Shown here one piece after another: positions 1-46,448 of a stretch of 46,448 nt of DNA; the stretch's first letter is position 1; the number at the start of each line of letters is the position of its first letter. The DNA comes from Solirubrobacterales bacterium (GTDB lineage Bacteria > Actinomycetota > Thermoleophilia > Solirubrobacterales > Solirubrobacteraceae). The translations under genes and the position numbers were made by a program. The notes beneath the pieces were generated by a model that worked only from the letters and a program-made list of their open reading frames with translations, had not been told where the DNA came from and did not search any database. The stretch lies in contig PLES01000064.1 of the NCBI GenBank assembly GCA_003137075.1, positions 33,349-79,796 of the forward strand. The letters run 5' to 3'.

Positions 1-324
1 GCGGATGATCCGCGCTATCTGTCGAACCCGGAGCGCGTCGCGTTCCGCGACGCGCTCCGGACGGATATCGAAAGACTCCTGGCCACCCGCGCCGCGTCGG
101 ATTGGGCCACGAAGCTCACCGCAGCTCGGGTACCGGCCGGGGTCGTGAATGACATTGCCGGTGCCTTTGCGCTTGCACAGGCGGTTGGGCTCGATCCGGT
201 TGTTGAGCTGGCCGCGGAGGACGGGACCAGCGTGCGTCTCACCAGGAACCCGATCAGCCTCTCGGCCACACCCGCCCGCTACGACAGCGCTCCGCCGCCG
301 TACCCAGGCGGCAAGCCGGCCTGA
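1..324 (+). CDS. CaiB/BaiF-type CoA-transferase family III, C-terminal fragment
   Basis: The reading frame is open from base 1 and ends with TGA at 322-324, so only the last 107 residues are present. The fragment carries the typical end of class III CoA-transferases: a helical region around AFRDALRTDIERLLATR, an ASDWATKLTAARVPAGVVND segment, and a short tail ending in a small beta-rich stretch and PPYPGG. The PAGVVND-type segment matches the C-terminal acceptor-side region of formyl-CoA and carnitinyl-CoA transferases. The catalytic Asp lies upstream and outside the window. The family moves CoA between carboxylic acids; the substrate cannot be told from this piece. It converges on the sdh operon. 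Confidence 0.82.
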   Translation, partial: ADDPRYLSNPERVAFRDALRTDIERLLATRAASDWATKLTAARVPAGVVNDIAGAFALAQAVGLDPVVELAAEDGTSVRLTRNPISLSATPARYDSAPPPYPGGKPA

Positions 325-375
325 GTTTCACGCTGCGACCCTGCCGGGCTGCCCGCTGGACACTGCGACCGAGTC

Positions 376-393
376 GCGCCCGACGCCGGGCGC
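376..393. terminator. GC hairpin between convergent genes
   Basis: GCGCCCG, loop ACGC, then CGGGCGC forms a perfect 7-bp stem in the 80-bp gap between the convergent CoA-transferase and sdhB ends. There is no T-tract on either side. The position suggests a shared terminator. Confidence 0.4.
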
Positions 394-404
394 CGAAAAG
401 CGAG

Positions 405-1196
405 CTAGGCGCTCGCTTCCGGCTTCTTCTTGCCGGGACGGGTGTTGTTGCGCTTGAAGATCTTGAGGATCGGGTCGTGGCGCGCGTCGACCACGCGTTC
501 CTTCAACGGGATGATCGCGTTGTCGGTGATGTGGATGCCCTCCGGGCAGACCTCGGTGCAGCACTTGGTGATGTTGCAGAGGCCGATGCCGGCTTCGTCC
601 GCGATCTGATCGATGCGGTCGATGCCGTCCAGGGGGTGCATGTCCAAGCTGGCCAGGCGGACCATGAAGCGCGGGCCGTAGTACTTGTTGTGCATGCGCT
701 GATCGCGCAGGATGTGACAGACGTCCTGGCACATGAAGCACTCGATGCACTTGCGGAACTCGCTCATGCGATCCGTGTCGGCCTGATCGATCAGGTAGTC
801 GCCTTCCGGCAGGTCTTCGCGCGGGGTGAACGGAATGATCTTCTTGTTGACCTCGTAGTTCCACGAGACGTCGGTGACGAGGTCCTGGATGATCGGGAAG
901 GCGCGCATCGGCTCGACCGTGATCGGCTCGTCGGCCGGCAGGTGGTCAAGCCGGGTCTTGCACATCAGCCGCGGCTTGCCGTTGACCTCGGCGCTGCAGG
1001 AGCCGCACTTGGCGGCCTTGCAGTTCCAGCGCACCGCCAGATCGGGGGCCTGGCTGCGCTGGATCTCCAGCACGGCGTCCAGCACGACCATGCCGGGCTC
1101 GGTCTCGAGCGTGTAATCAACCAACTGACCGCTGGTGAGATCGCCACGCCAGATCTGAAGTGTGCGGGTTCCGCCCGCTGCCATCGTCTCGCTCAT
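405..1196 (-). CDS. sdhB: Succinate dehydrogenase/fumarate reductase iron-sulfur subunit
   Basis: 263 residues. The N-terminal ferredoxin domain has the [2Fe-2S] cysteines C59, C64, C67 and C79. The C-terminal domain has C150, C153, C156 and C160, followed by C207, C213 and C217. This is the usual set for one [4Fe-4S] and one [3Fe-4S] cluster, with the same order as E. coli SdhB. It passes electrons from the SdhA flavin to the membrane quinone site. It is the last gene of a three-gene leftward operon, and its ATG overlaps the SdhA stop by 4 nt (ATGA), so translational coupling is likely. The C-terminus is basic. A start four codons later (Met5) is also possible. Confidence 0.93.
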   Translation of the reverse strand: MSETMAAGGTRTLQIWRGDLTSGQLVDYTLETEPGMVVLDAVLEIQRSQAPDLAVRWNCKAAKCGSCSAEVNGKPRLMCKTRLDHLPADEPITVEPMRAFPIIQDLVTDVSWNYEVNKKIIPFTPREDLPEGDYLIDQADTDRMSEFRKCIECFMCQDVCHILRDQRMHNKYYGPRFMVRLASLDMHPLDGIDRIDQIADEAGIGLCNITKCCTEVCPEGIHITDNAIIPLKERVVDARHDPILKIFKRNNTRPGKKKPEASA

Positions 1197-2926
1197 GATG
1201 CTTTCTCAGACTCCTTACGTGCCTCGACCAGTTCACTGAGTTCGTCGCGCTTGAACACCGGGGTGGGGGTCAGCTGCATGTCGTACCCACCCTTGCTGTG
1301 GACCACGATGTTGTTCTCGGCCCAGTAGTCCGAGTACGCCGTGAAGTCCAAACGGCTGTGGCCGCCGCGGCTCTCTTCGCGCATCAGTGCGCCGCGGGCG
1401 ATCATCAGGGAGACCGTGAGCATGTTCTTGACCTCACGGCAGAGCTGCCAGCCGGGGTTGTACTCCAGCCGGGGAGACGGTGACTTGAGCTTGTCGACGC
1501 GGCTCTCAAGCGACTCGAGCAGGCTGATCGCCTCGGTCAGGCCCTCCTTGTCACGGAAGATGCCGGCCCCGTCACCCATGATCTTCTGCAGATCCTTGTG
1601 CATCTGGAAGGGGTTCTCAGTGCCGGATCCGTTGAGGTAGGTGTCGACCTCACCCTGAGCCGCCGTCAGCTCTTCAGCCGGCAACGCAACCGCCGAAAGC
1701 TTGTTGGCGTCAGCGGCAGCACCGATCCCCGCGCGCCGGCCAAAGACCAGCAGGTCGCCGAGCGAGTTACCGCCCAGGCGGTTGGCGCCGTTCATGCCGC
1801 CGCTGGCCTCACCGGTCGCGTAGAGCCCCGGCACGCGGGTCTCACCGGTGTCGGGGTCGACCTTGATGCCGCCCATGAAGTAGTGGCAGGTCGGTCCGAC
1901 CTGCATCGGCTCCTTGGTGATGTCGACTCCGGCCAGCTCCAGGAACTGGTCGTACATGCTCGGCAGCTTGCGGCGCACGTAATCGGAGTCGAGGTGCGAG
2001 ACGTCGAGGTAGGCGCCGCCGTGCGGGGTGCCGCGACCCTCCTTGACCTCGGTGTAAATCGAGCGGGCCACGACGTCACGGGTCGAGAGCTCCATGCGCT
2101 TGGGGTCGTACTTCTCCATGAAGCGCTCACCCAGCGCGTTGCGCAGGATGCCGCCCTCGCCGCGGACGGCCTCGGTCACCAGCAGACCGGCGACGCCGGG
2201 CGGGTAGACCATTCCGGTCGGGTGGAACTGGATGAACTCCATGTCCACCAGCTCGGCGCCGGCCTCGTAGGCCAGGGCGTAGCCGTCGCCGGTGCAGTCC
2301 TGCGAGTTCGAGGTGATCTTGTAGATGCGGCCGCTGCCGCCGGTGGCAACCACCAGCGCCTTGGAGGAGAAGCTGATCTGCTCACCGCTGGCACGGCGGT
2401 AGCCGAAACAGCCGACCACGCGATCCCCGTCCTTGATCAGCCGCGTGATCGTCGTCTCCATGAAGATGTCGATGTCGCTGTGCACGGCCTTGTCCTGCAT
2501 CGTGCGGATCATCTCGAGGCCGGTGCGGTCACCGATGTGGACCAGGCGCTTGTAGGTGTGGCCGCCGAAAGCGCGCTGCGACATCTTGCGGTCCGGGGTG
2601 CGATCGAAGACCGCGCCCCAGTGCTCCAGCTCGCGGGCGCGATCCGGGGCTTCCTTGGCGTGCAGCTCAGCCATGCGCCAGTTGTTCAGGTACTTGCCGC
2701 CGAACATCGTGTCCTGGAAGTGGGTCTCCCAGTTGTCGCGGGGGTCGACGTTGCCAAGTGAGGCGGCCAGGCCGCCCTCGGCCATAACGGTGTGGGCCTT
2801 GCCCAACAGGGATTTGCAGACGAGCCCGGTCTTGGCGCCGGCTTCGGCGGCCGCGACGGCGGCACGTAGTCCCGAGCCGCCTGATCCGAGGACCAGAACG
2901 TCAAAGTCGTGATGTTCGATAGCCAT
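1193..2926 (-). CDS. sdhA: Succinate dehydrogenase/fumarate reductase flavoprotein subunit
   Basis: 577 residues. The Rossmann motif GSGGSG lies at residues 14-19. His45 in KAHTVMAEGG sits at the position of the His that covalently binds FAD in E. coli SdhA. Substrate-site signatures include RAFGGHTYKR, HPTGMVYPPG and the NRLGGNSLGDLLVFGRRAG region near the end of the FAD domain. It oxidises succinate to fumarate (or the reverse) at the cytoplasmic face of the membrane. A longer frame reaches 3022, but the ATG at 2924-2926 gives a normal N-terminus and overlaps the sdhC stop by one base (TAATG), so I chose it. The gene order C-A-B and the separate membrane subunit resemble mycobacterial Sdh1 (Rv0247c-Rv0249c). 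Confidence 0.94.
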   Translation of the reverse strand: MAIEHHDFDVLVLGSGGSGLRAAVAAAEAGAKTGLVCKSLLGKAHTVMAEGGLAASLGNVDPRDNWETHFQDTMFGGKYLNNWRMAELHAKEAPDRARELEHWGAVFDRTPDRKMSQRAFGGHTYKRLVHIGDRTGLEMIRTMQDKAVHSDIDIFMETTITRLIKDGDRVVGCFGYRRASGEQISFSSKALVVATGGSGRIYKITSNSQDCTGDGYALAYEAGAELVDMEFIQFHPTGMVYPPGVAGLLVTEAVRGEGGILRNALGERFMEKYDPKRMELSTRDVVARSIYTEVKEGRGTPHGGAYLDVSHLDSDYVRRKLPSMYDQFLELAGVDITKEPMQVGPTCHYFMGGIKVDPDTGETRVPGLYATGEASGGMNGANRLGGNSLGDLLVFGRRAGIGAAADANKLSAVALPAEELTAAQGEVDTYLNGSGTENPFQMHKDLQKIMGDGAGIFRDKEGLTEAISLLESLESRVDKLKSPSPRLEYNPGWQLCREVKNMLTVSLMIARGALMREESRGGHSRLDFTAYSDYWAENNIVVHSKGGYDMQLTPTPVFKRDELSELVEARKESEKAS

Positions 2927-3696
2927 TAGAAGACGTGGTGGGGGTCGTGGAAAGCGCCACTGGACACGAGCCAGATGTACAGGTCGGTAAGCCCGACCGT
3001 GAACATGCTGATCCAGGCCCACTGCATGTGCTTACCGTTCAGGATCGAGACCTTCTGCCAGGCCTTGTGGCGGGTGCGAGCCACGGCCGAGCAGTCGAAG
3101 CAGTTCATCTTGCCGCCGATGATGTGGCGCCAGGAGTTGCAGCCGAACGTGAAGCCCGAGAGGCAGACCACGTTGACGAGCATGATCACGTTGCCCAGGC
3201 CGATGCCGAAGTCACCGTGGTAGAAGAAGCCTCGAACCGTGTCGATCCAGAGGAACACGACGACCAGCGCCGCGGCGTAGAAGAAGAAGCGGTGCAGGTT
3301 GTTGAGCACAAACGGGAACCTGGTCTCGCCGGTGTACTTGCGCCGGGCAACGCCTGCCACGGCGCACGACGGCGGCGCCAGGAAGAACGAGCGGTAGTAG
3401 CTCTTGCGGTAGTAGTAACAGGTGCTCCGCATGCCGAGCGGGGCCCACAGCACCAGGACCGCCCACGGGCGGAACTCCTTGAAGGAGAAGATCCCGGGCA
3501 GGTCAGGCGAGAAGAACGGCGACTGCAGATGCGCGCCACCGGCGGTGATCGCGTAGTACTTGCTCAAGACGATTCGGACGATCGAGTAGATGCCGAAGAG
3601 CGTCAGCGCCGTGACGATCGCGACGGGCTGAACCCACCACTTATCTCGACGCATGGTCGCGCCGAGACGGCGCGGAGAGGGGGCAACGGTGGTCAT
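2926..3696 (-). CDS. sdhC: Succinate dehydrogenase membrane anchor subunit, Sdh1/Rv0249c-like
   Basis: 256 residues with about five hydrophobic segments (near 23-45, 76-92, 132-152, 164-187 and 222-245). His135 (NNLHRFFF) and His191 (SWRHIIGG) lie at membrane edges and are candidate haem or quinone-site ligands. A RKYTGETRFPFVLNN segment precedes the third helix. Only one membrane protein is encoded, in place of a short SdhC plus SdhD pair; this matches the large anchor of the actinobacterial Sdh1 type. Assignment rests on position directly upstream of sdhA plus the family-like sequence. The start ATG has no strong Shine-Dalgarno. It is the first gene of the operon, so the promoter should lie in 3697-3886. 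Confidence 0.85.
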   Translation of the reverse strand: MTTVAPSPRRLGATMRRDKWWVQPVAIVTALTLFGIYSIVRIVLSKYYAITAGGAHLQSPFFSPDLPGIFSFKEFRPWAVLVLWAPLGMRSTCYYYRKSYYRSFFLAPPSCAVAGVARRKYTGETRFPFVLNNLHRFFFYAAALVVVFLWIDTVRGFFYHGDFGIGLGNVIMLVNVVCLSGFTFGCNSWRHIIGGKMNCFDCSAVARTRHKAWQKVSILNGKHMQWAWISMFTVGLTDLYIWLVSSGAFHDPHHVF

Positions 3697-3802
3697 TTGC
3701 GCAGTGTTCTCAGAGGGGGTTTAGGAGTCGCCCGCGTGACGCACCGTGAAGGCGTCGGCGCTGACGACTTTGTGGCAAGACACACGGATTATCGGCTAAG
3801 CG

Positions 3803-3821
3803 GGCGACGCGACGCGTCGCC
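3803..3821. promoter_or_regulatory. 19-bp odd-centred perfect palindrome in the divergent sdh/flavoprotein gap
   Basis: GGCGACGCG, central A, CGCGTCGCC is perfectly symmetric. It sits in the 190-bp gap between the divergent sdhC start (3696) and the flavoprotein start (3887), where an operator would act on both. It could also fold as a 6-bp stem with a 7-nt loop. Nothing identifies the regulator. Confidence 0.35.
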
Positions 3822-3886
3822 ACCGCGCTGACCGGCGGAATTTTCGAGTGCTGAAGCCCAGATAAAACGGGTAGGGTCCAGCAACC

Positions 3887-5305
3887 GTGGAACGCGAATT
3901 TGATGTCATCGTGATTGGCGCCGGACCGGCCGGTGAGGTCGCGGCCGGCCGACTCGCCAAGCGTGGCGGCAAGCAGGTTGCGTTGGTCGAACGCGAGCTC
4001 GTCGGCGGCGAGTGCTCGTTCTACGCCTGCATGCCCTCCAAAGCACTGCTGCGACCCGCTGAACTGCTGAACGAGGTCCGCCGGGTGCCGGGCGCGGCGC
4101 AGGCGGTGACCGGCCCGCTGGACGTGCAAGCGGTGCTCAAGCGTCGCGACGAAGTGATCCACGACCTTGACGACTCGGCCCAGCTCCCCTGGCTCGAGGA
4201 CCGCGGGATCGAGCTCTTCCGCGGCAACGCCCGGCTCGACGGCGAGCGCCGGGTCCGCGTCGGTGACGATCTGCTGAGCGCTCGTGAGGCGGTCGTGATC
4301 GCTGTCGGCACGACCGCGGTGATGCCGCCGATTCCCGGGCTGGCCGAGGCCGGAGCCTGGTCAAACCGTCAGATCACCACCGCCAAGACGGTCCCAGCGA
4401 GCCTGGTGATCCTCGGCGGTGGCGTGGTCGGCGCCGAGATGGCGCAGGCCTGGGCTTCACTCGGCGCCAAGGTGACGGTGATCGAGGGTTACGACCGTCT
4501 GCTCGAGCGCGAGGAGCCATTCGCCTCAGAGCTGGTGGCCGACGGGCTGCGCCAGCTCGGCGTCGTGCTGAGGCTCGGCCTCAAGGCGTCCAAGGTCAGC
4601 CGCCGTGAAGACGTGGTCACCGTGGAGCTGGAAGACGGCTCCTCAGTCAGCGGCGAACGTCTGCTGGTTGCCGTCGGCCGCAAGCCGCATACAGCTGAGC
4701 TCGGGCTTGAAAGCGTCGGGCTCAAGGGCGGTGACTGGATCGCGGTCGATGATCGGCTGCGGGTGGCGGACCAGCCCTGGCTTTACGCGGTCGGCGACGT
4801 CAATAAGCGCTCGCTGTTGACACACGCCGGCAAGTACCAGGCCCGGATCGCAGCCGATGTGATCTGCGGCGAGACCGGAGCGCGGGCCGTCGTCGACGGT
4901 CCCGGGACGCCGCAGGTGGTCTTCACCGATCCGCAGGTCGCGGCCGTCGGCATGACCCTCGCGGCGGCGCTCGAGGCGGGCATCAAGGCGGTTGCATTTG
5001 ATCTCGATACCGGCGGCTCTGCCGGCGGCAGCTTCATCGGACGCGGCGCGCCGGGAACCTCGAGGTTCGTGGTCGACACCGAGCGTGAAGTCTTGGTCGG
5101 CGTGACCTTCGTCGGCCCGGATGTGGCTGAGTGGCTGCAGGCCGCGAGCATCGCCGTGGTCGGCCAGGTGCCGCTGTCGACGCTCGCCCACGCGATAGCC
5201 CCGTTCCCGACGCGCGCCGAGCTCTGGCTCTACTTCCTTGAGAAGTACGAGAGCGAGCGTGGTCTCAGCCTTCACGCGAGCGGCGTCTCAGCGCGCAGCT
5301 CCTAA
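3887..5305 (+). CDS. Dihydrolipoamide-dehydrogenase-like FAD/NAD disulfide oxidoreductase
   Basis: 472 residues, the normal size for class I pyridine-nucleotide disulfide oxidoreductases. FAD motif GAGPAG lies at residues 11-16. The redox disulfide is C43-C48 in GGECSFYACMPSK; the spacing fits lipoamide dehydrogenase (CxxxxC), but the intervening residues differ from the usual CLNVG. An NAD-binding GGGVVGAEMA follows, then a second FAD segment (LYAVGDV). The C-terminal HAIAPFPTRAE holds the expected His and Glu pair of the dimer interface. No E1/E2 dehydrogenase genes are adjacent, so this may be a mercuric-reductase-like or orphan paralogue. The GTG start lacks a clear Shine-Dalgarno; a TAGGGT element at 3872-3877 is 9 nt upstream, so a leaderless start is possible. 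Confidence 0.85.
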   Translation: MEREFDVIVIGAGPAGEVAAGRLAKRGGKQVALVERELVGGECSFYACMPSKALLRPAELLNEVRRVPGAAQAVTGPLDVQAVLKRRDEVIHDLDDSAQLPWLEDRGIELFRGNARLDGERRVRVGDDLLSAREAVVIAVGTTAVMPPIPGLAEAGAWSNRQITTAKTVPASLVILGGGVVGAEMAQAWASLGAKVTVIEGYDRLLEREEPFASELVADGLRQLGVVLRLGLKASKVSRREDVVTVELEDGSSVSGERLLVAVGRKPHTAELGLESVGLKGGDWIAVDDRLRVADQPWLYAVGDVNKRSLLTHAGKYQARIAADVICGETGARAVVDGPGTPQVVFTDPQVAAVGMTLAAALEAGIKAVAFDLDTGGSAGGSFIGRGAPGTSRFVVDTEREVLVGVTFVGPDVAEWLQAASIAVVGQVPLSTLAHAIAPFPTRAELWLYFLEKYESERGLSLHASGVSARSS

Positions 5306-5361
5306 CTCCCGGTAGCCGATTCTTATTCAATTCCGGCGCAGCTTGCGCCAACATCGTTGAC

Positions 5362-6333
5362 GTGGGAAGACCGGGTTGGCGTTGGACCGCCACGCTTCTG
5401 ATCTGCGTCGCCTCGATAGCGGCGCTGCTCTACGTGGCGCCGCCGAGCAAGATCGCTCACCAGCTCGGCTCGATGCAGCTCAGCTGGGTGATGGTTGCGA
5501 TCGGCTTTGAGATCGCTTCCTGCCTCAGCTATGTCGTGCTGTTCCGCCGTGTCTTCCCCGAACCGCCGCGCCGCACCAGCTGGCAGGTCGCCTGGATCGC
5601 GATGGGCGCCGGCGCCGTGCTGCCCGGCGGCAACATGGCCTCCGCGGTCTCAACCGGCCTGCTGCTGCGCAAGTACGGGATCGGCACGCGGCGGCTGGCT
5701 GAGCGCTGCGCCGCGGTGCTCTGCTTCCTGACCGCGATGGGGTTCGTGTTCAACGGCGTCGCGGCGCTGCTGATCCTGCTCGGCGTCGACAGCCGCGCGT
5801 ACAGCGTGCTGCACAGCCTCGGCCCGATCGCCGTATCGCTCGCGGTGCTCGGCGGAGCCTTCCTGCTCGCCCACGGCATCCGCCGCCTGGGGCCGCGGAT
5901 GCCCAAGGTGATCCGTGGCGTTGCCAGCGGACTCGAGAGCGCCTGGCGCCTGGTGCTCGACGCGCACTGGCGGCTGCTCGGCGCCGCCGGTTTCACGCTG
6001 CTCGACATGGGCGCGCTGTGGGCCGCCTGCCATGCGACGGGGCACCCGCTTGGTGCCCCTGCGTTGGTGGTCGCCTACTGCATCGGCTACCTCGCCACCC
6101 TGATCCCGGTGCCGGCCGGCATCGGCGTGCTGGACACGGGCCTGTCGGGGTCGCTGGTTCTGTACGGCGTCGCCGCGCCGGCCGCCGTCAGCGCGGTCCT
6201 CGTCTACCACGTGATCTCGGTCTGGGTGCCCGCTTTGGGCGGACTGGTCGCCTGGCTACCGACCAGGACGCTCAGCCCGCAGCCGCTCCCGAAGCTCGCT
6301 GCGGCGGATCTTGCCGCTGACGGTCTTGGGTAG
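5362..6333 (+). CDS. UPF0104 / LPG-synthase-TM-like integral membrane protein
   Basis: 323 residues, nearly all hydrophobic, with about eight transmembrane segments. The pattern GAGAVLPGGNMASAVSTGLLLRK in the first half and a late YLATLIPVPAGIGVLDTG segment are typical of the UPF0104 / lysylphosphatidylglycerol-synthase transmembrane family (AglD2-like). Members are thought to move or modify lipids; no soluble aminoacyl-transferase domain is present, so I infer no specific substrate. The start is GTG with no visible Shine-Dalgarno and is uncertain. The last 78 bp overlap the 3' end of the convergent acyl-CoA synthetase. A stop-to-start gap of 56 bp separates it from the upstream flavoprotein gene. 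Confidence 0.75.
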   Translation: MGRPGWRWTATLLICVASIAALLYVAPPSKIAHQLGSMQLSWVMVAIGFEIASCLSYVVLFRRVFPEPPRRTSWQVAWIAMGAGAVLPGGNMASAVSTGLLLRKYGIGTRRLAERCAAVLCFLTAMGFVFNGVAALLILLGVDSRAYSVLHSLGPIAVSLAVLGGAFLLAHGIRRLGPRMPKVIRGVASGLESAWRLVLDAHWRLLGAAGFTLLDMGALWAACHATGHPLGAPALVVAYCIGYLATLIPVPAGIGVLDTGLSGSLVLYGVAAPAAVSAVLVYHVISVWVPALGGLVAWLPTRTLSPQPLPKLAAADLAADGLG

Positions 6334-7932
6334 CTCGCTCACGAAGCGGATCTCGCGCGGGTACTTGTAGGGCGCGGTCAGCCCCTTGACGTGATCCTGA
6401 AGCTCTACGGTCAGCTCCTCGCCGGGCTCGTAACCCGCAGCCAGAATGATGAATGCGGTCACGATCTGTGTGCGCTGCGGGTCGTCCTTGCCGACAACCG
6501 CCGCCTCCACCACCGCCGGGTGTTCGATCAGCGCCGACTCGACCTCGAACGGGCCGATCCGGTAGGCCGAGGAGGTGATCACATCGTCATCGCGGCCCTC
6601 GAACCAGAGGTAGCCGTCGCTGTCGCGCCAAGCCTTGTCACCGGTGTAGTACCAGCCGTTGCGGAACGCGCGGGCGTTGGCCTCGGGATCTTCGACGTAG
6701 CCAGGGAAGAGTCCGAGCGGTCGCGGATCCATCACGTTCACGGCGATGCCGCCGACCACATCATCTGGGCTGGGCTCGCCGTTGTCGTCCAGAACGTCGA
6801 CGGTCCAGCCCGGGATTGGCTTGCCCATCGAGCCCGGCCGCACCGGCAACTCGCGGTAGTTGGCGACCAGCAGCGTGGTCTCGGTCTGGCCGTAGCCGTC
6901 ATAGATCGTGAGCCCGCCGGTGCCCTGCGCCCAGGCGCGGATCACCTCAGGGTTGAGCGGTTCACCTGCACTGGTGCAGTGGCGCAGGGTCGAGAGGTCG
7001 TACTCACTGAGGTTCGCCTGGACCAGCAGCCGGTAGAGCGTCGGCGGCGCGCAGAAGGAGGTGATCCGGTGTTGGCGCAGCAGCTTCAGGATCGTGTCGG
7101 CATCGGGCTTGCCGAGCGCGACCTGGACGATCGTCGCGCGCTCATGCAACTGTCCGAAGAGGCCGCCCCATGCGGCCTTGGCCCAGCCGGTATCGGTGAC
7201 CGTCCAGTGGCGGTCGCCGGGGCGCAGGTCATGCCAGAAGCGCGCCGTTGAGACGTGGCCGAGTCCGTAGGACTGGTTGTGGCGAACCATCTTCGCGTGG
7301 CTCACGGTACCGCTAGTGAAGAACAGGAACATCGGGTCGTCGGCGGCCGTTGGGTCGGCCGGCAGCTCGTCGTCACCGCTGTTTTCGAGCAGTTCGTCCC
7401 AGTCGAGCCAGCCTTCCACCCGCTGCTCGCCGTGCGCGATCTTCACCCGCAGCGACGGGATCGGAAGCTCGATCTGATCGACCTTCCGGGCGCCTTCGCT
7501 ACTGACGATCGCCACTGAGGCCTGGGCCTTCTCAATGCGATAAGCGATATCGCGCGGCGTCAGCTGGTTCGTGCCCGGGCTCACCACTGCGCCGATCCGG
7601 ATCGCGCCGAGCATCGCCTCGTACCAGGCGGGAACCCGCGGCAGCATGATGAAGACGCGGTCACCAGGAAGTACGCCCAACGCCAGCAGCGCGCGAGCGG
7701 CGGCCTGGGCGCGAGCAGAGAGTTGGCCGATCGTGTGCTCAGCGATCGTCTCACCGGACGGCCCAAGTGAGATCAGCGCGAGCTCGTCCGGTGCCTCCCG
7801 CGCCCAGTTTTCGACGATATTGACCACCGAGTTGAAGCGCGGCGGCACGGTCATGTCGTACTCCGCGCGGGCCGTCGCATAGTCGGTCAGGTTCGGCGCG
7901 GCAGTTCGGTCAGGCAGCGAAATCTCTCTCAT
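6256..7932 (-). CDS. AMP-forming acyl-CoA synthetase (ACSM-like)
   Basis: 558 residues of the ANL superfamily. The nucleotide loop is present as FFTSGTVSHAKMV, in which the usual TGxPK is replaced by VSHAK. A YDGYGQTETT motif follows, then the YTGDKAW and GRDDDVITSSAYRIGPFEVE hinge region. The catalytic lysine is K541 in KTVSGKIRR. It should activate a carboxylic acid to acyl-AMP and then to acyl-CoA; overall similarity to medium-chain synthetases (ACSM/benzoate type) is an impression from the full sequence. Together with the CoA-transferase at the window start it suggests organic-acid use, but no pathway is visible. The C-terminus overlaps the convergent membrane protein gene. Confidence 0.9.
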   Translation of the reverse strand: MREISLPDRTAAPNLTDYATARAEYDMTVPPRFNSVVNIVENWAREAPDELALISLGPSGETIAEHTIGQLSARAQAAARALLALGVLPGDRVFIMLPRVPAWYEAMLGAIRIGAVVSPGTNQLTPRDIAYRIEKAQASVAIVSSEGARKVDQIELPIPSLRVKIAHGEQRVEGWLDWDELLENSGDDELPADPTAADDPMFLFFTSGTVSHAKMVRHNQSYGLGHVSTARFWHDLRPGDRHWTVTDTGWAKAAWGGLFGQLHERATIVQVALGKPDADTILKLLRQHRITSFCAPPTLYRLLVQANLSEYDLSTLRHCTSAGEPLNPEVIRAWAQGTGGLTIYDGYGQTETTLLVANYRELPVRPGSMGKPIPGWTVDVLDDNGEPSPDDVVGGIAVNVMDPRPLGLFPGYVEDPEANARAFRNGWYYTGDKAWRDSDGYLWFEGRDDDVITSSAYRIGPFEVESALIEHPAVVEAAVVGKDDPQRTQIVTAFIILAAGYEPGEELTVELQDHVKGLTAPYKYPREIRFVSELPKTVSGKIRRSELRERLRAERPGR

Positions 7933-8060
7933 GCGCGCAAGCTACCGCGCCGCGTCGTTCGCAGCCTCCGATAGCGCCGCGGATCTCGCCACGGTCGTCT
8001 TTTGAAGCATCGCTTGCAGTGCGTCGCCGGCGTCTACGCTCGGGGCTCCGCGTGATACGG

Positions 8061-8090
8061 TTGCCGATATATCTGCTGCCGGTGTAGTTT
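8061..8090 (+). promoter_or_regulatory. Candidate housekeeping promoter of the gene at 8100
   Basis: TTGCCG (8061-8066), an 18-nt spacer and TAGTTT (8085-8090) fit the actinobacterial TTGACN / TANNNT pattern. The ATG lies 9 nt after the -10, so transcription may begin within a few bases of the start codon. Confidence 0.45.
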
Positions 8091-8099
8091 GGGGGCGCG

Positions 8100-8813
8100 A
8101 TGGAGAGTCAAGACGTGGAGCGGCTGGGTATCGCGCCTCCCTCAGAGGACGAGGCGATTGCGTGGATCGAGCGGGCCACCCGGCTGGTCGGCCCGAAATT
8201 CGATCCTCAGATCGAATTTCGCCGCTATGCCGGAACCAGCTACATGGGTCGACCGCTCTATCTGAGCGAAGAGCTGATCGAGGCGATCTCCAAGGCTCGG
8301 GTTGCTGCAGTGGGCCTGCTCGGCACCCGCGCCGCCGACATCGCCTATCGCACCGCCGTCGAGATGCTGGCCGATCTGGACTCGGGCTGGCGTCGCTGGG
8401 CACGACCTGCGAGCCAGGGCGGTCCGAGGTGGTGGCTCGTCGAGCGGCCCCGGCTTGAGACGACCGCGAGCAGCCCCGACCCGCTCCGCGGCCTGGCCTT
8501 TGAGGACGGTCGCGGGATCTGGTGGGTCTGGGATCCGACCACGGAGAAGCTGCACAACGACACTCCGTGGCTGTTTAGAGACTTCTATTACCGCGCCGCG
8601 GCGCGCCGCCGTGAGCTGGTGGACGACGGCTGGGGCGCGGTCATGTTCAGTCCCGTATCGGTCAGGGAGGCACGGGCGCTCGTGATCTCGGGAGCTGTGG
8701 GCGGACCTGGCGCCGACCTGACGACGCGGCGACTGGGCAGCGGCGATGGCCTGCAGATGGCGGGCACCAACGTCATTCAGCTGCCGTCGAATCGCTTGCG
8801 CTTCATGGCCTAG
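8100..8813 (+). CDS. Uncharacterised cytosolic protein
   Basis: 237 residues with no signal peptide or membrane segment and no domain I recognise. It opens with an acidic helical region (PSEDEAIAWIERATRLVG). The middle is rich in Trp and Arg (SGWRRWARPASQGGPRWW, IWWVWDPTTEKLHNDTPWLF), and the protein ends with an LQMAGTNVIQLPSNRLRFMA tail. Codon use is like its neighbours and a good promoter sits directly upstream, which supports a real gene. It converges on the secreted protein gene at 8831. A long antisense frame crosses it but has no coding character. Function unknown. Confidence 0.65.
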   Translation: MESQDVERLGIAPPSEDEAIAWIERATRLVGPKFDPQIEFRRYAGTSYMGRPLYLSEELIEAISKARVAAVGLLGTRAADIAYRTAVEMLADLDSGWRRWARPASQGGPRWWLVERPRLETTASSPDPLRGLAFEDGRGIWWVWDPTTEKLHNDTPWLFRDFYYRAAARRRELVDDGWGAVMFSPVSVREARALVISGAVGGPGADLTTRRLGSGDGLQMAGTNVIQLPSNRLRFMA

Positions 8814-8830
8814 CGAGTTGGGTCCGTGCT

Positions 8831-9322
8831 CTAAACGATCGTGAAGGACGTGCCCGTCACATCTGAAGCGAAGCGCACGCTCGAGGACGGTGAGATCTCG
8901 ATCCCACATGACGATGCCCAGCAGCCGTAGACGGTGTAGTCGCCCGACGAGTAACCACTGCGGTAAGCCCAGGAGCCGGTCGAGGTTCCGGCGCTGCCGT
9001 AGAAGCCCTGATCTGCGTAGGGGGCCTTGTTCGTCTGGTAACAGGCATCCCCGGTATTGCAGACGTTGTGTGTGGAGATGTCGCTGCTGATGCCTGAGTT
9101 GGCCGCGGTGACCGAGAGCAGATCCCCGGTGGTTGGGTCCATGAGCACGTTGATCGGACTGCCTGAGTTGAGCAGCACCACCTCTGCTGGGGTCAAAGAC
9201 TGCAGCTGCGCGGGCGTCGGCGTCTCCGCCGTGGGTGGCGAGGCGGCATCGGAGGTGGTCGCTAGGCACGTGGCTGCGGCAGATACGACTACCGCTACGA
9301 CGGAAAGACTCTTGAGGCGCAT
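8831..9322 (-). CDS. Secreted small protein with four Cys and a PxxVLMDPTTGxLLSV motif
   Basis: 163 residues. A signal peptide covers about residues 1-27 (MRLK, hydrophobic core, cleavage near DAA). The mature region has LTPAEVVLLNSG, then PINVLMDPTTGDLLSV, then a Gly/Ser/Tyr-rich part with four cysteines (VCNTGDACYQ and YGCWASSCG) that could form two disulfides, and a beta-like tail. The DPTTG segment closely matches the C-terminal part of the divergent PadR-linked membrane protein (PTRILLDPKTGKVLSI). It is probably exported and may be a peptide toxin, signal or inhibitor; that is speculation. The PadR pair is divergent, so co-regulation is plausible. Confidence 0.7.
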   Translation of the reverse strand: MRLKSLSVVAVVVSAAATCLATTSDAASPPTAETPTPAQLQSLTPAEVVLLNSGSPINVLMDPTTGDLLSVTAANSGISSDISTHNVCNTGDACYQTNKAPYADQGFYGSAGTSTGSWAYRSGYSSGDYTVYGCWASSCGIEISPSSSVRFASDVTGTSFTIV

Positions 9323-9366
9323 CTCTTGTCCGCTCTATGGTTGGTTTAGTACGGCCCAAGATACAA

Positions 9367-9458
9367 CGGTGAGCGGTATATCGCTAAGAGTAATCTGCAG
9401 ACACAGCGATTGGGTGGCGTCGCAGGTCTGGTTGTCGTACGGCGAGCGGTGTATCGTT
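9367..9458. promoter_or_regulatory. Two direct repeats, candidate PadR operator sites
   Basis: Copies at 9367-9385 and 9440-9458 fit the consensus CGGYGAGCGGTRTATCGYT with three differences. Their starts are 73 bp apart, about seven helical turns, and they lie in the gap between the secreted-protein gene and padR. The first copy contains a near-palindromic AGCGGTATATCGCT. The second overlaps a possible -10 (TATCGT, 9452-9457) of the PadR pair. Binding by PadR is inferred from position. Confidence 0.5.
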
Positions 9459-9464
9459 CGCCAC

Positions 9465-9488
9465 GCGCCGCCACCACGGTGGCGGCGC
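9465..9488. promoter_or_regulatory. 24-bp palindrome before padR
   Basis: GCGCCGCCACC, AC, GGTGGCGGCGC: 11-bp arms around two bases, 25 bp upstream of the padR ATG and 16 bp before its Shine-Dalgarno. In RNA it could fold as a 9-bp stem with a 6-nt loop. It may be an operator or a leader hairpin. Confidence 0.45.
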
Positions 9489-9513
9489 ACCATCATCCGT
9501 GTCTTGGAGTGCG

Positions 9514-9816
9514 ATGCCGATTAATCCAGTGGACCGTGGGCTGCTGATCCTGACGAGCCTCGCCGGCGGCGAGAAGCATGGCTACGCGCTGATGCAGGAC
9601 ATCGAGGAGTTCGCAGGCGTGCGTCTCGGGCCTGGATCGCTCTATGGGGCCATCTCGAGGCTTGAGTCGGAGGGGCTCGTGGAGGCACTGCCGGCAGATG
9701 ACCGGCGCCGGCCCTACCGCCTCACCCCTGCCGGCAATCGAGTCCTTCAGCAGGAGCTGTCGGCCAGCGCGAAGATCGCCGGAATCGGGCTCGGACGTCT
9801 CGCAGTTGAGGGCTGA
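9514..9816 (+). CDS. PadR-family transcriptional regulator
   Basis: 100 residues: a compact PadR protein made almost only of the winged helix (GGEKHGYALMQDIEE, then GPGSLYGAISRLESEGLVEA and the RRPYRLTPAG wing). I chose ATG 9514 over GTG 9499 because GGAG at 9505-9508 is correctly spaced. PadR proteins are usually repressors released by a small molecule or stress. The C-terminal dimerisation helix is short. Its stop overlaps the next start (ATGA), so the two proteins are made together. The repeats and palindrome just upstream are likely operator candidates. Confidence 0.88.
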   Translation: MPINPVDRGLLILTSLAGGEKHGYALMQDIEEFAGVRLGPGSLYGAISRLESEGLVEALPADDRRRPYRLTPAGNRVLQQELSASAKIAGIGLGRLAVEG

Positions 9817-10322
9817 TGCGACGGACCTTCGTGCGCGCGGCCATCTCCGTGTACCCGCCCGGTTGGCGGCGACGGTACGGCGCGGAACTCGAACAACTGG
9901 TCCTTGACGTATCGGGCGGTGGCGGTACCTCGGCGGTTGGGGACGCTCGCACAGTTCTCACGCTCGCTGCTGCGGGCGTCATCGAATGGCTGCGTCGAGT
10001 CGGGCCCAAGTCACGAACCGCGGCCTTCGCCTTGGCTGCGGGCCTTACGGCTCTGCTGGTGAATACCGTGGCGCTCAGCGTCGGCACCCAGGCGCTGGCC
10101 GCGGGAACGTGGGTCACGCTGTCGCCGTCCGCCAGAATCGGCCCGGGTGTGAGGATCACTGACAACACGGCTACGGCGCCCGGCAACCACGTGCTGGTAC
10201 TGCTGGCCCCCGGCAGCTCGAACATCGTCTCCGTCACCGGCGCACCCACGCGGATACTCCTTGACCCGAAGACCGGCAAGGTGCTCTCGATCATCAAGAT
10301 CCGTCATCCGACCCACTATTGA
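9816..10322 (+). CDS. PadR-coupled single-pass membrane protein with a DPKTG motif
   Basis: 168 residues. The N-terminus has YPPGWRRRYGAELEQLVLD, a signature I associate with proteins encoded right after small padR genes in Actinobacteria. One strong membrane segment follows (about residues 68-92), so the C-terminal 70 residues should face outside. That outer part ends with PTRILLDPKTGKVLSI, which matches the DPTTG segment of the divergent secreted protein. The gene overlaps padR by one base. It may sense, display or give immunity to the secreted partner; this is inference. No enzyme motif is seen. Confidence 0.7.
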   Translation: MRRTFVRAAISVYPPGWRRRYGAELEQLVLDVSGGGGTSAVGDARTVLTLAAAGVIEWLRRVGPKSRTAAFALAAGLTALLVNTVALSVGTQALAAGTWVTLSPSARIGPGVRITDNTATAPGNHVLVLLAPGSSNIVSVTGAPTRILLDPKTGKVLSIIKIRHPTHY

Positions 10323-10346
10323 ACCCTGTGCCGTGCGTGCGGGCGG

Positions 10347-10670
10347 CTACTTCTTGCTGACGCGCACCGCGGTGCCGTAGGCAACGACTTCGTTCATCGA
10401 GCCGGCGATCTCTGAGGAGTCGAAGCGCATCATCAGGACGGCATTTGCGCCCATTTCCTCTGCCGCTTCGCGCAGCCGCGCGACTGCGTGGTCACGGGTC
10501 TCGGTGACGAGCTTCACGTAGGCGCCGACTTCGCCGCCGACGATCGAGCGAAAGCTCGCGCCGATGTTCGAGCCGAGGTTGCGGCTGCGGACCGTGACTC
10601 CGAAGACCTCACCAAAGACCTCTTCGACCTCATAGCCGGGCAGGTCGTTGGTTGTTACGACAGTGACCAT
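10347..10670 (-). CDS. YbjQ/UPF0145 family protein
   Basis: 107 residues. It begins MVTVVTTNDLPGYEVEEVFG and has the family pattern GVTVRSRNLGSNIGASFRSIVGGEVGAYVKL and AAEEMGANAVLMMRFDSSEI. These are typical of the YbjQ / heavy-metal-binding-domain (DUF74) family, which forms oligomeric barrels of unclear role. The start at 10670 follows AAAGGAAG with a 5-nt gap, so the longer upstream frame is not used. It lies 52 bp downstream of the P450 stop on the same strand and may share that transcript. Confidence 0.85.
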   Translation of the reverse strand: MVTVVTTNDLPGYEVEEVFGEVFGVTVRSRNLGSNIGASFRSIVGGEVGAYVKLVTETRDHAVARLREAAEEMGANAVLMMRFDSSEIAGSMNEVVAYGTAVRVSKK

Positions 10671-10722
10671 GGTTGCTTCCTTTCGTCGAAGCTGGGTGGC
10701 GCAGGGAGTGGGGTGGACCTGC

Positions 10723-12096
10723 CTAGGCGACTGCTGCGACGTAATCGCTGGCCGCGGGTGCCGCCGCCGCGGCGCCGGGGCGGCGGCTGAGCACCGCCAA
10801 GCCACCGTCACCGGGAGCGAAGGCGACGCCGCGATCCTTCCAGGCTTCGCCTTCGGCATCTGTGCTCTCAAGGTCAAAGCTGCGCAGCAGCACACGCAAG
10901 ACCACGTCCATCTCCATGTGCGCGAAGGCGGCCCCGGGGCAGCGCCGCAGGCCGCCACCGAATGGGACCCAGGTGTAGGTGTCGGGTTTGACGCCGAGGA
11001 AGCGGTCGGGCTGGAACTGCAGCGGTAGCTCGAAGAAGCGTGGGTCGTGGTGGATCATGCGCGCGGCCACGACGATGTGGTGGCCCTTGGGTACAACCCA
11101 CTCGCCGAGCGGGAAGTCCTCCAGTGCGTGGCGCCCGGTGGCCGGGATCACCGGCCGGCAGCGCTGGACCTCCTGGATCGTCGCCATCCGCAGCGTGTTG
11201 CCGGCGCTCTCGTCGCGCGCCTCAGCGACCAGCCGTCGCAGGATCCAGGGGTTGCGGCGCAGCCGTTCGACTGCCCAGGCCAGTGAGGTGGCGGTGGTCT
11301 CGTGGCCGGCCGCGAGCAGTGTCAGCAACTCATCCTTGATCGCCCCGCGAGACATCGAGGAGCCGTCGTCATAGTGGGCGCGCAGCAGCATCGACATCAC
11401 GTCGTCACGCTCATCCAGGTCCGGATCCGCGAGACCCGCGTCGATCATGCGATCGATGATCGAGTCGTAGCGCTCGCGCAGCCGCTTCAGCTTGCGGCCC
11501 GGGCTGCCCGGTCCAAGGTCCCGGCGCAGCAACGGCAGCAGCGTCAGCCGTGAGGCGAGCGTGACCAGCGGCGGCAGCACCTCGGCGAGGTCGGCCAGGT
11601 CCTTCGCCTGCGCGCCGAAGACGGTGCGCAGGATCGAGTTGAGCGTGATCCGCATGAAGCCTGGCATCGTCGGGAACGACTGACCTTCGGGCCAGGCGGC
11701 CATCTCACGCTGCGCCTCGGCTTCGATGATCGCCTCGTAGCCCTTCATTCGCTCGCCATGGAAGGCGGGCAGGATCAGGCGGCGTTCGCGCAGGTGCTGC
11801 TCGCCGTCCATCGAGAACAGCGACCCGGGACCGATCAGGTCTCCGAGCGGGCTGATCTCACCGAAGACCAGGACGTCGCCCGGTGCCGTGAAGACACGCT
11901 TGACAAGGTCCGGCCGGGCGACGATCACCGACTTGCCGAAGACCGGCAGGTTCACGGTGAAGACGTCCCCGAAGCGCCGCCGCGTGCGGGTCAGGAGCTT
12001 GTCGCGGTAGAGCAGGAACAGTGCGGCCTGCATAAAGGGTGGGGCCTTGACCCCGGGCGGCAGGCGGCCGGCCGGGGTTTGCGAAGCGACGCTCAC
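10723..12096 (-). CDS. Cytochrome P450
   Basis: 457 residues. The haem ligand is C386 in FGGGLRRCPG. The I-helix oxygen-activation motif is AGHETT (263-268). The ExxR pair is E309/R312, and the PERF-like region is FQPDRF. No N-terminal membrane anchor stands out, and no ferredoxin or reductase gene is adjacent, so the redox partner must be elsewhere. The GTG start overlaps the stop of the upstream molybdopterin oxidoreductase (GTGA), which implies coupled translation and a possible shared substrate. The C-terminus has an Ala/Pro-rich extension. Substrate unknown; the family adds one oxygen atom from O2 to an organic molecule. Confidence 0.94.
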   Translation of the reverse strand: MSVASQTPAGRLPPGVKAPPFMQAALFLLYRDKLLTRTRRRFGDVFTVNLPVFGKSVIVARPDLVKRVFTAPGDVLVFGEISPLGDLIGPGSLFSMDGEQHLRERRLILPAFHGERMKGYEAIIEAEAQREMAAWPEGQSFPTMPGFMRITLNSILRTVFGAQAKDLADLAEVLPPLVTLASRLTLLPLLRRDLGPGSPGRKLKRLRERYDSIIDRMIDAGLADPDLDERDDVMSMLLRAHYDDGSSMSRGAIKDELLTLLAAGHETTATSLAWAVERLRRNPWILRRLVAEARDESAGNTLRMATIQEVQRCRPVIPATGRHALEDFPLGEWVVPKGHHIVVAARMIHHDPRFFELPLQFQPDRFLGVKPDTYTWVPFGGGLRRCPGAAFAHMEMDVVLRVLLRSFDLESTDAEGEAWKDRGVAFAPGDGGLAVLSRRPGAAAAAPAASDYVAAVA

Positions 12097-14402
12097 GCCG
12101 AGTCTCCCGCGGAACCGACGGTGGCGGCAACGCCCGCCGCCACCGGAGCGGATGGCACCATGCGCACGATCACCGACTTAGAAGTCGGCGTGCCGCTGAT
12201 GTCGGCGGTGCTGTCGAGCGGCACCAGCGGGTTGGTCTCGGGGTAGTACGCGGCGGCGCTGCCTCGGGAGGTCGGGTAGGAGATCACGCGGAAGCGGTCG
12301 GCGTGGCGGGTGACGCCGTCGTCAGCGATGCCGAGCAGGTCGACGATGTCGCCCTCGGCCACGCCAAGCTCGGCCATGTCATCGGGGTTGACCATCACCA
12401 CCCGGCGGCCGGCGTGGATCCCGCGGTAGCGGTCGTTGAGCGCGTAGATCGTGGTGTTGTACTGGTCGTGGGAGCGCAGCGTCTGCAGGATGATCGCGCC
12501 CTGCGGAACCTCCAAGACCGCCAGTTTGTTGACGGTAATCCGGGCCTTGCCGGTCTTGGTGTTGAACTTGAGCTCGTCGCGCGGGGGATGCGGCAGCGTG
12601 AAGCCCTCGGCGATCCGCTCGTTGAAGCGGTCGAAGCCGGGAATCGCCTGTTGGATCAGGTCACGGATGCGGTCGTAATCGTCGGCCAGTTCGCGCCAGC
12701 GCAGCACGCCGACATCGCCGACCGTGTGCATCGCCAGATCGCAGAGGATCTGGACCTCGGAGCGCAGATCCGGGGAAGCGGGGTCGAGCGTGCCACTTGA
12801 GGCGTGCACGGCGCTCATCGAATCCTCGACGGTGACGAACTGGTCCTTGCCGCCGCGCGTATCGCGTTCGGTGCGGCCGAGGGTCGGGATGATCAGGCCC
12901 TCGCGGCCGTGGACCAGGTGGGAGCGGTTCGGCTTGGTACTGACGTGCACGGTCAGCCGGCAGCTGCGCAGTGCGGCCGCGGTCGCCTCGGTGTCGGGCG
13001 CGGCCGAGAGGAAGTTGCCGCCCATCGCCATGAAGACGTGGGCTTTGCCGTCGCGCATCGCGCGGATCGCGTGGACCACGTCGACCCCGTGCTCGCGAGG
13101 CATCGGGAAGCCGAGCGTCTCCTGCATGCGGTCGAGGAACTTCTCGGCCGGGCGTTCGAAGATGCCCATTGTGCGGTCGCCCTGGACGTTCGAGTGGCCA
13201 CGTACCGGGCAGACGCCGGCGCCGGGGCGTCCGATGTTCCCGCGCAGCAGCAGGAAGTTGACGACCTCGCGGATCGTCGCCACCGAGTTCTTGTGCTGGG
13301 TCAGCCCCATCGCCCAGCAGACGATCGTGCGTTTCGAGCCGGCGGCGTAGGCCGTGAACGCGTCGATCTGGGCTTCGGAGAGCCCGGTGGCTCTATGCAC
13401 CACATCGGGGTCGAGGTCGGTCAGGTGGCCGGTCAGCGCCTCGAAACCGTCGGTGTGCCGCTCGATGAAGCTGTGGTCGACCTGGTCGCGCTCGATCAGG
13501 CGCTTGTTGACGGCCTGGAAGAACGCCAGATCGCCGTTGAGCTTGATCGGCAGGTGCAGGTCGCAGAGCTCGCGGCCCAGCCCGAGCATGCCGCGCGGCG
13601 TCTGGGGGTTGTTGAAGCGCGTCATCCCCGCCTCGGGCAGCGGGTTGATCGAGATGATCTTCGCGCCCCGGCTCTTGGCTATGTCCAGCGCGCTCAGCAT
13701 GCGCGGGTGGTTGGTGCCGGGGTTCTGGCCGACGACCACGAGCAGGTCGGCGTCGTGGATGTCCTCCAGCGTGACGCTGCCCTTGCCGATCCCGATCGTC
13801 TCGCCCAGGGCGCTGCCGCTCGACTCGTGGCACATGTTCGAGCAGTCCGGCAGGTTGTTGGTGCCCATCGCCCGCACCAGCGCCTGGTAAAGGAAGGCGG
13901 CCTCGTTGCTGGTGCGCCCGGAGGTGTAGAAGATCGACTCGTCCGGCGAGTTGAGCTCTTGCAGGCGGTCGGCGATCAGTTGATAGGCGTTGTCCCAGCT
14001 GATCGGGCGGTAGTGAGTGTCGCCAGGCGCGACGTAGAGCGGCTCGGTCAGGCGGCCGAGCTTGCCGATCCAGTAGTCCGAGTGAGCCTCCATGTCGGCG
14101 ACGCTGTGCCGGTCAAAGAGGTGCGGTGTCGCCCGCGCCTTGGTGCTCTCCTCGGCCACGGCCTTGGCACCGTTCTCGCAGAACTCGGCGGCGTTGCGAT
14201 GGCCTTCGGGATCGGGCCAGGCACAGCCGGGGCAGTCGAAGCCGTGGTGCTGGTTCAGGCGGGTGAGCGTTGAGAGCGTGCGCTTCGGGCCCATCTGGGT
14301 GAGCGCGTGCCGCATCGCGCTCGCGACCGCAGGCAGACCGGCCGCGTGGTGCTGCGGCTTTCCAGGCCCGCGGGGGAAGTCGTTGCCGTGGTCTTCCTTC
14401 AC
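12093..14402 (-). CDS. FdhF/YdeP-family molybdopterin oxidoreductase
   Basis: 769 residues. The N-terminus has an iron-sulfur motif C57-x2-C60-x14-C75 in GFDCPGCAWPDPEG. A long molybdopterin-binding region follows, with VVVGQNPGTNHPRML and WAMGLTQHKNSV, and a C-terminal dinucleotide-binding domain (LRSHDQYNTTIYALNDRYRG). C191 in NMCHESSG aligns with the Sec/Cys that binds Mo in formate dehydrogenase H. This is the YdeP-type family (TIGR01701-like), which has few tested substrates. The start is GTG at 14402 with AGAAG directly beside it, so the exact start is uncertain. It overlaps the downstream P450 gene. No FdhD or iron-sulfur partner subunit is adjacent. Confidence 0.92.
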   Translation of the reverse strand: MKEDHGNDFPRGPGKPQHHAAGLPAVASAMRHALTQMGPKRTLSTLTRLNQHHGFDCPGCAWPDPEGHRNAAEFCENGAKAVAEESTKARATPHLFDRHSVADMEAHSDYWIGKLGRLTEPLYVAPGDTHYRPISWDNAYQLIADRLQELNSPDESIFYTSGRTSNEAAFLYQALVRAMGTNNLPDCSNMCHESSGSALGETIGIGKGSVTLEDIHDADLLVVVGQNPGTNHPRMLSALDIAKSRGAKIISINPLPEAGMTRFNNPQTPRGMLGLGRELCDLHLPIKLNGDLAFFQAVNKRLIERDQVDHSFIERHTDGFEALTGHLTDLDPDVVHRATGLSEAQIDAFTAYAAGSKRTIVCWAMGLTQHKNSVATIREVVNFLLLRGNIGRPGAGVCPVRGHSNVQGDRTMGIFERPAEKFLDRMQETLGFPMPREHGVDVVHAIRAMRDGKAHVFMAMGGNFLSAAPDTEATAAALRSCRLTVHVSTKPNRSHLVHGREGLIIPTLGRTERDTRGGKDQFVTVEDSMSAVHASSGTLDPASPDLRSEVQILCDLAMHTVGDVGVLRWRELADDYDRIRDLIQQAIPGFDRFNERIAEGFTLPHPPRDELKFNTKTGKARITVNKLAVLEVPQGAIILQTLRSHDQYNTTIYALNDRYRGIHAGRRVVMVNPDDMAELGVAEGDIVDLLGIADDGVTRHADRFRVISYPTSRGSAAAYYPETNPLVPLDSTADISGTPTSKSVIVRMVPSAPVAAGVAATVGSAGDSA

Positions 14403-14438
14403 CTTCTAGGAAGCGTACCCCTCGCTGGCGCGGGGCAT

Positions 14439-14450
14439 GCGCAATTGCGC
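14439..14450. promoter_or_regulatory. 12-bp palindrome upstream of the YdeP-type gene
   Basis: GCGCAATTGCGC is perfectly symmetric and lies 36 bp upstream of the GTG start. It is in the right place for an operator. No regulator gene is nearby. Confidence 0.35.
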
Positions 14451-14459
14451 TTACTGGGC

Positions 14460-14508
14460 GAACGTTGTGAATTCGCTTCGGACAGTGCGAAGCGAATTCA
14501 CAACGTTC
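14460..14508 (-). terminator. 21-bp perfect inverted repeat
   Basis: The arms at 14460-14480 and 14488-14508 are perfectly complementary over 21 bp, around the loop GACAGTG. Each arm contains GAATTC. It lies 28 nt past the cupin stop and before the next leftward gene, so a terminator for the ROK-cupin operon is the simplest reading. No T-tract follows. Confidence 0.65.
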
Positions 14509-14536
14509 CGCTCGAGCTGACCCTCGCGCAGCAGCT

Positions 14537-14995
14537 TCAGCCGTCGAGCAGCCACTCGACGTTATGGCGCGGACCGGCTTCGAGCATGCGCTCGATCAGC
14601 TCCGGGGTCACCGGCGGTGGCGGCGCGTCCGTGCTGGTGACCGGTGTGCAGACCTCACGGAACCAGCCCTCCATCCCGGCCGGCGTGTAGATCGCGATCA
14701 TGCGCGCGGTGCCGTCGCCGGTGTTGGCGTACGAATGCGCGGTGCCCTTGGGCACGAACACCGACTCGCCGGTGCCGACCTCGCGCGACTCGCCGTCCAT
14801 CGTGAACGAGACCGAGCCCTCAGTTATGTAGAAGAGCTCGTCCTCGGCGAGGTGACGGTGCGGAGGCGGCCCGCCGCCGGCTCCGATCACGCAGTCCATC
14901 GCGAACATCGAGCCACCGGACTCCTCGCCGGTGACCAGGAACGTGTAGTAGTCGCCCGGCCCCCAGAAGTTGCGTCCGCTTGCGCTCATCGTCAC
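14537..14995 (-). CDS. Cupin-domain protein
   Basis: 152 residues forming a single cupin barrel. Motif 1 is GPPPHRHLAEDELFYITEG, with two His and a Glu, and motif 2 is PKGTAHSYANTGDG; together they supply a normal metal site. The tail (TPELIERMLEAGPRHNVEW) is helical. GTG 14995 overlaps the ROK kinase stop, while ATG 14989 is an equally good start; the difference is two residues. It is translated with the ROK kinase upstream. It may be a sugar isomerase, dioxygenase-like or ligand-binding cupin; the sequence alone does not decide. Confidence 0.83.
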   Translation of the reverse strand: MTMSASGRNFWGPGDYYTFLVTGEESGGSMFAMDCVIGAGGGPPPHRHLAEDELFYITEGSVSFTMDGESREVGTGESVFVPKGTAHSYANTGDGTARMIAIYTPAGMEGWFREVCTPVTSTDAPPPPVTPELIERMLEAGPRHNVEWLLDG

Positions 14996-15969
14996 CCGCG
15001 TGCCAGCAGTGCCGCGCCAAGCGCCCCACCGAGGTCGCCAAGCCCGACCAGGTGCACGTCCGGGGGCTGATGGCCGGGGAAGAGGTGGTCGGCCATCTCG
15101 GCTTTGATCTTCTCGACATAGGGCTCGCCGAAGCGCACGCCGAGTCCGCCCCCGATCAGCACCGCCGGTACGTCCAGCAGGTTCATCGCCGAGGCGATCC
15201 CGACGCCGAGTGCGACAACCGCCTCGTCGATCAGCTTGACCGCCAGATCGTCACCCTGCTCGACCGCTGCCGCCCAGATGGCGCTGGTGAAGCGCTCACG
15301 GCCCTTGTGTTCCATGATCTTGATCAGGTCGCTCTTGTGGCCGTCCTTGATCTTCGCGCGGGCGCGAGCCTCCATCGCGGCGCGCCCGGCGTAAGCCTCG
15401 AGACAGCCCTTGTTGCCGCACGGGCACTTGCGCCCGCCGCGCTCTACGACCATGTGGCCGATCTCGCCAGCGCCGCCGCGGCCTTTCCAGAGCTTGCCGT
15501 CGAGGATCAGGCCGCCGCCCACGCCGGTGCCCCAGAAAACTCCGATCAGCGAGTGGTAAGGCCGTCCCGCTCCGAGCTCGAACTCGGCGTCGATTCCGAC
15601 CTGGACGTCGTTGCCCAGAAAGACGGGGGTCCCGAGCTGCTCAGAGAGCGTCGGTCCCAGCTCAAAGCTTCCATCCCAACCGGGCAGGTTGCGCGCGCTG
15701 GCGACGGTGCCGTTGGCGGCGTTGATCGCGCCGGGCGAGCCAACGCCGACACCCTTTAGCGCGTTGGGAGTTGTGCCCGCCGCCTTCGCGGCCTCGCCCA
15801 TCGCCGCGGCCATCTCTTTGGCCACGTCAGCGGGGCTGCCGCTGATCGGCGTCGGGTGGCGCGCCGAACCAAGCACCTTGTTGTCCGCGTTTACGACGAT
15901 CGCCTCGATCTTCGTACCGCCGAGATCGATGCCGCCGCGCAAGTCCGCTACGCCGTTAGCCGTTCCCAT
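14992..15969 (-). CDS. ROK-family sugar kinase, glucokinase-like
   Basis: 325 residues. The ATP motif DLGGTK is at 15-20, the catalytic Asp is likely D121 in GNDV, and GTGVGGG is at 147-153. The zinc site is GEIGH (H172) plus C182, C184 and C189 in CPCGNKGCLEAYAG. This is the full ROK set, so an active hexose or N-acetylhexosamine kinase is expected; glucose is the most common substrate. No DNA-binding N-terminus is present, so it is not a ROK repressor. The ATG at 15969 has a strong GGGAGG 8 nt upstream. It is divergent from pabBC across 58 bp and overlaps the downstream cupin gene. Confidence 0.9.
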   Translation of the reverse strand: MGTANGVADLRGGIDLGGTKIEAIVVNADNKVLGSARHPTPISGSPADVAKEMAAAMGEAAKAAGTTPNALKGVGVGSPGAINAANGTVASARNLPGWDGSFELGPTLSEQLGTPVFLGNDVQVGIDAEFELGAGRPYHSLIGVFWGTGVGGGLILDGKLWKGRGGAGEIGHMVVERGGRKCPCGNKGCLEAYAGRAAMEARARAKIKDGHKSDLIKIMEHKGRERFTSAIWAAAVEQGDDLAVKLIDEAVVALGVGIASAMNLLDVPAVLIGGGLGVRFGEPYVEKIKAEMADHLFPGHQPPDVHLVGLGDLGGALGAALLARG

Positions 15970-16027
15970 CGTCAGACCTCCCAGGTCGCAGAGCTGCTTG
16001 CTCTGGCGCCATCGTAGGCTGTCATGC

Positions 16028-18109
16028 GTGAGGGTGCGAATCGACACCGAGCTCTCGCTCGGCGTGGCGCTGCGTGTTCTGCAGGACACTGAGCGGCCGT
16101 TTGCCCTGGTTGGGGAGTGGGCCGGGGGTGGCGCCGTGCTCGGTTGCCAGCCGCTTCTCACGGCCGCTGATCACCAGGACCCGTTCGAGTTGCTCGGCGC
16201 TGCCGAGCGGGCGGCTGCTGCTTCAACCGCGGCCGCTGCAGCGGCGGGTCGTTCAGAGCCGGCTGTGAGCGTCGGTGGCGGCTGGGTCGGCTATATCGGT
16301 TACCCGTCACGCTCCGCGGTGCATCGCGGCCATCCCTCGCCGCCGCGGAGGCAGCCGCTGCCGGCGGCCTCGCTCGCGTACTACGACAACGTGGTGCGGC
16401 TCGACAACGAGGGACAGTGGTGGTTCGAGGCGCTGCCGTCGCCTGCGCGCACCGCCGAGCTCGAGCAGCGACTCATTTGGTGGCGTGAGCGGCTCGCAAA
16501 CCCGCCCTCGGCACGCTCTGCCGGCACCAGCGGCTGGCAGCTGCAGCCGAGCGCGGATGCGCACGCTGAGCTCGTCATGGCCTGCCGGGAACGGATTCAC
16601 GCGGGCGACCTTTTTCAAGCGAACGTCTGCGGTCAGCTTGTGGGGCAGCTGGAGGGGGAACCGCTCGAGCTCTTCATTCGCGGCGTCGAGACGCTGCAAC
16701 CGGACTGGGCCGCGTACCTGCAGGCCCCGTGGGGAACGGTCGTGAGCCTCTCACCAGAGCTGTTCCTGAAGCGTCATGGACGTGAGGTGCGAAGCGCGCC
16801 TATCAAGGGCACGCGTCCGCGACCGGCGGATACCGCAGCGGCTGCTGCTCAACGCGATGCCCTGGCGCAGTCAACCAAGGACCGGGCCGAGAACGTGATG
16901 ATCGTGGACCTGATCCGCAACGACCTGGGGCGGGTCTGTGACCCGGGCACGATCGTCGCGGAACCGCTGGCGCAGGTGCAGCCACACGCGGGCGTGTGGC
17001 ACCTCGTCTCCGAGGTTCGGGGCAGGCTTCGCGACGACGTCGATGACGGTCAACTGCTGCGCGCCACGTTTCCGCCCGGGTCGGTGACCGGAGCCCCGAA
17101 GATCGCCGCGATCGACGTGATCGCCGAACTGGAGTCGACCGAGCGCGAGGTCTACACCGGTGCGATAGGGATCGCGAGCCCGGTTTCCGGACTCGAACTC
17201 AACGTCGCGATCAGGACCTTCGAGATCAGTGGGGCTGGGGTTCGGCTCGGCGTCGGCGGCGGCGTCGTCGCCGATTCGGACCCCGAGGGTGAAGCGACCG
17301 AGCTCGCGACCAAAGCCTTGCCGCTGCTCGACGCGATCGGGGCGCCACAGGCGGTGTTCGTCAACGCGCATTCGCATCCGGTACCGATGCGTCGCTTGGG
17401 TCCGTTTCCGGTTCCACGCCCAGACGCACGGCAAGGTGTATTCGAGGCGCTGCTCGTCGAGGACGGTCGAGCGGTGCGGCTGCAGGCGCACCTCGATCGG
17501 CTCGCTGCCTCGGTGCATGAGCTCTACGGCGTCGAGCTTCCCGAGGCCTTGGCCGATCGCGTCGACGCGACGGCGGCTGCGACCGAAGGGCGTGTGCGCA
17601 TGCGTATCGACGCCGTCTGTGTTGGCGATTCGCTTGAAGTCGCCGTGGTAGCCCGCGCGTTGGTGGCGCGGCCGCCGGTGGGACTGCGGTCGTGGTCGGT
17701 TCCCGGTGGGTTGGGGCGGCACAAGTGGACGGATCGCCGTCTGATCGATGCGATGGAGGCCGCGTCAGGTGAGGAGCTGCCGCTGCTCGTCGATGCGGAC
17801 GGGTATGCGCTGGAAGCCAGCCGGGCGAGCGTTTTCGCGCTCGTTGCCGGGGGCGTGCTGCGCACGCCCCCGGACGACGGCCGCATCCTGCCCGGCGTCG
17901 CCCGCGCCCGCGTGCTCGAGTACGCACGTGAGATCGAGATGGAGATCAGCACCGCGCCGCTGTCGTATGACGAGCTCGCCTCAGCCGAGGCGGTGGTGCT
18001 CACCAGCGCCCTGCGCCAGACCCCGGTGACCGCGCTCGACGGCCGCGAACTGCGCCAGTTGCCGAAGCTGCTGGCGATCCTCGAGGCTGCGCTGAACTGT
18101 CCAGGCTGA
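16028..18109 (+). CDS. pabBC: Fused aminodeoxychorismate synthase component I / aminodeoxychorismate lyase
   Basis: About 693 residues from a GTG start (16028; GTG 16034 is an alternative). Residues 1-440 are a chorismate-binding domain: PIKGTRPR with K260, RAENVMIVDLIRNDLGR and PPGSVTGAPK. The Lys in PIKGT is typical of PabB, where TrpE has Ala. Residues 460-693 are a fold-type IV PLP enzyme: QGVFEALLVEDG, PLP lysine K566 in GRHKWTDRRLIDAM, and E597 in LEASRASVF. Together they convert chorismate and ammonia to aminodeoxychorismate and then to p-aminobenzoate for folate. The glutaminase PabA is not in the window. The fusion is known in other bacteria. Confidence 0.92.
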   Translation: MRVRIDTELSLGVALRVLQDTERPFALVGEWAGGGAVLGCQPLLTAADHQDPFELLGAAERAAAASTAAAAAAGRSEPAVSVGGGWVGYIGYPSRSAVHRGHPSPPRRQPLPAASLAYYDNVVRLDNEGQWWFEALPSPARTAELEQRLIWWRERLANPPSARSAGTSGWQLQPSADAHAELVMACRERIHAGDLFQANVCGQLVGQLEGEPLELFIRGVETLQPDWAAYLQAPWGTVVSLSPELFLKRHGREVRSAPIKGTRPRPADTAAAAAQRDALAQSTKDRAENVMIVDLIRNDLGRVCDPGTIVAEPLAQVQPHAGVWHLVSEVRGRLRDDVDDGQLLRATFPPGSVTGAPKIAAIDVIAELESTEREVYTGAIGIASPVSGLELNVAIRTFEISGAGVRLGVGGGVVADSDPEGEATELATKALPLLDAIGAPQAVFVNAHSHPVPMRRLGPFPVPRPDARQGVFEALLVEDGRAVRLQAHLDRLAASVHELYGVELPEALADRVDATAAATEGRVRMRIDAVCVGDSLEVAVVARALVARPPVGLRSWSVPGGLGRHKWTDRRLIDAMEAASGEELPLLVDADGYALEASRASVFALVAGGVLRTPPDDGRILPGVARARVLEYAREIEMEISTAPLSYDELASAEAVVLTSALRQTPVTALDGRELRQLPKLLAILEAALNCPG

Positions 18110-18427
18110 CGCGGCCTGGTTCCGCCGCGGCTTGATCCGGCTGCGAGGCGGTCTGGGGCGGGCTTCGGGGCTGTTCCGCAGCGTGGTGTTCTTGTCGCTC
18201 CTTGACGACCCGACCGTGGGAGCGGCCGCAGGGTGGGAACGACCCGACGGTGGCAGCCAGGTCCGGCGCCTGCCCGGCCTGCTGCGGTGCGCGGTTTCAA
18301 AAAGAACCGACACTTCTGTCGGTTAGTCCGCTACTTCTGGCTCGTTCGTGCGTTTAGACACATGAGTAGGTCTTTGTGCTTACGGGTAGTCCAGAGAAGT
18401 CGCAGTGTGAATTGAGGAGAAGAGAGC
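18110..18427. other. 318-bp intergenic region with no convincing gene
   Basis: No supported ORF. It holds a weak hairpin across the pabBC stop (CCAGGC 18101-18106 with GCCTGG 18114-18119) and a pair of 19-bp direct repeats (18205-18223 and 18239-18257, 17 of 19 identical, core ACGACCCGAC). It also holds the hairpin at 18305-18324 and the leader of the next gene. Base composition drops from about 18297 onward, as expected for a promoter region. Confidence 0.6.
18305..18324 (-). terminator. Minus-strand intrinsic terminator-like hairpin
   Basis: AACCGACA, loop CTTC, TGTCGGTT is a perfect 8-bp stem. Read on the minus strand it is followed by CTTTTTGAAA, the classic U-tract arrangement, whereas the plus-strand side has no T run. 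No minus-strand gene ends here, so it may stop antisense transcription, or it may be a 20-bp operator for the downstream secreted protein. Confidence 0.5.
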
Positions 18428-20134
18428 ATGTTTAAGCGAGTTAGTCAGGGGGCGCTATTGGCGCTCTGCGTGATGTGTGGCGCGGCGATGTTCGCGTCAG
18501 GTGCCTGGGCGTCCTCTACTCCGACGCTGAGCCTTGACCAGAGCGCCGGCCAGACTGCAGGCGCGACGCAGAATCTCGGTATGGATCTGACGTTCAGTGA
18601 TTCAGCCGGTGACTCGCCGGACAACATGACGATCAACCTGCCTCCGGGCCTGCTCGCCAACGCCAACATCGACGGCGGCGCCTGCCTGCAGACGGCGGAC
18701 CTCAGCGACACCAACTGCCAGGTCGGGACAGGCACCGTAACTGCCAACGCGCTGGATCTGGTCCCGGTTCCGCTTTCGGTCACGTTCGACCTGGTCCCCC
18801 CGCCGGCCGCCGGGGACCTCGCCGGTCTAGCCGTGAACTTCGACAACGGCACTCAGATTGGTGACACGGCGGGCATCAAGGTGAGGCCCTCCGGCGACCC
18901 GGACGGCGTTGGTCTCAGTCTCGACTTCGTGCTTCCCAACACCATCGCGGGCACGTCGCTCACGCCCGGAGCCCCGATCCAGATCACACAGATCGACAGC
19001 ACCTTTGACGGGCTGCGCTACCCCACGAGCTGCCCCTCAACCCCGGCGGACGTGAGCGTGAGCGTCAACTCGTACGACGACTCGACCTCCCAGAGCGTCT
19101 CGGCGCCGCTGTCGGTCACGGGCTGCTCTTCGTTGCCGTTCGCGCCGAAGGTGGCGATCACCGCTACGAAGGACAGCGCCGACCGCGAGGCTGCGCTGAC
19201 GGCGACCGTCACACAGGCTGCGGATGAGGCGACCACCGGCGCGATGACGCTCGGCTTCTCCGGCGACGCGCTCGGTCTGAACCTCGGCTCGGTCAAGGCG
19301 CTGTGCCTGAACGTCGCCAGCGGCACCTGCACCCCGGTCGGTGTTGCGACCGCAACCTCGCCGCTCTATCCGACGCCACTCGTGGCCAACGCCTATCTCA
19401 CCGGCAACGTCAACGGACTGACGCTGACGCTTCCGTTCCCTGCCCCGTTCCCGTTGACGCTGGTCGGCAAGGTTGACCTCGAGAATGTCACCACCAGCTT
19501 CACCGGTATGCCAGACATCCCGCTGACCAACCTGCAGCTGAAGCTGAATGGCGGCAGCGAGGCGTTGTTCGCCACCAACTGTCGGCCGGCCTCGGGCTTC
19601 GTGACCGGGTCGATCACCGATCAGAACGCCGACAAGACGGTGACGAGTTCCAACCCCTACACGATTGGCGGTTGCGCGGCGTCTGGCTCCACCACGACGA
19701 TCGTCACTGCTGACAACACGCCGACTGTCAGCGCCGTGAACGTCTCCAACAAGAACTCGAAGCATCCGGCGCTCAGCTTCAAGGTCGGAGTCGCCAAGAA
19801 GGCCTCCAAGCTGGCGGCGCTGACCGTCGAGCTGCCCAAGGGCTTGAGCTTCGTTCGCCACGGTTCGGCGAAACACCCCAAGGTGACCGGAGTGAGCCTC
19901 AAGGGCGCGAAGGTCAAGTCACTCAAGCTCAGCCGCGGTCATTTGGTGATCACGCTGAAGAAGGCCGTTCGGTCGTTTTCCGTCAACCTCACGACGACCT
20001 CGCTCAAGGAGAACTCGGCCCTGGCCGCGAGCGTCAAATCCGGCAAGGTCAAGAGCCTGCCGCTGGTCGTGATCGCAACCAATACCAAGCATCGCCGATA
20101 CACGGTGCGGTACACGATCAAGCACCTCGGCTGA
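18428..20134 (+). CDS. Large secreted protein with basic C-terminal region
   Basis: 568 residues. The signal peptide spans about 1-28 (MFKR, hydrophobic core, ASGAWA). The mature part is Thr/Asp/Leu-rich and beta-like, with NLPPGLLANANIDGGACL and a second related stretch (LRYPTSCPSTPADVSVSVNSYDD), and it has paired cysteines. From about residue 440 the chain becomes strongly basic (many Lys/Ser/Leu, ending RRYTVRYTIKHLG), which could bind the anionic wall. The ATG follows GAGGAGA. No catalytic motif is seen; a surface or exopolymer-associated structural role is likely. It stands alone, bounded by hairpins on both sides. Confidence 0.78.
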   Translation: MFKRVSQGALLALCVMCGAAMFASGAWASSTPTLSLDQSAGQTAGATQNLGMDLTFSDSAGDSPDNMTINLPPGLLANANIDGGACLQTADLSDTNCQVGTGTVTANALDLVPVPLSVTFDLVPPPAAGDLAGLAVNFDNGTQIGDTAGIKVRPSGDPDGVGLSLDFVLPNTIAGTSLTPGAPIQITQIDSTFDGLRYPTSCPSTPADVSVSVNSYDDSTSQSVSAPLSVTGCSSLPFAPKVAITATKDSADREAALTATVTQAADEATTGAMTLGFSGDALGLNLGSVKALCLNVASGTCTPVGVATATSPLYPTPLVANAYLTGNVNGLTLTLPFPAPFPLTLVGKVDLENVTTSFTGMPDIPLTNLQLKLNGGSEALFATNCRPASGFVTGSITDQNADKTVTSSNPYTIGGCAASGSTTTIVTADNTPTVSAVNVSNKNSKHPALSFKVGVAKKASKLAALTVELPKGLSFVRHGSAKHPKVTGVSLKGAKVKSLKLSRGHLVITLKKAVRSFSVNLTTTSLKENSALAASVKSGKVKSLPLVVIATNTKHRRYTVRYTIKHLG

Positions 20135-20140
20135 CCGGCA

Positions 20141-20171
20141 GCGCTTCCATCGCGGCGTGTGATGGAAGCGC
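20141..20171 (+). terminator. 11-bp perfect hairpin after the secreted protein gene
   Basis: GCGCTTCCATC, loop GCGGCGTGT, GATGGAAGCGC begins 6 nt after the stop codon. No T-tract follows. Probable terminator, the first of two in series. Confidence 0.65.
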
Positions 20172-20190
20172 AACAACGATGGTGGCGAAG

Positions 20191-20224
20191 GCGGTGACCA
20201 GGCTTAGGTGAGCCTGGTCACCGC
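20191..20224 (+). terminator. 14-bp perfect hairpin, second of a tandem pair
   Basis: GCGGTGACCAGGCT, loop TAGGTG, AGCCTGGTCACCGC. It follows the previous hairpin by 19 nt and precedes the next promoter by 48 nt, so it insulates the stress island from the upstream gene. No T-tract. Confidence 0.6.
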
Positions 20225-20272
20225 GTCGTTCAGATGCGGCCGCGGGAAGCTGCCGGCCGCCGGCCGGTCGGC

Positions 20273-20297
20273 GATTAGTACTCGGCAGGGCGGGTAT
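20273..20297 (+). promoter_or_regulatory. SigB-type promoter candidate, leaderless geometry
   Basis: GATT (one mismatch to GTTT), a 15-nt spacer and an exact GGGTAT at 20292-20297. The ATG of the next gene starts 9 nt after the -10 with no Shine-Dalgarno between. The -10 is strong and the -35 only fair. Confidence 0.45.
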
Positions 20298-20306
20298 CAC
20301 ACCCGT

Positions 20307-20744
20307 ATGCGACCCGTACGGGCATACGACCGCAGGCACGACCCGACTCTGACGCAGGATGAGCAGGAGTCCCGCGCTTACGTGCTGATCGAGGAGGCAC
20401 GCCTGCGGTGTGAGCGCCTAGCGAGCGCCGAGACCAATGGCTGGCTCAGTGATCTCCACCGCGAGGTGGGGATGGCCGGCCTGTGCGCGAGCGCGAGGCT
20501 CGAGGGTTGGGCAAGGCAGATTTTGCTTGAGGCGGCGCGGGTCCGCAGCGAATCGCCGATCCGCGGCGTGCCCGACGCTGAAACCACCGTGGAGATCGCG
20601 CTGGGCAGAGCACGAACCGCCGTCGAGCAGTGTCTCACGATGCCCGAGAAGGCCGACCACATGCGTCAGGCCCATGTCCACCTACGCGCCGCCAGGGACC
20701 TGCTGGGCTTTCACAGACTGGACAGTGCCGCCGAATTCAGCTAG
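20307..20744 (+). CDS. Small alpha-helical protein of the stress island, unknown function
   Basis: 145 residues from ATG 20307; a longer in-frame upstream part runs through the promoter and hairpin and is not credible. The protein is acidic and helical throughout (TLTQDEQESRAYVLIEEARL, ARLEGWARQILLEAARV, ALGRARTAVEQCLTMPEKA, RQAHVHLRAARDLLGFHRL). No domain is recognised and there is no signal peptide. A GGGTAT element 9 nt upstream of the start suggests transcription by the sigma factor encoded 4 kb away and a leaderless mRNA. Two nested inverted repeats (CGTATGC/GCATACG and CCCGTACGGG) cover its first codons. It may be a stress-responsive binding protein. Confidence 0.6.
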   Translation: MRPVRAYDRRHDPTLTQDEQESRAYVLIEEARLRCERLASAETNGWLSDLHREVGMAGLCASARLEGWARQILLEAARVRSESPIRGVPDAETTVEIALGRARTAVEQCLTMPEKADHMRQAHVHLRAARDLLGFHRLDSAAEFS

Positions 20745-20752
20745 TCGACGGC

Positions 20753-20778
20753 GTGTCGAGTCGGTGCTAGCCGGGTAG
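20753..20778 (+). promoter_or_regulatory. SigB-type promoter candidate, leaderless geometry
   Basis: GTGT (one mismatch), a 16-nt spacer and GGGTAG at 20773-20778, with the ATG of the Pro-rich ORF 9 nt later and no Shine-Dalgarno. Confidence 0.4.
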
Positions 20779-20787
20779 CCAGTTCCC

Positions 20788-21084
20788 ATGCCCAACACAA
20801 GCAGCAACTCACTAAGGCTCGTCTCAGCAGTGCCCCGGCTGGTCGTGGCGGGGTCATCGGTAGCAGCCGCGCCGCGGCTGGTTGTGCCGCAGCCATCCGA
20901 GCCGGCCACGCCGATCGTGCCGGAGCCGCGCCCAGATCCCGTGCCGACTCCAGATCCGGCGCCTACCCCGGCGCCGCCAGCGGTCCCCTCGCCGGATCCG
21001 CTGCCCACGCCGGATCCGGTGCCCACGCCTCAACCTGACCCCACCCCGCCGCAGATCGCGGCGGGGTGGAGCGTGGGCTCGTAG
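20788..21084 (+). CDS. Pro-rich low-complexity small protein
   Basis: 98 residues. A short Ser/Val/Ala N-terminal part contains an internal repeat (VPRLVVAG and APRLVVPQ). About 50 residues of PxP and PDPxPTP repeats follow, then a short tail. No signal peptide is clear. Such segments form extended rods in wall-spanning or linker proteins. The opposite strand has a Gly-rich mirror frame, which is the expected shadow. Support for this strand comes from the GGGTAG 9 nt upstream, in the same layout as other genes here. It ends one base before the stop of the convergent small membrane protein gene. It could still be a non-coding repeat tract. Confidence 0.42.
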   Translation: MPNTSSNSLRLVSAVPRLVVAGSSVAAAPRLVVPQPSEPATPIVPEPRPDPVPTPDPAPTPAPPAVPSPDPLPTPDPVPTPQPDPTPPQIAAGWSVGS

Positions 21085-21261
21085 TTAGCGTCCGTACCAG
21101 CGCCGCCGCCCACCGGCGACACCGCCCTCCACGGCCCCGATGAAGAACCCCAGCACCCAGAGGGCGAGCGCGACGAGCAAAACGATCCACAGAAAGTGGG
21201 CAGCAAAGCCGAGTCCGCCGAATATGGCGATGATCAATAACAGCATTACAAGTGCAAGCAC
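21085..21261 (-). CDS. Small hydrophobic membrane protein, 58 aa
   Basis: Read directly from the minus strand: GTG start at 21261, TAA at 21085-21087, with AAAGGAG at 21268-21274 giving an ideal 6-nt gap. The protein starts MLALVMLLLIIAIFGGLGFA and has two membrane helices separated by a short turn (AAHFLW). The end is GAVEGGVAGGRRRWYGR, a basic Trp/Tyr tail. It resembles the short 'hydrophobic protein' family common in Actinobacteria, often stress-induced; the match is from memory of the pattern. A SigB-type promoter candidate lies 42 nt upstream. It likely sits in the cytoplasmic membrane with the basic tail inside. Confidence 0.78.
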   Translation of the reverse strand: MLALVMLLLIIAIFGGLGFAAHFLWIVLLVALALWVLGFFIGAVEGGVAGGRRRWYGR

Positions 21262-21303
21262 CTCTATCTCCTTTGCAGTGAGTTGAATCGACTTGCGATC
21301 GAG

Positions 21304-21328
21304 CTACCCCCGATTTGAGGTCGCCAAC
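21304..21328 (-). promoter_or_regulatory. SigB-type promoter candidate of the small membrane protein
   Basis: On the minus strand: GTTG (one mismatch to GTTT, 21325-21328), a 15-nt spacer and GGGTAG (21304-21309). The spacer matches that of the exact promoter before the sigma gene. The mRNA leader would carry the AAAGGAG site. Confidence 0.5.
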
Positions 21329-21389
21329 CACAGCTCTCTGCGGTGTTTGGATAGAACCGAGGCGACTGACGTTGTAAGCTCGCGGGCAA

Positions 21390-21728
21390 GTGGAAACTCA
21401 CTTTCTGGTAGAGGCGCGGCTAGAGGGCCGCGTTAGGGTGCTGAAGTTGAGCGGAGAGCTCGACGTCGCGTCGAGTGCCGCGCTTGAGCAGTCCGTCGAC
21501 GAGGACTTCGACTATGACCGGCTGGTCATAGATCTGAGTGATCTCGAGTTCATCGACTCGACCGGGCTCAGCGTTCTAGTGGTCGCCCACCAGCAGGCGG
21601 TTGCCGACGGACGTGAGTTCTGCGTCGTCCAAGGTCCCGCCCAGGTGCAACGCCTGCTTGCTTTGACTGGGCTTGAGCAGCGGCTGACGGTCGCCGACAC
21701 GCTCGAGCAACTGCTCAGTAGTGGCTGA
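21390..21728 (+). CDS. STAS-domain anti-anti-sigma factor, RsbV-like
   Basis: 112 residues, a single STAS domain. The phosphorylation site is S57 in EFIDSTGLSVL. LKLSGELDVASSAALEQ forms the first strands and QRLLALTGLEQRLTVADT the last helix. In the family's partner switch, the unphosphorylated form binds the RsbW-like kinase and frees the sigma factor. The start is GTG without a clear Shine-Dalgarno. Its last 8 nt overlap the start of the PP2C phosphatase gene, which should remove the phosphate from S57. Both face the anti-sigma/sigma operon tail to tail. Confidence 0.9.
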   Translation: METHFLVEARLEGRVRVLKLSGELDVASSAALEQSVDEDFDYDRLVIDLSDLEFIDSTGLSVLVVAHQQAVADGREFCVVQGPAQVQRLLALTGLEQRLTVADTLEQLLSSG

Positions 21729-23418
21729 CGAACCTGGCCGGCTAACGATCGGCCAACGCTTGGCGCAGGGTGATGCGTCGATGTTCAACGAACTCTTCGA
21801 GATTCTCGCGGAGGCGGTGACTGTGCGTGATCCGGGCGGCGAGATCGTCTACGCAAACGCTGCTGCGCTCGCGTATCTCGGCTTCAGCTCGGTCGAGGAA
21901 CTGAAGGCGACAACCAGCCAGTCGATCATGGACGATTATCTGGTTGAGGACGAGCATGGCCGTCCGCTGAGCCACAGCGAGATCCCGTCGGTACGAGTGC
22001 TTCGCGGCGAACCGCCGAGGCCGATGCTGATGCGCTTAGTGAGTCGCAGCAGCGGCGAGCAACGCTGGACGTTCCTGAAGACCACCGCGCTGCGTGATGA
22101 AGACGGCGAACTGCTCGGCGCTCTGACTGTGATCGAGGACGTCACCGCCGTCAAGAACGCCGAGATCAGAACCGGCGTGTTGGCTGAATCCGGACGCATG
22201 CTGGCCGCCGACCTCGACTATCACCAGACCCTGCGCAACGTCGCCGAGGCGGCGGTGCCATCGCTGGCTGACTACTGCTCCGTCGACCTGGTCGATGAAC
22301 AGGGGCAGATGGAACGCGTCGCGGCGTGCCATCGCGATCCCGCCGAGCAGGAACTCGAGGCGGAGCTCCGCGAGCTTCCCGCGGCACGCCTGGAATCGGA
22401 TCATCCGGTCGCTCGGGTCGTGGCCACCGGGACCTCTGAGCTGTTCTCGGAGCTAACGACGGCCGATCTTGAAGAGGCCGCTCGTGACGAGCACCACCTG
22501 GGGATACTGCACCAGTTGGGGCCGCGCTCGCTGATGATCGTGCCGATGCGGGTTCCAAACCGGACGATCGGCGTGATGACGCTGGCAACGGCTGCTTCCC
22601 AGCGCCGGTTCGATCCGCAGGATGTGGAGCTCGCTGAGCAACTCGGGCGCCGGGCCGCCGTCGCGGTTGAGAACGCAAGACTGCACACCAAGCTTTCTGA
22701 GATCGCCACGACCCTGCAGAGCGTCCTGCTGCCGCGGGAGCTGCCCGAGATCCCCGGCTGGGAGCTTGCTTCGCTTTACCGGCCCGCGGAAACCGACCTA
22801 CGCGTAGATGTCGGGGGCGACTTCTACGAGTTCCTGGAGCACGAGGGGACCTGGTTCGGCGTATTCGGCGATGTCACCGGGAAGGGTATTCAAGCCGCCG
22901 CGCTGACGACCTTGATGCGCACCGGTACCCGGGTTGCCTGTCGCATTCAGCCGCAGCCCGCGGCGATTCTGGCCAGGCTCGACGAGGCGCTTTCGCAGGA
23001 ATCAGGCCATGCGCTCTGCACCGCGCTGTGCATGTGCCTTCACCGCGACCACATGGTGATCAGCTCGGCCGGCCATCCACAGGCGATCATCGTCGGTCAC
23101 GACGGCAGCTTGCGTGAGGTGCCAACGCCGGGTCCGGTGCTGGGCGCATTCCCCGACGCCACCTGGCCCGAGGACAACGTCTCGCTGACACCCGGTGAGC
23201 TGATCGTGTTCTACACCGACGGCGTTACCGAGACACCTGGTGACGGCGGTCGCTTCGGGGTCGAACGCCTGCGCGAGTTCCTGAGCCAGCAGGCTGGCAC
23301 CGCGCCCGCTTCGGTGCTCAACCTGCTGGACGCTGAGTTGACTGAATTCACGGGCGGCGCGGCCTTGACCGACGACGTCGCGGTGGTCGCGCTGCGCGCG
23401 CGACCGCGCTCGGAATAG
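21721..23418 (+). CDS. PAS-GAF-PP2C (SpoIIE-type) phosphatase, RsbU/RsbP-like
   Basis: 565 residues. A PAS domain spans about 22-145 (FEILAEAVTVRDPGGEIVYAN), a GAF domain about 160-320 (VAEAAVPSLADYCSVDLVDEQ, RSLMIVPMRV) and a SpoIIE phosphatase about 340-560. Metal-binding acids are visible in DVGGDFYEF, FGDVTGKG, FYTDGVTE and LTDDVAVV. It should dephosphorylate the STAS protein in response to a signal sensed by PAS or GAF, starting the stress response. No membrane helix is present, so the signal is cytoplasmic. The GTG start lies inside the STAS gene. It ends 8 bp from the convergent anti-sigma gene. Confidence 0.92.
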   Translation: MADEPGRLTIGQRLAQGDASMFNELFEILAEAVTVRDPGGEIVYANAAALAYLGFSSVEELKATTSQSIMDDYLVEDEHGRPLSHSEIPSVRVLRGEPPRPMLMRLVSRSSGEQRWTFLKTTALRDEDGELLGALTVIEDVTAVKNAEIRTGVLAESGRMLAADLDYHQTLRNVAEAAVPSLADYCSVDLVDEQGQMERVAACHRDPAEQELEAELRELPAARLESDHPVARVVATGTSELFSELTTADLEEAARDEHHLGILHQLGPRSLMIVPMRVPNRTIGVMTLATAASQRRFDPQDVELAEQLGRRAAVAVENARLHTKLSEIATTLQSVLLPRELPEIPGWELASLYRPAETDLRVDVGGDFYEFLEHEGTWFGVFGDVTGKGIQAAALTTLMRTGTRVACRIQPQPAAILARLDEALSQESGHALCTALCMCLHRDHMVISSAGHPQAIIVGHDGSLREVPTPGPVLGAFPDATWPEDNVSLTPGELIVFYTDGVTETPGDGGRFGVERLREFLSQQAGTAPASVLNLLDAELTEFTGGAALTDDVAVVALRARPRSE

Positions 23419-23426
23419 GCTTCTGA

Positions 23427-24290
23427 TCAGGCGCTGACGCGCTCGTCGACGATCACGGTGCGCAGCAATTTGCGATCGCCGTGCGACTCAAACGCCGGTT
23501 CTGCGAACTCGTGACCGGGGCCTGAGACTTGATGCTGCGCGTGCTCATCGGCAACCACCGCGACCTCGCCAAAGGGTCCTGCCGTCAGCTCGAGGCGGCG
23601 CGTCGTCGTGGAGAGTGCGAAGTCGACCGGCCCACCGCTCGATGCCCCGGCCGCGTACGCGGCGACGGCGTCGGTCACGGCCGCGATCTCCGCGATGCCA
23701 TCGGTCGTGAAACGAGCCTGCGCCGCCGCGGCCCGAGTCAGCCTCGCGAGTACCGGCGCGAGCAGCGAGACAGGCATGACCGAGACGATGATGTCGCCGG
23801 AGAGTGGCGCGGGCTCCGGAATCCAGTTCTGATTCTCAGAGAACGAATCAGAGTCGACGCCTGCGTGGCTGAACCACATCCGCACGTCAGTCCCACCACC
23901 GGGATTGGTACGGAGCTCCATGCGCTCTGAGAGGGCGCCCATGACCGCCAGTCCGACTCCCATGCGATCAGTGCGGGGTGAGATCCGGCGCATACCGCCA
24001 CCGCTGTCACGGACCAAGACCTGCACGCCTTCAGGCGTTGCCAGCAGAGAGACGGACAGCAACCCGCTTCCCAGGTCATATGCGTGCAGCACCACGTTGT
24101 TGCAGGCCTCGCTCACCGCCGTTCGCAGATCGTCCATGAACTCCGGGTCCAGCAGCAGCGTGTCTCCGACCGCACCCAGTAGCGAGCGGACGAGCGTCAA
24201 CGACTCCGGGCGACTTTCGACGTCCAGACGAACCACTGCAGCGTAGGTGCCTCGATCCAGCGTCAAAGTGTCCCGTGCCTGCTGACTCAT
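23427..24290 (-). CDS. RsbW-like anti-sigma factor with an added C-terminal domain
   Basis: 287 residues, about twice the normal RsbW size. Residues 1-135 are a HATPase kinase domain: N-box EACNNVVLHAYDLG (E61, N64, N65), G1 box DSGGGM and GVGLAVMGALSERMEL. Residues 150-265 have no ATP motifs, but the layout PVSLLAPVLARLTRAAAAQARF, IAEIAAVTDAVAAYA and RRLELTAGPFGE resembles a degenerate second copy of the same fold. The kinase domain should bind the sigma factor and phosphorylate the STAS protein. It is downstream of the sigma gene (42-bp gap) and converges on the phosphatase. There is no Shine-Dalgarno; the ATG lies in a palindrome. Confidence 0.87.
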   Translation of the reverse strand: MSQQARDTLTLDRGTYAAVVRLDVESRPESLTLVRSLLGAVGDTLLLDPEFMDDLRTAVSEACNNVVLHAYDLGSGLLSVSLLATPEGVQVLVRDSGGGMRRISPRTDRMGVGLAVMGALSERMELRTNPGGGTDVRMWFSHAGVDSDSFSENQNWIPEPAPLSGDIIVSVMPVSLLAPVLARLTRAAAAQARFTTDGIAEIAAVTDAVAAYAAGASSGGPVDFALSTTTRRLELTAGPFGEVAVVADEHAQHQVSGPGHEFAEPAFESHGDRKLLRTVIVDERVSA

Positions 24291-24296
24291 GAGTCA
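24283..24296. promoter_or_regulatory. 14-bp palindrome centred on the anti-sigma start codon
   Basis: TGACTCATGAGTCA is perfectly symmetric. In the mRNA it can form a 5-bp stem with the loop CAUG, placing the start codon in the loop. No Shine-Dalgarno is seen upstream. Confidence 0.35.
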
Positions 24297-24332
24297 ATCA
24301 GGGTCGGCGGAGAGATAACCGGTCTGCAGCCG

Positions 24333-25142
24333 TTAGCGCGCCGGCGGCGCGCCATCGCCGACCACGAGTTCACCCAAGCGAGCGATGGCCTGACGCAGGA
24401 TCCTGGACACCTGCATCTGTGAGACCCCGATCTCCTCCGCGATCTCGGATTGTGTGCGGTCTTCGATGAACCGCAGCCCGAGCACCTGTCGCTCGCGCTC
24501 GGAGAGTTGACGCGCAGCCGCACCGATCGTCACGCCGAGGTCGATCAACTCAAAGCGATCGTCCTCACTGCCCAACGTGTCGGCGAGTGTCGCGGCGGCA
24601 TCCTCGCCGTCTTCGCGCGGCGCGTCCAAGGAGGTGGAGTGGTGCGCTGCAGCAGCTTCCATCGCATCGAGTACGTCCTCAATATCGAGCTCTAGATACT
24701 GCGCCAGCTCTTGGACGGTCGGGGCGCGCCCGATCGTCGGCATCAGCTTGCGCTGCGCATCTTCAACCTTAAGAGCGAGCTCCTGCCTGCTGCGTGGGAC
24801 GTGCACAGACCATCCGAGATCTCGGAAGTAACGCTTGATCTCACCGACGATCGTCGGGACCGCGAATGAGGTGAAGTTGGTGCCGCGGCTTGCGTCGAAG
24901 CGATCGATCGCGTTGAGCAAGCCGACGCTCGCGACCTGAACAAGGTCTTCGATCGGCTCGCGAGCACCGCGATAGCGCCACGCAAGCTTGCGCGCCACCG
25001 GCATGAAACGGTCTACCAAAATCTCGCGGGCACGTTGGTCCCCGTGGTCCTGCCAACGCTCAAAGAGTTCGGCGGTATCAAGCTGTCCCCGTGTCGGAGA
25101 CTCGACGCCGGACCCCGTTTTCATTACAGGATTCATGGTCAT
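24333..25142 (-). CDS. SigB/SigF-family RNA polymerase sigma factor
   Basis: 269 residues from ATG 25142 (ATG 25136 is also possible). Region 2 spans REILVDRFMPVARKLAWRYRG to TNFTSFAVPTIVGEIKRYFRD. Region 3 is VHVPRSRQELALKVEDAQR with PTVQELAQYL. Region 4 is LSERERQVLGLRFIEDRTQSE plus the helix-turn-helix EIGVSQMQVSRILRQ. Region 1.1 is absent, as in stress and sporulation sigmas. A longer frame reaches TTG 25175, but an exact SigB-type promoter lies inside that extension, so the protein starts after it. It is first in an operon with its anti-sigma factor and is probably autoregulated. Confidence 0.93.
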   Translation of the reverse strand: MTMNPVMKTGSGVESPTRGQLDTAELFERWQDHGDQRAREILVDRFMPVARKLAWRYRGAREPIEDLVQVASVGLLNAIDRFDASRGTNFTSFAVPTIVGEIKRYFRDLGWSVHVPRSRQELALKVEDAQRKLMPTIGRAPTVQELAQYLELDIEDVLDAMEAAAAHHSTSLDAPREDGEDAAATLADTLGSEDDRFELIDLGVTIGAAARQLSERERQVLGLRFIEDRTQSEIAEEIGVSQMQVSRILRQAIARLGELVVGDGAPPAR

Positions 25143-25152
25143 AGAACCATTT

Positions 25153-25177
25153 ATACCCACTCGGGCGGTGCTCAAAC
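25153..25177 (-). promoter_or_regulatory. SigB-type autoregulatory promoter of the sigma gene
   Basis: On the minus strand: exact GTTT (25174-25177), a 15-nt spacer and exact GGGTAT (25153-25158). The first ATG of the sigma gene is 10 nt after the -10 with no Shine-Dalgarno, which predicts a nearly leaderless mRNA. Confidence 0.75.
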
Positions 25178-25200
25178 ATCAAATTTCGGCGAATGTCTGC

Positions 25201-25226
25201 GTTTAGTGACGACTCGCACAGGGCAG
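25201..25226 (+). promoter_or_regulatory. Weak SigB-type promoter candidate for the CsbD-like/PfpI genes
   Basis: Exact GTTT (25201-25204), a 16-nt spacer and GGGCAG (25221-25226; T to C in the -10). It is divergent from the sigma promoter, whose GTTT lies 23 bp away. Confidence 0.3.
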
Positions 25227-25286
25227 CCACGTGCGTAGAACACAAGCGCTACCCGTCGCGAACCTCTCAGCGGAATGGAGCACGAA

Positions 25287-25361
25287 ATGTCGAACAACCA
25301 AACGAAAACTCCAGAGAGCGCAAGCGATTTGAAGGGTCGCGCCAAGGAAGCGGCCGGGTGA
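25287..25361 (+). CDS. 24-residue CsbD-like peptide or truncated CsbD remnant
   Basis: ATG 25287 follows GGAG with a 6-nt gap, a good initiation site. The peptide starts MSNNQTKTPESASDLKGRAK, continues EAAG and then stops (TGA 25359-25361). The LKGRAKEAAG part matches the start of CsbD stress proteins, which normally continue for 30-60 more residues. Only 76 bp separate the stop from the PfpI gene, so the rest is missing. No clear continuation is found in another frame. It may be a relic, or a short upstream ORF for the PfpI gene. Confidence 0.45.
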   Translation: MSNNQTKTPESASDLKGRAKEAAG

Positions 25362-25437
25362 CGGAATTCGCTCAGTGTTCTGCCTCGGCCGGGCCAGAGC
25401 CGCCATTTCCCGAGACGTACGAACGGAGTGACGAGAC

Positions 25438-26004
25438 ATGACCATGCCGCTTAAGGGCAAGCACATTGCCTTCCTCTTCACGGAAGGGGTCGAGCAGGCC
25501 GAACTGATGGAGCCGTTGCGCTCAGTTGAGGCAGCCGGCGGGGACACGACCCTGCTCTCGATCGACGGCGGCGTCGTGCAGATGTTCAACGCGCACGAGC
25601 GCGGGGACCAGATTGAGGCGGAGCTCTCGGTGGCGGAGGCGGACCCGGATCAGTTTGACGGGCTTGTCCTGCCGGGTGGCGTCGCCGACCCCGACGCGCT
25701 ACGCGTCCACGATCACGCGGTCAGCTTCATTCGGGCCTTCTTCGAACAAGGCAAGCCGGTCGGAGTGATCTGCCACGCACCCTGGACGCTGATCGAAGCC
25801 GACGTGGTCCGCGGTCGCACACTGACCTCGTGGCCGAGCCTGCAAACAGACCTGCGGAACGCGGGTGCGAACTGGGTCGACGTGTCGGTGCACGTCGACA
25901 ACGGCCTTGTCTCATCCAGGGATCCGGCAGATCTGCCGGCGTTCTGCGAAAAGCTCGTTCAGACGTTCGCTCAGGCTGGCCGTGCCTCGCACGAGGTCGC
26001 CTAA
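25438..26004 (+). CDS. DJ-1/PfpI-family protein
   Basis: 188 residues with the type-1 glutamine-amidotransferase-like fold. The nucleophile elbow is GVICHAPW, with C112 followed by H113. The acidic partner lies in FTEGVEQAELMEP. The strand FDGLVLPGGVADPDALR and the end HVDNGLVSSRDPADLPAFC are typical of the YhbO/YraA/PfpI branch. Members act on glyoxal or glycated products, as chaperones or as peptidases; the exact activity is not certain. GGAG sits 9 nt upstream of the ATG. The position in the stress island fits a protective role. Its stop overlaps that of the convergent 59-residue gene by 4 bp. Confidence 0.88.
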   Translation: MTMPLKGKHIAFLFTEGVEQAELMEPLRSVEAAGGDTTLLSIDGGVVQMFNAHERGDQIEAELSVAEADPDQFDGLVLPGGVADPDALRVHDHAVSFIRAFFEQGKPVGVICHAPWTLIEADVVRGRTLTSWPSLQTDLRNAGANWVDVSVHVDNGLVSSRDPADLPAFCEKLVQTFAQAGRASHEVA

Positions 26005-26180
26005 CTGCGGTCGGCGCCGTCGTCTCGCGCCGGCGACGACTCGGCGCCACCGTGCATGCCGCGTTCGGCGTCCTCGCCGTTCTGGTTTGAGACGGTCTGG
26101 GGCGGTGCAGCGTTGCGGTCCGCCAGTTCGCGTTCATCCCTGCGCCGCAGCCTGTCGCGGACGTGTTCGATCAGAGTCAT
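26001..26180 (-). CDS. 59-residue hydrophilic protein with SigB-type promoter
   Basis: Read directly from the minus strand: ATG at 26180, TAG at 26001-26003, GAGGG with a 5-nt gap. It begins MTLIEHVRDRLRRRDERELA, a short amphipathic basic helix, followed by an acidic, Gly/Ser/Asp-rich disordered tail ending in DDGADRS. No known family is recognised. Support comes from the good ribosome site, a matching promoter with exact GTTT and GGGTAG at the right distance, and a hairpin that separates it from the lipoprotein gene. It overlaps the convergent PfpI stop by 4 bp. Small disordered stress proteins of this shape are common, but its role is unknown. Confidence 0.65.
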   Translation of the reverse strand: MTLIEHVRDRLRRRDERELADRNAAPPQTVSNQNGEDAERGMHGGAESSPARDDGADRS

Positions 26181-26239
26181 GAGATCCCTCGGTCGTGGTC
26201 TGCCTGATGCGGTGCCTCAGCCGCACCGCAGACGCTCAA

Positions 26240-26265
26240 CTACCCGCGAGTCGCCGCGCACAAAC
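26240..26265 (-). promoter_or_regulatory. SigB-type promoter of the 59-residue gene
   Basis: On the minus strand: exact GTTT (26262-26265), a 16-nt spacer and GGGTAG (26240-26245). It lies 59 nt before the ATG, giving a leader that carries the Shine-Dalgarno. Confidence 0.6.
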
Positions 26266-26276
26266 GACAGGTTCAC

Positions 26277-26304
26277 GGGGAGCGGTCCCGCTGGACCGCT
26301 CCCC
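26277..26304 (-). terminator. 12-bp perfect hairpin after the lipoprotein gene
   Basis: GGGGAGCGGTCC, loop CGCT, GGACCGCTCCCC, 10 nt beyond the lipoprotein stop. No T-tract. It separates that gene from the SigB-type promoter just beyond. Confidence 0.7.
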
Positions 26305-26314
26305 AGTCACTTCT

Positions 26315-26845
26315 CTACGAGCAGTTCTTGCTGCCCCAGGCCTGTAGTGCAGCTTCGGCTGACTTCAGCTTCGACCCCTCAAAGACCGTCACCGCCTGTG
26401 CGAGCGAGGCCTCCTGAGCTGCCGTCGGCGTCTTGCCGATCACGAAGCCGGAACTTTTCATCGCCTCTGCGAACTTGGTGAACGCCGTGGCGATCGTCTC
26501 GAGGTCCGGACGGATCGCCGACGGTGCGGCGTCTGCCATCTTCTGGAAGTCCGCCGCGGCGGCCGTTTCGTTGAACTTCGAGCCTGTCGCAGCGCCCATC
26601 GCCTCGGCGAACTTGGTGCCGAGCCCGCTCAACTGCAGGCAGTTGGCGTCGCTCGCGAACGTTGGCGTGCCCGACGAGCTGGGTTTCGATGACACGGGCA
26701 CGGTCGTTGCCGTCGTTGCCGCTGACTTCTTCGTGGCGGTCGGCTTCTTTGCCGTCGTCGTCGAGGTCGACGGGCTGCTCGAACCGCCGCAGCCCGCGAC
26801 CAGTACTACCGCAGCCAACGCGGCTGCAAGGGTCCTAACTCTCAT
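26315..26845 (-). CDS. Secreted lipoprotein, unknown function
   Basis: 176 residues. The lipobox LVAGC places the lipidated Cys at position 19. A Ser/Thr/Lys linker of about 40 residues follows (rich in TTTAKKPTATKK-type sequence). The folded part has two cysteines (ASDANCLQLSG and the last WGSKNC) and is helical, with GLGTKFAEAMG and FTKFAEAMKSSG forming a similar repeated element. It should be tethered to the outer face of the membrane. GGAAAGG lies 8 nt before the ATG. No binding motif is recognised. A GC hairpin ends the transcript. Confidence 0.82.
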   Translation of the reverse strand: MRVRTLAAALAAVVLVAGCGGSSSPSTSTTTAKKPTATKKSAATTATTVPVSSKPSSSGTPTFASDANCLQLSGLGTKFAEAMGAATGSKFNETAAAADFQKMADAAPSAIRPDLETIATAFTKFAEAMKSSGFVIGKTPTAAQEASLAQAVTVFEGSKLKSAEAALQAWGSKNCS

Positions 26846-26923
26846 GATGTGCGCCTTTCCCGGTTTGCGCTATGAACTGACGAGCGGATCCTACTTTTCG
26901 CGGCGGCACTGAGAGGTAGTTGA

Positions 26924-28828
26924 TTACTTCCTCCACGTGACCGTGACGGTCTTTGACTCGACTGTCTTGCCGCCCACCTTGATCACGAACCTGACCTTGA
27001 GCTTTCCGTGCTTCTTCAGCAATGCCGTGCCTGCGCGATTCAGCTTGAGCGTGCGCGTCAGCGACTTGCCGGCCTTGATCGTGCCGTTGCCGCTGAGCAC
27101 CGTCTTCTTGAGCGAGGTGCCGGTGAATGTGTACTTCGCGCAGGCCTTGCCCTTCGCGCAGGAGAGCTTCAGTGTCAGCCGCTTGACGCCGCCTAAGAGC
27201 TCGCTGACCTTCGGAGCTTTGCCTGCGCTGGCCGCACCGCCGTAGACCAAACCGACGTAGGCGTTGCTCGCAAGCGTCTCCTTGGTGTAGTCGGCCGAGA
27301 AGCCGTTGGTCACCGAGCCGAAGGTCCCCGAGGCGCTTCCACCGTTGTAGGTGATGAACGGGAACTCAGTGCCCTTCGCCGGGCTGTAGCCCGACGCGAG
27401 CGTCGGTGCGAGCGTTCCTCCGGCGTTGAACTTGCCGCCGATCGTCAGATTGAATTGGCTAAGGCTGGTCGCGCTTGCGACCTGCGGTGCGATTGTGCCG
27501 CCGTTGGTGAAGGCGCCGCCCTGGACGAGCCAGAGCGAGTTTGCGTCCATGTTGACGGTGCCGTTGTTGGTGGTCGTCGTGCCGGCGGTCTGCTTCAGCG
27601 GACCCCCGGTCAGATTGATCGTGCCACCGCTCTCGTTGACCAGCGTGTCGAGCAGCTGGTTGGCCGAGGTGGCTGAAGTGCCGGCCGCGTACTCCGAGTC
27701 GATCGTTCCGTAGTTGTCGAGCTCGCCGCCGTTCAAGATGCCGTCGGCACCGTTGGTCGCGGGGGTATCGAGAATGATCGTGCCGTAGTTGGCGACGGTT
27801 TGGTTGTTGCTACCGCCGATGTAGAGCGTCGTGCCCGAGCAGCCACCCAGAACGGTGATCGTCTGGCTCGCGGGAACCGTTCCGACAAGCCCACCGGTCG
27901 TGCAATTCGAAACCTCGAAGCTACCTGCGCCCGAGGTGTCGTCCAGCTCTTCGCCGTTGGTTATCTGGACCGGGTTGCCGGTTTCGTTGCCGCCACTCTG
28001 GTACCAGTGCATCGACTGCTGAAGCGTCGCCGTGCCCTGGTTGGCGAAGGTGCCGCCAGCGTCGTTGATGAACTGTGAGCCATCGCCGGCGATCATCGTG
28101 AACGAAGCGCCGGTTGCAATCGAGAGCGTGCTCCTGTTATCGACGATGTACGGCAGGTTGCCTTCGCCTTGGAAGGTCATCTTGCCGGATTGAACCTGGA
28201 GGTTGCCGGTGTTCGTGAAGGTGCCGCCGACGTTAATCGATTCGCCCCAGGTCGGGTCACTTGTGGTGGCGACGATCGTGCCGCCATTGTTGAAAATGGA
28301 TGGCGTACTGGTAGACGTGTCAACGCCCAGGTTCGCCGACCCCCCGGGCTCAATCCCCGTTGCCGCTCCCACCGCGACGTTGCCCGTCGCCTCGAGGTCG
28401 AGTGTTGCTCCGCCGTCAATCGTGAGATTTCCGTCGACATAGAGATTAGTTGCGTTGGAAGGGTTGCCCTGCACTGTGCTTGCGATGCCCTCGACGATCA
28501 CCGTCGCGCCCTGACTGATCGTGAGGTTGTCGGTGACGCCGTTGGAGCCGTTCCCGTAGTACCCCGGCTGCGTCACCGTGGAAAGGGTCACGGTGGTGTT
28601 CGCCGGAATCACGGCGTCGCACTGGGCGCTCGGCTGCCCGTTCGTCCAGTTGTCCCCGCTACCCCACTGGCCGCCGCTGCCGGCGCTGTATGTCGTTGTG
28701 CCCGATTGGCAGTAGGTATTGGGATCGGCCCGTGAAGTGGCCGTGAAGACGAGCAGCATCAGCACGGAACTGATCAAAGCTGCGAGGAGCCGCGGCGCGG
28801 CCGTAGGGCGGATGGCGAAATTTGACAT
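26924..28828 (-). CDS. Secreted beta-helix-like repeat protein with shared C-terminal domain
   Basis: 634 residues from ATG 28828; the longer frame begins before the signal peptide and is not used. The signal peptide spans about 1-34 (RLLAALISSVLMLLVFTATSRA). The body has many NGGT, GTFTNTGN and NYGTI units, typical of right-handed beta-helix surface proteins and adhesins. From about residue 550 a Lys-rich beta domain (LTLKLSCAKGKACAKYTFTG to LLKKHGKLKVRFVIKVGG) closes the chain. That domain looks like the C-terminus of the glutaminase-like protein at 43640. Likely surface-exposed; the ligand is unknown. Confidence 0.8.
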   Translation of the reverse strand: MSNFAIRPTAAPRLLAALISSVLMLLVFTATSRADPNTYCQSGTTTYSAGSGGQWGSGDNWTNGQPSAQCDAVIPANTTVTLSTVTQPGYYGNGSNGVTDNLTISQGATVIVEGIASTVQGNPSNATNLYVDGNLTIDGGATLDLEATGNVAVGAATGIEPGGSANLGVDTSTSTPSIFNNGGTIVATTSDPTWGESINVGGTFTNTGNLQVQSGKMTFQGEGNLPYIVDNRSTLSIATGASFTMIAGDGSQFINDAGGTFANQGTATLQQSMHWYQSGGNETGNPVQITNGEELDDTSGAGSFEVSNCTTGGLVGTVPASQTITVLGGCSGTTLYIGGSNNQTVANYGTIILDTPATNGADGILNGGELDNYGTIDSEYAAGTSATSANQLLDTLVNESGGTINLTGGPLKQTAGTTTTNNGTVNMDANSLWLVQGGAFTNGGTIAPQVASATSLSQFNLTIGGKFNAGGTLAPTLASGYSPAKGTEFPFITYNGGSASGTFGSVTNGFSADYTKETLASNAYVGLVYGGAASAGKAPKVSELLGGVKRLTLKLSCAKGKACAKYTFTGTSLKKTVLSGNGTIKAGKSLTRTLKLNRAGTALLKKHGKLKVRFVIKVGGKTVESKTVTVTWRK

Positions 28829-28997
28829 GAGCACACCGTAAAACGGGGGCGTTAGATGAACGTCACATGGATTCGCGTTGGTCGTCCGCCTGCGAGGGAT
28901 ATTCAACCCTTAAGTCGTGTAACGGACGTGCCGATAGAGGTTCTAAGGCGCCACCCGGCGCCAATCACACAGCCCTATCCAGGATGGAGGCAAACCC

Positions 28998-30146
28998 TTG
29001 ATTCGCACACGACGAGTCGGGCTTGGGGCCTTTGGCCTGCTCAGCGTGCAAAGCGCACGAGCGCCGCGAGCCAAGCGCGAGAAAAATCTCCAAAACGTCA
29101 CCCCGGAAACGACTCCGGTTGAGTCTCAGGGTCTGGACAGCGATCCGCAACGTGATCGCCCGGCGGCGCCACGTGGCGCCGAGATCACTGCGTCGGTGAG
29201 CGTGGTTATTCCGACCCTCAACGAGGTGGAGAGCTTGCCGTGGGTGATAGAGAACCTGCCGTCGTGGGTCTCCGAGCTCGTGATAGTCGACGGTCTCTCG
29301 ACCGACCGCACCGAGACCATGGCACGCAGTCTGCGCCCAGATGTCGTGGTCGTACACCAGTATCAGCGAGGTAAGGGAGCCGCGCTGCGGGCCGGATTCG
29401 CCGCGGCCAGCGGCGACATCGTCGTGATGATCGACGCTGACGGAAGTACAGATCCGCGTGAGATGGGCCGCTTCGTTGAGGCACTTGAGGACGGTGCCGA
29501 CTTCGTCAAGGGCTCACGTCACATGAAGGACGGCGGCTCGGCCGACTTCACGCTGCTGCGCGCGGCCGGCAACAAGGCATTCGTGCTGGCGGCAAACGGG
29601 CTTTACGGCTCCAAGTTCACAGACCTCTGCTACGGCTACTGCGCCTTCTGGCGCAACCACGTGGACAAGCTCGGCCTTACCGCGGACGGCTTCGAGATCG
29701 AGACCCAGCTGGTGCTGGGCGCTCTAAAGGCTGGCCTTGAGATCCGGGAGGTGCCGAGCTTCGAGCTGGAGCGTCGCGCCGGCACCTCAAACCTGAACGC
29801 GGCGCGCGACGGTCTGCGTGTACTTCGCACGATGCTCGGACGCGACGAACGGCGTCCGGACGAAGCGATTCATTTCAGCCTGCGCAAGGTTCACCTGCCG
29901 GTATGGAGCACCGAGGGTGTTCCAGAGGAGGGTGAGCGCCGGAGCGTCGACAGACGCATCAAGAGTCGCGAGCTGACCGGCTACATCGGCCCGGAACGGC
30001 GTAACACCGATGAGCGTCGCGAGAGCGTCGGCACGGTCGTCGCCTACCGTGCCGTTTACGGAAGGCCGCGCCCGCAAGAGGCGCGTGCTTACCGGCCGCT
30101 GACCGCGGCCCAGGGCCCAACGAAGCAAGGCCAAGAAGCTGCATAG
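28998..30146 (+). CDS. Glycosyltransferase family 2, polyprenyl-phosphate type
   Basis: 382 residues from TTG 28998, chosen because GGAGG lies 7 nt upstream. After a basic, probably disordered N-terminus of about 65 residues comes the GT-A domain: VSVVIPTLNEVESLPWVI, VDGLSTDRT, and the metal-binding MIDADGSTDP near residue 145. GYCAFWRNHVDKLGL and FEIETQLVLGALKAG follow, as in dolichol-phosphate mannosyl/glucosyltransferase-like enzymes. No membrane helices follow, so the product would be a cytoplasm-side lipid-linked sugar or glycan. The tail is basic and rich in Arg. It is divergent from the surface repeat protein. Confidence 0.86.
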   Translation: MIRTRRVGLGAFGLLSVQSARAPRAKREKNLQNVTPETTPVESQGLDSDPQRDRPAAPRGAEITASVSVVIPTLNEVESLPWVIENLPSWVSELVIVDGLSTDRTETMARSLRPDVVVVHQYQRGKGAALRAGFAAASGDIVVMIDADGSTDPREMGRFVEALEDGADFVKGSRHMKDGGSADFTLLRAAGNKAFVLAANGLYGSKFTDLCYGYCAFWRNHVDKLGLTADGFEIETQLVLGALKAGLEIREVPSFELERRAGTSNLNAARDGLRVLRTMLGRDERRPDEAIHFSLRKVHLPVWSTEGVPEEGERRSVDRRIKSRELTGYIGPERRNTDERRESVGTVVAYRAVYGRPRPQEARAYRPLTAAQGPTKQGQEAA

Positions 30147-30175
30147 GCTGGCGCGTCAGCCGACGCGCCTTAGCC
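30146..30175. terminator. Bulged hairpin between convergent genes
   Basis: GGCT-GGCGCGTC, loop AGCC, GACGCGCC-TT-AGCC: an 8-bp core stem extended by 4 bp across a two-base bulge. It starts at the last base of the glycosyltransferase stop and lies before the universal stress protein stop, so it can serve both strands. Confidence 0.6.
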
Positions 30176-30215
30176 GCGATATCTGTGGCGCCCCGGCCCC
30201 TTAACGAGCCGGCGT

Positions 30216-30680
30216 CTACCCGTGCCGGTGCGTGATCAGCACGGTGCGGCGCGAATTTGAAGCCACTGCCCGAGCGACGCTGCCGGCCACCGCGCCGGCG
30301 AACTTACCGCGGCTGTGGGAGCCGATCACTATCACGCTCGCGTCGTGCTGATCGGCGACGTCAACGATGCCCCGCCAGATCGGAGATGCCTCGACCGCGA
30401 GGCTCTGTGACCGAAAGCCGGCCGCCTCGGCTCGTTTCGCGCCGGCCGCGGCAGTGAGCTCCGCGGCCCGCTTGACCTCCGGGCTCTCGGCGGCGTTGAG
30501 GTGGGTCCCGGACGGTGGCACGAAACCCAGGTCGAACGGCTGCCAGACGCAGACGACCAGCGCCTCGTGGCTATCGCCGAACAGCTGTCCGGCCTTCTCT
30601 ATCGCGAGGTCGGCAAGCTCGGAGCCGTCGTAGGCGAAGACGACCGGTCCGGCTTCAGGCGTTGGGTTTGTTGAGCTCAT
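30216..30680 (-). CDS. Universal stress protein, UspA family
   Basis: 154 residues, one Usp domain. It begins VVFAYDGSELADLAIEKAG, and the ATP-loop signature is IGSHSRGKFAGAVAGSVARAVA (G-x2-G-x9-G pattern), followed by VLITHR. An intact loop suggests ATP binding. Its ATG overlaps the stop of the upstream MFS transporter (ATGA), so the two are made from one mRNA. Usp proteins respond to starvation, acid or oxidative stress. An ATP-binding cytosolic partner for the transporter is possible. The convergent hairpin at 30146-30175 ends the operon. Confidence 0.9.
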   Translation of the reverse strand: MSSTNPTPEAGPVVFAYDGSELADLAIEKAGQLFGDSHEALVVCVWQPFDLGFVPPSGTHLNAAESPEVKRAAELTAAAGAKRAEAAGFRSQSLAVEASPIWRGIVDVADQHDASVIVIGSHSRGKFAGAVAGSVARAVASNSRRTVLITHRHG

Positions 30681-32167
30681 GAAGGTGCCGGCTCCTCAGC
30701 GGCCGCGATCTTTATGCGCTTGCGACGGACCGCCGCGAGCAGTGGTGGTGATTCCCATGCCGGCGCCTGGCCGGTCAAGAACAGCTCGATATCCGCTTTC
30801 GCGGGACGGGCGCCGCCGAGCGCGTAGAGCAGCACCGCGAACAGGCCCCCGGCGATCGCAAGCCCGGCGCCGATCCAGAGCGCGATACCGGTTCCGGTGA
30901 AGCGGCCATGCCCGACAGTCGCAGCGAAGTGGGCGAAGACCGGCGCGATCATGAACGCCGCCGTGGCTCGCAGCAGTTCGACGATCGCGAAGACCCGCTG
31001 GAGGTTGGCCGCAGGTAGCGAGAAGCCGGCGACGAACAGCGCCGGCGCGACGGTCGCACCGACCCCGATCCCGGTTAGGCCAGACCCGATCAGCGTGAGT
31101 GCCTGGCTCGGCGGCAGCTGGATCCGCAGGACGATGATGCCCGCGGCGAGGAATCCCATACCCACCAGCGGCAGATACTGCAGCGAGCGCCGGGTGATGA
31201 CGACGCCGAGCGCCACCGCGGTGATCACGGCGCCCGCGAACTCCGGCAGATACAGCAGCCCGACGTGCAGCGGCGGGTAGCGCGTAGCCAGCATGCCGGC
31301 TGATAGCTCGGTCGCCGATACCGAGGCGGCAGCGGCGAACAGCGCGAGCACGATGCCGGCGACCGGGATCGTGCTGGTCAACATGCTGCGGATCGTCAGC
31401 AGCGGGCGGCTGCGGGTCGACTGGTTGATGATCAGGGCCACGATCACGAGCAGGCCCGCGAGCAGCGGCACGACGGTGAGCCCGTCGAGGAACTTGTGGG
31501 TCAGCAACTCCGAGGCGCCGAAGAAGGCGGCCGCGCTGCCCAGAGCCGCCAGCAGGATCGCGACCGGGTCTTTCGGAGCACTGATATCGGCGGGTGGCGC
31601 GTCCTCAAAGGTCAGCAGTGAGAGCGTCAGCGCGCTCACCGAGATACCCGCGACGATCCAGAACAGCGGGCGCCACGCATGCGCGCTGGCCTGCAGGCCG
31701 CCGATCATCGGGCCGAGGGCGACCGCCCCGAAGATGCACATGTTCATGATCATCGAGGTGGTGCGCAGGCGCTCCATCGGGAATCCGAGGAACAGCGGCG
31801 GCGCCGCCGAGATCAGCAGCAGGCTCGTGCAGAGTCCCTGGAAAACATGGCCGACGATGAACATCGCGGGGTCCTGGGCAGCGGCGGTGATGATCGAGGC
31901 GAGCACCAGCACCGACGCGTAGAGCACCATCATCCGTCGCTGCGGCAGGAGTTGGGCAAACTGCACCGCAAGCACGGTTCCCACCGCGTAGGCGGCGTTT
32001 GCCATGCCGGTGCCAAGGCTCATCGTCTGCAGGCTCATGTGCAGGCTGTGGGCGATCGTGGGCGTGATCGGCCCGAGCGCGCCTGAGAGCGCCAGGTACG
32101 GGACCAGCGCCAGTACCACCATCGACGAGACTGCGGGATAGCGACCTGCCAGCGGACCCTGCCGCAT
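30677..32167 (-). CDS. MFS transporter, 14-helix DHA2-like
   Basis: 496 residues, with hydrophobic segments consistent with about 14 transmembrane helices. The first is VLALVPYLALSGALGPITPTI and the last is near IALWIGAGLAIAGGLFAVLLY. An MFS A-like loop is weak (QFAQLLPQRRMMVLYAS). The segment GMANAAYAVGTVLAVQF and the helix-5 GPMIGGL pattern fit drug/H+ antiporters. The C-terminal 50 residues are cytoplasmic and basic. An 11-codon ORF ends exactly at its ATG (TGATG), so translation may depend on that leader. The substrate is unknown; pairing with a universal stress protein hints at a stress role. Confidence 0.86.
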   Translation of the reverse strand: MRQGPLAGRYPAVSSMVVLALVPYLALSGALGPITPTIAHSLHMSLQTMSLGTGMANAAYAVGTVLAVQFAQLLPQRRMMVLYASVLVLASIITAAAQDPAMFIVGHVFQGLCTSLLLISAAPPLFLGFPMERLRTTSMIMNMCIFGAVALGPMIGGLQASAHAWRPLFWIVAGISVSALTLSLLTFEDAPPADISAPKDPVAILLAALGSAAAFFGASELLTHKFLDGLTVVPLLAGLLVIVALIINQSTRSRPLLTIRSMLTSTIPVAGIVLALFAAAASVSATELSAGMLATRYPPLHVGLLYLPEFAGAVITAVALGVVITRRSLQYLPLVGMGFLAAGIIVLRIQLPPSQALTLIGSGLTGIGVGATVAPALFVAGFSLPAANLQRVFAIVELLRATAAFMIAPVFAHFAATVGHGRFTGTGIALWIGAGLAIAGGLFAVLLYALGGARPAKADIELFLTGQAPAWESPPLLAAVRRKRIKIAAAEEPAPS

Positions 32168-32202
32168 CAGATCACCGCCAAATTTGCTTCGCGCTGGGCC
32201 AT
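32167..32202 (-). CDS. 11-residue upstream ORF / leader peptide
   Basis: ATG 32202 follows GGAG with a 6-nt gap. It encodes MAQREANLAVI and stops at TGA, whose last base is the A of the transporter ATG (TGATG). The transporter has no good Shine-Dalgarno of its own, so reinitiation from the leader is likely. No obvious stalling motif or run of one amino acid is present. Confidence 0.5.
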   Translation of the reverse strand: MAQREANLAVI

Positions 32203-32317
32203 CGTTCGCTCCGAGGTGAGAGAGGGGAGAGAGGGGCTATGTGGCGGGCGACCCTCGGTCTGGATCAAACCCGGCATTTCGGGAACTCTTGTGCCGCCGA
32301 ATAATCAGACTAGCGCA

Positions 32318-32336
32318 TCCGGAGCCTGCCTCCGGA
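32318..32336 (-). terminator. 7-bp hairpin after the aldo/keto reductase gene
   Basis: TCCGGAG, loop CCTGC, CTCCGGA, 11 nt past the reductase stop. The minus strand continues into an AT-rich stretch (CTGATTATT) some 11 nt later. A 12-bp palindrome, ACCGCTAGCGGT (32344-32355), overlaps the stop codon itself. Confidence 0.45.
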
Positions 32337-32347
32337 AATGGCTACCG

Positions 32348-33346
32348 CTAGCGGTGCTTGACGCCCGCGCGGGCGAACGGCGCGAGCGTCGGAGCCTTCA
32401 CGGGGGTTTCGCCGAGAGCTGCGTCAACGGCTGCGAGGACTTCGGACGAGAGTTCGATGCCGGAGGCGGCAGCGTTCGCATGGACCTGCTCCGGGCGCGA
32501 GGCGCCGATGATCGCCGAGGCGAGTTCGCTGCGCCGCAGCACCCAGGCCAGCGCCAGTTCGACCATCGTCAATCCGGCACCGTCGGCGATCTCGACGAGC
32601 TTCTGCACTGCCGTGACCGTCTCGTCGCTCATGACCAGATGCATGGCGTTGCTCATGCTGGCGCTGGCGGCGCGAGAGTCGCTCGGGGCCGGCTCGCCGG
32701 GCTTGTACTTGCCGCTCAACACCCCTTGGGCCAGCGGCGACCAGACGATCTGGGAAATCCCGTTCGCCTCGCAGAGAGGAAAGACCTCGGCCTCGGGGGC
32801 CTGCCAGAGCATCGAGTACTGCGGCTGTGAGGAGACGAACAGGTCCGGCCCGGCGATGTCGATCGCGGCCTGAATCTGCTCCGGGGTCCATTCGCTGAAG
32901 CCGAGGTAGCGGGCCTTGCCATCGAGCACGACCTGTTGCAGCGCCTCGATCGTCTCCTCGATCGGCACGTCAACGTCGAAGCGGTGTGCCTGGTAGAGGT
33001 CGACGTACTCAACCTGCAGGCGCTCGAGCGAGGCGTCGATCTGCTTGGCGATCTGCGCTGCGGAGAGGCCCTGATCGGCAGGATCATCCGACATCTGGCC
33101 GTTGACCTTGGTCGCCAGGATGTAGGAGTCGCGGGGGTGCTCGGAGAGGATCTGCCCCCAGGCCCGCTCGGCCTCGCCGCGACCGTAGACGTTGGCGGTG
33201 TCGAAGAAGTTGATGCCGGCGTCGAAAGCGGCCTCGGTGCAGGCACGTGTCTGCTGCATCTCGATGCCGCCGGCGTAAGTCAGCCAGGCGCCAAGCGAGA
33301 TCTCCGAGACCTTCAGATCCGAACTGCCGAGGTTGCGGTAGCGCAT
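32348..33346 (-). CDS. Aldo/keto reductase
   Basis: 332 residues, one TIM barrel. The catalytic tetrad is complete: D49 (FFDTANVYG), Y54, K80 (ILATKVNG) and H121 (YQAHRFD). NADPH-binding elements include QPQYSMLW, WSPLAQGVLSGKY and IIGASRPEQV. The sequence is closest in style to the potassium-channel-beta/YghZ group (AKR6/AKR14), which reduces aldehydes and ketones such as methylglyoxal. It is divergent from the MFS exporter at 33531, with a perfect palindrome in the gap, so both may answer one regulator. There is no Shine-Dalgarno worth noting. Confidence 0.93.
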   Translation of the reverse strand: MRYRNLGSSDLKVSEISLGAWLTYAGGIEMQQTRACTEAAFDAGINFFDTANVYGRGEAERAWGQILSEHPRDSYILATKVNGQMSDDPADQGLSAAQIAKQIDASLERLQVEYVDLYQAHRFDVDVPIEETIEALQQVVLDGKARYLGFSEWTPEQIQAAIDIAGPDLFVSSQPQYSMLWQAPEAEVFPLCEANGISQIVWSPLAQGVLSGKYKPGEPAPSDSRAASASMSNAMHLVMSDETVTAVQKLVEIADGAGLTMVELALAWVLRRSELASAIIGASRPEQVHANAAASGIELSSEVLAAVDAALGETPVKAPTLAPFARAGVKHR

Positions 33347-33408
33347 CTAAATCACCGTAGCCGATCACGTATCTCGACCGGCCCCGAGGTACCCGCCTGG
33401 GGGGTCTG

Positions 33409-33438
33409 CGGGCCGTCATCGAGCGCGATGACGGCCCG
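33409..33438. promoter_or_regulatory. 13-bp perfect inverted repeat between divergent genes
   Basis: CGGGCCGTCATCG, AGCG, CGATGACGGCCCG. Both flanking genes point away from it, so it is not a terminator of either. A TetR/MarR-type operator or a leader hairpin is possible. Confidence 0.45.
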
Positions 33439-33530
33439 AGATAGATAGGCTGGCTGTAGATGGATACCGGAAGCCACAACTACTCAGGCTCTCGGGGACC
33501 AGGGGGCGCCGCACCGGCGCAGCGCGTCAG

Positions 33531-34988
33531 GTGAGCGCCCCAGCGGCGCTGGATACGGCGGATCGGTTGAGTTCCCGAGCAGGCGGCGGAGCGCCCGCGA
33601 CTGGCGGGCGCTGGCATCCGTCTGCGGAGGTCGCAGTCGCCATCGCTTACGTAGCGGCGATGTTCATGGCTGGCACCGACATGCAGATCGTGAATGTCGC
33701 GCTGCCGACGCTGAGCCGGGACTTCGCGGCGCCGTTGTCGGAAGTGCAGTGGACAGCTATCGCCTATCTATTGGCCCTCGCCGTGTTGATCCCGGCGTCC
33801 GGCTGGATCGGGGACCGCGTCGGCGTCAAGCAGACGTTCGTGTTCGCAATGGTGCTGTTCACGTTCGCGTCGGCGCTCTGCGGTGCGGTTCATTCGCTCG
33901 GAGAGCTGATCGCCGCGCGTGCCCTGCAGGGGGCAGGCGGCGGGATGATGACTCCTTCCGGCACGGCGATGCTGTACCGCACGTTTGCGCCGGAGCGAAG
34001 GGCGCGGGTGGCGCGAACGGTGATCGTCCCGATCCTGGTCGGTCCCGGGTCGGCGCCGATCCTCGGTGGCGCGCTCACCGAGTGGTTCTCATGGCGGTGG
34101 GTTTTCCTGATCAACCTGCCGGTTGGTGTTGGCGTCGCACTGTTCGCGTGGCGCTTCCTGCCGCGCACACCGCCGACCTCGCGCAATCGTCTCGATGTCT
34201 GCGGGATGCTGCTTTCCGGGCTCGGTCTGAGCTCGCTGCTGTACGCGGTCAGCGAGGGCTCGGCGCTCGGTTGGGGATCGACGCCGGTCGTGATCAGCGG
34301 GCTTGCCGGAGTCGTGCTACTCGCTGCGTTCACGAGCTGGTCGTTGCGTAGCCGTGAACCGATCCTACGCCTGCGGCTGCTCGGTGATCGGCTGTTCCGG
34401 TCGACCAACGTCGTTTTCGCGCTGAGCACCGGCCCGTTCCTCGGCAGTCTCTATCTGACGCCGATCTTTCTGCAGACGATTCTGCACCAGTCGCCGCTGG
34501 AGTCGGGTACCACAACCTTTGTGGAAGCGGTTGGCGTCGGCATTGGCGCACAGACGCTGGGCAGACTCTACCCGCGGTTCGGGCCGCGGCCGCTGGCGAC
34601 GTCAGGTGCCGCTGCGCTCGTTGTCTATCTGTGCGCGTTCCTGCTGATCACGCCGCACACCAGTCTCTGGTTCGTACGCGGGCTGATGCTGTTCGGTGGG
34701 ATTGCCAACAGCGCGACTTTCCTGGCGGTCCAGACGGCGATGTTCACGACCGTCTCGAGCGGCGATACCGGGCACGCCTCAGCGCTCTACAACACTCAGA
34801 GACAGTCGTCGATCGCCTTGAACATCGCCGTGGTCACGACGATCGCGGCCGGTACGACCGATACCAGCATCGCCGCGTTTCACTCCGCATATCTGGCTGC
34901 CGCGGTGATCGCGACGGTCGGCACGGTCTGCGCGCTGACGCTGATCCACACGCGTGACGCGCGTGCGACGATGCGCGTGAAGGCCTGA
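33531..34988 (+). CDS. MFS drug exporter, EmrB/QacA (DHA2) family
   Basis: 485 residues with about 14 membrane helices. Signatures: helix-1 motif TDMQIVNVALPTLSRDF, motif A GWIGDRVGVKQTF, and motif C-like GPGSAPILGGALTEWFSWRW followed by FLINLPVGV. This is the standard DHA2 pattern for proton-driven export of lipophilic compounds. The GTG start has no clear Shine-Dalgarno and the first 35 residues are Ala/Gly-rich and cytosolic. It is divergent from the aldo/keto reductase across 184 bp. The substrate is not predictable. Confidence 0.9.
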   Translation: MSAPAALDTADRLSSRAGGGAPATGGRWHPSAEVAVAIAYVAAMFMAGTDMQIVNVALPTLSRDFAAPLSEVQWTAIAYLLALAVLIPASGWIGDRVGVKQTFVFAMVLFTFASALCGAVHSLGELIAARALQGAGGGMMTPSGTAMLYRTFAPERRARVARTVIVPILVGPGSAPILGGALTEWFSWRWVFLINLPVGVGVALFAWRFLPRTPPTSRNRLDVCGMLLSGLGLSSLLYAVSEGSALGWGSTPVVISGLAGVVLLAAFTSWSLRSREPILRLRLLGDRLFRSTNVVFALSTGPFLGSLYLTPIFLQTILHQSPLESGTTTFVEAVGVGIGAQTLGRLYPRFGPRPLATSGAAALVVYLCAFLLITPHTSLWFVRGLMLFGGIANSATFLAVQTAMFTTVSSGDTGHASALYNTQRQSSIALNIAVVTTIAAGTTDTSIAAFHSAYLAAAVIATVGTVCALTLIHTRDARATMRVKA

Positions 34989-35028
34989 TCCCAGTTAGGC
35001 AGCGTTTTCGGCGTGCCTTGGACTCGCG

Positions 35029-35376
35029 TTAGAGCCCGAGTCGACGGACGCCGGCCTCGTCAAAGCCCAGATGGTGAGCGACCTCGTGGCGCACGACCCG
35101 CCTGACCTCGGCCCGCAGGCGATCCGGCTCTCGCCCGAAGTCGCGGACCAGGGTATCTCGAAAGATCGAGATCTGGTCGGCGACGAACGCCTGATTGGCG
35201 GCGATGTTCTGGCGCTTGACCGTCTTGCCGCTGTAGAGCCCGTAGGCATGGTGCTCGACACCGCGATCTGAGACGACGATCGCGACGTTCTTGAGGTCGT
35301 CAAGAACGTCGCTCGGTAACTCGTCGAGCGCGGACCTGACGAGCTCCTCGAATTCGCTGTCACTCACCGGTGCCAT
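35029..35376 (-). CDS. Minimal zincin metallopeptidase-like protein
   Basis: 115 residues. The zinc motif is H97-E98-V-A-H101 in RHEVAHHLGFDEAGVRRLG, near the C-terminus. The lead-in SEFEELVRSALDELPSDVLDDL and the segment GLYSGKT through ISIFRDTLVRDFG match the PF06262 (Zincin_1) family found widely in Actinobacteria. Size is normal for the family. The catalytic role is unproven, and no propeptide or membrane segment is present. A second frame ending at 34995 is a shadow. Its ATG lies inside the first copy of a 15-bp tandem repeat, just downstream of the secreted protein gene. Confidence 0.88.
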   Translation of the reverse strand: MAPVSDSEFEELVRSALDELPSDVLDDLKNVAIVVSDRGVEHHAYGLYSGKTVKRQNIAANQAFVADQISIFRDTLVRDFGREPDRLRAEVRRVVRHEVAHHLGFDEAGVRRLGL

Positions 35377-35402
35377 CAGCTAAGTGTCCATCAACTAAGT
35401 GT
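35373..35402. repeat. 15-bp tandem duplication at a gene junction
   Basis: CCATCAGCTAAGTGT (35373-35387) is followed directly by CCATCAACTAAGTGT (35388-35402), differing at one base. On the minus strand each copy holds TAG and ATG. One copy contributes the stop codon of the secreted protein and the other the start of the zincin. Confidence 0.7.
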
Positions 35403-35835
35403 TCTTGAACGTCAGCTTGCCGCAGATCCCAAGGACGCTGCCGTTGATCGACCTGCCCTTGTAGTGGAAGTTGAAGGCCAGCCGCTTGTAGGCCGGTTTG
35501 CCTTGGCAGGTCCCGAGCTCGGTGGCGTCGAGCGTGACCGGCACCTTCACGGAGTCGGCGGTGGGCTTGCCGGGAGGCGGGTAGTAGCCCGTGCCGCTGC
35601 CGACCGCGGTGGCCGCACCCCAGGACTTCCAGCTCACCTTGATCGCGAGCCCCGTGGGGTCACCGCCGAGCGACACCGTCGCTGGCTTGACCCTGCCGAA
35701 GCCCTGCGTCGGGACGCCCAAATCGCTACCCAGCGTCGGCGTCGCGGTCGCCGCCAGAGCGCCGCTGGTGCCGCCCGCCAAAAGCAGCGCCACTAGGCCG
35801 GCAACTGCCGACCTTCTAGCTGAAATCCTCGCCAT
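35395..35835 (-). CDS. Small secreted protein, unknown function
   Basis: 146 residues. The signal peptide covers about 1-29 (MARISARRSAVAGLVALLLA, cleavage near ALAA). The mature chain is beta-like, with two cysteines (ELGTCQGKP and LGICGKLTF) that may pair, and a YYPPPGKPTADSVKVPVTL segment. The ATG follows AAAGGGG with a 6-nt gap. It ends 18 bp from the zincin start on the same strand and may be co-transcribed with it; secretion of a substrate or partner is only a guess. No conserved domain is recognised. Confidence 0.75.
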   Translation of the reverse strand: MARISARRSAVAGLVALLLAGGTSGALAATATPTLGSDLGVPTQGFGRVKPATVSLGGDPTGLAIKVSWKSWGAATAVGSGTGYYPPPGKPTADSVKVPVTLDATELGTCQGKPAYKRLAFNFHYKGRSINGSVLGICGKLTFKNT

Positions 35836-36007
35836 CGCTGGCCCCTTTCAATTGCCCCTGTCGCCGGCCGGACTGGCGGCGGCACCCATGGGCCAGGATA
35901 GGGAGGCAGGCAAACGCGCGCGGCGGGTTAGACGGAAGACCGATCCGCAGTGACGGCCGCCGTGAGTCGCTCAAGTGCTCGGTGCCTCGCGTCGATACGG
36001 AGTTGAG

Positions 36008-37462
36008 ATGTCGCGCTTGCTCACTCGGTTCCCGGTGGTGACCCTGGTCGCCGCGTTGGCGGTTGTGCCGTGCGTGATGCTTGCCGCAGCCGGGACGCGA
36101 ATGCTGATGATCCCTGGGATCGTGCATCTGATCGTGGTTGGCGTCGCGGCGCTGCTGGCAGCGACGGCGGCACTCACGATGTCGGTGCGCGCCTCGAAGT
36201 TCGGGGACGGCCGTGCGGTGCTGCTCGGCTTCGCCTTTTCGGTGATGGCGGTGATGCTGCTGGTGCACGCGCTGGCAACGCCAGGCGTGATGATCGGGTC
36301 CAACGGCGTCGTTCAGGGCGCCGGTGCGCTCAACCTGCCGATCGGAGGGCTGATCCTCTCGGCCTCTGGTCTCTCGGTTTTGCGCGGGCGCGAGCGGATC
36401 CGGCTGCTGCTCCGCGTCCAGGTAATCACTGTCGCCTGCCTGCTCGCTGCAGGCGCGCTCCTGCTCGTTTTCGCCACCCATATTCCGATGGTGCCGAACC
36501 CCTCCTCGGTGGCCGCGGAGACGATCTTCGCCGTGACGGTGGGACCGCTGGTGCTGCTCGCCTGGCGCTCTGCTCACACTTTCCTGCTGACCCGCCGACG
36601 CTCCGACCTGCTGGTCGCCAACGGCGTTGTCTGGCTGATCGGCGCGCAGTTCGGGCTGCTGAACTTCCAGATGATGCAGGGCGGGTTCTGGGCCGCACAC
36701 GTGCTCGAACTGGCCGGAATCGCGCTGGTCGGGATCCCGGCGGCGCTCGACCTGCGCTACGGGGTCGCGTCGCGACCGCTCGTGGGGGACCTGCGTCCCG
36801 ATCTACTCGTGGCCCACGAGGATGCGTTCCTCGGTGCGCGCGTGCGGGCATTGCTCGTGCGGCTGGGCGACAAGGATCCCTCCACCGAGGGGCACACGCG
36901 GCGGGTCGCGACGCTCGCGGTCCAGATCGGTGAACAGCTCGGCCTGCCCGAGGGCAGGTTGCGCCAGCTAGCGCTCGGCGGACTGCTGCACGACATCGGC
37001 AAGCTCTCGGTCCCGAGCGAGATCCTCTGCAAGCCCGGGAAACTGACCGACCAGGAGTTCACTGAGATCCAGCGTCACCCTGTCGCCGGTCGCGAACTGC
37101 TGAAGGAGCTTGGCGGCTTCTCACCGCTGGTGCTGCAACTGGTCGAGAGCCATCACGAGCGCCTGGACGGCGCCGGCTATCCCAACCGCGTCGCCGCGGG
37201 GACACTGCCACTTGAGGTCCGCATTCTGACGGTCGCAGACGTTTACGACGCGCTGACCGCCGACCGTGTCTACCGTGAAGCCTGGAGCTCCGAAGCGGCG
37301 TTGGAGCTGCTCCGCAAAGACACCGGAACGGCCTTTGATCAGGTCGCTGTTGCCGCCCTTGAGGCGACCCTGGGATCGCAGCCCCTGAACGCTTCCGAGC
37401 CTCTGGTTTCAGCCTCTCGCGGCGCGCGTGCGCTGCTAGATCCAAGCCCTGTTCCGGTCTGA
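36008..37462 (+). CDS. HD-GYP domain phosphodiesterase with membrane sensor
   Basis: 484 residues from ATG 36008 (GGAG 5 nt upstream). The first 240 residues form about eight membrane helices, a MASE-like sensor with no known ligand. The HD-GYP domain follows: GHTRRVATLAVQIGEQLGL, catalytic LLHDIGKLSVP (near residue 327), and HHERLDGAGYP (near 381) with ADVYDALTADRVYREA. All metal-binding residues appear intact, so degradation of cyclic di-GMP or a related dinucleotide is expected. No GGDEF gene is in the window. It may share a transcript with the DCC gene 44 bp downstream. Confidence 0.92.
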   Translation: MSRLLTRFPVVTLVAALAVVPCVMLAAAGTRMLMIPGIVHLIVVGVAALLAATAALTMSVRASKFGDGRAVLLGFAFSVMAVMLLVHALATPGVMIGSNGVVQGAGALNLPIGGLILSASGLSVLRGRERIRLLLRVQVITVACLLAAGALLLVFATHIPMVPNPSSVAAETIFAVTVGPLVLLAWRSAHTFLLTRRRSDLLVANGVVWLIGAQFGLLNFQMMQGGFWAAHVLELAGIALVGIPAALDLRYGVASRPLVGDLRPDLLVAHEDAFLGARVRALLVRLGDKDPSTEGHTRRVATLAVQIGEQLGLPEGRLRQLALGGLLHDIGKLSVPSEILCKPGKLTDQEFTEIQRHPVAGRELLKELGGFSPLVLQLVESHHERLDGAGYPNRVAAGTLPLEVRILTVADVYDALTADRVYREAWSSEAALELLRKDTGTAFDQVAVAALEATLGSQPLNASEPLVSASRGARALLDPSPVPV

Positions 37463-37506
37463 ATCTTTCCGGCGGGTTCGATCGCTGAGTCTGGGAGCAT
37501 CTCCGG

Positions 37507-37926
37507 ATGGAACGGTGGGTGGTGCTCTACGACGGCGAGTGTGGTTTCTGCACGTGGCTGCTGGCAGGGATTCTGCGCTGGGATCGAGCGCAACAGCTTG
37601 AGCCGGTCGCGTTGCAGCGCGACCGCGCCGCTCGGTTGCTGGCGGATCTCGCGCCTGAAGCGCGGAATGCGTCGTGGCATCTGCTCGCACCCGGCGGCCA
37701 GCGCTATTCCGGCGGCGCCGCGCTGGCGCCGATGCTGCACAACTTGCGCTACGGATCGCTGCCGGCGCTGGTCTTCGCTGCGCGGCCCGCGCTGACCGAG
37801 AGGGGCTACAGCTGGGTCGCGGGGCATCGTCGCCAGCTCTCACGACTCGTGCCATCGAGCCGCAAACGCCGCTCGGCCGAATTCGTGCGCGAACGCGAGC
37901 GCGCCTCAGGTGAGCGCGATTCCTGA
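37507..37926 (+). CDS. DCC-family thiol oxidoreductase (DUF393)
   Basis: 139 residues. It starts VVLYDGECGFCTW, with D9, C12 and C15 forming the DxxCxxC motif that names the family. The thioredoxin-like body continues through ALQRDRAARLLADLAPEAR and YSGGAALAPMLHNL. The last 30 residues are strongly basic. Members are thought to act in disulfide exchange, but few are tested. GGAG is 9 nt upstream of the ATG. The last 21 bp overlap the 3' end of the convergent YbdK-type gene, which supports selection of short intergenic space. Confidence 0.87.
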   Translation: MERWVVLYDGECGFCTWLLAGILRWDRAQQLEPVALQRDRAARLLADLAPEARNASWHLLAPGGQRYSGGAALAPMLHNLRYGSLPALVFAARPALTERGYSWVAGHRRQLSRLVPSSRKRRSAEFVRERERASGERDS

Positions 37927-39021
37927 GGTCTGGGCGGTCGCGAGCGTGAGTTCGCGCAGCAGCGAATCGATCCCCGAGAGCCCACAGATCTCTCGCTGGC
38001 GCCCGGCGCCGCCGCGGGCTGCGACCAGCGCGGGAATCAACGCCAACTCGCGGTCGCAGTGCAGCTCGTGCGCGTACGGCTGCACGTGATCCAGGGCCTT
38101 GGCGAGGACATCGGCGAACGGGTGCAGCTCGCCGTTTGCGTCCGGTAGGTCGGCGTCGACACCGAAGCGGGCGGCGCGAAACATGCCCTCTTCGAGGAGC
38201 TCACTGGGCAGATCATCCACATCGTCCGCATCTGCGGCCGCCCGAGCGAGACAGTGCGTGAGCGCGACCAGCGCCTCGGTGTCGCGCAGCGAACTCTGTG
38301 AATCGAGCGCACGAATCTCAACTGTGCCCAGCTTCGGGTGGGGACGCAGCTTCCACCAGAACCACGTGTAGTCCTCAACGTCGGCGGCGCGCGTCAGCAA
38401 CTCCGCCGTGGAGCAGAAATCATCGAACCCTTGCATCGCTCTCGGCACCCCGGAACGCGGCCAGCTGCCGATCGTGACGCTTCGCGCCGACGCGAGCCCG
38501 GTGTCGCGGCCGCTGCGGAACGGAGAGTTCGCTGCGAGTGCCTGCAACAGTGGGAGGTGGACGCGCATCGCATTGAAGACCTTGATCGCGGTCTCCGGAT
38601 CAGGCATCCCGATGTGCACGTGCAGCCCGGCCACCGGCGTCGCGACGGCGTCACCAAGCAGCTCGTGAATCCGCTCATAGCGCTCCTTATCGGAGATCTG
38701 CGCCTCATCATCGGTCGCCGTCGGGTGGGTACCCGAGCCGAGCAGGCCGACACCTGTACCCAAGCAGGCCGCGCGCCGGTGCGCGAATTCTCCGATCACC
38801 TCACGCGTGGTGGAGCAGACCCCCGTCACGAACTCGATCATGCCGGCGTGCAGTTCGCGTTCGATCCCCGGCATCGCCGACGCGAGCCGCTCGCTGACCG
38901 CAGCCGAGCTGTTGACCATGCGGCCGGTGACCGGATCGACCAGGAACAGCTCCTCCTCAGCGCCAAGGCTGAAAGGGGTTCCGCTGCCGAACGCGTGATC
39001 TTGCGGTCTGGTCTTGGCCAT
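37906..39021 (-). CDS. YbdK-type carboxylate-amine ligase (GCS2 family)
   Basis: 371 residues. SLGAEEELFLVDPVTGRMV is the N-terminal signature, followed by HAGMIEFVTGVCSTTREV, GLHVHIGMPD and RALDSQSSLRDTEALVALTHC. This matches the weak glutamate-cysteine-ligase-like family (YbdK, GCS2). It probably joins an amino acid to a thiol or amine with ATP, though glutathione is not expected in Actinobacteria. The product may be a special low-molecular thiol or a storage compound. GGAG is 9 nt before the ATG. The neighbouring DCC oxidoreductase also handles thiols. Confidence 0.88.
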   Translation of the reverse strand: MAKTRPQDHAFGSGTPFSLGAEEELFLVDPVTGRMVNSSAAVSERLASAMPGIERELHAGMIEFVTGVCSTTREVIGEFAHRRAACLGTGVGLLGSGTHPTATDDEAQISDKERYERIHELLGDAVATPVAGLHVHIGMPDPETAIKVFNAMRVHLPLLQALAANSPFRSGRDTGLASARSVTIGSWPRSGVPRAMQGFDDFCSTAELLTRAADVEDYTWFWWKLRPHPKLGTVEIRALDSQSSLRDTEALVALTHCLARAAADADDVDDLPSELLEEGMFRAARFGVDADLPDANGELHPFADVLAKALDHVQPYAHELHCDRELALIPALVAARGGAGRQREICGLSGIDSLLRELTLATAQTSGIALT

Positions 39022-39076
39022 GGGACCAACTCCTACCCCAAAGCGCGGAAGCTAACCCGGCTGCGGCGGGCACACG

Positions 39077-39508
39077 CTATCCCCGGTGCTGGGCGGCTTC
39101 TGCCGAGGCCTGCCAGAAGTCGTCGATCTTGACCGCATCGTGGTTGCCCTCGTTGCGGGAGATTGCCCAGATCTCGACAGGCTCGCCGCCCTCGTTGCGA
39201 TGCGAGCGCGGTGTGTGCGGCGCGACCCGGACAGCAGCCGGTGCCCGAACTTCGTGGACCTCGTCCGCGAAGCGCATGGTCAGCGTGCCCTTGGTGATCA
39301 GGTAGATCTCCTCTATCTGGTCGTGATAGTGACCGGTGCCCTGCTCGAAGTCTGAGTGCGGTGGGACGCGGATCATCGTGACGGCGATCTGCTCAGCGCC
39401 GAGCAGTTCGGTGAGCCGGCGGAACTCGCCGGGTACATCGCTGCCGGCGTAGTGGTCGTCCGCCTCGTCAGGGGACACGATCTTGAAAGCGGGGCTGTAA
39501 GCGGTCAT
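39077..39508 (-). CDS. Cupin-domain protein
   Basis: 143 residues, a single cupin barrel. Motif 1 is FEQGTGHYHDQIEEIYLITKG (two His, Glu) and motif 2 is APHTPRSHRNEGG. The region ahead of it is a helical FRRLTELLGAEQIAVTMIRV segment. A GGGTAG element ends 9 nt before the ATG with no Shine-Dalgarno, the same layout as in the stress island, so it may be part of that regulon. A small-molecule binding or simple isomerase role is likely; no metal partner or substrate is certain. It lies upstream of the YbdK-type gene on the same strand, separated by 55 bp. Confidence 0.83.
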   Translation of the reverse strand: MTAYSPAFKIVSPDEADDHYAGSDVPGEFRRLTELLGAEQIAVTMIRVPPHSDFEQGTGHYHDQIEEIYLITKGTLTMRFADEVHEVRAPAAVRVAPHTPRSHRNEGGEPVEIWAISRNEGNHDAVKIDDFWQASAEAAQHRG

Positions 39509-39517
39509 GAGCTTCGG

Positions 39518-39542
39518 CTACCCAGATCCGGGGCGCTCACAC
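39518..39542 (-). promoter_or_regulatory. SigB-type promoter candidate, leaderless geometry
   Basis: On the minus strand: GTGT (one mismatch, 39539-39542), a 15-nt spacer and GGGTAG (39518-39523), 9 nt before the cupin ATG. It is 13 kb outside the stress island. Confidence 0.4.
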
Positions 39543-39682
39543 CCTAACGCTGTCAATCGGTCCCGCGCGCGAAGTCAACCGCGGTAGGGGGGATTTCCCC
39601 ACCAGGTGGGCGGGGGGTGGCGGTCGTCGGACGCCGGTCTGCCTCAGCGAATCGCCGTGCCGGCGTTGGCAGGGTGGTTCTC

Positions 39683-41902
39683 ATGTCAACTTCCACGCTT
39701 CACACACCCTCAGCCGCGGTCGGGATCGCTCGTTTGGTTCGCGCCGCGGCACGCGCATCTGCACGACGACCAAAGCTCGTGATCGTCCTGTGGCTGGCGC
39801 TGATCGTCGGCTGCGGGATCGGCGGCTCGCTCGCCGGAACGCGCTCTCTGTCAAACGCTGATTCTGGCTCTGGCGAGTCTCGTCAGGCAGAGCTCCAACT
39901 CCAGCGGGCCGGTCTGCTCAACAGCTTCAGTGAGAGCCTGATCGTCAGGTCCGGGTCTGCCGCCCGCACAGAACAGGCCGCTCAGGTGGTGAGCGAACGT
40001 GCCCGACACGCTCGCTACGTGGTGTCGGTCGACGCATCCGCGTCCGATCACCCACTGTCACGCGACGGCGGCCGGCTGCAGCTGATCGAGGTCACCCTGC
40101 GCGGCAATCCCGATCAGCAGACTGATCACGTAGTTGCACTCGAGCACGCTGTATCCGGCATGGCTCGAGCCGAGCCCGGCGTATACATCGGTGAGGCAGG
40201 AGACGGCTCCTTCGGCCGCGCGGAGAACCAGACCATCTCCACAGGCATGAGCCACGCCGAACTCGTGGCCTTCCCTATCACCCTGCTGATATTGGTGGCA
40301 GCGTTTGGCGCGCTGGTCGCCGCCTTGGTTCCGCTGATGTTGGGACTGACCTCCGTCGCGGCCGCGATGGGCGCGCTTGGACTGGTATCGCAGATCGCGC
40401 CGAACGGGTCGACGACCTCTTCGGTTGTGATCCTGATCGGGCTCGCGGTCGGCGTCGACTACTCGCTCTTCTATATCCGCCGCGAACGTGCCGAGCGGCT
40501 CGCAGGCGCCGGCCCCGAGGCGGCCTTGGATGCCGCTGCGCAAACGGTGGGCCGGGCGATTCTGATCGCCGGTGCGACCGTGGTGATCGGCCTCGCGGGG
40601 TTGCTGTTCACCGGCAACCCGGTGTTTGTATCGATGGCGCTAGGGGCGATCCTCGTGGTCGCAATCGCGGTACTCGGCTCGTTGACCGTGCTGCCGGCGA
40701 CATTGGCGCTGCTCGGTGACCGGATCAATCGGGGCCGGATCTGGCGCCGCCGGCCATCCAGCACACGCACGAAGGTCCCGGTCTGGGGCCGCGTTGGCGG
40801 TGTTGTGACCAGACGCCCACGGCTATCTCTGCTGGTCGCGCTGGCGTTGATGGCCTGCTTGGCAGCGCCGCTGCTGTCGATCAAGATCGGCAATCCTGGC
40901 AGCGCTGATCTACCGCACGACAACCCGACCGTGGTCGCCCAGCGATCGATCGATAGGGCCTTCCCAGGCGGTCTCGACGTCGCTCAGCTGGTCGTCTCAG
41001 GTCGCCGACTCAAGACAACCGCGGCCCGGGCGCGACTACACGAGCTCGGCAATGAAGGGCAGCGCTTGACCGGCGGCGCCGGCGGCCAGGTGACGGTGGC
41101 GGTTTCGCGCAACGGTGAGACGGCGCTGGTCGGGATCCCCGTGCCCAGCGGCGGCGACGACACGCAGGACCACAACGTCGAGACGCTGCGTGCCGCACTC
41201 AAGCCGGAAACGGCCAAGCTGCTGCCCGGCGCCACCGCGCAGCTGACCGGCGATGACGCCGGCAACGTCGACTTCAACCATCAGATGGCGGTGATGACGC
41301 CGCTGGTGATCGCGTTCGTGCTCGCACTCGCGTTCGTGCTGCTGATCTGCTCGTTCGGCTCACCGCTGCTGGCGGTGTCCGTGATCGCACTCAACCTCGT
41401 CTCGGTGGGCGGCGGGTTTGGCGTCCTGACCGAACTCTTCCAGCACCACTGGGCCGAGTCGCTGTTCGGGCTGCGTTCGTTCGGCGCGATCGTCGACTGG
41501 CTGCCGCTGTTCGCGTTCGTGATCCTGTTCGGACTGTCGATGGACTACACCGTGCTGATTCTGGAGCGTGCTTCAGAGGCACGGAAACGGGGCGCGAGCG
41601 CCGCGCAGGCGGCCGCCGAAGCGCTCGGAGCTACTGGTTCAAGCGTCACCAGCGCGGCACTCGTGATGGTCTGCGTGTTCGCAAGTTTTGCGACCGTACC
41701 GCTGGTCTCGTTCTCGCAGCTCGGCATCGGTTTGGCCGCGGCTATCGCGATCGATGCGACGATCGTGAGGGGCATCGCCCTGCCGGCGATGCTCGCGCTG
41801 TTGGGCGATCGTGGCCTGCGCCCGGCGCGCCGTCACCAAGCCCAAGCGCGGGCATGGGATCATCGCAGCGGTGAGATCGTCTTCGGTGCCAGCGGTGAGT
41901 GA
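39683..41902 (+). CDS. MMPL/RND-family transporter
   Basis: 739 residues from ATG 39683; the longer frame has no support. The order is: one N-terminal membrane helix (PKLVIVLWLALIVGCGIGG), an outer domain, five helices with VDYSLFYIRRERAE, then a second helix, outer domain and helix set with MDYTVLILERASEARKRG. The VDYSLF and MDYTVL motifs are the proton-relay Asp/Tyr pairs of MmpL3-like proteins. The total of about 12 helices and the twofold layout are complete. It probably exports or flips a lipid or lipophilic compound. Its stop overlaps the kinase start by 8 nt, so the three-gene operon is tightly coupled. Confidence 0.92.
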   Translation: MSTSTLHTPSAAVGIARLVRAAARASARRPKLVIVLWLALIVGCGIGGSLAGTRSLSNADSGSGESRQAELQLQRAGLLNSFSESLIVRSGSAARTEQAAQVVSERARHARYVVSVDASASDHPLSRDGGRLQLIEVTLRGNPDQQTDHVVALEHAVSGMARAEPGVYIGEAGDGSFGRAENQTISTGMSHAELVAFPITLLILVAAFGALVAALVPLMLGLTSVAAAMGALGLVSQIAPNGSTTSSVVILIGLAVGVDYSLFYIRRERAERLAGAGPEAALDAAAQTVGRAILIAGATVVIGLAGLLFTGNPVFVSMALGAILVVAIAVLGSLTVLPATLALLGDRINRGRIWRRRPSSTRTKVPVWGRVGGVVTRRPRLSLLVALALMACLAAPLLSIKIGNPGSADLPHDNPTVVAQRSIDRAFPGGLDVAQLVVSGRRLKTTAARARLHELGNEGQRLTGGAGGQVTVAVSRNGETALVGIPVPSGGDDTQDHNVETLRAALKPETAKLLPGATAQLTGDDAGNVDFNHQMAVMTPLVIAFVLALAFVLLICSFGSPLLAVSVIALNLVSVGGGFGVLTELFQHHWAESLFGLRSFGAIVDWLPLFAFVILFGLSMDYTVLILERASEARKRGASAAQAAAEALGATGSSVTSAALVMVCVFASFATVPLVSFSQLGIGLAAAIAIDATIVRGIALPAMLALLGDRGLRPARRHQAQARAWDHRSGEIVFGASGE

Positions 41903-42899
41903 TCGGGGCAAGCCACTTCTGGGGCGGGCGGCCAGCGGGCCGCCCGCCGCTCTGGCAACGCTGCTGCTCGTGATCTGGGCACTCACCGGTGCCGGCTACT
42001 TCTGGCCGATGTGGGCCTGGTTCGGGCTGGGGCTACCACTGTCGTTGGTCGCGGTCAACCGCTGGGTCCGGCGCTTGCCGGAGGCGCGCAACCGCGGTCT
42101 CGCAACGCAGGTGGTCGCCTGCTTCGCGGTGCTGGTGGTTGCAGATGTGCTGATCTGGATCATGTCCGGAGCCGGCTACTTCTGGCCGATCTGGCCGGCG
42201 CTGGTGCTGGTCATGCTGCTCGGTCTGTGGCGTGCGTTCGTGCGGCCACGTGAGCATCAGCTCGAGGTCAGAGTCGACGAGCTGACCCGTACCCGCGCCG
42301 GTGTCGTGGACGTCCAGGCCTCTGAGCTACGCCGGATCGAGCGTGACCTGCACGACGGCGCGCAGGCACGACTGGTCGCGTTGTCGATGCAGATCGGGCG
42401 GGCCGAGGAGCGTCTCGCCGGCAAGGGCGCCGATCCAGCAGACCTGGAACTGCTGCGCCAGGCGCGGCAGGAGGCGACGGCCGCGATCTCCGAACTGCGG
42501 GATCTGGCCCGTGGGATCTCACCTCCGGTGCTCGCCGACCGGGGCCTGCAGGCGGCGGTGCAATCGCTCGCTGACCGCTCGGGGCCGAACGTCAAGTTCC
42601 ATGGCGAGCTCGAGCAGCGTCCGCCGCCGGCACTTGAGAATGCCGCCTATTTCGTGGCCGCGGAGGCGTTGACCAACGCGATCAAACACGCCCCCGGGGT
42701 ACCTGTGCAGATCACGATCTGGCACGAGCATTCGCAGTTGGGTGTCGTCGTCGAGGATCGCGGGCCTGGTGGCGCCGATCCCGCCGGTAGCGGACTGACC
42801 GGGCTGAGCAAACGGGTCGAGGCGCTGGACGGCTGGTTCGAGGTCACAAGCCCGGCGGGCGGGGGAACCACGGTTCGAGCGACCCTACCCAGCGAATGA
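41895..42899 (+). CDS. NarL-type sensor histidine kinase with duplicated membrane sensor
   Basis: About 334 residues from GTG 41895 (GTG 41886 is possible). The N-terminus has four membrane helices arranged as two copies of a two-helix unit, each with AGYFWPMW or AGYFWPIW. A coiled linker leads to the HisKA_3 phosphoacceptor ELRRIERDLHDGAQARLVAL, and the HATPase ends with NAIKHA, DRGPGGADPAG and GGTTVRATL. No large outer domain exists, so it may sense the membrane itself or the MMPL protein. Its ATG-side overlap with MMPL and ATGA overlap with the regulator imply one functional unit. Confidence 0.9.
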   Translation: MSDRGKPLLGRAASGPPAALATLLLVIWALTGAGYFWPMWAWFGLGLPLSLVAVNRWVRRLPEARNRGLATQVVACFAVLVVADVLIWIMSGAGYFWPIWPALVLVMLLGLWRAFVRPREHQLEVRVDELTRTRAGVVDVQASELRRIERDLHDGAQARLVALSMQIGRAEERLAGKGADPADLELLRQARQEATAAISELRDLARGISPPVLADRGLQAAVQSLADRSGPNVKFHGELEQRPPPALENAAYFVAAEALTNAIKHAPGVPVQITIWHEHSQLGVVVEDRGPGGADPAGSGLTGLSKRVEALDGWFEVTSPAGGGTTVRATLPSE

Positions 42900-43594
42900 G
42901 CGCTGACCCCAGCCACGCGATGCACCCGGTGCCGGTGAGGGTCGTGATCGTCGAGGACCACGCGCTGCTGCGCGAAGGGCTTGTCGCGCTGTTGTCCGAG
43001 AACGGGATTGACGTGGTTGCGACGGCTGAGGATGGGCCAGGGCTGCTGCGGATCGTCGCGGGCCACAAGCCGGACCTTGCGATCTGCGACGTGCGGCTGC
43101 CGCCGACCTTCACGGACGAGGGCATCAAAGCTGCGATTGAGGCCCGCAGCCGCCAGCCCTCACTGGCGCTGCTGGTGCTCTCGCAGTACGTGGAGCCGGC
43201 CTACTCGCAGGAGCTGCTCGCCTCGGGTGAGAGTGGAGTCGGCTACATGCTCAAAGAGCGCGTCTCGGAGGTCCGCACGTTCGTCGACGCCGTCCGGCGG
43301 GTCGCCGCGGGCGGTACGGCGCTTGACCGCGAGGTCGTCAGCTCGCTGGTTCGCGAGCACCATCGCGGCGTCCAGGGCAGCACGATCGATTCGCTCACGC
43401 CACGCGAACGTGAGACGCTCGAGCTGATCGCCCAGGGACGAACCAATGCCGCGATCGCGCGCGAACTCGTGGTCTCGCTCGGCGCGGTTGAGAAGCACAT
43501 CTCAAACATCTTCGGCAAGCTTGATCTGCCGGCGACTGACGATGATCATCGCCGAGTGCTTGCGGTGCTCGCCTACCTACGGGCCGCCGGTTAG
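42896..43594 (+). CDS. NarL/FixJ-family response regulator
   Basis: 232 residues. The receiver domain has the acidic pair E20/D21 (VEDHALLREG), phosphoacceptor D65 (AICDVRLPP) and K120 (GYMLKERV). The C-terminal LuxR helix-turn-helix is LTPRERETLELIAQGRTNAAI to VEKHISNIFGKLDL. It starts within the kinase stop (ATGA), so it is the cognate partner. Likely targets are its own MMPL operon and perhaps the glutaminase-like gene 45 bp downstream. No binding site was identified. Confidence 0.93.
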   Translation: MSADPSHAMHPVPVRVVIVEDHALLREGLVALLSENGIDVVATAEDGPGLLRIVAGHKPDLAICDVRLPPTFTDEGIKAAIEARSRQPSLALLVLSQYVEPAYSQELLASGESGVGYMLKERVSEVRTFVDAVRRVAAGGTALDREVVSSLVREHHRGVQGSTIDSLTPRERETLELIAQGRTNAAIARELVVSLGAVEKHISNIFGKLDLPATDDDHRRVLAVLAYLRAAG

Positions 43595-43639
43595 GTCGGC
43601 CAGAGGACTAAAACGTTCCCGGTCCGGGAAGCATGGACT

Positions 43640-46423
43640 ATGGTGAGCAAATTCCGAATGACCGCTGAGCAGGGACGCACGCAGCCGCCACCCCCGCCCG
43701 ACGTGCCCAGTCGCGAGACGGAGAATCTGGGCTTCGGGCCTGTCGACCGGCGCACGCTGCTGAAGCTGGCCGGAGCCGCCGGTCTTGCCGCCCCTGGTCT
43801 CGAAATGCTGCAGGGGCTTACCGGCAACGCAGCGGTCGCCATGGCGGCGACCGGCGGTCGCGGTTCGGCGGCGTCAAATCTGAGCTCGCCAAACGTGACG
43901 CTCGGTGGCGCCGATGTGCGTCCGCCCTCGATACCGCTGGCCGTGCGCTCGCCGTATCTCTCCGCCTGGCTGCCTGCGACCTCGCTGATCGGTGCCACAC
44001 CGCAGTTCTGGAACGGGGCCACCCGGGGGTTTGTGGGCCTGGTCATGATCGACAACGATCTTTATGCCTGGGCGGGTGACCCGACGGTCAACGGCAGTGC
44101 CGTGACCCCGATGACCGCAGTCTCAACCGAGGTGACCGCAACGCGCTCGATCTTCACAGCCAGCGCCGGAGATGTGCAGCTTGTCGCGGAGTGGCTCTCG
44201 CCGGTCGAGCCCGGCAATCTTGAGCTGCAGTCGGTCCCGCTGACGTTGCTGACCGTATCGGTGAGCTTCACCGACGGGAACCCGCACGACGTGCAGGTCT
44301 ATGCCGACATCACCGGTGAGTGGGCCTCGTCGACTGAGAGCGCCTCGATTGAATGGCAGACGAGCTCGGACTCGACCGGCCGCTATTGGGCAGTCGAGCT
44401 CGCTAGCCCCGGTTCTCTGAGCGAGACCGATCAGATGGCCAACTGGGGAACGGTCGTCTGGGCAGCCCCGGTCGGCACTTCGCTCAGCTACCAGTCGGGC
44501 GATTCGGTCACCGTACGCAGCCAGTTCCAGGCGAGCAGCAGCCTGCTCGACACCTCCACTGGGAGCCCGAGCGCCATCAGCGGTACGAATGGCCAGCCGG
44601 TCTTTGCGTACGCCGTCGACTTCGGCTCGAGCGCAGGCTCGACCAGCTTCGTGCTGGGGCATGTGCGCACGCCGCTGATCAGCTACGGCTCCTCACCCGC
44701 GACAGATCTGTTGCCGCTCTGGACGCAGTACTGGACGGCGACGGGGGCACAAGGCTGGCAGGACATGACCGCCGCGTTCATGCTTGGAGCCGCGTCTGCG
44801 CGGCAGCGGGCGATGGCGCTCGACGCGCAGATAGAGGCCGACGCAACCGCCGCCGGAGGCGCGGGTTATGCCGCAGCCTGTGCGCTAGCGCTGCGTCAGT
44901 GCTACGGCGGGACCGAGCTCGCGATCGGACCAGGCGGCGATCCCTGGCTGCTCGGCAAGGAGATCTCCTCCGATGGCGATACGAACACCGTCGACATCTT
45001 CGATCAGGCCTTCCTGGCCTGGCTCTATCTCGATCCTGCCCTGATCCCGCTGGTGATGGCGCCGATCCTCGACTGGTGCTCATCAACTGCCTGGCAGGAC
45101 GCGTCGGCGTGGACCGAGTCGCCTCCGCCGTATTACTGCGTGCACGACCTCGGCGGGTATCCGATGGCGTCCGGACGCGTACCGGGCGCCGGCGAGCAGA
45201 TGCCGATCGAGGAGTCGGCAGGCATGCTGATCATGGCCGCGGCCTACGCGAACGCGGTTGGTCCGACGGTCGCGGAGCCGTTCCTCAGCAAATGGCAGAC
45301 GCTGTGGAGTCAGTGGGCCAACTATCTGGTCACCCAGGTACCGACGCCGGCCGGCCAGCTCACAACCGACGATTGGGTGCCCGCGCAGTACAAGACGCCG
45401 ACGGGCTCCGTGAACCTCGGCATAAAAGCGCTGATCGGGCTGGCGGCTGCCGGCCAGATCGCAACGATCATCGGTGACGCCAACGCCACCACGTGGTCAG
45501 ATGCCGCGACCGACAACGTCGGGCAGTGGATCGACCTCTCGACCGACGTGTCCGCCGGCGACTACCTGAACCTCGCGCAGGGCGCGACCGGTACCTGGTC
45601 GTCGCTCTACAACGCCTACTACGAGATGGTGATCGACATCGCGCTGGTACCGGACCAGGTAGCCGCAGAGCAGGCGAGCTTCTACGCGAGCCAGCTAACG
45701 ACGTACGGAATGCCGCTGCAGACCGGCGCCGGCAACCTCAACAAGGTCGCATGGTTGTTCTACCTCCCGGCCTGGCTCAATAGCTACCCGATAGCCGAGC
45801 AGCTTATGGACCGCAACGTCGCCTATATCGACGACACCAGCTCGCTCGTACCTTACGGCGATCGCTACGACACGAGCACCGGCTTGGAGGTGAACGGCAT
45901 CGAAGCCCACCCGACGCTCGGTGCCGTCTTCGCGCTGCTCGCGGCCGGAGTAACGCTCTCCAGCGGAACGCCCACGGTCGCGCCGCCCGCTGCGCCCGCT
46001 CCCGTGCCGCCGGCTCCGACTCCCGCTCCGGTCGCGGTCGCGATCACGGCGACCGCCAAGCCGAAGCCGACCCTCATCGTCTCAATCGGCGCCGGCGGAC
46101 TGAAGCTCGCCGGTAAAGACGTGAGCATCCATGTCCGTGGCTCGAAGGCCGTCGCCGCCCACGGCACGCTCAAGCTTGTCTACACGCGCGAGGTCACGCT
46201 CAAGAACCACAAGCGCAAGCGTGAGAGCTCCGTGATCGGCTCTGCCAACTACTCACTCGCGGCTGGCGGCTCACGCACGGTGAAGATCAAGCTGACTACC
46301 GCCGGCCTCAAACTCCTGAAGGACGCAAAGAGCCATCGCTTGTCGGTTGTGCTCGACGTCAGCGTGAAGGGTGGCATGTCGACCTCCAAGCGCACGACGA
46401 TCTACGAGCCGCGGGTCCGCTGA
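43640..46423 (+). CDS. Tat-exported glutaminase-A-like protein (DUF5127/DUF4965)
   Basis: 927 residues. Twin-arginine motif RRTLLK (37-42) is followed by a hydrophobic stretch, with an unusually long Pro-rich N-region. RPPSIPLAVRSPYLSAWL and QFWNGATRGFVGLVMIDN are the hallmark of the fungal glutaminase A family. The central part has helical-toroid features: DIFDQAFLAWLYLDPAL, YYCVHDLGGYP and MPIEESAGMLIMAAAYA. A Pro/Ala-rich linker (about 770-800) leads to a Lys-rich beta domain. Glutamine hydrolysis is the activity claimed for fungal members; bacterial ones are mostly untested. GGGAAG lies 8 nt before the ATG. It may be the last gene of the MMPL operon. Confidence 0.85.
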   Translation: MVSKFRMTAEQGRTQPPPPPDVPSRETENLGFGPVDRRTLLKLAGAAGLAAPGLEMLQGLTGNAAVAMAATGGRGSAASNLSSPNVTLGGADVRPPSIPLAVRSPYLSAWLPATSLIGATPQFWNGATRGFVGLVMIDNDLYAWAGDPTVNGSAVTPMTAVSTEVTATRSIFTASAGDVQLVAEWLSPVEPGNLELQSVPLTLLTVSVSFTDGNPHDVQVYADITGEWASSTESASIEWQTSSDSTGRYWAVELASPGSLSETDQMANWGTVVWAAPVGTSLSYQSGDSVTVRSQFQASSSLLDTSTGSPSAISGTNGQPVFAYAVDFGSSAGSTSFVLGHVRTPLISYGSSPATDLLPLWTQYWTATGAQGWQDMTAAFMLGAASARQRAMALDAQIEADATAAGGAGYAAACALALRQCYGGTELAIGPGGDPWLLGKEISSDGDTNTVDIFDQAFLAWLYLDPALIPLVMAPILDWCSSTAWQDASAWTESPPPYYCVHDLGGYPMASGRVPGAGEQMPIEESAGMLIMAAAYANAVGPTVAEPFLSKWQTLWSQWANYLVTQVPTPAGQLTTDDWVPAQYKTPTGSVNLGIKALIGLAAAGQIATIIGDANATTWSDAATDNVGQWIDLSTDVSAGDYLNLAQGATGTWSSLYNAYYEMVIDIALVPDQVAAEQASFYASQLTTYGMPLQTGAGNLNKVAWLFYLPAWLNSYPIAEQLMDRNVAYIDDTSSLVPYGDRYDTSTGLEVNGIEAHPTLGAVFALLAAGVTLSSGTPTVAPPAAPAPVPPAPTPAPVAVAITATAKPKPTLIVSIGAGGLKLAGKDVSIHVRGSKAVAAHGTLKLVYTREVTLKNHKRKRESSVIGSANYSLAAGGSRTVKIKLTTAGLKLLKDAKSHRLSVVLDVSVKGGMSTSKRTTIYEPRVR

Positions 46424-46448
46424 CCCACAAGCTTGGTTGGGCCTTCGG

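What the first reader, a model, noticed from the sequence alone, without database searches (positions are those of the whole stretch)
26924..46423. A Lys-rich beta domain shared by unrelated secreted proteins
The surface repeat protein (26924-28828) and the glutaminase-like protein (43640-46423) both end in a domain with a G-x-A/G-x-SRTxKxKL-type core, LLK and a final K/V-rich strand. The protein at 18428 has a similar basic end. It may be a common wall or polymer attachment domain of this lineage.
Basis: inference. Interest (0 to 1): 0.52.

Follow-up and report, generated by a model that had tools for sequence, protein, structure and literature searches.

The report
Basic tail domain on exported proteins
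Two unrelated exported proteins in this soil-bacterium genome really do end in the same small, strongly positively charged beta-sandwich domain, part of an uncatalogued family found so far only in its bacterial class, which probably works as a sticky tail that keeps exported proteins on the cell surface; the third protein named has a different tail.

Summary
The shared C-terminal domain is real in two of the three proteins. A profile without any sequence from this genome's five known rows finds it in the repeat protein (E 4e-9) and the glutaminase-like protein (E 4e-13) among 452 window frames; none of 2000 shuffles of either end reaches the real score. The third protein (18428) fails: its end belongs to another basic family with a larger predicted fold.

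The window is from a Solirubrobacterales genome. The ~95-residue domain has 11 copies there, each in a different frame. It was found in 102 of 299 class genomes, and only in class members among 296 phylum genomes. Neither Pfam nor NCBIfam describes it. The predicted fold is Ig-like. Of 73 copies, 66 end within 25 residues of the stop, usually with a K/R tail. Its charge is a median +18 per 100 residues against about -4 for the diverse bodies. A relative of the glutaminase carries a ricin-B lectin in the same slot, so the domain looks like an exchangeable binding module.

Best reading: a lineage-specific, non-covalent electrostatic tether to an anionic envelope or matrix polymer. The tether function is inferred, not shown. 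A C-terminal sorting signal is not excluded.

The parts
26933..27184 (-). Basic Ig-like C-terminal domain (family A2) of the repeat protein; two Cys, short B-C hairpin; followed by RK and the stop
   Evidence: Leave-out profile E 4e-9 to 1.4e-9; envelope; AF2 model pLDDT 87
26924..28828 (-). Carrier 1: signal-peptide-bearing protein with repeated N-G-T type stretches (probably a beta-helix), no Pfam family
   Evidence: ORF; no Pfam family above cut-off; signal-like N-terminus; beta-helix is inference from the sequence
28724..28828 (-). Signal-peptide-like N-terminus of carrier 1 (end approximate)
   Evidence: Hydropathy heuristic
46115..46408 (+). Basic Ig-like C-terminal domain (family A2) of the glutaminase-like protein; lacks the Cys pair; followed by PRVR and the stop
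   Evidence: Leave-out profile E 4e-13 to 7e-14; envelope
45941..46114 (+). Linker between the glutaminase-like body and the domain, with a Pro/Ala-rich stretch
   Evidence: Homology with relatives ends at residue 767 or 758; sequence
44858..45940 (+). GtaA six-hairpin (PF16335) body of carrier 2; PF17168 lies at 44141-44842
   Evidence: Pfam E 9e-83 and 6e-58
43748..43849 (+). Twin-arginine (RRTLLKLAG...) signal-like stretch of carrier 2 (end approximate)
   Evidence: Sequence; Pfam TAT_signal E 0.048, below its cut-off
19715..20131 (+). Basic C-terminal domain of the 18428 protein: a different family (A3), not the shared domain

Best explanation
The shared domain is an exchangeable C-terminal retention module. 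A carrier is exported (Sec, or Tat for the glutaminase-like protein) with an acidic working body, a flexible linker, and at its very end a ~95-residue Ig-like sandwich that usually carries a basic hairpin and a K/R tail. Outside the membrane the domain folds (its Cys pair may form a disulfide) and binds an anionic polymer of the envelope or matrix, non-covalently, through charge plus a fixed surface. This keeps the enzyme or surface protein near the cell. Shown by computation: the shared domain, its terminal place, basicity, linkers, diverse cargo and class restriction in the samples searched. Inferred: the binding, the ligand and the retention.
For: 66 of 73 unique copies end within 25 residues of the stop, one copy per frame. 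In 67 of 67 copies with a body over 150 aa the domain is more basic than the body (medians +18.0 over all 73 copies and -3.6 per 100 aa), and 51 of 66 terminal copies have 3 or more K/R in the last ten residues, against 35 of 269 background genes. 33 of 40 carriers look signal-bearing by a simple heuristic, and none has an LPXTG motif near its end. In a 360-kb sample the seven most basic C-termini of 31 secreted-like proteins all belong to family A2 (5) or A3 (2). Low-complexity linkers precede many copies. The cargo is diverse. The glutaminase body is rare (1 of 199 class genomes); its best relative in the phylum sample has a ricin-B lectin in the same slot and no A2 domain. Its domain groups with those of six He_PIG proteins (92/96), not with the other copy in the window.
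Against: No binding, localisation or ligand data. Five of 73 copies have more than 100 residues after them. The best fold match (GbpA domain 3, Z 8.1) is in the range of common Ig arrangements. The basic hairpin is missing from the window's repeat protein, and the Cys pair from the glutaminase-like protein. A profile built from basic members favours finding basic members. The 73 copies are mostly the best matches per genome, not a random sample.
Confidence: 0.5

Rival explanations
1. A C-terminal sorting signal: a dedicated export or attachment machine of this class recognises the domain and its basic tail, perhaps cleaving it, as type IX secretion does with its Ig-like C-terminal domain.
For: Extreme C-terminal place, one copy per frame, unrelated cargo, class restriction and a basic end. 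Type IX type A CTDs are Ig-like and need conserved lysines in the last 13 residues (PMC10202324 passages). A type IX CTD, mirolase 8qb1, is among the fold matches at Z 7.0.
Against: No hit of the 31 members to a type IX model in the NCBIfam list or the shown Pfam list at E <= 1. Five of 73 copies are followed by more than 100 residues. A ricin-B lectin fills the slot in a relative, which suggests a binding module. No partner machine was looked for.
Confidence: 0.2
2. A plain structural cap or spacer: an Ig-like domain whose charge only aids folding or solubility, with no specific partner.
For: Ig-like folds are common, with middling Z to many unrelated proteins. Many carriers already hold He_PIG, PKD or other Ig-like domains.
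Against: The consistent charge split (67 of 67) and the K/R tails, which other secreted-like proteins in the sample mostly lack (6 of 31 non-carriers have 3 or more K/R in the last ten). The nearly strict terminal place would not be expected of a spacer.
Confidence: 0.18
3. A substrate-binding module for polyanions outside the cell (humic or pectic polymers, DNA, clay), comparable to a carbohydrate-binding module, rather than a tether to the cell's own surface.
For: The ricin-B lectin swap on the glutaminase body; relatives come partly from soil (record titles).
Against: The domain sits on bodies with no known common substrate and in one class only in the samples searched.
Confidence: 0.12

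Closest known systems
Type IX secretion C-terminal domain (type A, PF18962/TIGR04183)
   Same: Extreme C-terminal Ig-like domain on unrelated cargo, lineage-restricted, lysines near the end (PMC10202324 passages); one member, mirolase 8qb1, matches the model at Z 7.0, rmsd 2.8 over 70 residues
   Different: No sequence match seen; Bacteroidota-only in print; the domain here sometimes has further residues after it
GbpA domain 3 (Vibrio cholerae, 2xwx 334-414)
   Same: Best structural match, Z 8.1, rmsd 2.0 over 75 residues; Ig fold, and domains 2 and 3 together bind the bacterial surface (PMC3257281 passages)
   Different: 15% identity and Z in the range of common arrangements; GbpA domain 3 is internal; no homology is claimed
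Non-covalent wall-binding modules of monoderms (LysM, WxL, CWB1, CWB2, SLH, SH3b, PGB1)
   Same: Proposed role: holding exported proteins at the wall; WxL is also C-terminal (PMC5817068 passages)
   Different: None of these families matches any of 37 carriers at E <= 1e-5; different length and sequence
C-terminal ricin-B lectin module on a GtaA-type protein
   Same: Same slot after the same body in a phylum relative (L199)
   Different: Beta-trefoil lectin, unrelated sequence

Membership tests
Type IX secretion type A CTD (PF18962 / TIGR04183) | Matches the family's sequence models | tested here: not met
   No such model among hits of 31 members at E <= 1 in NCBIfam (all 10 families shown) or in the Pfam list (25 of 26 families shown)
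Type IX secretion type A CTD (PF18962 / TIGR04183) | C-terminal Ig-like fold of seven strands | tested here: inconclusive
   Predicted six strands plus a helix; mirolase CTD Z 7.0 among many ties
Type IX secretion type A CTD (PF18962 / TIGR04183) | Type IX core machinery in the same genome | not tested
   Not searched
LPXTG / sortase-anchored proteins | LPXTG, hydrophobic stretch and basic tail at the C-terminus | tested here: not met
   LP.T[GAN] occurs in 6 of 40 carriers and in none near the end. The genome does have one sortase-family gene
Known non-covalent wall-binding families (LysM, WxL, SH3b, PGB1, CWB1, CWB2, SLH) | Pfam match in the carrier | tested here: not met
   37 carriers scanned at E <= 1e-5; 24 families found, none of these
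He_PIG / Big / PKD / fn3 Ig-like families | Pfam match of the domain itself | tested here: not met
   No Pfam family matches more than one of 31 members, best E 0.0034
Family A2 (defined in this report), window proteins 26924-28828 and 43640-46423 | Profile match with the GxAxxxxxAG ... VxLxLNxxGRxLL type core and a closing strand pair at the C-terminus | tested here: met
   Both window proteins; the Cys pair is met in the repeat protein and not in the glutaminase-like one (30 of 31 rows have it)
Family A2 (defined in this report), window protein 18428-20134 | Profile match | tested here: not met

The most novel reading that the evidence does not exclude
The class to which Solirubrobacterales belong (Thermoleophilia) has its own C-terminal sorting and attachment system: exported proteins of any kind are tagged with a basic Ig-like domain (family A2, perhaps also A3), which a dedicated envelope component recognises, as type IX CTDs or WxL domains are. 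Newly acquired enzymes join it by gaining the tag.
Probability: 0.2. Interest if true: 0.72.

Novelty: new member of a known kind. Interest (0 to 1): 0.45.

Why it matters
Little was found in print on how these soil actinobacteria hold proteins on their surface (listings). A profile for this tail marks a set of exported, probably surface-held proteins in many genomes, many without annotation, and gives a small domain that can be expressed and tested at once. The glutaminase case suggests how a rare enzyme may be fitted to the local surface by gaining the lineage's own tail.

Tried and rejected
Single-sequence searches were too weak: 2 of 41 genomes, the own one included, had a match. I then considered whether that protein shares at least the fold: both models end in helix-strand-strand, but the 18428 model is larger (139 against 86 residues; eleven strands of 3 or more residues against six), its best PDB matches are YcnI (Z 10.4) and adhesin or pilin domains, and I saw no chain in both displayed lists. 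I could not superpose the models. An HGTP_anticodon hit on the repeat protein's end (E 0.31) and the other Pfam/NCBIfam hits of the domain are isolated and weak and are taken as chance. A PDB sequence search with the profile gave nothing below E 0.6, and the glutaminase-like protein has no solved relative at E 0.01. No defence-family match for the three proteins. Literature: six searches on the domain, lineage and wall binding listed no description of such a domain; only open-licence PubMed Central is covered. The naming scan with the glutaminase-like protein found nothing; a second scan with a neighbouring protein gave the Solirubrobacterales names. PMC5817068, PMC3257281, PMC10202324 and PMC9957290 were seen as passages only; all other papers as search listings. 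Limits: mostly only the 16 best candidates per genome were scored, so copy counts there are lower bounds. The 360-kb sample uses four contigs partly chosen because they hold known hits, with a home-made gene caller and signal heuristic. The phmmer listing of the window domains failed (empty query) and is not used.

Full report
What was checked. The window lies in a 3.86-Mb genome of 181 contigs.

Is the shared domain real? Pairwise, the two C-termini align at 39% over 54 residues with E 5e-4. With four further copies found in the own genome and a relative I built a small profile, then a larger one of 31 sequences, A2. To avoid circularity, the profile was rebuilt without the two window rows, and again without three other own-genome rows. 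It found the glutaminase-like protein at E 6.8e-14 and 4.1e-13, and the repeat protein at E 1.4e-9 and 4e-9, among 452 window frames; the next best frame is at 0.2 to 0.3. Of 2000 composition-preserving shuffles of each end, 0 reach the real score, so lysine richness alone does not explain it. The 18428 protein scores -0.5 and -0.3 bits, below most of its own shuffles. Its end belongs to a second family, A3, whose profile does not align with A2 (probability 0.9%) and which was found in 7 of 199 class genomes.

What the domain looks like. Features of the 31 rows: a Cys pair near the start (30 of 31 rows; absent in the glutaminase-like protein), a basic hairpin of variable length between the second and third strands (absent in the repeat protein), then VxxGxAxxxxxAG, VxLxLNxxGRxLL and a closing strand pair; acidic residues are almost absent apart from one common Glu. 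AlphaFold2 with the alignment gives a confident model of the repeat protein's copy (86 residues, pLDDT 87, pTM 0.70): four strands, one helix, two strands. Foldseek finds no PDB match at E <= 0.001; VIA-align puts GbpA domain 3 first (Z 8.1, rmsd 2.0 over 75 residues) and many Ig-like domains just below, including the type IX CTD of mirolase (Z 7.0). This is an Ig-like sandwich; Z at this level shows no kinship. The A3 model of the 18428 end (139 residues, pLDDT 92) is larger and matches YcnI (Z 10.4) and adhesin or pilin domains.

Where it occurs. Own genome: 11 matches in 11 different open frames at E <= 0.01, with all 122 candidates scored. Class sample: 102 of 299 genomes at E <= 1e-5. Phylum sample: 11 of 296, all 11 labelled as within the class. 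Among 33 genomes reached through loci with record titles, 4 have it: 3 of the 4 titled Solirubrobacterales and one titled only Actinomycetota; the other 28 (Streptomyces, Gemmatimonadota, Herpetosiphon, proteobacteria and others) have none. No Pfam or NCBIfam family covers it. More distant relatives elsewhere are not excluded, as the profile is built almost wholly from one genus.

How it is used. Of 73 unique copies, all with the stop codon in view, 66 end within 25 residues of it, and none shares its frame with a second copy. The last ten residues hold 3 or more K/R in 51 of the 66 terminal copies, against 35 of 269 background genes. The domain's net charge is +4 to +28 per 100 residues (median +18), while bodies are acidic (median -3.6); the domain is the more basic in 67 of 67 copies with a body over 150 residues. 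By a simple heuristic 33 of 40 carriers have a signal-like N-terminus (one of these is an open-ended fragment and doubtful); of the other seven, several are open-ended fragments or short frames and one is the glutaminase-like protein, which has a twin-arginine stretch instead. Many copies follow Thr-, Gly/Ser- or Pro/Ala-rich linkers. Bodies are diverse: 37 carriers match 24 Pfam models at E <= 1e-5, among them He_PIG (12), PKD (5), propellers, an Agd3 deacetylase and GtaA. In a 360-kb sample of the genome, the seven most basic C-termini among 31 secreted-like proteins of 240 aa or more all belong to A2 (5) or A3 (2) carriers; the eighth most basic is not a carrier. All eight profile hits among 277 called genes are in that set or are the glutaminase-like protein. 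So in this sample strongly basic ends mark these two families rather than the whole secretome.

A natural swap. The glutaminase-like body (PF16335) occurs in 1 of 199 class genomes searched, this one. In the phylum sample 19 of 296 genomes have a match, but only this genome and G484 match the model over its full length. The G484 protein aligns at 38% with residues 93-767 of ours and then carries a ricin-B lectin and no A2 domain; the best plasmid-borne relatives align only up to residue 758. In the domain tree the glutaminase-like protein's copy falls in a seven-row clade (92/96) whose six other members all have He_PIG bodies, while the repeat protein's copy groups with two other repeat proteins (97/90); deeper branches are poorly supported. 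The simplest reading is that a rare, possibly acquired enzyme gained the local tail from a surface protein; the direction is inference.

Mechanism. I judge non-covalent, largely electrostatic retention on an anionic envelope or matrix polymer most likely (0.5). Shown: the module, its place, its charge, its linkers and its presence on diverse bodies. Not shown: binding, ligand, retention. The most novel reading is a class-specific sorting or attachment signal; it resembles type IX CTDs in place, fold class and terminal basic residues (PMC10202324 passages) but shows no sequence match to them, and five of 73 copies are followed by more than 100 residues. The lectin swap favours a binding module.

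Known or new. Six literature searches found no description (open-licence papers only). The listed wall-binding families of monoderms (PMC5817068 passages) do not match the carriers. It is an uncatalogued family of a known kind: C-terminal accessory binding or anchoring modules.

Noticed in passing
window 18428-20134 (+), C-terminal 19715-20131: The end of this protein is a second, unrelated basic C-terminal domain family (A3), lying 0-20 residues from the end of the frame in the 21 copies examined; in 7 of 199 class genomes.
   Followed up: partly
window 43640-46423 (+): A GtaA-type glutaminase-like protein with a twin-arginine stretch, alone among 199 class genomes searched; possibly acquired from another lineage.
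   Followed up: partly
L037:1974-6089 (own genome, contig C106): Two domain carriers lie one after the other in the same frame: a paralogue of the window's repeat protein and a carrier with another body.
   Followed up: no
L051, L056, L058 (C-terminal 120 residues or so): In these three carriers the A2 domain is followed by another Cys-containing C-terminal stretch that they share (SCRGHGCPF / ICHGGGCPF), possibly a third terminal module of this lineage.
   Followed up: no
window 41811-41902: The reading frames of a transporter-like protein and a histidine-kinase-like protein overlap as listed; the downstream start is probably later than the first possible one.
   Followed up: no
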